40,096 nt of DNA from Lachnospiraceae bacterium (GTDB taxonomy: Bacteria; Bacillota; Clostridia; Lachnospirales; Lachnospiraceae). A program made the position numbers and the translations under genes. Of this stretch, positions 1-40,096 are shown in pieces. Positions within the stretch are counted from its first letter, which is position 1; each line of letters begins with the position of its first letter. The stretch spans positions 1-40,096 of the forward strand of contig JAFTEC010000025.1 in NCBI GenBank assembly GCA_017453865.1, in the 5' to 3' direction. The notes beneath the pieces are model-generated. The model saw only the letters and a program-made list of their open reading frames with translations, had not been told where the DNA came from and made no database searches.

Positions 1-2
1 AT

Positions 3-707
3 GAAGATGATGAAGAGGATAAGCCTGAAACACACCACTTCTTTAAGTATGTCTTTACTGCCGGTTCAACGTCTGAAGAAAGCGTAAGTGATAATAAGGA
101 AGAGCAGCTTAAAAAATCCATGAGTGAGAATAAGGCCTGCAATCCGGTTTCCGAGGAATTAACCGGAGGCTATGTGGTTTCTTATAATTCGGTTATTCCT
201 TACTTCGGAAAGAGCTTAAAGAAAAACGATATCTCAAGCCTCGGCATTACCGTTTCCTTAAACGGAGTGACCTATAAGGCGGTAAAGGGTAAGATCGTAC
301 GTCTTAAGGGAGCAGAGGAAAGTGATGAAAAGAACGCAAGCATTGTAATAACAAAACTTGAGGGTGATGGCGATAATAATGCCCTGAAAAAAGCACAGAA
401 GGATGTAAAGAAAGCCACAAAAGCCAAGGCAGATAAGCTCGGAGCCATTACCTGCAGAATATATGCTTTCCGGTTAAGTGATGCCACGGCTTCCGAGCTT
501 TCGGGACTTACAGCCGGCGGCAAGGCCGGAAAGTACAGCCTGAAATTCACTTATAACGGAAAGAAGCAGACCATTAAGCAGAAGAAGGATTCCTTTGGAA
601 ATAAGGATGAGGGAACCTGGACTGTAAACGATGCAGGCTTGACTGTTTCCACAAATGATATACAGGGATCAGTCTCCCCTTCAGGCTTTACCAATAAGAC
701 AAAATAA
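3..707 (+). CDS. 3' end of an unrecognised, possibly surface-exposed protein (partial)
   Basis: The reading frame is open from the left window edge to a TAA stop, giving at least 234 residues; the true start lies outside the window, and the first internal ATG (position 120) is only one possible start. The visible part begins with a very acidic stretch (EDDEEDKPE). It continues with a region rich in Lys, Ser, Thr and Gly that reads like beta-strand-rich extracellular domains (LNGVTYKAVKGK, KYSLKFTYNGKK), interrupted by an Ala/Lys-rich stretch (ALKKAQKDVKKATKAKADK). I recognise no family, catalytic motif, transmembrane segment or LPXTG anchor. It is followed by a strong terminator, so it belongs to a separate transcription unit from the injection-system genes. 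Its composition resembles the large surface protein downstream, which suggests an exported protein. Function is unknown. Confidence 0.6.
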   Translation, partial: EDDEEDKPETHHFFKYVFTAGSTSEESVSDNKEEQLKKSMSENKACNPVSEELTGGYVVSYNSVIPYFGKSLKKNDISSLGITVSLNGVTYKAVKGKIVRLKGAEESDEKNASIVITKLEGDGDNNALKKAQKDVKKATKAKADKLGAITCRIYAFRLSDATASELSGLTAGGKAGKYSLKFTYNGKKQTIKQKKDSFGNKDEGTWTVNDAGLTVSTNDIQGSVSPSGFTNKTK

Positions 708-740
708 GAAAAGCCCCACAGGACTTCTCTTTAAATTTTA

Positions 741-776
741 CCCCTTGTTGCCGGGCGGCAACAAGGGGTTTTATTT
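741..776 (+). terminator. Rho-independent terminator
   Basis: A perfect 12-bp stem (CCCCTTGTTGCC pairing with GGCAACAAGGGG) closes a 4-nt GGGC loop and is followed directly by TTTTATTTT. It lies 33 nt after the stop of the upstream partial gene. The A/T-rich flank on the other side (TTAAATTTTA) may let it also end minus-strand transcription from the convergent carbonic anhydrase gene, though with a weaker U-tract. Confidence 0.93.
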
Positions 777-800
777 TCAATCCAAAAGGCTCTTCGTATG

Positions 801-1343
801 TCAGAGCCAGCGAACCTCCCCGGTCTTAATATCATAAATGGCAGGCAGCACCTCCGGCGGATCATCACCATTTCCAAAGGCATTTCGAACCATATCGGCT
901 CCTGCAATAGCATTCAGACAGCAGGCCCTGTCATAATCCCGTTCATTTCCTATGGCTCTGTGAATGAAGTCGGTGATCGAGATGACATGCTTTTCCCCGT
1001 CACCGCTAAGGGCTGCACCAACTGCACCGCACCCGGTATGGCCAAGAACTATCACAACAGGACATTTCAGATGATCACAGGCGTATTCTATGCTTCCAAG
1101 CTGGGTATCTGTGATCACATTTCCCGCTACCCGTATAACAAAGAGCTCGCCTATCCCGGTCAGAAAAATGTCTTCAGGCACAACCCTTGAATCCGAGCAG
1201 GCTACAACCACGGCATAGGGGCGCTGTCCGTTTTTGGCCGTATCATTTCGCTTTGCGGGGGAAATGTCGCCTCCGTTTGTTTCTGCCGCAAGATATCTTT
1301 TGTTTCCATCCTTCAGCTTTTCAATGATCTCGGGTTTTGTCAT
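801..1343 (-). CDS. beta-class carbonic anhydrase
   Basis: A 180-residue protein carrying the beta-carbonic anhydrase signatures: CSDSR with C49, D51 and R53, and HTGCG with H102 and C105. The zinc ligands are C49, H102 and C105, and the D51/R53 dyad is the conserved gating pair. The family interconverts CO2 and bicarbonate in the cytoplasm, supplying bicarbonate for carboxylation and balancing pH. Length is slightly below the usual ~200 residues but all active-site blocks are present. The start follows an AGAAAGGAGCG ribosome binding site on the minus strand. It is convergent with the partial gene on its left and divergent from the surface-protein gene on its right, so it is probably monocistronic and unrelated to the injection system. 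I do not assign a gene symbol because can and cynT members cannot be told apart here. Confidence 0.95.
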   Translation of the reverse strand: MTKPEIIEKLKDGNKRYLAAETNGGDISPAKRNDTAKNGQRPYAVVVACSDSRVVPEDIFLTGIGELFVIRVAGNVITDTQLGSIEYACDHLKCPVVIVLGHTGCGAVGAALSGDGEKHVISITDFIHRAIGNERDYDRACCLNAIAGADMVRNAFGNGDDPPEVLPAIYDIKTGEVRWL

Positions 1344-1452
1344 AATTTATCTGTGCCGCTCCTTTCTTCTTTTATAAACCTGCCGCCTCTATTACCGGAA
1401 TTTCCCTCCCTGCCCTGAACCTTTGGGATTCACGGCAGAAAGTATCTGCCTA

Positions 1453-1481
1453 ATAATACCATATCGATTCACTCTTTGGAA
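1453..1481 (-). promoter_or_regulatory. possible sigma-A-type promoter for the carbonic anhydrase
   Basis: Read on the minus strand, TTCCAA, a 17-nt spacer and TATTAT lie about 110 nt upstream of the carbonic anhydrase start, and the -10 is preceded by TG-n (extended -10). The -10 matches the consensus at 5 of 6 positions but the -35 at only 3 of 6. A small 6-bp hairpin (GGCAGA/TCTGCC) falls just downstream in the predicted leader. This is a pattern match only. Confidence 0.35.
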
Positions 1482-1606
1482 ACATTTTACCCCCAAAAAA
1501 AAAGGTGAAAATTCTGCTGAAATATGATAAAATTCAAAGTGTTTTTTTCTCAGCGGATCCTGATTGTGCCTCAGAAAGTTTATCTTTCGGGAAACGGGGG
1601 TTTGAT

Positions 1607-4600
1607 ATGTTTAAGAATAAATGGCGGAAATTAAGTTCTTTCAGAAAAAAAGCTTTTGCGGCTGCGCTTTCTGTTGCAGTGGTAAGCAGCACCCTGAATG
1701 TGGGGAGCTATATCGTCAATGCGGACACCTCCGTGAACGGCAGGGTCATAACCTCCTTTGAGGAGCTGCCGGAGGATATTTCATATCAGTATCTCCCCGT
1801 GGGCTCCAAAAAGAAGGATATTGTATTTCCGGATGAGCTGAAGGTCACTCTGTATTCGGATGAAGAGACCGAAAAGGAAGAGGCTACGGAAGAAACACGG
1901 GAAGAGGAGGAGACGACTCCCACCGAGGAGCTTCCTTCCGAAAGTACGGAAGAGAGCAGCACGCAGCCTACAGAGGAAACCGATACGGAAGAGAGCAGCA
2001 CGCAGCCTACAGAGGAAAGCGATACGGAAGAGAGCAGCACCCAGCCTACAGAGGAAAGCGATAAGGAAGAGAAGGTGCCCCCGGCTGAGGATGAAGAGAA
2101 CGCGACTCCTTCCGAGGAGGAGCAGGAGGATGATCCCTCCTCTGACAGCGAAAACGATAACAGCGGAGAAGACGGAAGCAGTGACGAGGGTAGCAGTGAC
2201 GAGGGGAGCGGTGACGTGGAAGATAATGCTCCCGAAAGCAGCGACGGTGAGGAACCCGGAAGCTCTGAAGGGGAATCCTCGGCAAAGGCATTTATGGACA
2301 GCATAGTACGGACCTTTGCTCCGGTAAAGGTATATGCTGCGGAAGAGGACAGTGATAATGGCGGGGATACAGATCAAGAAAGGGAGCTTCGCCCTCTTTC
2401 AGATGGTGAGGAGCGTGTATTAAAGGACGTAGACTGGAAGATCGACAGGGACAGAAGTGAATACGGAACATATTTCCAGGCGGTGAGAGAGGGAGACAGA
2501 TTTGTATTTATCCCGGATATTGCGGCCTATGGTCTGACCTCGGATGCGGATCTTCCCGAAATAACCGTTGAGATCACGGCTTCGGAGGAGAAAGCCTCTG
2601 CCGAAGAAACCGGAGAGGATGAGGAAGCCTCAGAGGAAACGGAGGAAACGGGCGAAACCGTGTCTTCTGACGATGCAGAGGAAGAGACTGAGGAAGCTGA
2701 CGGGAGTACCGTGAGTGAAGACAGCGCCGAGGGCGAAGAAGAGACTGCCGAAGAAAATGGGGAAAAGGATCTCGAAAAATGGCCGGAATTCAGCGAGTTT
2801 ACGGTCGTTGGAGGGACAAAGATCTCTATTTACGCACCGGCGGGAGTTTTCCCCGAGGGAGCGGTATTAAAGGTCAGGAAGATAGAGGGCTCCGACAGTG
2901 AAACGATCGAAAGCGCCGTTCTGAACGGCGGTGAGGAGGAAGGAGAACTTAAGGGGGTTTTAGCCTTTGATATCACCATACTCGATAAGGACGGAAATGA
3001 GATACAGCCGGATACGGAATACGGAAGCGTGAAGGTCAGCTTCTCCGTAGCGGAGAGTGAGGACGGAGACATAAAGGTATATCACCTTGACGACTCCCTT
3101 CGGATTGCGGAGGAACTCAGCGCGGATATTGACCAGGCAGAGGGAACGGCAAGCGTTAATACGGATCACTTTTCCGTATATGCCTTAGTCGGGGCTGCCA
3201 CATCCGCTACGACTGATATAACGAAAATTTTTAAGCCCTACAAGGTAGCTTACGACGGCAAGTCCCATCCTTCGGTAAGCTACAATGAAGCTGACTACAA
3301 TAAGGTCAAAAATGATGTGAAATTTACGCTTAACGGACTTGAAACCGACAATCCGACCATGAAGGATGCCGGACAATATGTAACCAATATCACATATAAG
3401 AAACAAAGCATCAACATTACTTCAGAGGTTACGAAGAGACCCTTCCAGGGAAATGTCATCATTGAAACCTCGGATTCCGTATACAAGGGGGTTCCCATTG
3501 AGGACGTTGTTGTTTTGACGGATACGGGTCTCAATAATAAGGCTCTGAAAAGAAATGTGGATTATACCGCCGAGTTTTTCAACAATGTCGATCCCGGTCA
3601 GGCTTCGGTCACCGTGACGGGAACGAACAGCTACGAAGGAAAACTGTCGGCAACATTCAAGATTTTCAAGACGACTGCCGATATCAGGCTTCTTTATAAC
3701 GGCAAAAGCGAGATAGCCGAATGGTATAAGGACAGCGTTGATATTTCTGCTGAGGGATATACCGTTGCAGGAGAGGGCGCAGGCCCGTACGGAAATACCT
3801 ACAAGATGACCGGTAACGGAAAGGGAGTGACGAAAGGCGTTTATGTAAAGGTTTCCGCCAACGGCGCCGTGGTCACTGCCATGGCGGGCCCTGTCAATTT
3901 CGACAATTCTTCCCCCACGGGAAAGATAAAGGTCAACAGTAAGAGCTATTCCAAGCTTCAGGACAGCAAGAAGACCGAAGCATATATCAAAGAGGGTAAG
4001 AAGATCACGATTACAGGGGAGGATTCGGGAGGATCCGGTGTATCAAAGATCTACTTCTTTATTACAAATAAGTGCTATACGACACAGGGCGACCTTGACA
4101 GTGCGGTGAAGGATGACAAGGACGGCTGGGAGGAATACGACAGCTCCTCAAAGCCCGGACTGAAGGAAAACAAGCTGAACTTTGTCTATGCAAAGCTCAC
4201 GGACAAGGTGGGTAATGAGACCTTTATCTCCAGCAAGGGGATATGGTACGACAATAAGAAGCCGAAGATCACATCCGCAAAGGCAACTCCCGAGGATACC
4301 AACGCCCAGGTGGAGGTAAAGGGAAGTGACAGCGAGAGCGGTGTGAAATACTATTACTGCAGGGTTCTGCCAAAGAAGGACAAGAAGCCGAAGGCAGAGG
4401 ATGTAAAGGACAGCGGAATAAAGAATGAGGACGGCAAATTTGATATTGACGGTCTGACGGCACAGACTGCCTATGTGGCATACTGCGTGATCGAGGACAA
4501 GGCAGGAAACCTGAGCGACGTTAAGGATGCAAAGATAAATACCAAGGAAGCAAAGGAAAAGGATGCTTCGGCAGCCGGCGGAGCAGGCGGAGCGGCCGGA

Positions 4601-5548
4601 GGAGCGGCAGGAGCAGGCGGAGCAGCAGGAGGTGCCGGCGGAGCCGCGGGAGCCGGAGGAGCAGCCGGAGCCGGAGGCGACAATGGAAAGAAGACCGTTG
4701 ATGAAAGAGTAAAGGCAGCAGAGGATAAGAAGGCTGCCGAAGAAAAGGGTGAGGCCGCGGGGGAAGAGGCCATACCCGACAGGATACCCTATATCGAGGA
4801 TGCATCAGACGGCATACTGATAGGAAGAGATAAAACAGCGGGCTGGGATAAGATCGAGACCGAGGCGGGAAACGCCAATGATCCCGCACGGATAACCATT
4901 GATATGAACGGGGCCACCGAGGTTCCTAAGTCCATGCTTCAGAAGATGAAGGACAGGGATGTGACCGTCCGCTTCAATCTCAATGAAGATGTGAGCTGGA
5001 CAGTGAACGGTTTAAGCTTCACAGGGGAGCCGGGAGAGGACATCGATATGGGCGTAAAGCTCAATACGAAAAATATCCCCTCCTCAATAGTCAACGAGGT
5101 GGCGGATGTATATCCCCATACCAATATCACCTTGAACCATGACGGGGAATTCGGGTTTACGGCGCTTCTCAGCATAAATATGGGAGCAGATAATAAGGGC
5201 TTATTCGCAAACCTTTACTACTATAATGATGAGAACAACAGTATGGAATTCATTTCATCCTCTGAAGTGGATGTAAACGGAAATGCCCTGTTTGATTTCA
5301 CCCACGCATCGGATTATACGGTGATAGTAAGGGGAGACCAGCTGACCGAAGAAAGTGCTGCAGCGCTCTCCGCGGGTGGAAGCAACAGTGACGGAGGAGA
5401 CAGCACATACAGTGAACCTGTGAATGTGGCAAAAAACAGTAACCGGTTATGGCTTATTATCATATCGGTGGTGAGCATACTGCTCTGCGCCCTGATATTA
5501 TTCCTGCCGGATGAGAACAAGAAAAGGAAAGGTGTTCTACTGAGCTAA
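1607..5548 (+). CDS. giant membrane-anchored surface protein with acidic repeats and Ig-like modules
   Basis: I place the start at the ATG preceded by a GGGGG ribosome binding site rather than the in-frame GTG at 1505, because it begins a clear signal peptide (basic MFKNKWRKLSSFRKK, hydrophobic core, cleavage near VNAD). The mature protein of about 1,270 residues has, in order: an acidic region with three perfect 13-residue repeats (ESSTQPTEES-type); a second Glu-rich block; Ig-like/MBG-type repeats, including the familiar DYTAEFFNNVDPGQ...TVTG pattern near residue 650; modules with GxSGVSK and DKVGN motifs; a Gly/Ala-only spacer near residues 986-1023; and a C-terminal region ending in one transmembrane segment (about 1280-1301) and a basic tail (KKRK). 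There is no LPXTG motif, so anchoring is by the membrane segment. The next gene starts 73 nt downstream with no terminator between, so co-transcription with the injection-system cluster is possible. An adhesin, receptor or envelope stalk are all possible; no specific function can be assigned. Confidence 0.85.
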   Translation: MFKNKWRKLSSFRKKAFAAALSVAVVSSTLNVGSYIVNADTSVNGRVITSFEELPEDISYQYLPVGSKKKDIVFPDELKVTLYSDEETEKEEATEETREEEETTPTEELPSESTEESSTQPTEETDTEESSTQPTEESDTEESSTQPTEESDKEEKVPPAEDEENATPSEEEQEDDPSSDSENDNSGEDGSSDEGSSDEGSGDVEDNAPESSDGEEPGSSEGESSAKAFMDSIVRTFAPVKVYAAEEDSDNGGDTDQERELRPLSDGEERVLKDVDWKIDRDRSEYGTYFQAVREGDRFVFIPDIAAYGLTSDADLPEITVEITASEEKASAEETGEDEEASEETEETGETVSSDDAEEETEEADGSTVSEDSAEGEEETAEENGEKDLEKWPEFSEFTVVGGTKISIYAPAGVFPEGAVLKVRKIEGSDSETIESAVLNGGEEEGELKGVLAFDITILDKDGNEIQPDTEYGSVKVSFSVAESEDGDIKVYHLDDSLRIAEELSADIDQAEGTASVNTDHFSVYALVGAATSATTDITKIFKPYKVAYDGKSHPSVSYNEADYNKVKNDVKFTLNGLETDNPTMKDAGQYVTNITYKKQSINITSEVTKRPFQGNVIIETSDSVYKGVPIEDVVVLTDTGLNNKALKRNVDYTAEFFNNVDPGQASVTVTGTNSYEGKLSATFKIFKTTADIRLLYNGKSEIAEWYKDSVDISAEGYTVAGEGAGPYGNTYKMTGNGKGVTKGVYVKVSANGAVVTAMAGPVNFDNSSPTGKIKVNSKSYSKLQDSKKTEAYIKEGKKITITGEDSGGSGVSKIYFFITNKCYTTQGDLDSAVKDDKDGWEEYDSSSKPGLKENKLNFVYAKLTDKVGNETFISSKGIWYDNKKPKITSAKATPEDTNAQVEVKGSDSESGVKYYYCRVLPKKDKKPKAEDVKDSGIKNEDGKFDIDGLTAQTAYVAYCVIEDKAGNLSDVKDAKINTKEAKEKDASAAGGAGGAAGGAAGAGGAAGGAGGAAGAGGAAGAGGDNGKKTVDERVKAAEDKKAAEEKGEAAGEEAIPDRIPYIEDASDGILIGRDKTAGWDKIETEAGNANDPARITIDMNGATEVPKSMLQKMKDRDVTVRFNLNEDVSWTVNGLSFTGEPGEDIDMGVKLNTKNIPSSIVNEVADVYPHTNITLNHDGEFGFTALLSINMGADNKGLFANLYYYNDENNSMEFISSSEVDVNGNALFDFTHASDYTVIVRGDQLTEESAAALSAGGSNSDGGDSTYSEPVNVAKNSNRLWLIIISVVSILLCALILFLPDENKKRKGVLLS
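1946..2062 (+). repeat. three tandem 39-bp repeats inside the surface-protein gene
   Basis: Three consecutive in-frame 39-bp units, each starting ACGGAAGAGAGCAGCAC, follow without spacers. Units 1 and 2 differ at one base (ACC versus AGC), and unit 3 adds another single substitution. Each encodes 13 residues rich in Glu, Ser and Thr. The near identity points to recent expansion by slippage or recombination, so copy number probably varies between strains. Confidence 0.95.
4567..4680 (+). repeat. Gly/Ala-rich low-complexity coding segment
   Basis: About 38 codons are almost entirely GGN and GCN (GGA, GGC, GCA, GCG), built from units such as GGAGGAAGGAAG at the protein level, with no charged residue. 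It is followed at once by a Lys/Glu-rich stretch. It looks like a flexible or fibrous spacer separating the Ig-like region of the surface protein from its membrane-proximal region. It is not a Gly-X-Y collagen repeat. Confidence 0.85.
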
Positions 5549-5621
5549 AGGGAGGGAGACCGGCCTGTATCACGGAAAGGGGTACGGCCTTACAGAAAGA
5601 AAGGAGAGGCATCGGCAGAAA

Positions 5622-7463
5622 ATGAGCAACAGTCAGTTATATCCTTTTGAGAGAAACCGTTATTATCCGGGAAAGCTTTTGACAAGCGCGGATTTTCAGG
5701 CGGAACAGAACTACCATATCAATAAGGGCCGGTTTTTGAACGGTCTGATGTACGGCTCCGGCGTAGTGTGCGGTATGGGGGTCTTCAGTCTGGATGATAT
5801 CTCTATCCTTGTGGAAAGCGGTGTAGCCATAGACGGTACGGGGAGAGAGATAATCCTCGACACCTCTGTGGTAAAAAAGCTGTCCGCCATTGACGGCTTC
5901 GACAGCCTGAAGACGGATACGGCAACCTTAAAGATCCGTTATAAGGAACAGGATGTTCACAGTGTTTATTCGGTGAACCATAAGGAGGATGAAAAAGAAT
6001 ACGAATACAACAGGATAGCGGAGGGCTATGAGCTGTTCCTTACAGACAGGGATGATAACGATATCCCCTACAATCCCGAAACAGAATTCCTTACGAGGGA
6101 AACACTGTTTAAGAGCGAGAACTTTTCCGGTGAGATCATGATGCCTGCGACGGTCTGCCGCGGCAAAAACGTAAAGATAGTCTTGGAGATAAGGAAGCTG
6201 AGTGACGCGGATGTTTCCTTAAGCTGCAGAGGCGTACTTGAGATCCCGGTATTTGTGACCCCTGAGGGTGAGAATGAGATGGAGATCGGAGTGGAGGATC
6301 TTCTTCTTCAGAAGGGCGAATCCTTTAAGAGAGAATACTGGGTAAGAGTACTCGATACCGATGCCGGTGAAAGCGAGCTGATCTTAAGGAGCGGCTCCGC
6401 GACTGCATTTGAGGATGACAATGCGATAAAGACCTCTCCCCATTTTGCTCTGAGGGTGGTACTGAGCCATTCCTCGCCTCTCGAGCTCGTAAGCCGTGAA
6501 ACCGGAAAGATAAATCTGGAAATGTGGAGCATGGGGCAGGGAGATGAAGCCATCAGCCTTGCGGATATCAAGCTTGTCAGGAATCCCGGCAACTACATAG
6601 TCGAGAAGATCGGGGATCCTTCGGACAAGAAATACGTCCTTACTCCGGCCCAGGAGATAATGAGAAATAATTATCTTTCCTATTATCGGAAGGATGTGGA
6701 GCTGAAGAAGGAAATTGAAAGAAAAAAGACACCCGCACCGGCATCAAGGGGCGGAGAAAAGAGCGAATTCACGAATATAGCCACCGGAACCCTGGAGGTG
6801 CCCCTTGGCAGGAACGCCAGAGAGGGAGAGATCAGGTATTCCGGAGAGATAGCCCATGGGCTGGGACCCGGCAACGTGTATGTGGATATAGGCTACAATT
6901 ATGTTTCCGATACCCCGGAAATGGGAGCAAACCAGAAGAGTGTAATATACGGAAACCCCGGACTTTTCAGTCATTCCAGCAATGTCCTTGCTGATGTGGA
7001 AACAGCAGTAAAGGTCTTAAATGAGAAGGGCAGCTTCGTGGTTGCCGCAAAGCTCTTACGGAATGTGGATTATCTCGTGCTCACCTTCAAATGGGTGGCA
7101 ATACGCTTCCCTTCAGGAGATGATATCGCGCTTACAGAGGATTATTACGACAAGAGCATATCGGTTGATACGCCTACCGTCATTATGGGCGGCAAGGAAA
7201 GCCATTTCTTCGGTGTCAGGTTCAATAATATGAAGGCCTGCAGCATAACATATGAGCTTACAAGCCCGGGAAGCGGAGAGATAAGCTCCGACGGAATTTA
7301 TACCGCACCTTCAAAGGAGGGTGTATACGAGATACGTATCTACTGTACGGATATGCCTGTGATATGTACCTATGCTTACGCTATAGTAAAGAAGAAGATG
7401 CTGGATGCAGGTCCGGCGGGAGAGGTTATAACTCCGGAAGACAAACCTGGGGATAAGGCATGA
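5622..7463 (+). CDS. injection-system-associated protein with Ig-like C-terminal domain
   Basis: A 613-residue protein with no signal peptide or transmembrane segment. Its N-terminus (FERNRYYPGKLLTSADF, then AEQNYH and GSGVVCGMGV, residues 9-55) matches a motif I know from proteins of unknown function encoded in eCIS and other phage-tail-like loci, usually as RPRYFYGQLLTxxDFxxEQxY...HGxGVVCGL. The middle is beta-rich. The C-terminus (about 540-590, with SPGSGEISSDGIYTAPSKEG) resembles a bacterial Ig-like domain. The start follows AAAGGAGAGG at a rather long spacing. The stop overlaps the next gene by ATGA, so the two are translationally coupled. It may be a peripheral tail or fibre-like component, or an adaptor between the particle and the envelope proteins. 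The family link is fairly secure; the function is not. Confidence 0.7.
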   Translation: MSNSQLYPFERNRYYPGKLLTSADFQAEQNYHINKGRFLNGLMYGSGVVCGMGVFSLDDISILVESGVAIDGTGREIILDTSVVKKLSAIDGFDSLKTDTATLKIRYKEQDVHSVYSVNHKEDEKEYEYNRIAEGYELFLTDRDDNDIPYNPETEFLTRETLFKSENFSGEIMMPATVCRGKNVKIVLEIRKLSDADVSLSCRGVLEIPVFVTPEGENEMEIGVEDLLLQKGESFKREYWVRVLDTDAGESELILRSGSATAFEDDNAIKTSPHFALRVVLSHSSPLELVSRETGKINLEMWSMGQGDEAISLADIKLVRNPGNYIVEKIGDPSDKKYVLTPAQEIMRNNYLSYYRKDVELKKEIERKKTPAPASRGGEKSEFTNIATGTLEVPLGRNAREGEIRYSGEIAHGLGPGNVYVDIGYNYVSDTPEMGANQKSVIYGNPGLFSHSSNVLADVETAVKVLNEKGSFVVAAKLLRNVDYLVLTFKWVAIRFPSGDDIALTEDYYDKSISVDTPTVIMGGKESHFFGVRFNNMKACSITYELTSPGSGEISSDGIYTAPSKEGVYEIRIYCTDMPVICTYAYAIVKKKMLDAGPAGEVITPEDKPGDKA

Positions 7464-8305
7464 TATACGCCTCAAGGGACAACAGCTATACCACAATATC
7501 TACGGTCTTTGAGGGAAAGGTAAACGACTGCTTCATAGCGGGAAACACCGGATCCGGGGAAAAGGGACTTTATACCCTTCTCGTGATTAAGGATCATAAT
7601 ACGGTGCGCGATTTTATGGAAATATACAGACTGTGGAGATCTGAGGGGGACAGTCCGCTTATAGAGGCCTTTTCCTTCGGTCAGTTTTTCTGTCTGGTAT
7701 TTCCTTACAGGGTGGAGAGAGAGCTATATCGTTTCTTTGTTGGGGAGGCTTATACGCTCGAACGCTGTGAAGCGATATGTGAGAGCATCATCCTTGCCTG
7801 TATCGCCTCCTATCTTCCTCCGGCGCTGCTTTTTCTCATACTCAGCCAGAAAAAGATCAATCTTTCAAAGGATGACAGTGTGTTCCTGAGCTTTTCCGTG
7901 GATATGGAGGAGCTGGACAGGACAAAGACCGAAAAGGACTGCGCCACGGAGTGTGCCAGGATCCTTCTCGACATCCTGTCCACAAAGAAGAGTGAAAAGA
8001 ATATAAGCTACATCCTTCTCTCAAAGAAGATGAATAACCGGAGCTACAGCAGATTCACGGAGATATACAGGGATCTGAAGATCGCATCCACTCCCGTGAA
8101 GAAGAGGGGCATCATCCTTAGGATAAGAAGCTTCTTTTACAGGAATGCGGACACTCTTTTCGGGATACTTTTCTGGATATGCCTGATACTTATGGTGGTC
8201 GCACTGATCCTTCTGTTTTCCCATCTTGTGCTGGGAGATGTGCCGTTTTTAAGGATCTTTTTTAACAGCTTTAAGAATATCGGAACGGAGTCGCTTTTGC
8301 AATGA
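7460..8305 (+). CDS. membrane protein with pseudokinase-like cytoplasmic domain
   Basis: A 281-residue protein with one strong transmembrane segment near residues 228-253 and a short C-terminal extracytoplasmic tail; there is no signal peptide. The first ~200 residues fit a degraded protein-kinase fold: a Gly-containing turn (GNTGSGEKG), a beta-3-like lysine (LLVIKD), a hinge-like strand (FCLVFPY), a long helix, then LILSQKKINLSKDDSVFLSF where a kinase would have its catalytic loop. The HRD, DFG and APE motifs are absent, so catalysis is unlikely. The layout (cytoplasmic pseudokinase, one membrane helix, outside tail) recalls EssB/YukC of type VII secretion, but I see no direct sequence signature of that family. 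It overlaps both neighbours by ATGA, so it is tightly coupled to them. The fold assignment is by eye and needs structure prediction. Confidence 0.6.
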   Translation: MIYASRDNSYTTISTVFEGKVNDCFIAGNTGSGEKGLYTLLVIKDHNTVRDFMEIYRLWRSEGDSPLIEAFSFGQFFCLVFPYRVERELYRFFVGEAYTLERCEAICESIILACIASYLPPALLFLILSQKKINLSKDDSVFLSFSVDMEELDRTKTEKDCATECARILLDILSTKKSEKNISYILLSKKMNNRSYSRFTEIYRDLKIASTPVKKRGIILRIRSFFYRNADTLFGILFWICLILMVVALILLFSHLVLGDVPFLRIFFNSFKNIGTESLLQ

Positions 8306-10791
8306 ATATTCGCACACGGATAATAGCCTGTTTGGCAATACTTAGCGTTGTTGTATCTCTGGTCATACTGTCAGAGGCTCTTTCAAGTATGAGACATGAT
8401 CCGGAATACACCATCGCCGACAGCGGTATAGCCACAAATTCCGGAGTATATTTCGGTGAGAACTGGAATGAAAAGGGACTCATCTACCTTATAAATTCCG
8501 ATGGTGATGTAAAAGCCATGGTGAACTCGGATGATCTCGGAGAGGAGTCATTTGACGATTTATGTCTCGGGGACAACGGGATCTATGCCATGTTTTCCTC
8601 GCTGGAAGCTACGGATGACGGGGATATTGTACGGGTTTTCAGGATCTTTTCGTTTACACAGGATCTGAGGGTGATGGGCTCCACGGACCGGTTCATACTT
8701 GACAAGGACAGTGTTACCTATCACCTGTCCCAGGACGGGAATCTTCTCCATGTAACTATGGTGAGCTATCAGGGAGATGATATCAATGTTTATGAGTTTT
8801 CGAAGGACAGCATCATTCCGATCACCAAAAGCATAACGGTACTGGACAACAAAGAGAAGAAGGATGTTTCGGAGCTGGACGTTCCTGAAAGTATTCTCTT
8901 CAAGGACAATCCCAGCGGGACCATGTTTACGGATGCGAGATATGAGGGAGGCGTTCTGACGGTCCTGACGGAAAGGGATGAGCCGACAGGGGTATTCGTA
9001 CCTGACAGCAGGGTGAAGAACATCGTGGACAGGATGCATTTCTCGATCCCGCAACAGATGTCGCTTTACAGGGAATATATTTCCGTCTGGCTTATCGCCC
9101 TTATCCTGTGGCTGGCCTTCCTTGTATTTGTGTTCTTCATGCTCCAGAGAAGAGACCGGATGGTATACATCTTTGTGATAATGGACATTATCTTCTTCGT
9201 GCTGCTCCTGATAACCTTCCAGGTCATCCTGATATCCTACAGGAGGGTTGAGGAGGATGAGAACAGCAGATTCGCAAAGCTTTCCCTCGAATACGTGCTG
9301 CCAGATCTCGGGGATCTTGACAGCTACGATTTTGACGACAGGGATTTCTACATGAGTGACGAGTATGGCAAGCTTTCCGGCTTAATAAAGGATTTTATGA
9401 AGAGCGGGAATAATGCCACCTTTTTCAGGGATGTCTTCATAATGCGTATAAAGGACGGAATGATAATGGTCTCCGGTATTGGAAACAACAGAAGAAATGC
9501 TTCCTTTGCCTACGGAAGCGGTCTTACAACATTGAGGGATTCACTTGCAAGGCATGAGAGCACCGTTGTTGACAATATAAGGCTGGATTATATGGAGCTG
9601 GAGGCGACAGGGGTTAGATCCGGGAGGCCTTCTGCAAAATACGCCCTTGTGGGACTCTATTTCTCCGGAGAGTATTCAATGGGCTTCTGGAATCAGACCT
9701 ATCTGGTCCTTGTGGCATTTATTCTGGTATTCCTGATAGGCAGTGTACTGATTGCCTTTATCTCATACCTTCAGGGGCTTGATCTCCACGAATTCGAGCT
9801 TGCCATAAATGACGTGGCACTCGGAAGGACCAAGATCAGGGTTCCGGAAACCCCCGCCAGGGATATGAAGGCTATGTGGAACTCCTTAAGCGAGATGGCC
9901 AAGAGGATAGAGGAGATCAATTACGATAAATTCAGGATATTTGAGGGATATTACAGGTTCGCTCCGAAGAATATTGAGATGATAATGGGTAAGGATTCCA
10001 TTTTCGATGTAAATAACGGGGATGCGGTAAGCATCCGGGGAAGCCTTATGCTGGTATCTACCGAAGATAAGGGCTATGGGGAAAGAAGGATCAAGAGCCT
10101 TAAGAACATAGTTTCCTATACCGAACACTATACAGACAGTGAGGAAGGCATCCTTGTCAGTGAGGACAGCTCACTTTCCATCCTGCAGTTCCTGTTCCTT
10201 GACAACTGCCGCATGGTAACGGACAGAGCGGTCCAGTTCCTGCACAGGAATATGTCGGACCCGGATTCGGGATTTATATCCGCCTTCCTTTACTACAATT
10301 CCTTTATCTACGGAGTAGTGGGCGTGAATACTCAGAGCCTGGTTTTCCTTACGTCCCCGGATTCCGCGGAAATGGAGGCGTATGCTTCATGGTTTGAAAA
10401 GATGCAGATACCTCTTGTGGTGACCGGGGATATAGCAGAAAGAGAGAATATCGGACAGCACAGATACATAGGCTATATAGAGCTTAAGAACCGTACAAAG
10501 AAGATCAGGCTGTATGAGGTGCTGGATGCCTGCGAGGCAAGGCAGAGACAGCTTAAGCTTGCCAACAGGGAAAAATTCGAGAAGTCACTTGAGTACTTTG
10601 AGTCAAGAGACTTCTATCTCGCCAGGAATAATCTGACCGAGATCATCAAGGAGTGTCCCGAGGATGAAATGGCAAAGTGGTACATCTTTGAATGTGAGAA
10701 GTTCTTAAGCGGCGAGGCGGAGGAAGAGGAGCCCGGCAATATAAGAATAGGCGTAACTATTCAGAACAGTCACTTGCGGAACCGCAAGTGA
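8302..10791 (+). CDS. four-TM sensor protein with degenerate class III nucleotide cyclase domain
   Basis: An 829-residue protein. Transmembrane segments lie near residues 6-25, 262-281, 288-312 and 466-489. They enclose two extracytoplasmic regions (26-260, beta-rich; 313-465, sensor-like) and leave a cytoplasmic C-terminus, in agreement with the positive-inside rule. A HAMP-like helical linker follows TM4. Residues 546-742 follow the class III cyclase layout: the pre-catalytic motif YYRFAPKNIEMIMGKDSIFD with NNGDAV, the core, and the closing GYIELKNRTKKIRLYEVLD. A TPR-like tail (750-803, YFESRDFYLARNNLTEI) is typical of these cyclases. The strand that normally carries the first metal-binding Asp (xLFxDIxGF) reads MLVSTEDKGY, and no GDAxMAxF motif for the second metal is visible, so it is probably inactive. 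The gene overlaps its upstream neighbour by ATGA. I infer a ligand-sensing pseudocyclase that signals through its cytoplasmic domain. Confidence 0.72.
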   Translation: MNIRTRIIACLAILSVVVSLVILSEALSSMRHDPEYTIADSGIATNSGVYFGENWNEKGLIYLINSDGDVKAMVNSDDLGEESFDDLCLGDNGIYAMFSSLEATDDGDIVRVFRIFSFTQDLRVMGSTDRFILDKDSVTYHLSQDGNLLHVTMVSYQGDDINVYEFSKDSIIPITKSITVLDNKEKKDVSELDVPESILFKDNPSGTMFTDARYEGGVLTVLTERDEPTGVFVPDSRVKNIVDRMHFSIPQQMSLYREYISVWLIALILWLAFLVFVFFMLQRRDRMVYIFVIMDIIFFVLLLITFQVILISYRRVEEDENSRFAKLSLEYVLPDLGDLDSYDFDDRDFYMSDEYGKLSGLIKDFMKSGNNATFFRDVFIMRIKDGMIMVSGIGNNRRNASFAYGSGLTTLRDSLARHESTVVDNIRLDYMELEATGVRSGRPSAKYALVGLYFSGEYSMGFWNQTYLVLVAFILVFLIGSVLIAFISYLQGLDLHEFELAINDVALGRTKIRVPETPARDMKAMWNSLSEMAKRIEEINYDKFRIFEGYYRFAPKNIEMIMGKDSIFDVNNGDAVSIRGSLMLVSTEDKGYGERRIKSLKNIVSYTEHYTDSEEGILVSEDSSLSILQFLFLDNCRMVTDRAVQFLHRNMSDPDSGFISAFLYYNSFIYGVVGVNTQSLVFLTSPDSAEMEAYASWFEKMQIPLVVTGDIAERENIGQHRYIGYIELKNRTKKIRLYEVLDACEARQRQLKLANREKFEKSLEYFESRDFYLARNNLTEIIKECPEDEMAKWYIFECEKFLSGEAEEEEPGNIRIGVTIQNSHLRNRK

Positions 10792-10896
10792 CGTATGAAA
10801 ACCACGGCATTTTGGCATTCGGTCCATCGTGCAAAGCACGATTTAATTGACCGAATGCGCAATATCTGTTCAGAAGCCAGGGGGTTCTGAACAGAT
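10769..10896 (+). promoter_or_regulatory. three consecutive perfect hairpins at a gene junction
   Basis: Hairpin 1 (10769-10792) pairs GTCACTTGCGG with CCGCAAGTGAC and contains the stop codon of the pseudocyclase gene. Hairpin 2 is nested: GCATTCGGTC (10815-10824) pairs with GACCGAATGC (10849-10858) around an inner ATCGTGC/GCACGAT stem (10826-10842). Hairpin 3 pairs ATCTGTTCAGAA (10864-10875) with TTCTGAACAGAT (10885-10896). None has a U-tract, so they do not look like simple terminators. They fill most of the 135-nt gap before the MORN gene. A role in mRNA processing or stability, or a REP-like mobile origin, is possible. Confidence 0.8.
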
Positions 10897-10926
10897 ACGA
10901 ATAGGCAGTATATGAGGATAAGGTGA

Positions 10927-12171
10927 ATGGGAGAGAATCTCTTCAGCGTTCTGTTTTCGACAATTAAATCCAGATTTGCCGCCATAGTTTCAAAGCTTCG
11001 TCTGTGGACCAGCTGGAACTTTATAAGGACCAGGATAATCGGCGGTATCAGGGATTTCATATTCGGTCTCCTGGATGTCCGGCCCAAGCATAAGAATGAT
11101 TATTACACCATATTCGGCTGGATGGTCAGCAAGAAGCTGGCTTATGCGGTGATAGTGATAATCGGTATCTTAAGCATATGGTACATAGGAGCCACGACAA
11201 AGATATTCTCATCCCTGACTGACGGCGGTATGAGGACATATTCCTATAATTCCATACTTTTACGTCTTGCATCAAACAAGGTAAGGATAAAGGGAAAGTC
11301 CGGGTATCTGGCATATGAGGGTGACGTGAGCAACGGATACGTAAACGGACAGGGAACACTTTTTTCTCCCGACGGTGTAGTGCTCTATGACGGTGCTTTT
11401 GTAAAAAACCGTTATGAGGGCAGCGGAACGCAGTATTTCGAGAGCGGAGTGATGCATTACAACGGTGATTTCCACGATAATCTCTATGAGGGTCACGGGA
11501 TACTGTACAGGGAGGATGGCTCCGAGGAATACGACGGTGAATTTGTGGCAGGCTTAAAGGAGGGTCAGGGAAGACTCTATGACAGCGGCGGCAATACCAT
11601 ATTTGAGGGACCCTTCTCATCGGATAATGTGGTCTACAGCTCCCTTCTCGGGAAAAGTGCCGAGGAGGTAAGGCAGATATACTACGGCAGCCAGATCCTT
11701 TATGAGGAAAATGAAAATACCGGAAGTGATATCGCCGTGGTGATGAACGATATCAATGCGATTTACTACGCTGCCGGCGATGAGGAAGCTACGGACGATT
11801 CCGAAAAGGTACAGGCAGTCTATGTGCTTTCCGATGTATTTAATTTCGGGAGTCTGGAGGCCGAGTCCATCGATGAATTGAAAAAAATACTCGGAGAACC
11901 CGTATATGAAGGAAATTCGGCGGTCATAATGCCGGAGGCTGTCGCCATAAACACCCTTAATAAGAAAAAGCACGCCCTTAACGGACGGGTGAATATGGAC
12001 ACTACGGAGAATTACAGTGATGACATAGTGATAAATGCCATAGACGACAGCTATAACGTATATATATATACATTCAGCAGAGGAAGTCTGGTTTACTCTT
12101 TTGTCTGCAATGATAAGGGAGGCTATTTCGATTTTTATGAGATCATGGAAAGTGAAGAAGATGCTGCATAA
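10927..12171 (+). CDS. membrane-anchored MORN-repeat protein
   Basis: A 414-residue protein with a basic cytoplasmic N-terminus, one transmembrane segment near residues 70-88 (LAYAVIVIIGILSIWYIGA), and then MORN-type repeats at about 129-230 (YEGDVSNGYVNGQGT, YDGAFVKNRYEGSGT, YNGDFHDNLYEGHG, YDGEFVAGLKEGQG). The repeats should lie outside the cytoplasmic membrane. MORN repeats form extended beta-hairpin ribbons used for protein or lipid contacts. The last ~180 residues are acidic and mixed alpha/beta with no recognised family. The start follows GAGGATAAGG. The stop overlaps the next gene by 11 nt. Its place between a sensor-like membrane protein and a secreted coiled-coil protein suggests it is part of an envelope complex, but no partner can be read from the sequence. 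Confidence 0.8.
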   Translation: MGENLFSVLFSTIKSRFAAIVSKLRLWTSWNFIRTRIIGGIRDFIFGLLDVRPKHKNDYYTIFGWMVSKKLAYAVIVIIGILSIWYIGATTKIFSSLTDGGMRTYSYNSILLRLASNKVRIKGKSGYLAYEGDVSNGYVNGQGTLFSPDGVVLYDGAFVKNRYEGSGTQYFESGVMHYNGDFHDNLYEGHGILYREDGSEEYDGEFVAGLKEGQGRLYDSGGNTIFEGPFSSDNVVYSSLLGKSAEEVRQIYYGSQILYEENENTGSDIAVVMNDINAIYYAAGDEEATDDSEKVQAVYVLSDVFNFGSLEAESIDELKKILGEPVYEGNSAVIMPEAVAINTLNKKKHALNGRVNMDTTENYSDDIVINAIDDSYNVYIYTFSRGSLVYSFVCNDKGGYFDFYEIMESEEDAA

Positions 12172-14194
12172 AGCAAAAAGGATATTGTGCGTATTTCTTG
12201 CGGGATCCCTTCTTTGTCTTTCCGTGCCCGCCGGGACTCTATTTGCTGCCGAAAAGGTGATGACGATGAACACCTGCCGCTCGCTTGCTCTTGAAAACAG
12301 TGCGAGCTATGAGGGTCTGCAGAGCGCTGTGGAGTCAAAGCAGGCAGCAAGGGACAGCGCCATTAAGGCATTGAAGCTGAAGAAAAAGAAGCTCACCACT
12401 TTTTCGTGGTCGCCGCTTTTAAGCTTTAAGTTCCCGCAGAAATTGAGCTTTGCCCAGTCCTCGGAATTTGAATTTAAGCCCGTGAAGCTTGCCAACGATA
12501 TACTTGTGGCGCAGCATAAGGTGCAGAACGCTGTATTCGGTATTAATGAGAATATCAATAACCTTTATACCGATATAGTGTCCATTCAGGAGAATCTCGA
12601 CTTCAATGAGAAAAGGCTTAAGACCCTTGAGGACGGGATAGCCCACAATAAGGCCAGATTAAAGATAGGTGAAGCAAATCAGGCGGATATAGACAGGCAG
12701 GAAAAGCAGGCCCAGACCTTAAGCAATACCATTGCAAGCGACAGACGCACGCTGGAAGCGGATCTGAAAAAGCTTTCAAAGCAGATCGGCCTGGATGTGA
12801 CCACAGGCTACACCTTTGAGAAGCCCTTTGTGGAAGCCGATATTGACAGAAGTGCCCTGGAGGGATTGAAGCAGTATGCGGAGGACAGGGATGAGGCATA
12901 TTACGAAGCCTGTATGGCTGCAACAACCGCCAGGATGGAGCTCAGCACCAATTACAACCTGATGAACGGTAAGTACGGCGGGGATATGAGGATGATCTCC
13001 GGATACGTGAACCAGGCACTTAATGATCAGGATGTGAGTGCAAGAGCCTTTAAGAAGGACTATAAGGCCTTCCTTGATAAGATAGACAGCTACTGGAACG
13101 GGCATAAGCGGATACTTTTCATTAAGATACCAAGGGAATGGTTCAAGGGTTCGATGGACGGAGCCCGCTGGATAGATGACGATCCCTACACTCTCTACCA
13201 GAATGTACTGGACTACGTAAGCGCCAGAAAGGATATGGAGGCAGCAAGGGATGAGCTGGACCAGAGCGTGGAGGACAGCTTCAATAACTATATTTCCGTC
13301 CGTGCCGCGTATCAGGGGTATATAAAGGATCTGGACAAAAAAGAGAAGGATATGGATGTCTATGCCGCAAAGAACCGTATGGGCTCAATGACCCTTGAGG
13401 AGTACGAGACCGAGCAGAAGGATTACGAGGATATGCAAAACAGTCTTCTGGACACCATGAAGCTCTATACCACGACTCTCTACTCCCTTGACAAGCTTAC
13501 CTGCGGCGGGATAAGTGCCTATCTTTCCGGAACTGATGCGGATATGCAGACCGCAGTGGTGGGAGAAAGCTATGTCGAGAAGGATACGACCGAGGCAAAA
13601 TACTACCTGAGATCCATTATCCAGAAGGAGATGTTCGAGCTCAGCATATTTATTCCGGATGGTTTTCCGGTGGAGATAAGTGATTTCGAGCTTTGGTGCG
13701 ATAATGAGATGATCGGAGAGAGGACTCCCATAGACAAAACACTCCGGCATCTTGCGCTTACAAAGGATAATGTAAAGGAAGTAAAGATACGTCTGTATAA
13801 CGGGGATGATTTTGTGGATGACTGTCTCATCAATCCGGACGAGGAGTCGGGAACCTTAAATGTCACCACAGCCATGGACATAAGGAAGGACGAGACCGGA
13901 GATCTCGGAACCTATGACGTGACCACGAGCCAGGTTACGGGAATGGCTTCCATAAGGATCACGCCGCTGGAATCCGAGGGCATAAAGTTCTATAGGATAA
14001 TCACAACGGACGGGACCCCATTAGGCACCGGTGAGGTACTGCCTGTCGACAAGGAATTCAGGCACCTGGGACTTGTGGGCAACGGATTAAATGAACTCAA
14101 TATAGAGCTTTACACCACGGAATCAGACTTAAAGACCGTGGGAAGATTCGACACCGGCAATAAGAAGATCACATCAAAGGAAAGCGCCGAATAG
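12161..14194 (+). CDS. secreted TolC-like coiled-coil protein
   Basis: I start at the ATG that begins a clear signal peptide (MLHKAKRILCVFLAGSLLCL, cleavage near LFAAEK); an in-frame GTG lies three codons upstream. The mature protein of about 650 residues has a duplicated long-helix layout like outer-membrane efflux proteins of the TolC family: an opening LALENSASYEGLQSA helix, then a hairpin (about 145-210) with the TolC-like turn RLKIGEANQADIDRQEKQA. The second repeat lies at about 365-450 with NRMGSMTLEEYETEQKDYED. Where TolC has outer-membrane strands there are only short segments (FSWSPLLSFKFP), too little for a clear barrel. Residues after 458 form beta-rich repeats, two of them containing R(H)L..T/V.....E with a PIDK or PVDK lead-in. 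In a monoderm it could form a tube or stalk across the cell wall. The TolC relation is by motif and helix pattern only. Confidence 0.65.
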   Translation: MLHKAKRILCVFLAGSLLCLSVPAGTLFAAEKVMTMNTCRSLALENSASYEGLQSAVESKQAARDSAIKALKLKKKKLTTFSWSPLLSFKFPQKLSFAQSSEFEFKPVKLANDILVAQHKVQNAVFGINENINNLYTDIVSIQENLDFNEKRLKTLEDGIAHNKARLKIGEANQADIDRQEKQAQTLSNTIASDRRTLEADLKKLSKQIGLDVTTGYTFEKPFVEADIDRSALEGLKQYAEDRDEAYYEACMAATTARMELSTNYNLMNGKYGGDMRMISGYVNQALNDQDVSARAFKKDYKAFLDKIDSYWNGHKRILFIKIPREWFKGSMDGARWIDDDPYTLYQNVLDYVSARKDMEAARDELDQSVEDSFNNYISVRAAYQGYIKDLDKKEKDMDVYAAKNRMGSMTLEEYETEQKDYEDMQNSLLDTMKLYTTTLYSLDKLTCGGISAYLSGTDADMQTAVVGESYVEKDTTEAKYYLRSIIQKEMFELSIFIPDGFPVEISDFELWCDNEMIGERTPIDKTLRHLALTKDNVKEVKIRLYNGDDFVDDCLINPDEESGTLNVTTAMDIRKDETGDLGTYDVTTSQVTGMASIRITPLESEGIKFYRIITTDGTPLGTGEVLPVDKEFRHLGLVGNGLNELNIELYTTESDLKTVGRFDTGNKKITSKESAE

Positions 14195-14200
14195 TAAAAT

Positions 14201-17059
14201 ATGAAAAAAAGATCAGACGGGAAAAGGGGTTTAAAGCCCTTCATACAGATCGGGATAGTACTCGCGGCTGTCGCTGTGCTCTTTGCAGCCGTCAGAAGGA
14301 ATACCATGGCTTTTATAAACGAAAACCAGGTCATGAAGTATTCGGCCTATGCCGCAAACCATACCATTGAGAATTCCACGCTGTTCATCGGAACCTATCT
14401 CATAAATTTAAGCGGTATGACGGATCAGGTTTATGAGAAAGCGCTTGACAGTGCCAGCGACTCCAATCAGACGGATATGTACTATAAGTCCGAGCTTTCA
14501 AACGGATCCTGGTTTAATGTGACTGATGCAGAGGGTCTGACGGATATAACCGACAGCGGAGAGGTGGTTCCGGAATCGGCTCTTGCCGATCTCTACGTTC
14601 AGTACTACGTTGGAGCGGACGGCATCATCACGGACGTGATGACAGGGGATTCCCTTAATCCCTTTGACATTCCGGATCCCTACGATCTGTCCAGGCTTCC
14701 GGAGCTTAACCCCCTGTGGCTCCAATACACCAACTCCACGGATGTGGATGAGATAAGTGAGGATGACTACCTGAAGGCCAAGAACTCAAGGGAGAGCGGA
14801 AACCTGAGGGGTGATGTATATACCTACAGGCTTTTGACGGCATTTTTCTCAACGGATCTAAGGGATGATGAGACCGACAAGTGCGACGCCGATCTGGCAA
14901 GGCTCTTTGCCTGCTACCAGACCTTAAAGGATTCCGGACAGGATGAGGAAGCGGAAATAATCTATTCACTTATGGCAAAGGTGGATGCCACAAGAAGGGA
15001 GATAGTGATGAACAAGCTCTCTTCTGCGGATACCAATATGCTGGATGTTCTGTATGAGCTTGCAAACGGGAAATACTATACAACCTTCGGAGATTTTCTG
15101 GATTCCGACAGTGAGGATGATGTATCGGGTGATCCGGACTACATAAGGGATCTGAGAGACGCGGTACAGCACGAATTTACCGAGGATGATGAGAGTAATG
15201 ACTGGTGGGAGCCTCTGCAGTCGACCTATGATGAATTTGCGGAATATCAGGAGCCTGTGTCCGAATCCGGTGAGGACGGCGAGGAGGAGGAAGAGGAAGA
15301 GGACGAGAGCTTCAAGATCCCCAGACCCTCCTATGTAGCGGACAATGCCCTTCTGACATCCATAGGAGACAGTACCGAGAAATGTCAGGAGAGCTATTCC
15401 ACATACCTCTCCATGGCTCTTACCGACGGTGAGCCGGTGCTGCAGCATGCGGAGTATGAGTATTCTAAGCAGGTAATAGATGAGGCATCGGCATCCGGTG
15501 CCGGCGGACCCATAAACTACTTAAGGGATGTACTCAATATAAAGGAAAGTGTGATAAAGCATTCCGACAGTGAGAAGGATCTCCTGGACAGCTCACTTCT
15601 CTCCCTGGCAGAGGGAAAGTATGAGGGTGCGTCCTCTGCGGGGGTTTCCGATGAATACTCCTCGGCAATATCCTCGGGCGGCAGTGCCGCATCGGCAGAA
15701 AATGCGCTGAATGCCGAGCTTGACGATCTGGAGGCAAAGAGAGCCGAGCTGGAATTCCTTATAGATGCCTATAAGCAGAGGGAAGAGGCTTCAAAAGCCC
15801 TAAGCTATGTGGAGGGATGCATCATATGGACCGACGGACTGTACGGAGGAGTGCAGAATGATGAATTCTCATCAAAGGCAAACGGCTCCATAGACAGTCA
15901 TATGAATTGGCTTAAGGATCTGGCAGAGCAGATAAAGAATTCGGACGAGAGCTTAAAGTCAAAGCTTGATGAATTGAATGACAAAAAGGATGATCTGCAG
16001 AAAAAGAGGGATTCGGCACTCGATGATAATGACCTTGCGGGTGCCAGGGATCTGGATGCACAGATAGCTGCCGTGGATCAGGATATCCTGGATGAAGAAG
16101 CCCGTACAGGAAAGGGCAGTGCGGATAACCTTGCGGATTCGATTCTTAGCGATGCAAAGGCGGATCTTGCCAAGGATCCCGACGCGGATATTTCAGGAGC
16201 GCTGGGAGCGCTTTCAGGCATGGGAAATAAGGATGCCATCAATGAGCTTAAGGACAGAGCCAAAGCTGCAGGTGCGTCAAGTGAGCAGCTTGATAAGATC
16301 GATGATGCCGGAGACAAGGCTGGAAGCGGCTCAGGCAGCGGCTCAGGTTCCGGCGACGGATCGGGCAGTGGTTCAGGCTCAGGAGACGGCTCGGGAGATG
16401 ACTCAGGTGACGGATCTGACGATGGTTCGGACAGCGGATCGGGTTCGGGAAGCGGTTCAGGAAGCGGTTCGGGAAGCGGCTCAGGCAGCGGCTCGGATTC
16501 CGGCAGGAACGGAAACGCACTTGATGAAGACGGGATCCTTGACATATTGAACAGCACATTCGGTAAGGATGTTGACAGCTTGAATGATTCGGAGAGCGCC
16601 ATCGCAGCCTCGGCGGTATCCAGATTTGCCCGCAGCGGGAATTCGGCAGCGGAGGAGCTTACCGGAACTCTTGCCGACAAGATGAGGGCAAAGAAGAATA
16701 AATATCTCTATATCAAGTACTCGGAAAAGACTCCGGAATACATAGACCTTCAGACCATAGGGAAGTGTACGGATTACAGGTATTTCTATGATGATGCGAG
16801 ACGTACCGCCACAATGTCGAAGGGAGCCTTAAGCGCCGTATTCGTGGTGGGAAATGACAATCTGAAGCGCGGTAATGACACGGAAAGCCTGAAGTACAAG
16901 ACTGTTTCACAGAAGGATCCCTATATTTCGGAGGATGACGCTTCAGACCTCTTTGATGCTTCCTGCGAGTATCTGGTTAAGACGGATTATGCCGTATGTC
17001 TTACAGCCGCTATGGATGCAAGGGTCAAGGAAGTAGTGGAAGCGCTGGAGGAAGGGTGA
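14201..17059 (+). CDS. membrane-anchored extracytoplasmic coiled-coil protein with Ser-Gly linker
   Basis: A 952-residue protein with a basic N-terminus and one transmembrane segment near residues 13-31, then an extracytoplasmic region. The first ~480 residues are acidic and mostly helical with no recognised family. A heptad-like coiled coil follows (about 500-530, [15 protein letters not shown], and 580-630, [20 protein letters not shown]). A Ser-Gly-Asp repeat linker spans about 708-768, and a mixed C-terminal domain contains [18 protein letters not shown]. It starts 6 nt after the TolC-like gene, so the two are co-transcribed and may form a complex, as adaptor and outer-channel proteins do elsewhere. 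It lacks clear biotinyl-lipoyl or MacA/HlyD adaptor signatures, so I do not call it a membrane fusion protein. The next gene, the cap protein, begins 4 nt after its stop. Confidence 0.6.
16321..16503 (+). repeat. Ser-Gly-Asp dipeptide-repeat linker in coding sequence
   Basis: About 60 codons alternate GGN and TCN/AGC with occasional GAC/GAT, giving [12 protein letters not shown]-type sequence. At the DNA level it is made of variants of GGCTCAGGCAGC and GGTTCGGGAAGC, a low-complexity tract liable to change length. It separates the coiled-coil part from the C-terminal domain of the protein. Confidence 0.9.
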
Positions 17060-17063
17060 AGAT

Positions 17064-17651
17064 ATGGCAGATTATCCTATAATATCTGATGTAAGTGCAT
17101 ATATTGTAAGGACACTCAGGGAGAAGATGTGTCCGGAACCCATCCCCTCTCCCAATAATATCGAGATCAGCTCCCCGCTGTCTCAGGATGTGGACTATAT
17201 AGTCGGTCTGTATCTCTATGACATAGTGGAGGATGTGCAGGTCACAACCCCCCGTCTCTTTGAAAGGGGAAGAGCGGAGCTAAGTAAGCCGCCCAGACCA
17301 TATGCTCTTTACTATATGGTCTTTATCAACGGTTCCTCCCAGATGGGATTAAAGGCACCGGATATACAGAAGATCATCGGACGTGTGGCACAGATCGTTA
17401 ACGACAATAATTCCGTGCGTCCGGACGAGCTTCAATCCTGGCTCACGACCCAGGAACCTCCGATAACACTGTCTCAGGCGAAGATAAGTCTGGAGGAAAA
17501 GGTAAGGGTGTGGCAGGCTATCAATAAGCCCTATCAGATCAGCCTGTTCTACAAGGCGGCACCGGTTTACCTGTCAAGCGGCGAGGTCATTGCTACGCCG
17601 AGAGTCGTGGATGCAAGCTTCGGCCTGAGTATCACAGGCGGAGACGAGTAA
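17064..17651 (+). CDS. CIS tail terminator/cap protein (DUF4255, Pvc16/Afp16-like)
   Basis: A 195-residue protein that matches the DUF4255 (Pvc16 N-terminal) pattern. An N-terminal ISDVSAYIVRTLREKM helix is followed by ISSPLSQDVDYIVGLYLYDI, then KPPRPYALYYMVFI, and a conserved late segment (PYQISLFYKAAPVYLSSG) followed by RVVDASFGL. In eCIS particles this family binds the end of the inner tube and sheath, stopping elongation and forming the cap. Length is near that of single-domain members. It starts 4 nt after the preceding gene with a GGAAGGGTGAAG ribosome binding site. It is the first recognisable structural gene of the particle, marking the switch from envelope to structural genes. Confidence 0.92.
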   Translation: MADYPIISDVSAYIVRTLREKMCPEPIPSPNNIEISSPLSQDVDYIVGLYLYDIVEDVQVTTPRLFERGRAELSKPPRPYALYYMVFINGSSQMGLKAPDIQKIIGRVAQIVNDNNSVRPDELQSWLTTQEPPITLSQAKISLEEKVRVWQAINKPYQISLFYKAAPVYLSSGEVIATPRVVDASFGLSITGGDE

Positions 17652-17690
17652 CTTTTTTTTCAAAACGTTTAATGAAAGGAGGAGAAAAAC

Positions 17691-18431
17691 GTGGCAGCTT
17701 CTGTTATCAGCGCAAGACTGGATCTTATGATCAGGCTTATAGATACGACGACGGGAGCTATTGTAGACGAAAGAAATGTTTTATTTTTGAGGAACGGCCT
17801 GGCCGTGAAACCGGCGTCGAGAGGACCGGGGGTCTTTATATTCATCAATACAGGCAGGGAAGATTTTCTTATGCATTTGGAGGTATATGGATATGAGCCC
17901 TTCGATAAAGAGGTTCTCTACGGAGAGCTGGATCAGAGACTGCCGGTTATGAACATATTCCTGATGCCATCTGAGAGTATGTTTAAGGGTGAGGGCTTAA
18001 TAAGTTTCTCGGGTACTCTTCCTTTTCTTAAAAAGATCGAAGCAGTGGATCTCCGGAAGCCTGTCTGCATCTTTAATGAGTATGATGCTAAGAAAGCTGT
18101 CGTAAAGATATTCAGAACGGGAGCGGGCAAGGTGGAAATGGAAGATATTTACTACGGTCTGCTGTCTTCGGACAAGCAAAGCTATGAAAAGATCGAGGTC
18201 ATTGAAAACGTTACACCTCAATCTGTCAGGCTGAAGGAAACCTTAAAGGGAGAGTTCACTTCAAATTCACCTGTTATGCGCGTGATCTTCGGAACCGTGA
18301 CAAAGGACGGGGACTACCTCCTACGGGTCAGGGATGACGGAGAGGATATCAGATATCTCGTGCGCTATGAGGTAAATGACGAGGTGAGATTTCAGACGGT
18401 GGATTTCAGAAATATGGAGGCTTTATCTTGA
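17691..18431 (+). CDS. unrecognised CIS-linked protein between cap and tip genes
   Basis: A 246-residue soluble protein with a GTG start preceded by an excellent AAGGAGGAG ribosome binding site. The N-terminal ~95 residues read as a compact beta-sandwich (ARLDLMIRLIDTTTGAIVDE, FLRNG, KPASRGPGVFIFIN, FLMHLEVYGYEPFDKEV), similar in layout to Ig-like or carboxypeptidase-regulatory-like domains. The rest is beta-rich. I recognise no family or catalytic motif. The stop overlaps the PAAR-like gene by TTGA, so the two are translationally coupled. It could be an accessory of the spike tip, a baseplate part or a small cargo; the coupling favours a role at the tip. Confidence 0.7.
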   Translation: MAASVISARLDLMIRLIDTTTGAIVDERNVLFLRNGLAVKPASRGPGVFIFINTGREDFLMHLEVYGYEPFDKEVLYGELDQRLPVMNIFLMPSESMFKGEGLISFSGTLPFLKKIEAVDLRKPVCIFNEYDAKKAVVKIFRTGAGKVEMEDIYYGLLSSDKQSYEKIEVIENVTPQSVRLKETLKGEFTSNSPVMRVIFGTVTKDGDYLLRVRDDGEDIRYLVRYEVNDEVRFQTVDFRNMEALS

Positions 18432-18817
18432 GTCAGTTAACAGCTATGAGCGCTAATCTTCTCTGTACCTTCGGGACAGCACCGGCACCCATAAAGGTAA
18501 CGTCACAGTCAGTTGTGCTCACCGAGGGAAAGCCGGCGGCTACGATACAGGACTGCGCTCCCATGACAAATGTGGGACCCTTCGGTCTGTGTACGTCACT
18601 TGCTAATCCCACTGTGGCGGCAGCTACAACAGCGGCTTTGGGCGTTCTCACACCCCAGCCCTGCACTCCCGTTCCCGCAGGAACGTGGATACCTACGAAG
18701 CCGGCCATCATTATCGGAGGGAAGCCCTGTCTTACGCAGGATTGCAAGCTTATGTGCTCATACGGAGGCTCCATAAGCATTACCATGCCGGGACAGATGA
18801 AAGTAACGGCAAGTTGA
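18428..18817 (+). CDS. PAAR-like spike tip protein (DUF4280)
   Basis: A 129-residue protein of the DUF4280 PAAR-like type: N-terminal SANLLCTFG, central PMTNVGPFGLC, then TPQPCTPVPAGTWIP, and the closing IIGGKPCLTQDCKLMCSYGGSISI with a terminal PGQ. Seven cysteines (13, 43, 55, 79, 101, 106, 110) are conspicuous. PAAR proteins form the sharp metal-stabilised cone on the spike and can carry cargo; this one is a bare tip with no extension. The TTG start is supported by GGAGG seven bases upstream and by the TTGA overlap with the preceding stop. In Afp/PVC loci the tip gene lies beside the baseplate genes, whereas here it directly precedes the sheath gene. Confidence 0.92.
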   Translation: MSQLTAMSANLLCTFGTAPAPIKVTSQSVVLTEGKPAATIQDCAPMTNVGPFGLCTSLANPTVAAATTAALGVLTPQPCTPVPAGTWIPTKPAIIIGGKPCLTQDCKLMCSYGGSISITMPGQMKVTAS

Positions 18818-18832
18818 ACGACATAGTCGTTC
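18816..18832 (+). promoter_or_regulatory. hairpin at the tip-sheath junction
   Basis: GAACGAC pairs perfectly with GTCGTTC across an ATA loop. It begins inside the stop codon of the tip gene and ends about 30 nt before the sheath start. It lacks a U-tract. It could protect the 5' end of a processed sheath-tube mRNA. Confidence 0.5.
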
Positions 18833-18861
18833 GTTATTAAAAAGAAAGGAAAGATATTAAG

Positions 18862-20559
18862 ATGGCAGAATATTTTTCACCCGGAGTATATGTGGAGGAA
18901 TATGATAATTCCCCGCGTAGCATAGAGGGAGTCGGAACGAGTACAGCCGGTTTTGTGGGCATGGCTGAAAAGGGACCCATAGAGGGTGCACCCCAGCTCG
19001 TAACGAGTTTCAAATCCTTTACACAGCAGTTTGGCGGATTCTTAAGTGAATTTGCCTACGGCGAGTACAGGTTCCTCGCTAACAGCGTTGAGCAGTTCTT
19101 TGCAAACGGCGGCACCAGATGCTTCGTAATGCGTGTTGCCCCCAAGGATGCTGCGAGCGCAAAGAGCAGTAAGGGAATTCTGAATATAGAAGCAAAGAAT
19201 CCCGGAACCTGGGGAAACAAGATACAGATTACATTAAATACCGTTAAAAAGCATAAGCTTCAGCTTATCGCAGAGACAGACACGGGCTATAAGGCAAAGA
19301 GTCTGGATGGCTTCAGGGAAGGTGATATCGTTGAATTCGAGGGAACCTATACCAGGATCAAGACCATCTTTGACAACATCGTGACCTTCGAGGACGAGTT
19401 CCCCGCCAATGCGGTGGATGATGCTATTATCCCCAAGGCACTGCTTTATCTCGTTACGGTTGATCTCGGAGTACGCTTCGGCGACGAGGCCGAGAACTAT
19501 ACAGAGCTCAGCTTCAATGTCGACAATCCCAGATATATCGCCACACGTCTTGCAGGCAGCGAGCTTATAAAGGTTGAAGTCGGACAGCTTAAGGAAGCCC
19601 AGAATCCCGTTGAGGCAATCCTCGGCGACGAGATGGAGAGCGGAGCCTTCTTCCTTGAAGGAGGAACCGACGGTTCGGTTTCCAAGGTAAACGCAGCTAC
19701 ATTTATCGGTGAGGACAACGGCCCCGGCAAGAGGACCGGTATACAGGCCTTTGTAGAGAATAACCTTGTCAGCATGATGGCGGTTCCCGGCATCACCATG
19801 CCCGAAGTGATCGTTGCCCTTGTGGGCCACTGTGAGAATCTTCACAGCCGCTTCGCTGTTCTGGATATGCCCGGAGATCTCTATAAGACCTCTGACCTCA
19901 TTGAATACCGCAATATGATCGATTCGACCTATGCGGCTATGTACCATCCCTGGATACAGGTATTTGACCGTTCCTCCAATAAGGCAGACTTTATCCCTCC
20001 TTCAGGGGCTGTCATGGGAGTTTTCTCACGTACCGACATCAACAGGGGCGTGCATAAGGCACCCGCAAACGAGATCGTGTTCTGTACCGGTCTCAAGACA
20101 AACTATACCAAGGATGAGCAGGATATCCTGAACCCGGAGGGAATAAACCTTATAAGGGCCCTTCCCGGACAGGGGATCCGTATCTGGGGTGCACGTACTG
20201 CCTCCAGCAACAGCTCCTTTAAGTATGTCAACGTACGCAGGCTCTTCATCTTTGTTGAGGAAAGCATCAAGGCAAATACCAACTGGGTTGTATTCGAGCC
20301 TAATGACAACACACTGTGGCAGAGAGTGGAGATCACTATTTCCGGTTTCCTGGATGGTCTGTGGAGAAACGGAATGCTGGCTGGTGATTCACCGGCAACA
20401 AGTTACTTCGTGGAGATCGGACCTTCGACAATGACAAGGGACGATATCATGAACGGCAGACTGATCTGTAACATAGGAATTGCTCCTTCGAGACCCGCTG
20501 AGTTTGTAATCTTCCGCATCACTCAGTTCACAGCGGAAGCAGGCGGCGGAGAGGGCTGA
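18862..20559 (+). CDS. CIS tail sheath protein
   Basis: A 565-residue contractile sheath protein. The N-terminus (YFSPGVYVEEYDNSPRSIEGVGTS, followed by AGFVGMAEKGP) and NSVEQFFANGGTRCFVMRVA are classic sheath motifs. The C-terminal domain contains GIRIWGARTASSN, YVNVRRLFIFVEESI and NTNWVVFEPND, and ends with EFVIFRITQ. Sheath subunits polymerise around the inner tube and contract to drive the tube outward. There is only one sheath gene, unlike Afp/PVC with three, so a single subunit makes the whole sheath. An insertion domain (about 105-230) between the two conserved halves accounts for the length. It is followed 30 nt later by the tube gene, the usual order. Confidence 0.97.
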   Translation: MAEYFSPGVYVEEYDNSPRSIEGVGTSTAGFVGMAEKGPIEGAPQLVTSFKSFTQQFGGFLSEFAYGEYRFLANSVEQFFANGGTRCFVMRVAPKDAASAKSSKGILNIEAKNPGTWGNKIQITLNTVKKHKLQLIAETDTGYKAKSLDGFREGDIVEFEGTYTRIKTIFDNIVTFEDEFPANAVDDAIIPKALLYLVTVDLGVRFGDEAENYTELSFNVDNPRYIATRLAGSELIKVEVGQLKEAQNPVEAILGDEMESGAFFLEGGTDGSVSKVNAATFIGEDNGPGKRTGIQAFVENNLVSMMAVPGITMPEVIVALVGHCENLHSRFAVLDMPGDLYKTSDLIEYRNMIDSTYAAMYHPWIQVFDRSSNKADFIPPSGAVMGVFSRTDINRGVHKAPANEIVFCTGLKTNYTKDEQDILNPEGINLIRALPGQGIRIWGARTASSNSSFKYVNVRRLFIFVEESIKANTNWVVFEPNDNTLWQRVEITISGFLDGLWRNGMLAGDSPATSYFVEIGPSTMTRDDIMNGRLICNIGIAPSRPAEFVIFRITQFTAEAGGGEG

Positions 20560-20589
20560 TACTAAACTTAAGAAAGGAAATAGATAACT

Positions 20590-21090
20590 ATGCCAGCTAA
20601 TACTTATGATAACGGTAAAGGATCATTTTATCCGTTGACAAAAATGAATTTCCTGGTCACTGTTTCCCAGATCGCCGGGACAGCTGCTTTCAGCGAAGTG
20701 ACAGGAGTGGAAAGTTCGGTGGATGTAATAGAGTTCAGGCAGGGTAATTCAGGCTCCCTTGCTCCCGTGAAGATCCCCGGACTGGTTAAGCACGGAAATG
20801 TTACCCTTCGTATGGGTTACATCCTTGAGAGTGCTTTCAAGACCTGGATACAGGAGTGTGTTTCCGAGACAAGGGGACAGATGCCGAGATATGATGTGAC
20901 GATAGAGCTTATCGATATCAATCCCGGTGCGCCCACTCAGACGGTGACATCGCCTACGGGTACCAGAACCTGGACTCTTACCAATGCCTGGGTAGCAAAA
21001 TACAATGCTCCCGACCTTGATGCGAAGAACTCTGACGTTGCTATTGAAAGCGTGGAGCTTGCATATGAGGAACTGGTAATACCCAACTAA
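20590..21090 (+). CDS. CIS inner tube protein (T4 gp19-like)
   Basis: A 166-residue protein of the T4 gp19-like tail tube family (Afp1/Pvc1 type). It shows FLVTVSQIAGTAAFSEVTGVES, then VKIPGLVKHGNVTLRMGY, and a C-terminal WTLTNAWVAKYNAPDLDAK with IESVELAYEELV. These subunits stack as hexameric rings to form the tube that is pushed through the target membrane. Length is typical. It follows the sheath gene and has an AAAGGAAA ribosome binding site. A strong hairpin lies 20 nt after its stop, as expected where a highly expressed sheath-tube segment needs extra mRNA stability. Confidence 0.96.
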   Translation: MPANTYDNGKGSFYPLTKMNFLVTVSQIAGTAAFSEVTGVESSVDVIEFRQGNSGSLAPVKIPGLVKHGNVTLRMGYILESAFKTWIQECVSETRGQMPRYDVTIELIDINPGAPTQTVTSPTGTRTWTLTNAWVAKYNAPDLDAKNSDVAIESVELAYEELVIPN

Positions 21091-21110
21091 AAGGGTTTTG
21101 TACGTTTTTT

Positions 21111-21138
21111 GGATGCATAAGCTCCGGCTTATGCATCC
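21111..21138 (+). promoter_or_regulatory. 12-bp hairpin after the tube gene
   Basis: GGATGCATAAGC pairs perfectly with GCTTATGCATCC around a TCCG tetraloop. The T-run lies before the stem on this strand (six T), not after it, so it is not a canonical plus-strand terminator. The UUCG-like loop class and the position after the highly used sheath and tube genes suggest a 3' stabiliser or partial attenuator that sets stoichiometry with downstream baseplate genes. As read on the minus strand it would resemble a terminator, but no minus-strand gene is present. Confidence 0.7.
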
Positions 21139-21186
21139 TCTAAAGCGGACAAGGTCACGCAAATCAACAAGGAGTCAGGAGAGAAT

Positions 21187-21549
21187 ATGGAAACGATCTA
21201 TGAATTCACTTTACCGAAGGGATATATGGATTCGGCGGGAGAGCTGCACAGGAGAGGAAAAATGAGACTCGCCACGGCAGGAGACGAGATCTACGCGACC
21301 AGGGATCCGAGAGTTCTGCAGAATCCCTCATATCTTACCATAGTGATACTTAGCCGTGTGATAACCGAGCTGGAGGGAGTCGACAGCATAACGGCGACTC
21401 TTGTGGAGAAGCTCTTTACCGCCGATCTCGCATTTCTCCAGGATATGTACCAGAGGATAAATGATATTGAGCCCCCTACCCTTACGGCGGTATGCCCGGA
21501 CTGCGGCAAAAGCTTTGAGGTACCCCTAAATTTTACCGGGGAGGGATGA
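21187..21549 (+). CDS. tail assembly protein with C-terminal Cys-pair motif
   Basis: A 120-residue acidic protein. The body (FTLPKGYMDSAGELHRRG, then AGDEIYATRDPRV and LTIVILSRVITELEG) resembles small phage tail assembly/chaperone proteins found right after the tube gene in phage-like tails. The end carries CPDCGKSFEVPLNF, half of a zinc-ribbon-like motif with only one CxxC pair, so metal binding would need a dimer or partner. It follows AAGGAG ribosome binding sequences and overlaps the next gene by ATGA. A chaperone or baseplate-linking role is inferred from position. Confidence 0.8.
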   Translation: METIYEFTLPKGYMDSAGELHRRGKMRLATAGDEIYATRDPRVLQNPSYLTIVILSRVITELEGVDSITATLVEKLFTADLAFLQDMYQRINDIEPPTLTAVCPDCGKSFEVPLNFTGEG

Positions 21550-21758
21550 GGCTTTACCCCGAGGATGAGCTTTATAAGGAGATGTCCTTTATATCCTACT
21601 ATTTCCACTGGAGCGAGGATGATGTCCTGAAGCTGGAGCACAGGCAGAGGCGGAAGTGGTGCAGTGAGATCTCCACCATCAACGCGAGCCTCAATCCCTC
21701 GAAAGAGAAGAAGGAAAAGAGTATACTTGATATGAAGCCCCTGAGCTTTAATATGTAA
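21546..21758 (+). CDS. small CIS protein (DUF6760-like)
   Basis: A 70-residue protein with the pattern EDELYKEMSFISYYFHWSED, followed by LEHRQRRKWCSEIS and IN. This is the hallmark of a small family encoded next to tube paralogues in eCIS loci (I know it as DUF6760, from memory). Its ATG overlaps the preceding stop, giving translational coupling. The likely role is assembly or a small baseplate component; no enzymatic motif is visible. The last ~20 residues are basic and probably disordered. Confidence 0.8.
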   Translation: MRLYPEDELYKEMSFISYYFHWSEDDVLKLEHRQRRKWCSEISTINASLNPSKEKKEKSILDMKPLSFNM

Positions 21759-21771
21759 CAGCGGAGAGAAG

Positions 21772-22713
21772 ATGTCAGGCGGAAATTACGACAGAACACA
21801 AAAAAATGCAATATTGAACCCGGCGGTAAGCTATGCCTTTGCTCTGCAGGTGGAGGCCGCATTTATGCTGCCCTGCCGTTCCGTCAGGGTCTTCACCAAG
21901 GAAAATGAATTCGACTACTATCAGGAGGGCGGGCTTAATGACTACGTTCACCTCCTGAGAAAGCCCATTTCAAAGCCCTTTACCTTCCAGGTGGAGCGCT
22001 ACGTGGGAGTTTCCGGTAGTGCCGATTTCAATATGGGATTTCTGGATCCCCTGACTCTGGGAACGGATCTTATCCTTCCCCTTATTCTCTACGTAAACAG
22101 AAGCCCGGCGCCCGGCTGGGCTGACAATATAAGCTTTACAAACTGTGCCAGAGCCTATATCTTTACGGGCTGCACGGTGACCGCAAAGGAATACGGAGAG
22201 CTGAATGCCGAGCAGAGTAAGCTTCTTACCGAGACCACTACCATAGCATACAGAGAGCTCTTTACGATCAACCAGATAAGCCCTGCCTGGGAAAAGGGCA
22301 GCGGCTGGTCCATAAGCGGTACGGATTATAAGGGGAGCGGCGGCTCAGGCGGAGGTAACCGCGAGAAAAATAACCCAAGTAAGACTGAAATGGTAAATAA
22401 GGAAATAAATCCCAGGGCCGGACAGTGGACCCTTAATAAGGATGATCCATATACTGGCAGCGGAACCTCACATGAGAAAAACCGAAGCATAAATCTTTCA
22501 AAGAAAGACATGCAGGATAAGGCTAAGAATGACAGGGCGGCTCTTTGGACCATTAATAAAGGCGATCCATACACCGGAGGCGGGACGTCTCACAAAACGA
22601 ACTATTCAAAGAATGACAGTAAGGCAGACCGTGAGAAAGCGGCCAGTATCTACCCTCCAAACAGGCGTGCGCTGATGGCCGATATCCTGGTCGAATCCGG
22701 CAAGCAGGTATAA
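21772..22713 (+). CDS. tube paralogue (gp19-like, Afp5-type) with 40-residue C-terminal repeats
   Basis: A 313-residue protein. Residues 15-170 form a gp19-like tube domain (NPAVSYAFALQVEAAFMLPC, VHLLRKPISKPFTFQVERYV, then YIFTGCTVTAKEYGELNAEQ), placing it with the tube initiator or baseplate-proximal tube proteins (Afp5-like). The remaining ~140 residues are an unusual low-complexity extension. Tryptophans at 179, 219 and 259 begin three units exactly 40 residues apart, with the second and third sharing WT(L/I)NKxDPYTGxGTSHxxN. It ends YPPNRRALMADIL. The preceding gene ends 13 nt upstream and the stop directly abuts the next start. The extension is probably outside the ring and could bind neighbouring baseplate proteins. 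Confidence 0.85.
   Translation: MSGGNYDRTQKNAILNPAVSYAFALQVEAAFMLPCRSVRVFTKENEFDYYQEGGLNDYVHLLRKPISKPFTFQVERYVGVSGSADFNMGFLDPLTLGTDLILPLILYVNRSPAPGWADNISFTNCARAYIFTGCTVTAKEYGELNAEQSKLLTETTTIAYRELFTINQISPAWEKGSGWSISGTDYKGSGGSGGGNREKNNPSKTEMVNKEINPRAGQWTLNKDDPYTGSGTSHEKNRSINLSKKDMQDKAKNDRAALWTINKGDPYTGGGTSHKTNYSKNDSKADREKAASIYPPNRRALMADILVESGKQV
22306..22665 (+). repeat. three 120-bp units encoding 40-residue repeats
   Basis: Units start at the TGG codons at 22306, 22426 and 22546. Units 2 and 3 are clearly related at DNA and protein level (TGGACC-TTAATAA with GATCCATA downstream); unit 1 is more diverged but keeps W, the Gly-rich middle and the Asn-Arg-Glu-Lys-Asn motif. The exact 120-nt spacing argues for tandem duplication. 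Confidence 0.8.
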
Positions 22714-24957
22714 ATGCTGAAGCTTCGTTCACCAATTGAAATAAAAGCAAGAAGAAGCTTTGTAAAAATAAACGAAAGCTTCTATGACAGGATAAGCGCC
22801 AATTATTCCTTTCTGGGACGTGAGATCGGATCGGAGGAGCTTCTCCACATTGCAAATACGCCGCCAGAGGTTTATCTCGCCGAGGGAGATCTCACCACAG
22901 TCTCCGGAAACACCGTGATAAACAGCCGCAATGAGGAAAAGCTGGAGATAATAAATAATGTCTTGAACCGGATCGCGGTATCGGCGGATGCAAGCCTTAC
23001 CTATCAGGACCGGGCCTATATCACGGATGTTCTCAATAAGATAGGCATAAGGGATGACCGCAGGTTTATGAGGGAGCTGAGGCAGTATGTGGAGGAGTTA
23101 AGGGAAGAGGACAGGCTCATCGATATGTATCTCCTCGGAGATATCTTTGACGAGGGAGATCATATAAACGAAAGCTTCCAAAGACTCATAAACCGGATGA
23201 ACAGCCTTGAGGAAAGGAATAACGGGCTCTTCCTTTCCCGCAGCATAATGAACCGGCTGGAAACCGGAGCCGTTTACCAGATAGTATCGAATTTCAACAG
23301 GAGTATTACCGAAAACAGCCTGAATTTTTCGGAGTTTGCCGTGACCGGACAGACCGAGTCGGCGAAGAAGATACTCTCTTACAGGATAAGAGAGAGGGTA
23401 CTTGGGGCTAATCCGGAGCTTATCTACCTTGAAAGCGAGGGTGAAGGAGAGAAGGAGGATTCTGACACGGCTTACGTGGGAGCTTACGGGACCGGAACGG
23501 AAAATATCCTGGAACGGAACTATAATTCCTATGAACGGGAGCTTATAAGCCGTGAAAAAACCGATATCAACATAACAGAAAGCCTTGGCAGCGCCCATTT
23601 CCTTGATATAGCAAAGAATATCATAAGCAGCACAATGGAAAAGCATTCCTACGGGAATAATGAGTGGTTTGATTTCCGGAGCATACTCTTCCGTTCCTCG
23701 GAAAATCTTTTTGAAAGGATCTCCAATTTCTCCCGGGAGATGAACGCGGCGGGGGACATTCAAAATTACGAATACAGAGTTGAAGGAGCGGATATCACCT
23801 ACAGGGAAAGCCCGGAGGAGATAAATAAGGAATACTTAAGAAACGAATACGGAGGAAATGAGAGCAGGCTTTCGGAAAGAAACGAAGTCAATATAGAGGT
23901 TCAAAGGTCCGATAGCACTGAAAACATAGGATTTTACAGGAACGAGGTAAATTTTGAGGGTGCCGAAGCGGTCCATCCGACAGCTCCGGTGGAGATCGCC
24001 GGAGAGATCATTAAAAAATATGAAAGCAGCGTAAACACATCGGATGAGAGGCGGTACAGCACCGAAAGCCTTGAGAGGACTGAGATCCGTTCAGAGGAAA
24101 ATATAAGGACCGGAGATACATACAGGAATGAGACGGATATCGAAGGCGCGGATATAAGCTTCCCCGTAACGGAAGAAGAAAATATAACGAATATCACTGA
24201 GGATCACGGGACTGAGAGCTTTGAAAGGGAGCTTATAAGGCTTAATGAGAGAAACCTTAGCAATATCGAAAGATATAATGAGATGATGTCCCTTATCCAA
24301 AGCTTTGAAAGAGAGACAAAGGAGACCGGGGGAGCTGAGCGTACCAGAAGAGAGGCCCTGAGAGCTCTCGATGAAAATGTGGATCTTTCATCGATAATAA
24401 GCGAAGAGGACTTAAGCGAGGATCAAAGACGGGACAGGCTGTTCCATGAGATAGTGAGGATATTCCCTGACAGCTCGGGAGAGATATTCAATGTTATCGA
24501 ACAGTATATGGATGATCCCCGGGCTGCAGCGAGTAACCTTAGCCTCGTAAACAGTAACCTTGCCGAAGCAGCCGAGGAAATAAGGAAGCTTCAGGAAAGG
24601 GAGGAGCCAAAGACAGAGGAAGCTCCGGAGGAAAGAAACGAAAGACGGGAAGAGCTTATCTTCAGGGAAAATGCTACTCTTGATATCGAGGAGATACAGG
24701 AGAACATAGAGGAATTAAGACGGAACTCGAGGGTAAAGAGGGAGCGTGAAACAAAGGATGAGACAACCGTCCGGAATACGGTGACAACGAGAAATGTCGT
24801 AAATACCACGAATACCTCCTTTACAGACAGAGAGGTCATGGACATAGAGGAAATGGTTGACAGGGGTGTAAGATCCCGTATGGGAGCCATTTCCGAGCAG
24901 GTTTTGAATAAGCTCGAAAAGCGTTTAAGGAATGAAAAGAGCAGAAGAGGGATCTAA
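22714..24957 (+). CDS. long acidic helical CIS protein (tape-measure candidate)
   Basis: A 747-residue soluble protein with no membrane segment or enzymatic motif. It is strongly charged and largely helical (EKLEIINNVLNRIAVS, RRFMRELRQYVEELREEDR), with an Asn/Glu/Arg-rich middle containing imperfect repeats (YRNEVNFEGAEAV, YRNETDIEGADIS, YRVEGADIT). The end (DIEEMVDRGVRSRMGAISEQ, then LNKLEKRLRNEKSRRG) resembles the C-termini of proteins at this place in other Gram-positive eCIS loci, as far as I recall. Its position between the tube paralogue and the Afp7-like genes matches that of a tape-measure protein in phage tails, but Afp/PVC place theirs later, and length alone does not prove the role. 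It starts on the base after the preceding stop. A scaffold or baseplate protein is the main alternative. Confidence 0.65.
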   Translation: MLKLRSPIEIKARRSFVKINESFYDRISANYSFLGREIGSEELLHIANTPPEVYLAEGDLTTVSGNTVINSRNEEKLEIINNVLNRIAVSADASLTYQDRAYITDVLNKIGIRDDRRFMRELRQYVEELREEDRLIDMYLLGDIFDEGDHINESFQRLINRMNSLEERNNGLFLSRSIMNRLETGAVYQIVSNFNRSITENSLNFSEFAVTGQTESAKKILSYRIRERVLGANPELIYLESEGEGEKEDSDTAYVGAYGTGTENILERNYNSYERELISREKTDINITESLGSAHFLDIAKNIISSTMEKHSYGNNEWFDFRSILFRSSENLFERISNFSREMNAAGDIQNYEYRVEGADITYRESPEEINKEYLRNEYGGNESRLSERNEVNIEVQRSDSTENIGFYRNEVNFEGAEAVHPTAPVEIAGEIIKKYESSVNTSDERRYSTESLERTEIRSEENIRTGDTYRNETDIEGADISFPVTEEENITNITEDHGTESFERELIRLNERNLSNIERYNEMMSLIQSFERETKETGGAERTRREALRALDENVDLSSIISEEDLSEDQRRDRLFHEIVRIFPDSSGEIFNVIEQYMDDPRAAASNLSLVNSNLAEAAEEIRKLQEREEPKTEEAPEERNERREELIFRENATLDIEEIQENIEELRRNSRVKRERETKDETTVRNTVTTRNVVNTTNTSFTDREVMDIEEMVDRGVRSRMGAISEQVLNKLEKRLRNEKSRRGI

Positions 24958-24960
24958 TAA

Positions 24961-25833
24961 GTGGCAATTGAAAAGAGTGCACAAAATTTATTAAAAAGCA
25001 CAATAGGTGCCGTTACAAAGGCTGTCCTCTGTATCAGGAACGCAAACCAGGTGGGAAATCTGGATCCGGAAAACCCGGATAAGGAAGCGATAGAAAAGGG
25101 TATAAAGGATGCGGTAGAGATTGAAAACCAGCTTATGGAAAAGGCAAGTGCGGCCTTAAAGGGCGATGCTGTTTCCGAATATTCCGATATAAAGGGCATG
25201 GTTGAGGAGAACGGTTATATTGCGATAGAGGTGGAATATAACCCCTCATCCTTAAGGCTTGACACCACCGCGGGCCGTCAGATGAAGTACAGCGGCGACG
25301 CCGGAAATACACAGCTGCAGCAGTATGACGCTCCGCCCTCCACGACGCTTAGCTTTGAGCTCCTTTTTGATGATGTGAACAATATGGATTCCTTTATGCT
25401 GGGAGATAACCCCATCACCAATTTTTCGGCATCAAATACCATCAACGCGGTTTCAAGCGCGGTAAAGGGGAAATACAGTGTGCAGGATCAGATGGATGGG
25501 CTCCTGTCGCTCCTTACCATAGAGCCTGCGAGACATGTGATCTTTTTCTGGGGAGCCATGTGCTTCAGAGGGCAGGTCACACAGGTTTCCGCCGCTTATA
25601 CCATGTTCAATAAAAAGGGCTATCCCGTAAGGGGAAAGGTATCAATGCAGATAAGACAGGGTGAGGACCATGAAGCCCTGACGGAAAGTGACCAGCTTCC
25701 GAAATATAATTATAATGAGAAATACTGGATGGATGCCTTTGAGTCTACCTTTACGGAGCAGAGCCTTGGAGACAAGATCCAGAGCGGAATAGGAAAGGCT
25801 ACGAATAACAGCCTTCTGAACCTGAAGCTTTAG
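24961..25833 (+). CDS. CIS tube/baseplate connector protein, Afp7-like (copy 1)
   Basis: A 290-residue protein with a GTG start 3 nt after the preceding stop. The core (about 88-215) has the Afp7/gp53-like pattern: VEYNPSSLRLDTTAGRQMKY, then TTLSFELLFDD, ARHVIFFWGAMCFRGQVTQV and YTMFNKKGYPVRGKVSM. This family (CIS_tube in Pfam, from memory) forms the ring joining the tube to the spike hub. The LysM domain carried by many members is not evident; instead the C-terminus is a short Ser/Thr/Asn tail. The N-terminal ~80 residues are an extra helical region. A paralogue follows directly. Confidence 0.85.
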   Translation: MAIEKSAQNLLKSTIGAVTKAVLCIRNANQVGNLDPENPDKEAIEKGIKDAVEIENQLMEKASAALKGDAVSEYSDIKGMVEENGYIAIEVEYNPSSLRLDTTAGRQMKYSGDAGNTQLQQYDAPPSTTLSFELLFDDVNNMDSFMLGDNPITNFSASNTINAVSSAVKGKYSVQDQMDGLLSLLTIEPARHVIFFWGAMCFRGQVTQVSAAYTMFNKKGYPVRGKVSMQIRQGEDHEALTESDQLPKYNYNEKYWMDAFESTFTEQSLGDKIQSGIGKATNNSLLNLKL

Positions 25834-25845
25834 GGAGGATACAAA

Positions 25846-26730
25846 ATGGGTGTAACGGACACACTTATGTCAGGCCTGGAATCAATAGGGAACGGTGCCC
25901 TGGATAATCTGGGAATTATCGAAAAGGCCGTTATCGAGGTGATAGACAAAAGATTGGATGAATCAAAGCCGCCTCTGCCTGCCGTACCGATAAACGGACA
26001 GGGAGGCAATAACGGTGCCGGCGGAGATAATGCCAAGCAGAATAGCCGGTTCTATACGGTACAGTTTAATCCGTCCACGCTTCAGCTTACAGGCTATGCG
26101 GGCGGACTTATTCAGAAGCTTGATTATACCTCCGGAAAGAAACCGAAGAGGAATGACGGTCAGGCTCCTCCGGACCAGCCGGGAGAGCATCAGCATAGGA
26201 TGCCTCCGAAGAGTGCGGCCTATACCGTGGGAAATACCACCATAAGCTTAAATGTCTCTCTGTTTTTTGACAGCTGCGACCCGCAGGATGCTTTTATGAG
26301 CGACAAGATCAACCTTTCTCCCACCGGTGTTACCACAGGGATCGTTAAAGCCGGTCTTTCAATAGGCGGGAAAAAGAAGGTGTCGATACAGAAGGATGTG
26401 GAGGCCTTCATAGCAGCCCTCCGGAACCGCTATACGAGGAAGATAATATTTCACTGGGGGGATTTTGAGTACAAGGGGATCCTTAGAAATGTGACCGCAA
26501 CCTATGTCATGTTCAATGTAATGGGAGAGCCGGTAAGAGCCCATGTGGATCTCGGTATGATCTGTGTCGATAAGGATCTTTCCAAAAAGTCCCTGAAGGT
26601 ATGGCAGGATAAATACAGAGAGGTCTTTGGTGCAAAGGAAATAAAGTGGTATGATGCCACTTCGGGAGAATTGGGAAGCAGGAGCTATGTCAAGCAGAAC
26701 CAGATGTTCGGAAATCTTCTGAATATCTGA
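25846..26730 (+). CDS. CIS tube/baseplate connector protein, Afp7-like (copy 2)
   Basis: A 294-residue paralogue of the preceding protein, with the same core order: YTVQFNPSTLQLTGYAGG, then TISLNVSLFFDS, RKIIFHWGDFEYKGILRNVT and YVMFNVMGEPVRAHVDLG. An Asn/Gly-rich linker (GQGGNNGAGGDN) separates an N-terminal helix from the core. The end (RSYVKQNQMFGNLLNI) replaces the LysM part of longer members. The start follows AGGGAGG with good spacing. Two diverged copies suggest two stacked rings, or a heteromeric one, between tube and hub. Confidence 0.85.
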   Translation: MGVTDTLMSGLESIGNGALDNLGIIEKAVIEVIDKRLDESKPPLPAVPINGQGGNNGAGGDNAKQNSRFYTVQFNPSTLQLTGYAGGLIQKLDYTSGKKPKRNDGQAPPDQPGEHQHRMPPKSAAYTVGNTTISLNVSLFFDSCDPQDAFMSDKINLSPTGVTTGIVKAGLSIGGKKKVSIQKDVEAFIAALRNRYTRKIIFHWGDFEYKGILRNVTATYVMFNVMGEPVRAHVDLGMICVDKDLSKKSLKVWQDKYREVFGAKEIKWYDATSGELGSRSYVKQNQMFGNLLNI

Positions 26731-26745
26731 CTTTCTATAGTTTAT

Positions 26746-27903
26746 ATGGCGGATTTTGAATACAGTAAATTAAGCGAAACATATGATGAGTTTGAGTTCC
26801 CGATAGTAAGGCTTACGGTGGACGGAAAGGAACTGTCCAAGGAAGAAAACCTTATGATCACGGGGCTTGACGTGGATCTTACCAGCGGCTACGAAGCCTC
26901 GGTTGCAACGGTCACCCTTGCGGGCTCCTATAATGCGGACTCAAAAAGCTTCGACGTAGAGAAAACAAAGAAGTATATGCTTCTTGGCTCCTCTATCGTC
27001 ATTGCCACGGGCTACGGAAACGTTTCCCGTGAGATCTTCAGGGGATTTATAGCGAGGGTCCATTTTATCATCCCTCCCTCCATTGAGGACGAGATACCCT
27101 CCGTGGAGGTCACGGCAATGGACGCCAAGGGTCTTATGATGGCAAACCGCCACTCCAAGAGGCTGAAGGCAAAATTCTATTCCGACGCGGTCAAGGAGGT
27201 TTTGGAGACAAATACCTTCCTTTCCCAGAAGGATGAAACGGGTAATGATTTCACCGTCCTTAATATCACCGATACCCCTGACAAGCAGGAAGGACAGGGG
27301 GAAAGCGGAACCACCGACAGAAGGGTCGAGATGGTGGAGGAAAGTGATTACGAATTCATTGTGAAGGCCGCAAAGAAATTTAATTTTGAATTCTTCATAG
27401 TCGGAGGCAATCTTTACTTTATAGAGGCGAAGAAAAATACGACGCCGTTGATCGTTCTTTCCCCGGGCTGCGGAGTGGGTGCTCTCGACATCGGCTATGA
27501 CATCAGCGGTATAGTGCGCTCCGTTGAGGTCAGGAATATCAATATGGAGGATGGTAAGTTCTTAGGGAATACGAAGAAGACCACAACGAAGATCTCCCTC
27601 GGAAACAAGGCAAAGCCTCTGGTTGAAAAGCAGTCCCTCGTGTATATAGATCCCACCGCAAAGAGCAAGGATGATGCGGGATACAGGGCGCAGTACCTTA
27701 TGGATACGATAGATTACCGCTTCGGAAGCGTAAGCGCATCCTTTACAGGGCTTCCGGAGGTGGTTCCGGGACGTTTTGTTACGCTCTCCGGCTTCGGAGA
27801 ACCTCTGGATAATGATTTTTACCTGAGAAGGGTCAGGCATATGATCGGGAATGAATCCTACAGGATACAGATAGAGGGCGTCGCAAATTCAATAAAGCAG
27901 TGA
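26746..27903 (+). CDS. baseplate hub protein (gpD/gp27-like, VgrG N-terminal equivalent)
   Basis: A 385-residue protein with the hub pattern of phage gpD and the N-terminal part of VgrG: FPIVRLTVDGKELSKEENLM at the start, VTLAGSYN, a VARIANT-free GYGNVSREIFRGFIARV strand pair, then EESDYEFIVKAAKKFNFEFF with YFIEAKK, the usual hub motif. It ends FYLRRVRHMIGNESYRIQIE. It lacks the OB-fold and beta-helix of a full VgrG; those are in the next gene, so hub and spike are separate polypeptides, as in phages P2 and T4 and unlike Afp8 or VgrG. It trimerises to adapt the six-fold tube to the three-fold spike. The ribosome binding site is weak. Confidence 0.92.
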   Translation: MADFEYSKLSETYDEFEFPIVRLTVDGKELSKEENLMITGLDVDLTSGYEASVATVTLAGSYNADSKSFDVEKTKKYMLLGSSIVIATGYGNVSREIFRGFIARVHFIIPPSIEDEIPSVEVTAMDAKGLMMANRHSKRLKAKFYSDAVKEVLETNTFLSQKDETGNDFTVLNITDTPDKQEGQGESGTTDRRVEMVEESDYEFIVKAAKKFNFEFFIVGGNLYFIEAKKNTTPLIVLSPGCGVGALDIGYDISGIVRSVEVRNINMEDGKFLGNTKKTTTKISLGNKAKPLVEKQSLVYIDPTAKSKDDAGYRAQYLMDTIDYRFGSVSASFTGLPEVVPGRFVTLSGFGEPLDNDFYLRRVRHMIGNESYRIQIEGVANSIKQ

Positions 27904-27919
27904 GCGCAGTGAAAAACAG

Positions 27920-28813
27920 ATGGCGATTTTTGACATAATAGAGGATGTATCAAAAAAACAGATAGAGAAGACGGATACCGGTGATTCCAGGATAGTGGGG
28001 ATCATGCTCGGAAAGGTCGTAAAGAACTATGATGAGAACATGCCGGGACGGGTTTCGGTGATACTTCTTTCAAGGGAAGAAGTAAAGGATGAAAACGGAG
28101 ACCAGAACGGACAGGGAAACGAGGATGAAGCCAATAATTCAAGGCTTCTCTGGCCCAAGGTGGTAATGCCCTCCGCCGGAACCTCCTGGGGACACTATTT
28201 TATTCCCGAGATAGGGGATCTGGTGCTGGTAGCCTTTGAGCAGGGTAATATTGACAGACCCTATATCATCGGATGTATCCCGAAGAATAATGACCAGATA
28301 CTCACAAAAAGCAAGGATGAGAAAAATAAGTACAAAAAGATAGTCACCAAAAACGGCAGTGCCATTATCTTTGAGGACATAGTTCCGGACGAGAACGAAG
28401 GCGGCGGAGAGGATCCGGGAGCCAAGGACAAGATCACGGTGGTGACGGCTCTTGAGACCCATCATATCCTCCTGGACAACGAAAAGAAGGAGATCGAGAT
28501 CGCCGACAAGGACAAGAAGAATCTTGTACGCCTGTCCACCGATGATGAGAAGGGACATATAGAGATCACGGCTGCAAAGAAGCTTACGATCACGGTGGGA
28601 GACAATATATCCCTTGTGATGAACGGAGACACGGGTGCGGTCACTCTGAAGGCAAAGAAGTTTACAGTACAGACAGATGAGAGCCTGACCCTTGAAAGTC
28701 AGGGTAAAGCGGAATTCAAGGGAAGCAATGTCAGCGTAGAGGGAAGCTCAATGGTGAAGCTTAGCAGCAGCGGTGCGGTGCAGGTTTCCGGAACACCGAT
28801 AAAACTTGGTTAA
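27920..28813 (+). CDS. baseplate spike protein (gpV/gp5-like, VgrG C-terminal equivalent)
   Basis: A 297-residue protein. An OB-fold region (about 24-125) contains RIVGIMLGKVVKNYDENMPG, then RLLWPKVVMPSAG, SWGHYFIPEIGDLVLVAFEQG and PYIIGCIP, the hallmark of gpV/VgrG/gp5 OB domains. The region after 165 is a repeated beta-strand pattern (TVVTALETHHILLDNEKKEI, EIADKDKKNLVRLST, ITVGDNISLVMNGDTGAVTL, GKAEFKGSNVSVEGSSMVKL), the triple-stranded beta-helix needle. An acidic insert (about 60-72, and 151-163) is not seen in typical short members. The PAAR-like protein should sit on its end. It lies 16 nt after the hub gene. Confidence 0.93.
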   Translation: MAIFDIIEDVSKKQIEKTDTGDSRIVGIMLGKVVKNYDENMPGRVSVILLSREEVKDENGDQNGQGNEDEANNSRLLWPKVVMPSAGTSWGHYFIPEIGDLVLVAFEQGNIDRPYIIGCIPKNNDQILTKSKDEKNKYKKIVTKNGSAIIFEDIVPDENEGGGEDPGAKDKITVVTALETHHILLDNEKKEIEIADKDKKNLVRLSTDDEKGHIEITAAKKLTITVGDNISLVMNGDTGAVTLKAKKFTVQTDESLTLESQGKAEFKGSNVSVEGSSMVKLSSSGAVQVSGTPIKLG

Positions 28814-28829
28814 CAGGAAATGAGAAGCT

Positions 28830-29312
28830 ATGGCAGAAAACAAATTTCTGGGTACGGGATGTAAGTTCCCGGTAGAGATCGATCCGGCAACAGGAAGATT
28901 CATGACGGTTTCCGGAAACAGATCGGTAAAGGAATCGATATATCTTATACTTATGACACAGAGAACGGAGAGACTGGTGCGTCCATCCTTCGGTTCCGAC
29001 ATAATGAATTTCACCTTTATGGACACCGGGACCACTATGATGTCCATATTAAAGAGGAATATCATCCAGACCATAATGGATCAGGAGCCCAGGGTCGCGG
29101 ATCTCGATGTGATCACCGAATACAGGGAAAAGCAGGGTGTGATATACATAAACCTTGAGTATCTGGTACGGGATACCAATACCCGGGACAATATGGTATT
29201 TCCCTTCTATCTCGATAACGGTACGAAGGAGATGAGTGAGAACGAGGAAGGGGATCTGATAGCCGAGGGCTATGAGGGCGAGTATAACGACTTGGAGGAG
29301 AGCGGATCATAA
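28830..29312 (+). CDS. baseplate wedge protein gp25-like (Afp9-type)
   Basis: A 160-residue protein of the GPW/gp25 family: GTGCKFPVEIDPATGRFMTV at the N-terminus, SVKESIYLILMTQRTERLVR with the family signature RPSFGSDI (canonical form EPRxxFGSxI), and IIQTIMDQEPRVADLDVITE. This subunit joins the wedge to the first sheath ring. The C-terminus carries an extra acidic tail (EMSENEEGDLIAEGYEGEY). It lies between the spike and the large wedge genes and its stop directly precedes the next ATG. Confidence 0.93.
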   Translation: MAENKFLGTGCKFPVEIDPATGRFMTVSGNRSVKESIYLILMTQRTERLVRPSFGSDIMNFTFMDTGTTMMSILKRNIIQTIMDQEPRVADLDVITEYREKQGVIYINLEYLVRDTNTRDNMVFPFYLDNGTKEMSENEEGDLIAEGYEGEYNDLEESGS

Positions 29313-32300
29313 ATGAAGCTTTACGATTGCTCCGTACAGGACACCGAAAACAGAATAGAGGAGCTGGCCGCACAGTATGTGCCCGAGTGGCATTTTGACA
29401 GAAGCGATCCGGACATAGGCTCTGCCATCGCAAAGATCTTTGCGATACAGATGCAGGAGAATGTGGGACTCGTAAACCGTATGATGGACAGGTATCATGC
29501 GGAATTCGTGAACATGCTTGACATCTCCCTTAAGCCTGCCAAGCCTGCGGGCAGCCTTGTACAGTTTAACCTTATAGAGAACTCGGTACCGGGAACAATG
29601 GTGAGAAAGGGAACCAGACTCGTGTCCGCATCCGGACCGGACAGCAGCGGGAGCGTTCTTTTCGAGACCGACAGGGAGATATACGTTACCAACTCAAGGA
29701 TAGTCGATGCCTTTATGACAGACAGGGAGGAGGGCACCTTTGTGCCTCTTCTCGGGAAATACCGGGATCCGGAAATAGTCGAAGGCATGGAGATCCGCGA
29801 TGAAGAGGAGGAGATTGAGGCAGAAGCCGAGGTAAACGAAGAAGAAACCGAAACGGAAGAGGAACGGGGAAGAAATACAATACGGCCCTTTGTACTTTTC
29901 TCCGAAAAGGGAAATATCGCAAGGAGCATCCTGATCCTTTACCATGAATCCGTTTTTGATCTGGAGGATGAGCCCATCTATATAAGGATTTCGGGTAATC
30001 CGGAGCTGAATAAAAGGATCGGGAATAAGGAATTCCGCTTCAGATACTATTCAAAGAGCGGGCTTAAGGATTTTGACAGGGTGGAGCTGAAGGAGGACGG
30101 AGAGACCTTCGAGCTTGAAAAGCATGATCCGAATGCCAAATTCAATCTCGGCAACAGGGAGTATGCGATCGTAATACTGGAAGCCAAAGACACCATTAAG
30201 CAGGACATTGAGGCGGATGGGATCTCGCTCTCATCCTCGGGTCGGGAGAGACCTTTGGAATTTGTAAATGACGGAAGCATCGATATGGATACCGATAAGT
30301 TCGAGCCCTTTACCGATACGCTCTCCGTATATAATGAATGTTATCTCGGGTCTGATGTATATTTCTCGAAGGGAGGGGCGCTGATAACCCTTACCTTCCA
30401 CGTGAATTACGGGGAAAAGGGACTGTATCTCACCAAGCAGGAGGAAGAGGTACAGCTGAAGATATTCAAGAAAAAGCCGAAGGTCATCGCAGCGGACATT
30501 CCGGCTGACGCATATGCGGATGAGATAGTTCTCGAATACTTTAACGGAACAGGCTGGAGGAAGCTCCGCTGCAACAGTGACGTGTCGGAGATATTCGCCC
30601 GTGTTGACGCAGGGGATTATGAGATATCCTTTATCTGCCCCGATGACTGGGCAGTCACACAGAGCGGTGCCTATATCGGACGGGCCATAAGGATGAGGCT
30701 CATAAAATCCGACAACTGCTTCTTAAGACCCGGAATACATCATTATCCCATAATCTCGGATATGAAGGTATCCTTCTCCTTCCGCGGGCATTTTGTGGCA
30801 CCCGGGAGAACCTTCCTCTTTGCCGGTACCCAGAGGAGGGAGATCACAAAGGATGTAAAAGCCGGAGGAAGCTTTATAATACTGTCTGGCGGGAAATACA
30901 GTGATGACGCTCTGTATCTCGGCTTTGACAAAAAAATGGAGGGAGGACCGGTAAGTATTTACTTCGAGCTTTCGGAGGTGATCAATACAAGCTTCCTAAA
31001 GTGCCGCTTTGAATACAGTACCATACACGGCTTCAAAAGGATGAAGGTAGTGGATCATACACTGAATTTCTCCAGATCCGGTTCGATAATGTTCATACCT
31101 CCGTCGGATATGGCCTTTGTGACTCTGGAGGACAGAAGGAGGATATGGATAAGGATAAGCCGGGTGCACGCTCAGAGTGCTTCGGAGAACAGCCTGTTCC
31201 TGCCGAGGATACAGAGGATACTGGTCAATGTTATCGGGGTTTCAAATATAGTCACCGGCAACGAAGAGAATTATTATATAAGCGAGTCGGGACCAAACCT
31301 CCATTTCAATCTTCCGCAGGGGAATATTTTGGACGCCGAGGTATGGGTGAATGAAAAGGGAGCTCTTTCCGCTGAGGAGATAGAGCGCATGAAGGATAAT
31401 GATCCCGGGTCCATCCGTGTTGAGTATGATATGCTCGGAAACGTATCCGCTGCATACGTGAAGTGGGAGGAAACAGACAGCTTCTTAAACAAAAACGGCA
31501 GACGGGTCTATATGATAGACAGGGCCGTAAATGAGCTTATATTTTCCGACGGAAAGAAGGCGGATATCCCAAGGGTCGTGGATGACGTATCTTTCAAGGT
31601 ACGTGTCCGTGTGAGCAACGGCTATGAGGGCAATGTGGAGGCTGGAGCGATAAGTGAATTTGCCGGAACAGAGCTCTATATGGACAGTGTCACAAACCCT
31701 GTCCGCTCCTACGGCGGCTCCAATATGGAAACGGTCCACGCTGCCTTAAGGCGGGGTGCAAATGTGATATACGGCCGTGGGAGACTGGTATCCGCAAATG
31801 ACTATAAATGGTCGATATTAAGCTACTCCGACAGCATAGACAAGGTGGCCTGCATTGAGGGTGATACCATAAACGGGGTTTATAATGACGCCGACGTTTC
31901 ATTCGTGCTCCTTATGAGGGATTTTGCTGACGGATCCTTCTCCTTCCACAGTATCTCCGAGGAGCTTAAGAAGTATCTTCTCACCATTTCGTCGGTAACG
32001 ATATCTCCCGATAATATCCATATAGTGGAGCCCATATTTGTGAGCGTATCGGTAAATGTCTGGGCTGACGTGGGAAGCATAGACGAGAGCTTCGAAACCC
32101 AGAACCTGATAAAAAGCGCTCTGAAGTATTATTTCAATCCGGTATCGGAGGGTGAGGATCCGGGCTGGGACATAGGAGTCATTCCCAAAATAAGCCAGAT
32201 CAAGATGAAGCTATCCTCCTTAAAGAGTAAGGCTGTGATAAGGAAGATTTCTGTAATAGCCAATTATGTTGACAGGGACGGCGCCCATGAAACCGACCTG

Positions 32301-32381
32301 TCGGATCTGAAGGTCAGTCCTTTCATGGTCGTAAAGTCAGGAGAACACAAGGTACATATCAACCTGTCGTCAGCTGATTAA
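29313..32381 (+). CDS. large baseplate wedge protein, J/gp6-like (Afp11-type)
   Basis: A 1,022-residue protein. The N-terminus (ELAAQYVPEWHFDRSDPDIG, with AKIFAIQMQENVGLVNRMMD) and the later SNGYEGNVEAGAISEF and NPVRSYGGSNMETVHAALRR, followed by GRGRLVSANDYKWSIL, are typical of Afp11/Pvc11 relatives with a baseplate J domain. The part between carries long beta-rich insertions. A striking acidic loop (about 160-187, EIRDEEEEIEAEAEVNEEET) is probably exposed. The C-terminus (about 900-1020) has the gp6-like dimerisation pattern. Such proteins form the wedge frame that rearranges on firing. The start abuts the preceding stop. Confidence 0.9.
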   Translation: MKLYDCSVQDTENRIEELAAQYVPEWHFDRSDPDIGSAIAKIFAIQMQENVGLVNRMMDRYHAEFVNMLDISLKPAKPAGSLVQFNLIENSVPGTMVRKGTRLVSASGPDSSGSVLFETDREIYVTNSRIVDAFMTDREEGTFVPLLGKYRDPEIVEGMEIRDEEEEIEAEAEVNEEETETEEERGRNTIRPFVLFSEKGNIARSILILYHESVFDLEDEPIYIRISGNPELNKRIGNKEFRFRYYSKSGLKDFDRVELKEDGETFELEKHDPNAKFNLGNREYAIVILEAKDTIKQDIEADGISLSSSGRERPLEFVNDGSIDMDTDKFEPFTDTLSVYNECYLGSDVYFSKGGALITLTFHVNYGEKGLYLTKQEEEVQLKIFKKKPKVIAADIPADAYADEIVLEYFNGTGWRKLRCNSDVSEIFARVDAGDYEISFICPDDWAVTQSGAYIGRAIRMRLIKSDNCFLRPGIHHYPIISDMKVSFSFRGHFVAPGRTFLFAGTQRREITKDVKAGGSFIILSGGKYSDDALYLGFDKKMEGGPVSIYFELSEVINTSFLKCRFEYSTIHGFKRMKVVDHTLNFSRSGSIMFIPPSDMAFVTLEDRRRIWIRISRVHAQSASENSLFLPRIQRILVNVIGVSNIVTGNEENYYISESGPNLHFNLPQGNILDAEVWVNEKGALSAEEIERMKDNDPGSIRVEYDMLGNVSAAYVKWEETDSFLNKNGRRVYMIDRAVNELIFSDGKKADIPRVVDDVSFKVRVRVSNGYEGNVEAGAISEFAGTELYMDSVTNPVRSYGGSNMETVHAALRRGANVIYGRGRLVSANDYKWSILSYSDSIDKVACIEGDTINGVYNDADVSFVLLMRDFADGSFSFHSISEELKKYLLTISSVTISPDNIHIVEPIFVSVSVNVWADVGSIDESFETQNLIKSALKYYFNPVSEGEDPGWDIGVIPKISQIKMKLSSLKSKAVIRKISVIANYVDRDGAHETDLSDLKVSPFMVVKSGEHKVHINLSSAD

Positions 32382-32394
32382 CGGAGAAAGACAG

Positions 32395-34482
32395 ATGCTG
32401 CGTATAGAAGAGATCTCGGGAAGAACATATCAGGAGAGGATGGCGGATACCCTTACCACCCTTCCCCTTATATCGGAGGAATGGACAAACTATAATGCCT
32501 CCGATCCCGGAATAACCATTTTGGAAAACCTCATAGCTTTTGAAGCGCTTCAGGGCAGCTACATAAGTGATCTCGACTACGAGACCAGGTTTAAGCTCCT
32601 GAAGATGGCGGGCTTCACACCCTCAAGGGCAAAGTGTGCAAGGGTCCTCCTCTCTCCCGTGAATACGGAGAAGAGCTTCCGCCTGAGTGCAAACCAGAGA
32701 TTTAAGCTTGGGGATCTTATCTTTGAGACTAAGAAGGCCGTGAATACGGGAGGCATATATCTTACGGGGATATTCTCCTATTTCGGAGGCTCCTTCCATG
32801 ATTACAGCTTCTTAAGCGACAGGGAATTCAGGATGTCGGCCAGGGTATTCGGAGAGGAGCCTGAGACCGGCGACAGTATCTACTTTGTATCAAATGCCTT
32901 TCCGGACTGCGGAAGCGACACCTGCTTCTATATCTCCATGGATACCAGATTCAACCGGAATCCGGTTACCGACCGTTCGGACAATATATTTGCATCGATA
33001 AAGTGGGAGTATTATACGGCAGAGGGCTTTAAGGAGCTTAAGGTTCATGATTATACCGGAGCCTTTCTTCTAAGCGGAGAGATAAAATTCAGGATACCGG
33101 AAATAAAGGCCGTGCCCTACGACGGAGCTCCCGTAAAGGGCTACTGCATAAGAGCCACACTGACCCACGCAAGCTATGACGTGGTACCGAGATTCAAGTC
33201 CGTAAACGGCTTTCTCTTCGAGGTATGGCAGAAAAACTCAAGATCACTTTCCATCACCAGCCAGAAAACCGACAGGCTGGAGATAACCAGTCCCTTCGAG
33301 GACGAGTATGTGCTGGTATTTGCCAAGGAAAAGAAGGGATCCTCCTACAGAAGATATGAGCTGGTAACAGGATACGGAAAAAAGGGCAGGTGCTGTCTCT
33401 ACGAAAGAAAAGGAAAGAGGAGATTCTCACTGACCTTTGATGAAGAAGCCTTCGGCTATGCTCCGTTTAAGACAAAGGATGCTGTGCGTGTCGTTCTTTA
33501 CAGCGAGGAGGTTATGCGCCGGTACCGCATAGGACAGGTCCTGGGCTATGATGACCAGGAGCTGGAGCTTCCCTTAAAGCATATAGTTCCCGACAGCTTC
33601 TGCCTAATAGCAAAGAGATATGATGAGGATGGCGGGGAAATCTATAATTTCGTGCGTCCCGGGAAAAATGAGGGTGACGCCCTGACCTTCCATCTCCTTG
33701 AGAATGACGGAAAGATAGTGATAGAGGATGCGGGGGACTACATAGGGGCTGAACTTTTTATGGCTTCTGCTGCGATAACGGACGGGGCAAGAGGCAATAT
33801 CAGGGCAGGAAACAGCCTGAAGGGCCTTGAAATTGACGGAGATCCGGTATTTTATAATCCGGGACCCGGAAACGGAGGGGCATACAGGGAGAGTCTTGAG
33901 GAGGTAAGAAGCCGCTTCAGGGAGGATATCTTTACTCCCTACACCTGTACCACCGCAGGTGATTACGAGAGAGTGGTGGCGGCTACACCGGGGCTCTGCA
34001 TCAGGAAGACAAGAGCCGTTATGGATGAGATGGAGAACATAGTCCATATCGCCGTGATGCCGGGAACGGACGAGGAATTTCCAACTCTTTCCGAGGAATA
34101 CAGGAAGTCGATCCATGATACACTTTCCGAAAGAAGGCTTATCACCACGAGGTTCCAGATACTGTCACCCGTATATACGAAGGTATCCGTTAAGACCACG
34201 GTATATGTGAAGAGACATATAAGCGATGCACTTGAGCGTATAGAGGCGGCACTTAGAAGCAGGCTTGATTATATTTCCGGGGATAATAATTTCGGCGACG
34301 TGCTCCGTTTCGAGGATGTTTTCTATGCTATGGATGAGCTGGACTGTGTGGAGGATGTCTATGAGCTCTATATCAGGCCGGAGAACGTAAAATATGCGGT
34401 TCTCAGGGATTCAAACATATATCCGAAGGAAAACTGTCTCCTGTACCCCGGGAACCTGGATATAGAAATAGTGGGCAGCTGA
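32395..34482 (+). CDS. second baseplate wedge protein, J/gp6-like (Afp12-type)
   Basis: A 695-residue protein beginning with the wedge pattern YQERMADTLTTLPLISEEWT, then NASDPGITILENLIAFEALQ. Its C-terminal third contains FTPYTCTTAGDYERVVAATP, HIAVMPGTDEEFPTLSEEYR and a TRFQILSPVYTKVSVKTTVY segment, as in baseplate J proteins. It pairs with the preceding wedge protein, as Afp11 with Afp12 and as the two gp6 copies in T4. Its stop lies inside a 6-bp hairpin. The ribosome binding site is AACGGAGAAAG, 13 nt after the preceding stop. Confidence 0.88.
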   Translation: MLRIEEISGRTYQERMADTLTTLPLISEEWTNYNASDPGITILENLIAFEALQGSYISDLDYETRFKLLKMAGFTPSRAKCARVLLSPVNTEKSFRLSANQRFKLGDLIFETKKAVNTGGIYLTGIFSYFGGSFHDYSFLSDREFRMSARVFGEEPETGDSIYFVSNAFPDCGSDTCFYISMDTRFNRNPVTDRSDNIFASIKWEYYTAEGFKELKVHDYTGAFLLSGEIKFRIPEIKAVPYDGAPVKGYCIRATLTHASYDVVPRFKSVNGFLFEVWQKNSRSLSITSQKTDRLEITSPFEDEYVLVFAKEKKGSSYRRYELVTGYGKKGRCCLYERKGKRRFSLTFDEEAFGYAPFKTKDAVRVVLYSEEVMRRYRIGQVLGYDDQELELPLKHIVPDSFCLIAKRYDEDGGEIYNFVRPGKNEGDALTFHLLENDGKIVIEDAGDYIGAELFMASAAITDGARGNIRAGNSLKGLEIDGDPVFYNPGPGNGGAYRESLEEVRSRFREDIFTPYTCTTAGDYERVVAATPGLCIRKTRAVMDEMENIVHIAVMPGTDEEFPTLSEEYRKSIHDTLSERRLITTRFQILSPVYTKVSVKTTVYVKRHISDALERIEAALRSRLDYISGDNNFGDVLRFEDVFYAMDELDCVEDVYELYIRPENVKYAVLRDSNIYPKENCLLYPGNLDIEIVGS

Positions 34483-34492
34483 TGTCATCAGC
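34478..34492 (+). promoter_or_regulatory. short hairpin over a stop codon
   Basis: GCTGAT pairs with ATCAGC across a GTC loop, and the TGA stop of the wedge gene lies within the stem. It resembles the stop-codon hairpin at 10769-10792 but is much shorter, so chance is a fair alternative. Confidence 0.3.
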
Positions 34493-34525
34493 GGTCCGTT
34501 GATGAAAGGAGCGGCATAGAAGCTT

Positions 34526-35626
34526 ATGCCCAGATATTCCATAAGAAAAAACAGAATAACGCAGGGAAGCCACAAGGGCTTCAGCTATGATCCGGTCTTA
34601 AGCCCGACGACCTTAACCTTTGATCCCAATGAGATGTTCCATGCGATATTCCTTAAGGGTATAGATTCCACCGTAAAGGGAGCGGGATGGGGCAGGCTTT
34701 TCTTTAAGACAGCGGGATCGGATGAGGCTGCAGTTACAGTCTATATCCTTTCCACCGATTATAAGGATACCCTTTCCGAGGCCGCGGGAATGGATATCGA
34801 TAAATATCTCTGCGGGGAGGAAGCGGATGTAAGGGAGAAGACAGAGTTTATGAAAAGAATGGGTGCGGTCCGTAAAACCTGCTCCGACTGTCTTTTATAT
34901 GATGTTTCGGGACAGTATATCTTTATAGCCATAGAGGTTTCGGGCGAGGGAAGACTTGATATCTCTGATATCGTCCTTGACAGCACCGGGGATAACTTTA
35001 TGGATACCTATCCGGAGGTATTCAGGCAGAGAAACAGCTTCTTCCACAGGTATGTCTCAATCTTTTCATCCATATACAACGATTTCCAGAGGGACATTGA
35101 CTCCCTTTCGGATGTGCTGGATCTGGATAAATGCAACGAGGAGCAGCTTATTATCTACGGAGGCTGGATGGGTATGGATCTTTCCGGGGGCTTTCTGAAG
35201 GAGGATGTGCTCCGTCAGCTTGTGAAGGAAGCCTACAATCTGAACCGTATGAAGGGAACCAGAAAAGCGGTTGAACGGATACTTGAGATCATACTCAGGG
35301 AAAAACCTGTTATAATAGAACATAATCTCGTGCGTTCCGCGATAAAGGAGGAAAAGATAGAGCTTCCGGAGAATTTCAGGGCGCGCGGGATATATGACGT
35401 CACCATTTTGGTAAAGCGTCATCTCACAGAGGAATTACGGCATCAGGCTTTGTATATCCTGGATCAGTACAAGCCCTTAAGGACCCGCTTTTCCATTGCA
35501 CAGCTTGATGAGAGGCCTACAGCCGACTCCAACAGCTACCTTGACATAAATACGAAGCTGCCCGAGGAGAGCAAGGCTGTTCTGGACGAGGAGATCTCCA
35601 TGGACGGCATCACGGTTTTGCTGTAG
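34526..35626 (+). CDS. tail protein I-like baseplate component
   Basis: A 366-residue protein. The region 155-262 (FMDTYPEVFRQRNSFFHRYV, then IYNDFQRDIDSLSDVLDLDK, LIIYGGWMGMDLSG and AYNLNRMKGTRKAVERILEI) follows the pattern of the phage tail protein I / P2 gpI-like family found beside wedge genes in CIS loci. The N-terminal ~150 residues form a separate beta-rich domain. The C-terminus (IYDVTILVKRHLTEELRHQA, YKPLRTRFSIAQLDE) is also family-typical. AAGGAG lies 14 nt before the ATG, an unusually long spacing; an ATG 24 nt upstream in the same frame runs into a TAG. It likely links the wedge to outer baseplate parts. No tail-fibre gene follows. Confidence 0.85.
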   Translation: MPRYSIRKNRITQGSHKGFSYDPVLSPTTLTFDPNEMFHAIFLKGIDSTVKGAGWGRLFFKTAGSDEAAVTVYILSTDYKDTLSEAAGMDIDKYLCGEEADVREKTEFMKRMGAVRKTCSDCLLYDVSGQYIFIAIEVSGEGRLDISDIVLDSTGDNFMDTYPEVFRQRNSFFHRYVSIFSSIYNDFQRDIDSLSDVLDLDKCNEEQLIIYGGWMGMDLSGGFLKEDVLRQLVKEAYNLNRMKGTRKAVERILEIILREKPVIIEHNLVRSAIKEEKIELPENFRARGIYDVTILVKRHLTEELRHQALYILDQYKPLRTRFSIAQLDERPTADSNSYLDINTKLPEESKAVLDEEISMDGITVLL

Positions 35627-35646
35627 GGAAGGAGATACCCTTATTT

Positions 35647-35946
35647 ATGAATATATCGGAAATAAAAAATGAAGGCAGTATCCGGCTTGATGTGGAAGGA
35701 AGGCTGGACAATTCAAACAGTACGGAATTTCAGGAAAAGCTCCTCAAAGCCTATATGGTTACAAATACCGTAATAGTCAATATGGAGGAAGTTCCCCAGA
35801 TATCAAGTGCGGCCTTAAGGGCTCTTATGCTGGGAAAGAAGACTGCAGAGGCAAAAGGAGGAACCCTTCTGGTAATAAATGCGGGTACTTCCATAAGGGA
35901 GGTTTTCAGGGTGACAGGCTTTGACAAGCTGATTGACATCCGTTAG
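35647..35946 (+). CDS. STAS-domain protein (anti-sigma factor antagonist-like)
   Basis: A 99-residue single STAS domain: SIRLDVEGRLDNSNSTEFQE, then VIVNMEEVPQISSAALRALM and GTLLVINAGTSIREVFRVTG, with FDKLIDI at the end. The ISSA motif (S53, S54) corresponds to the DSSG phosphorylation site of SpoIIAA/RsbV-like proteins, with Ser kept although the preceding Asp is Ile. Such proteins take part in partner switching, binding a GHKL-family kinase when unphosphorylated. A GHKL-type ATPase is encoded two genes downstream, but it is of histidine-kinase rather than RsbW type. The ribosome binding site is GGAAGGAG. It may control assembly or firing of the particle; that is inference. Confidence 0.9.
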   Translation: MNISEIKNEGSIRLDVEGRLDNSNSTEFQEKLLKAYMVTNTVIVNMEEVPQISSAALRALMLGKKTAEAKGGTLLVINAGTSIREVFRVTGFDKLIDIR

Positions 35947-35949
35947 AAG

Positions 35950-36594
35950 ATGATAAGCTTTGAAAAGATCAAAAAAACCTTCGGTGAAGATGAAAAGCCT
36001 GTATTTGAAGATTTTAACGAGTCTATAGAGGAAGGCGAGTTTGTCCTCCTTACGGGGAGGAGCGGCAGCGGGAAAAGTACACTTATAAATATGCTGTTAA
36101 AGGAAACCGAGCCTGACGGAGGGAGGATAGTGGTGAACGGCCGCGATCTTTCATCCATAAAGCCCGCTGAGATACCCTTTTACAGAAGGGGCATAGGGGT
36201 GATCTTTCAGGACTTCAGGCTTTTTGATGAGTACACGGTATTCGGCAATCTGGAGGTTACACTTAATTTAACCGGCGGCAAGGGCAAGGATACGGAAAAG
36301 AGGATAACCGATATCCTGAAGCTTCTCGGAATAGACAGGCTCTATAAGCGTTATCCGGGGGAGCTGTCCGGAGGAGAAAAGCAGAAGGTATGTATGGCGA
36401 GGGCTATAATCAACGACCCGAAGATACTCCTCGCGGATGAGCCTACAGGAAATCTGGATCCGGGTTCATCAAAGGATATATTTAAGCTTTTGGAGCTCAT
36501 TCACAGACAGGGAACAACGGTGGTGATGGCAACGCATGACTTTGATACCGCCGGAGCCTTCATTAAGGAGGGAAGAAGGGTTTCCCTGGACTAA
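35950..36594 (+). CDS. FtsE-like ABC ATPase without adjacent permease
   Basis: A 214-residue ATPase with all ABC motifs: Walker A GRSGSGKST (36-44), Q-loop Q87 in GVIFQDFRLFDEYTVFGN, signature LSGGE (139-143), Walker B ILLADEPTGNLD (159-170) and switch H196. The Q-loop surroundings are like FtsE, which with FtsX controls cell-wall hydrolases, and the MacB/LolD-type ATPases are the nearest alternatives. No FtsX- or MacB-like permease is encoded in the window; the next gene is a two-TM histidine-kinase-like protein. It starts 3 nt after the STAS gene stop and has no strong ribosome binding site, which suggests translational coupling. I would not call this the cell-division ftsE. Confidence 0.85.
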   Translation: MISFEKIKKTFGEDEKPVFEDFNESIEEGEFVLLTGRSGSGKSTLINMLLKETEPDGGRIVVNGRDLSSIKPAEIPFYRRGIGVIFQDFRLFDEYTVFGNLEVTLNLTGGKGKDTEKRITDILKLLGIDRLYKRYPGELSGGEKQKVCMARAIINDPKILLADEPTGNLDPGSSKDIFKLLELIHRQGTTVVMATHDFDTAGAFIKEGRRVSLD

Positions 36595-36619
36595 AATAAA
36601 AAGTGAAAGGATATTTACT

Positions 36620-37513
36620 ATGTCTGTTATTCAGAAAGTTCTGCTTGTATTTGGCTGCATTCTCTATGCGGCCACCATATACTGTCTCTTTGTAGGTGAC
36701 ACTTATTTTGTGGTGTTTTTCTTACTGCTGCATTCCCTGTGTCTCATTTTCTTTTCCTACAGAACGTACACGGATATGGCGTCAACCGCTCACTTTACGG
36801 ACACTTACCAGCAGGATATAGGTATGGAGATGGCCGCGAAGGATAAGGAGCTGGAAACGCTGAAGGAGGAGCTTGATCAAAGGGAAAAGAGAATCAGTGA
36901 GCTTTACGACAATATAGCGGAGCTGAACGACAGATCAAGCGGCCTGGAGAAGGAGATCGCCGGACTCCAGACGGAAAAAGCAGCTATCATGGCAGGCATT
37001 GAAAAGGAAAAGGCGGAGAAACCGAGCGACTACGGAGCACTTCTGCCTCCTGCCAATGATGAAGAAAATGCCGAGACGGTAAACATCATTGATATAGCAG
37101 AGGCAGCGAAGCAGGAATTCCTGACGGATGCGAAGAATGTGAATATGGCCATCAATATTTCCTCGGCAGACAGCACCCTTCTCGTAAAGGCAGATCCCAA
37201 CCGTCTTCTGATACTTTTCAGGAATATTATAGATAATTCGATAAAGTATATGAGGAAGGCCGGAAGTCTCGTGATCACGGTATCAACCATAGGGGACGAT
37301 ATCTTTATCGTTTTGAAGGACACCGGAGAAGGGCTGCCGGAGGATGAGACAAAGCATATCTTTGAGCTTAATTACCAGGGCAGCAACAGGGTAAGCGGCA
37401 ATGGACTGGGTCTCGCCCAGGCAAAGGCCATTGTGGAATATTACGGCGGAACCATATACGCAAAGAGCAGCAAGGGTCACGGAATGGGTATCTATATTCA
37501 GCTTCCGGCGTAA
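36620..37513 (+). CDS. two-TM histidine-kinase-like ATPase lacking a phosphoacceptor domain
   Basis: I start at the ATG after GAAAGG (9 nt), which leads into a membrane segment. The 297-residue protein has two transmembrane helices (about 7-25, 28-47) joined by a very short loop, a coiled coil (about 70-132), a linker, then a HATPase_c domain: N-box RNIIDNSIKYM (N202, N206), G1 DTGEG (234-238), F-box-like HIFELNYQG, and G2 GNGLGLAQAK. There is no HisKA/DHp motif (no HE-x-R-T/N-P) between coil and ATPase, so autophosphorylation on histidine is not expected by the usual route. No response regulator gene is nearby. The short periplasmic loop suggests sensing through the membrane or a partner. 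It may phosphorylate or bind the STAS protein, or respond to ATP. Confidence 0.85.
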   Translation: MSVIQKVLLVFGCILYAATIYCLFVGDTYFVVFFLLLHSLCLIFFSYRTYTDMASTAHFTDTYQQDIGMEMAAKDKELETLKEELDQREKRISELYDNIAELNDRSSGLEKEIAGLQTEKAAIMAGIEKEKAEKPSDYGALLPPANDEENAETVNIIDIAEAAKQEFLTDAKNVNMAINISSADSTLLVKADPNRLLILFRNIIDNSIKYMRKAGSLVITVSTIGDDIFIVLKDTGEGLPEDETKHIFELNYQGSNRVSGNGLGLAQAKAIVEYYGGTIYAKSSKGHGMGIYIQLPA

Positions 37514-37525
37514 AGGAAGGGACGG

Positions 37526-38218
37526 ATGAAAAACGGAATAGGAAAAAGAATATTGATGATTGTCGCCCTGTTTTATATTTTCGTGACGCTTCTCGCCGTG
37601 GGGATCCTAAACTTAACCAGAGTAACGAAGAAGGAGCAGGCGGTCATAGAGGAAGCTATCGACAAGCAAAAGGAAAACAGGGTAGCTGCCATGAGTAAGC
37701 TACAGGACAAAGAGGATCAGGAAACGGTCTCTTCCGGGGTGACCGGAGAAAGCGAAGAGGCGAGCGAGGAAGCCTCCACGGAGACCGCTGCTGAAGCTCC
37801 TGAGGAAGAGGAGATCCCGGAGGATACGGGAACAAAATATTACGCCTTTACAGCGAATAATTCCGCGGGAAGGCTTAATATCAGGAAGGAGCCAAGCATC
37901 AGGGCAAAGATAATAGGAAGGATGCATCCCGGGGACAGGGGCTATATTCTTGATATCGGAGATGAATGGTCAAGGGTTTCCGTGAACGATAAAAACGGAT
38001 ATTGTGCGAATGAGTATCTGTCCATAAGGGAGATAAAGGAAGAGGAATATCCGGATGAGCTGAAATCCCTTATCGGAGCCGGTGAGGATATACCTGAAGA
38101 GGAAGCAGGCAGAGAGGATACGCCGGAAGAGGAGCCTCTGGAGGAGCCTGCGGAAGTGGGCGTGCCTGAAGTGAGTGTGCCTGAAGTGAGTGTGCCTGAA
38201 GAAAGCGTAGCGGAATGA
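37526..38218 (+). CDS. membrane-anchored SH3-domain protein
   Basis: A 230-residue protein with one transmembrane segment near residues 9-29 and an extracytoplasmic remainder. A helical stretch (31-65) and an acidic Ser/Glu linker lead to a bacterial SH3 domain at about 105-170 (AGRLNIRKEPSIRAKIIGRM, GDRGYILDIGDEWSRV, NGYCANEYLS). Such domains bind peptidoglycan or peptides. The C-terminus is acidic and ends in three VPEVS-like repeats. The gene starts 12 nt after its upstream neighbour and overlaps the next by ATGA. It could dock the complex on the cell wall. Confidence 0.87.
   Translation: MKNGIGKRILMIVALFYIFVTLLAVGILNLTRVTKKEQAVIEEAIDKQKENRVAAMSKLQDKEDQETVSSGVTGESEEASEEASTETAAEAPEEEEIPEDTGTKYYAFTANNSAGRLNIRKEPSIRAKIIGRMHPGDRGYILDIGDEWSRVSVNDKNGYCANEYLSIREIKEEEYPDELKSLIGAGEDIPEEEAGREDTPEEEPLEEPAEVGVPEVSVPEVSVPEESVAE
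38162..38206 (+). repeat. three 15-bp in-frame repeats
   Basis: GTGCCTGAAGTGAGT occurs twice in tandem, followed by a third unit ending GAAAGC. They encode VPEVS, VPEVS and VPEES at the C-terminus of the SH3 protein. Confidence 0.9.
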
Positions 38219-38442
38219 GGCTTGACGACAGACTGGTAAAGGACCAGCAGAGAGTTGAAAAGGCAAAGACACTTCCGGATGCTTATTATGATTCGGAGGC
38301 TGCCTGGATGGAATATAAGGACAGGGAAAAGGAGGTTCCTCTTGACAGATATAAGGGAGCCTTTGCGGTCGAGGATAAAAAGTCAATAAATACCCGCCCC
38401 TCGGTCTTTGATGCAACCGCCGTTTTCAAGACCCGGGAATAA
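38215..38442 (+). CDS. small unrecognised protein
   Basis: A 75-residue, highly charged soluble protein (LDDRLVKDQQRVEKAKTLPD at the start, TRPSVFDATAVFKTRE at the end). No family, membrane segment or metal motif is visible. Its ATG overlaps the stop of the SH3 protein and the ATPase gene follows 14 nt after its stop, so it is real by context. It might be an adaptor between the membrane proteins and the ATPase, but there is no direct evidence. Confidence 0.6.
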   Translation: MRLDDRLVKDQQRVEKAKTLPDAYYDSEAAWMEYKDREKEVPLDRYKGAFAVEDKKSINTRPSVFDATAVFKTRE

Positions 38443-38456
38443 GATGAGAGCAGTAT

Positions 38457-40096
38457 ATGGATAAATACGATTCAAAACTTCTAAGCAAGCCTTTCAACAA
38501 TTATAACGAGTACATGGAGTATATATTTGACTGCGTGAATATCGGCGTGGACAAATATATAGAAAAAATGAAGACCATGTATGCTTCCGGTGACGGCGGC
38601 TACAAAAACGTGCTCTACCCCGATATCGAGGTGGTTTCCGACCTGACCAGTGCCAAGATAGAGCGATTCTATCAGGAGTCCGGGGATCAGGAAACGGCTG
38701 AGGAGGAGGAAGAGGAAGCAGCCGTTGAGGAAACAGAGGATGATCAGGATGAGGATGAGGATGAGCCCTTTGACGAGGAGCTCTTAAGCCTTCTCGGGAA
38801 TTTCGGCGCCTCGGACAGCTCTTCGGAAGAGAGCGGTGAAAAGGAGCAGTCTGCAAAGGTAAAGGTCAGTACCCTTTCCATCACGGAGAAGCTTGATTTC
38901 ATAAAGAAAAGGGCTGCTATCACCGTAGAGGGGGGAACCGGGCTTCCCTTCTATGAGCTTTGCGAAAAGCTTGAGTATGAACCCTTTACCGTATTCTGCT
39001 TTGCCTGCGGTATCCTTTCATCCACCCAGACCGACTATGCGGGAGTATTCCAGATCATTAACGAGAATATGAACCTCTCTGCTCCCACCATTGAGTCGGC
39101 AGCCAGGGTCTTCTACGGGGACCGCTTTTCAATAACCGGTGCATACGGGGATATGTCAACCTGCTTAGAGCAGCTTCTGCCCCTCCTTTCACTTAGCGTT
39201 ATGAAGAGCATGCCCTTCTCCACGGTCGTATCTCCCGACAAGAGGATAATAGACTGCCTTTTCGGCAGGAATCCCGACAAGCTCGATGAGGACTATTCAC
39301 GCTTTATCTCCATGCTCACCAATAATGAGGAGCTTAATCCCATTATGGCAAATAAGGGGATACTTAATGAGATGATGATATCCTATGACGAGGGTGTCAG
39401 GATCTTTTATTATTACGGAGACGAGGGAAGCGGAAGAAGGTTTTTCGTAAAGAATTTCTGTGCGGACCGTAAGATCAAGGCCATTGCGATAAATTGCAAA
39501 AAGCTGTTTAATTACGACTTCCAGTTTGTGGACCGTGCTCTCTGGGCGGTTACCAGGGAGTGTATACTTACAAATTCCTGCTGCTGCCTTACGGAGCTTT
39601 CCTACCGTGAGGAGGAAAAGGAAAAGTTCTTCGGTTATATGGACATGGCCTTTTCAAAGCTTACGGAGCAGGAGATCACTGTTTTCGCAATGAGTAAGGA
39701 GCATATAGATTTCAGGGAGGTCACAAAGATGGCCTACACCGAGCTTGAGCTCCCGACTCCCGATACGGCGGAGAGACAGGCCTGCTGGGAATACTTCTCA
39801 AAGTCCTATACGCTGGACGAGGGTATCGATATGCTGGAAATGTCAACAAAGTTCCTTTTTACTCCCGGAAAGATAAGCGATGCCCTGAAGTACGCCCGTT
39901 CCCTTTCAACCATGGCTCAGGAAAAGTCCATTTCCAGAGAGAAGCTTTTCCAGGGCTGCTATAACCAGATGAGTTCGGAGCTTACACAGAAGGCAACAAA
40001 GGTAAAGGCGAATTTCGGCTTCGAGGACATAGTAATGAATCCCAGCCAGAGAGAAACCCTGGAGCATGCCATAGACCAGATGAATTTCCGAAAGCA
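38457..40096 (+). CDS. AAA+ ATPase of the eCIS type (Pvc15/Afp15-like), N-terminal part (partial)
   Basis: The frame is open from this ATG to the window edge (546 codons seen). An acidic N-terminal region (about 80-125) is followed by a helical domain (CFACGILSSTQTDYAGVFQI) like that in eCIS AAA+ proteins. Then comes a degenerate first AAA module with GDEGSGRR (321-328) in place of Walker A GxxGxGK(S/T), so the catalytic Lys is Arg, and a Walker B position reading CCLTEL rather than hhhhDE. The last residues (FEDIVMNPSQRETLEHAIDQ) match the start of the second, usually active, AAA module of the family. Such proteins are found in nearly all eCIS loci; Afp15/PVC15 is required for assembly. A track of short overlapping frames on the other strand is not coding. 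The true product and its Walker motifs in the second module lie outside the window. Confidence 0.85.
   Translation, partial: MDKYDSKLLSKPFNNYNEYMEYIFDCVNIGVDKYIEKMKTMYASGDGGYKNVLYPDIEVVSDLTSAKIERFYQESGDQETAEEEEEEAAVEETEDDQDEDEDEPFDEELLSLLGNFGASDSSSEESGEKEQSAKVKVSTLSITEKLDFIKKRAAITVEGGTGLPFYELCEKLEYEPFTVFCFACGILSSTQTDYAGVFQIINENMNLSAPTIESAARVFYGDRFSITGAYGDMSTCLEQLLPLLSLSVMKSMPFSTVVSPDKRIIDCLFGRNPDKLDEDYSRFISMLTNNEELNPIMANKGILNEMMISYDEGVRIFYYYGDEGSGRRFFVKNFCADRKIKAIAINCKKLFNYDFQFVDRALWAVTRECILTNSCCCLTELSYREEEKEKFFGYMDMAFSKLTEQEITVFAMSKEHIDFREVTKMAYTELELPTPDTAERQACWEYFSKSYTLDEGIDMLEMSTKFLFTPGKISDALKYARSLSTMAQEKSISREKLFQGCYNQMSSELTQKATKVKANFGFEDIVMNPSQRETLEHAIDQMNFRK

Follow-up and report, generated by a model that had tools for sequence, protein, structure and literature searches.

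The window analysed here, a 40,096-nucleotide stretch of Lachnospiraceae DNA that constitutes one whole contig (G000:C123), encodes a contractile injection system (CIS) of the eCIS lineage whose gene content suggests a syringe that docks at, and is set off from, the membrane of the cell that makes it and is not released. We put the probability of such action at the cytoplasmic membrane of the producer at roughly 55%. The original prediction of a CIS anchored in, or fired through, the envelope is thus upheld in part: the linkage of a left block of genes to the CIS, the transmembrane (TM) segments of their products and the fact that no diversifying fibre was recognised speak for it, while docking itself is something we infer.

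Results

The CIS structural module occupies bases 17064-35626 within a run of 29 genes, all on the same strand from 5622 to the contig end, with a median gap of 13 bp, a maximum gap of 135 bp and 98% coding sequence, figures for which the starts of two genes were picked by hand. Because the contig ends inside the gene starting at 38457, the right end of the locus is missing; the rest of this AAA+ ATPase gene is visible in strain AD3010 (Lachnospiraceae, Bacillota), the closest named relative. On the plus strand, as is every part of the window's locus described below, the module begins with a tail terminator or cap (Pvc16_N, 17064..17651; PF14065, E = 2.8e-27). Beside it lies a conserved protein of unassigned role (17691..18431), which had no Pfam match but profile matches both in clade A, the clade of the window, and in group B, whose loci have another layout. 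There follow a PAAR-like spike tip (DUF4280, 18428..18817; PF14107, E = 2.2e-32), the contractile sheath (18862..20559; PF04984, PF17482 and PDB sheaths, best 9ezm_A at E = 9.5e-109), the inner tube (gp19, 20590..21090; PF06841, E = 2.8e-29), a tail assembly chaperone (21187-21549; phrog_508, E = 1.5e-9) and a small ORF conserved in clade A (21546-21758). A second tube-like protein (21772..22713; weak match to phrog_4542, E = 0.0015) has a variable C-terminal extension, its clade A matches ranging from 158 to 864 aa, and the coiled-coil-like product of 22714..24957, for which no Pfam match was found, is by its position a candidate tape measure or lumen cargo. The baseplate side comprises two CIS_tube-type hub proteins (24961..26730, starts at 24961 and 25846; PF19266, E = 1.7e-19 and 9.2e-12), a hub/VgrG-related tail protein (26746..27903; phrog_52, E = 2.6e-14; NF033848, E = 1.1e-7, below cut-off), the spike (Phage_base_V, 27920-28813; PF04717), gp25 (28830-29312; PF04965), a baseplate wedge (29313-32381; phrog_6), Baseplate_J (32395-34482; PF04865) and Tail_P2_I (34526-35626; PF09684). 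Pfam matches above cut-off together with PHROGs matches therefore bear out the recognisable eCIS-like tail of the original prediction. Among the 30 window proteins scanned with Pfam, a set that omitted the ORFs at 21546-21758, 798-1190 and, on the minus strand, 801-1343, no capsid, terminase or lysis gene was matched. The trans-envelope complex TssJLM likewise had no Pfam match among the window proteins scanned, and a classical T6SS (i-iii) was rejected on this basis.

In a simple hydropathy scan, each of seven proteins of the cluster (pseudokinase, pseudocyclase, MORN, TolC-like, Ser-Gly, HATPase and SH3) had at least one TM segment, as originally proposed; among the structural proteins the sheath alone scored, at residue 303, probably falsely. 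The supposition of a monoderm producer is consistent with a scan for Omp85 that gave no match in the draft genome to which the window belongs (87.5% complete), and with the placement of AD3010.

The original prediction saw no evident tail-fibre gene and overlooked 5622..7463, whose 613-aa product has a CIS13/Cis19-like N-domain and a beta-rich C-terminal part. Judged by its sequence and gene context, this protein, which we call the crown, is a CIS component of the baseplate periphery in the tail-fibre position. CIS13_fam (NF053767, NCBIfam) matched 23/23 crown-family members at E up to 0.1, all of those shown scoring below the equivalog cut-off of 370 bits; with a best score of 132.5 bits, the crown was rejected as a full member of that family. 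Against PDB 7b5h_AA, All3314 (Cis19), the crown profile aligned weakly over some 50 residues (20-70 on 20-73; E = 0.0075 and 0.0046). A low-confidence predicted fold (pLDDT 62.7, pTM 0.37) returned generic beta-sandwich matches, with Cis19 absent among the best 50. The crown gene lies directly 3' of Tail_P2_I in 8/8 group B loci and 9/10 out-of-family loci. Crown length is 589-617 aa in 9/9 clade A matches, and the C-terminal part averages 72% identity within clade A, where loci were picked by crown similarity; between clade A and group B, crown identity falls to 24-28%. No diversifying fibre was recognised, the crown being the sole candidate. A TM segment of the kind found in the fibre protein (Cis13) of tCIS was sought and rejected, since by hydropathy the window's crown and the products of 32395 and 34526 have none; one of 17 crown matches (G180) scored a hydrophobic segment, at residue 46.

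Downstream of the crown gene, the left block begins with a membrane pseudokinase (7460..8305) made up of a cytoplasmic kinase-like domain, one conserved TM segment near residue 233 and a short exoplasmic tail ending in FxxIGTxE. Its profile matched a protein kinase best in the PDB, weakly (2x4f, E = 0.006), and no HRD, DFG or VAIK-like motif was recognised by eye in the 58-row consensus. The C-terminal TM segment was found by hydropathy in 15/15 matches, and the proteins of clade A and of group B and the outgroup form one family, TM segment and exoplasmic tail included (hhalign E = 3.6e-23). Next comes a pseudocyclase sensor (8302..10791) with two exoplasmic domains, four hydrophobic segments by hydropathy and a cytoplasmic part consisting of a degenerate class III cyclase-like domain and a TPR-like tail. 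When five sensor homologues were scanned, HAMP was matched in the three from group B or the outgroup, one of which also gave Guanylate_cyc (E = 0.004) and TPR_16, both below cut-off; neither HAMP nor Guanylate_cyc was matched in the two from clade A or in the window's sensor, and the cyclase motifs of the homologues were judged degenerate by eye. The exoplasmic domains are the least conserved, at 25% identity within clade A; set against 72% for the C-terminal part of the crown, this indicates that the tip does not diversify and the sensor does. A point against docking is that sensors in the membrane can control expression or release as well.

The third gene of the block encodes a bitopic MORN-repeat protein (10927..12171; Pfam MORN, E = 4.2e-13) with about 70 cytoplasmic residues, one TM segment and then exoplasmic MORN repeats, and hydropathy placed a single TM segment at residue 70-85 in 13/17 matches across both groups. 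It is followed by a TolC-like coiled-coil protein that looks exported and carries beta domains in its C-terminal part (12161..14194); judged by eye, it probably starts at 12161 instead of at the TTG at 12101; OEP scored below cut-off in the window (E = 0.0012) and over it in the XBB2008 homologue (1.7e-7). The block closes with a Ser-Gly-rich coiled-coil protein (14201..17059), membrane-anchored or exported as judged from its N-terminal hydrophobic segment.

We then consider how far these genes travel with the CIS. A CIS sheath was present in 44 of 397 Lachnospiraceae genomes, at least three of the 44 being remnants, and a crown in 41, of which 39 also had the sheath. The pseudokinase occurred in 24 of the 397, every one with both sheath and crown (24/24), and in 0/353 sheath-less genomes of the family. 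The host Lachnospiraceae are gut bacteria, many of them from ruminants. Gene order was examined in 80 named loci chosen by crown similarity, counting only loci with room and scoring the next matched gene, so that unmatched ORFs in between did not count. The expected gene followed the crown in 77/77 cases, the pseudokinase in 74/74, the pseudocyclase in 65/65, the MORN gene in 64/64, the TolC-like gene in 58/59 and the Ser-Gly gene in 28/28; the order crown, pseudokinase, pseudocyclase, MORN, TolC-like is thus fixed in the named loci, with Ser-Gly next in 58/59.

The original prediction held that finding the structural module in close relatives without the flanking blocks would count against it. 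In the eight group B loci this is what we observed for the TolC-like gene (10/10 clade A loci, 0/8 here), the Ser-Gly gene and the right block, none of which was found; the opposite was observed for crown and MORN (8/8 each), pseudocyclase (6/8) and, by profile, pseudokinase (5/8; of the three unmatched loci, G385 has no separate gene at that place). A MORN homologue sits beside or near the crown in 8/8 group B loci, where it is one or two genes 3' of it, and in 6/10 out-of-family loci. In these group B and out-of-family loci the block flanks the structural genes at their other end, and G542 and G702 encode MORN on the opposite strand, which indicates that the linkage survives rearrangement. 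In the remaining four of the ten out-of-family CIS loci a crown homologue was matched but no pseudokinase, pseudocyclase or MORN, so the crown can exist without this trio. On this gene order and presence across genomes, the left block belongs to the CIS, as had been proposed.

To the right of the structural module lie a STAS anti-sigma-factor-antagonist-like protein (35647..35946; PF01740, E = 7.9e-14) with its SSA motif kept in 8/8 aligned sequences, an ABC ATPase with no adjoining permease gene (35950..36594; PF00005, E = 8e-37), and a membrane GHKL ATPase with a coiled coil and no evident H-box (HATPase_c, 36620..37513; PF02518, E = 1.4e-21), whose ATP-site motifs are retained in 8/8 aligned and whose start, judged by eye, is probably at about 36620. 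A membrane-anchored SH3 protein (37526..38218; PF08239, E = 3.4e-9) and a small protein adjoining the ATPase (38215..38442; an ORF matched in AD3010) precede the cut CIS-associated AAA+ ATPase (38457..40096). The cut protein had no Pfam match; its complete orthologue in AD3010, with 93% identity across the overlap, matched PF00004 (E = 2.6e-27). With the AAA+ component thus assigned by Pfam in the AD3010 orthologue only, the eCIS-lineage set of sheath, tube, hub, spike, gp25, wedge, cap and AAA+ ATPase is found in one cluster. The right block (STAS, ABC, HATPase, SH3) was not found as a block in any of the 8 group B loci, clade A has it incompletely, and its standing as a conserved part of the system falls away.

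Discussion

We propose that a complete tail, for which the structural genes are present, would assemble in the cytoplasm. Gene position and N-domain similarity would place the crown on the baseplate, at the site that fibres, a crown or anchors occupy in other systems. There it may meet a putative membrane receiver formed by the genetically linked pseudokinase (7460), MORN protein (10927) and pseudocyclase (8302). The fast-evolving outside domains of the sensor may read a signal that the degenerate kinase and cyclase domains would relay as conformational switches, not as enzymes, whereupon the sheath would contract through membrane and wall and deliver cargo outward or into the producer's envelope. 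In the window's clade, the TolC-like and Ser-Gly products may form a further layer across the wall, and the set of STAS, membrane phosphatase and GHKL ATPase may add control. More tentatively, Bacillota may have evolved a T6SS-like secretion mode of their own, a tail on a pseudokinase-pseudocyclase-MORN receptor fired outward through the thick wall and helped, in the window's clade, by a collar of the TolC-like protein in the wall; that the receptor takes in an outside signal is an equally speculative part of this idea.

Could the membrane genes have nothing to do with the CIS and lie in its operon by chance? The cargo-like flanking genes and the right-block genes do vary between loci; however, the confinement of the pseudokinase to genomes with a sheath, a gene order that holds as far as the TolC-like gene wherever a named locus has room, and the retention of the block in a second group with a different layout make this highly improbable, and the counts contradict it for the left core block, not for ABC and SH3.

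Nor do we consider it likely that the locus encodes a conventional released eCIS, with the 5622 product as a short target-binding fibre and the membrane proteins sensing and controlling assembly or release. CIS13, the NCBI family name, is a fibre name in AFP/PVC numbering, the STAS and SpoIIE-type genes suggest regulation, some CIS loci possess a crown homologue but no trio, and PMC12923769 reports Bacillota eCIS with fibres attached via Tail_P2_I. Yet the C-terminal part of the 5622 product ranks with the most conserved stretches of the block within clade A, in loci picked by crown similarity, the opposite of what fibre tips display; the length of the product is steady, no Pfam lysis gene appeared among the window proteins scanned, and the trio linkage is very tight. 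A cytoplasmic CIS of the Streptomyces kind would be aimed at its own cell: under envelope stress, membrane proteins would recruit and fire the syringe and kill the producer. In favour of this reading are the parallel with CisA (PMC12237407), stress-type partner-switch genes nearby, and an AD3010 locus in which no additional gene resembling an obvious toxin separates the right block from the ATPases. Against it, the G129 locus contains two Ntox11 toxin genes on either side of a GNAT gene, which suggest non-self targets, and mycelia would seem to gain more from suicide than single cells do, so that we regard it, too, as doubtful.

In Streptomyces, CisA is the one membrane protein known to be needed for triggering a CIS at the membrane. 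The candidate receiver proteins of the present locus form a conserved set, in a family that has a sheath in 44/397 sampled genomes and includes the sequenced named strains AD3010, XBB2008 and AE3009, which are cultured rumen isolates. If docking is true, monoderm gut bacteria would gain a contact- or signal-dependent injection mode, and crown, pseudokinase and MORN together would be a genetic marker predicting it.

In the T7SSb, a Gram-positive secretion machine, EssB/YukC combines a cytoplasmic pseudokinase with one TM segment, a layout to which we liken 7460-8305, although YukC was not among the Pfam matches listed for this protein up to E = 0.05. The hosts of T6SS subtype iv and Bacteroidota BIS are diderm, unlike the presumably monoderm present one. 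In those systems, which have Aasi_0556 homologues and which we liken by description, a 'Cis13' replaces the conventional fibre and is proposed to aid inner-membrane anchoring (PMC12210884). Membrane-wired CIS are already known, and the original view that such wiring would be distinctive in a monoderm gives way to two precedents, S. coelicolor CisA (PMC12237407) and the haloarchaeal CIS (PMC11566945). The tCIS of Anabaena, as PMC8894136 describes it, is anchored by fibre and baseplate extensions, namely a TM segment in the fibre-like Cis13 and an extension of Cis12; it resembles the present system in membrane anchoring, which is proposed here, in its Cis19, whose N-terminus is weakly similar to that of 5622 (E about 0.005), and in the position of all3314 beside baseplate genes. 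Here, in contrast, 5622 and the wedge proteins have no TM segment by hydropathy and separate membrane proteins are present. The haloarchaeal system, a membrane-bound CIS with a T6SS mode of action, is likewise eCIS/tCIS-related, in a single-membrane cell and marked by a clade-specific membrane protein, Hbor_38620; it differs in that this protein has six TM segments and a short cytoplasmic domain and that the cluster lacks Cis19 and Cis6 homologues (PMC11566945). A further close system is the S. coelicolor CIS (type IId), where CisA is needed for contraction (PMC12237407): both have a monoderm producer, an eCIS-type tail, no conventional fibre and a membrane protein gene just 3' of the baseplate genes, and CisA and the MORN protein, likened by topology, share a cytoplasmic N-terminus, one TM segment and an exoplasmic C-terminal part, whereas the present locus has at least three membrane proteins, with kinase-like and cyclase-like parts, and a crown.

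Architecture of the locus

The contractile injection system (CIS) lies on a single contig of 40,096 bases from a 2.23 Mb draft genome, where the 29 genes between 5622 and the end of the contig all share one strand and are closely packed (gaps of 13 bp at the median and 135 bp at most; 98% coding). The contractile tail genes (17064-35626) encode a cap, a PAAR-like tip, sheath, tube, tail chaperone, two CIS_tube hub proteins, a VgrG-related hub, spike, gp25 and wedge proteins, with Tail_P2_I last. Among solved structures, the sheath matches 9ezm_A best (E 9.5e-109), with further matches to the sheaths of PVC, AFP and Anabaena; the cap protein has no match in the PDB. A second tube-like protein (21772-22713) bears a C-terminal extension whose length differs greatly, from 158 to 864 aa among its matches in clade A, the loci that share the window's layout.

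On the right, the gene starting at 38457 is cut by the contig end. The AD3010 locus, whose DNA is 83-94% identical to the window in aligned pieces, goes on with this gene in full, an AAA+ ATPase, and a second AAA+ ATPase, followed on the opposite strand by a gene whose product combines a SpoIIE phosphatase domain with two hydrophobic segments. On the left, a minus-strand ORF (801-1343) in the opposite orientation likely marks the border; its motifs we take to be carbonic-anhydrase-like. The gene at 1505-5548 encodes a large secreted-looking protein with a hydrophobic segment at its C-terminus, possibly cargo or a surface protein linked to the CIS. Its relatives lie upstream of the gene that we call crown (5622-7463) in 17 of 80 named loci, whose flanks are often short, and downstream of the AAA+ gene in the G357 genome (two copies) and in G041.

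Linkage of the membrane block to the contractile tail

We examined how closely the genes between the crown and the tail follow one another in 80 named loci picked by crown similarity, the best 80 of 446 confirmed relatives. Where the sequence left 400 bases or more of room, and with profile-matched genes alone counted, the expected gene came next after crown, pseudokinase, pseudocyclase, MORN, TolC-like and Ser-Gly in 77/77, 74/74, 65/65, 64/64, 58/59 and 28/28 cases, respectively; the sole exception to the gene order was locus L163, in which the Ser-Gly gene was missing by profile.

Across 397 genomes of the family, 44 carried a sheath, 41 a crown and 24 a pseudokinase, with sheath and crown together in 39. 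All 24 pseudokinase genomes carried both sheath and crown, and no pseudokinase was found in the 353 sheath-less genomes (0/353); the pseudokinase profile was built from clade A, so the count of 24 is probably too low for group B, the loci with the other layout. The crown occurred without a sheath in two draft genomes, G146 (68% complete) and G163 (87% complete).

Five of the 44 sheath genomes had a sheath and no crown and were considered as counter-examples, none of which displays a baseplate without a crown. No baseplate was found around the isolated sheath or sheath-tube genes of G046, G361 and G253 in the stretches taken, and these are probably decayed CIS remnants; G046 groups with clade A by its sheath, yet is such a remnant. 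In G344, with contigs of about 20 kb, no baseplate was found in all of C36 and the first 7 kb of C37, and the G233 sheath sits on a 3.8 kb contig.

Core and variable parts of the locus

Reading 18 family neighbourhoods besides the window, we distinguished ten clade A loci, the window among them, all with the window's layout, and eight group B loci, in which the membrane block follows the baseplate genes. In a tree of the sheaths, clade A, with G046 as its eleventh row, formed one group with 100/100 support; group B was not one clade, with G761 placed among seven members and G380 pairing with G739.

The crown was present in 8/8 group B and 9/10 clade A loci, the tenth (G307) being found in the family-wide crown search. 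MORN was found in 8/8 and 8/10, respectively; the two clade A misses (G357, G149) were antisense ORFs chosen by the script, and the G357 gene is present when the same contig is read as L148. The pseudocyclase was present in 9/10 clade A and 6/8 group B loci, where the misses (G309, G056) lie close to the end of the stretch. The pseudokinase was found in 10/10 clade A loci and, by profile, in 5/8 of group B; in G106 and G380 its place is taken by a gene of about that size which the profile does not match, and G385 has no gene there.

The TolC-like and Ser-Gly genes were found in 10/10 clade A and 0/8 group B loci. The right block, 3' of the baseplate genes, was less uniform within clade A, with STAS in 8/10, HATPase in 8/10 (two elsewhere in the locus), ABC in 6/10 and SH3 in 5/10; in G080 and G307, HATPase and SH3 are encoded on the other strand. 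As a block it was absent from the group B loci, which held isolated matches: SH3 about 9 kb upstream in G196, and ABC elsewhere in G056 and G380. Within the window's genus the locus type is not fixed, since the congener G380 has the group B layout and the congener G079 has no sheath match.

Homologous loci beyond the family

Matches to the crown profile occurred in 16 of 398 phylum genomes, two of them inside the family. We read ten of the other 14, and in three of the four remaining the match is limited to the C-terminal 70-80 positions. Each of the ten loci read was a CIS locus. A MORN homologue was present in 6/10 (on the opposite strand in G542 and G702), the pseudocyclase in 4/10 and a pseudokinase match in 3/10; the only TolC-like match, a weak one, was in G602. 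Pseudokinase, pseudocyclase and MORN, the trio, were all absent from four of these ten loci (G581, G776, G493 and G705). This distribution suggests that the crown is the older component and that the trio was added in one branch. Compared profile to profile, the clade A pseudokinases and ten group B or outgroup proteins matched with a probability of 99.5 (E 3.6e-23), over an alignment spanning nearly the whole length, transmembrane segment and tail included.

Two group-B-like loci outside the family, L182-L183 (G739) and L187-L188 (G702), lie near a protein that by eye looks substrate-binding-like, and also near an MFS transporter whose N-terminus looks sensor-like (Pfam MFS_1 for G739). These neighbours recall CisA of Streptomyces, which has a solute-binding-like domain.

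The crown protein

The original prediction had included 5622-7463 in its coordinates and had left the gene unnamed; by profile its N-terminal part is putatively CIS13/Cis19-like. The protein has no transmembrane segment by hydropathy and no Pfam match. All 23 crown family members given matched the NCBIfam family NF053767 ('CIS13 family'), with a best score of 132.5 bits where the cut-off is 370, and in the two members displayed it is the N-terminal part that matches. Crown family profiles also weakly matched All3314 of 7b5h (E 0.0075 and 0.0046; residues 20-70 on 20-73), which Weiss et al. (PMC8894136) describe as Cis19 and as forming the crown of the thylakoid CIS. A single-sequence search with the window's crown retrieved no solved homologue. 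An outgroup crown protein gave low-complexity and other unconvincing matches to solved structures. The predicted fold is of low confidence (pLDDT 62.7, pTM 0.37), and its Foldseek matches, which are generic beta sandwiches and have TM-scores under 0.5 among the matches listed, were set aside as evidence.

The crown gene directly follows Tail_P2_I in 8/8 group B loci and in 9/10 out-of-family loci read, a position that elsewhere holds fibres or CisA (PMC12237407). In a target-binding fibre the tip that meets the receptor should be the most variable part; across 80 sequences from loci picked for crown similarity the mean identity is 70% in the N-terminal part, 72% in the C-terminal part and 45% in the middle; between clade A and group B, identity is only 24-28%. 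A search of viral contigs with one pattern gave eight matches, none confirmed as a phage homologue. We read the crown as a putative adaptor at the periphery of the baseplate, and less probably as a fibre that binds targets.

Proteins of the left membrane block

The names pseudokinase (7460-8305) and pseudocyclase (8302-10791) are putative assignments made from sequence. The best PDB match to the 7460-8305 profile is a protein kinase, over the cytoplasmic domain (E 0.006), and no catalytic kinase motifs were recognised by eye in the family consensus. The transmembrane segment lies close to the C-terminus in 15/15 matches, and the exoplasmic tail with FxxIGTxE is the best conserved stretch (70% versus 48%). 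The 8302-10791 protein has four hydrophobic segments by hydropathy and two exoplasmic domains, with identity of 25% in the exoplasmic domains, 37% in the cytoplasmic part and 51% in the TPR-like tail. Of five homologues scanned, three from group B or the outgroup matched HAMP, one of which also matched Guanylate_cyc and TPR_16 below the cut-off; two clade A homologues and the window's protein matched neither HAMP nor Guanylate_cyc, so the cyclase label of the latter rests on homology to the group B or outgroup proteins.

Further along are a bitopic MORN protein (10927-12171; Pfam and hydropathy), an exported-looking TolC-like coiled-coil protein (12161-14194) and a Ser-Gly-rich protein with a hydrophobic segment at its N-terminus (14201-17059). 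The TolC-like protein matched OEP below the cut-off (E 0.0012), and its XBB2008 homologue matched it over the cut-off (E 1.7e-7). An outer-membrane role is unlikely, since the window's genome has no Omp85 match.

Control and cargo genes

In the right block, the SSA motif is kept in 8/8 STAS proteins, and the GHKL ATPases keep the ATP site (8/8) and have no evident H-box; the best match of the block's GHKL ATPase is of the histidine-kinase type. At least three loci (AD3010, G129 and G278) contain a gene for a SpoIIE-type phosphatase. Together, the STAS, GHKL ATPase and SpoIIE-type genes appear to resemble a partner switch.

Cargo-like genes differ between loci. Inside the G129 locus (L046:2291-8450), which also holds its SpoIIE phosphatase gene, a GNAT acetyltransferase gene separates two Ntox11 toxin genes. 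G370 has a calpain-type cysteine protease gene (L055:2294-4618), a candidate cargo, downstream of the AAA+ ATPase, and in AD3010 no extra gene lies between the right block and the ATPases. Also near the G370 CIS, a MatE transporter is joined in one protein to a domain resembling HATPase_c_2, matched below cut-off (L055:7271-9037), and in G106 a gene for an Amidase_3 cell-wall hydrolase that carries DUF4214 repeats (L079:2315-4516) lies close to the group B CIS.

A proposed docked system and its relation to known CISs

The sequences show the components, their membrane segments by hydropathy, their linkage and their conservation pattern. These would be explained most simply if the CIS docked, by way of its crown, onto a receiver in the membrane that senses conditions outside; the docking, the transfer of a signal and the direction of firing are each a proposal.

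Earlier reports describe membrane-wired CISs in Streptomyces, with CisA (PMC12237407), in Anabaena (PMC8894136) and in haloarchaea (PMC11566945), and suggest membrane wiring for T6SSiv/BIS (PMC12210884). In a fibre catalogue (PMC12923769), loci without fibre candidates fall outside the scope, and fibres are reported in Bacillota. Among open-licence papers, none of the titles or abstracts examined on Lachnospiraceae, the rumen and Bacillota describes this locus, and searches linking MORN or pseudokinase proteins to contractile injection gave no match. Membrane wiring of CISs is thus already known, and the present locus would be a further variant of this known kind of system.
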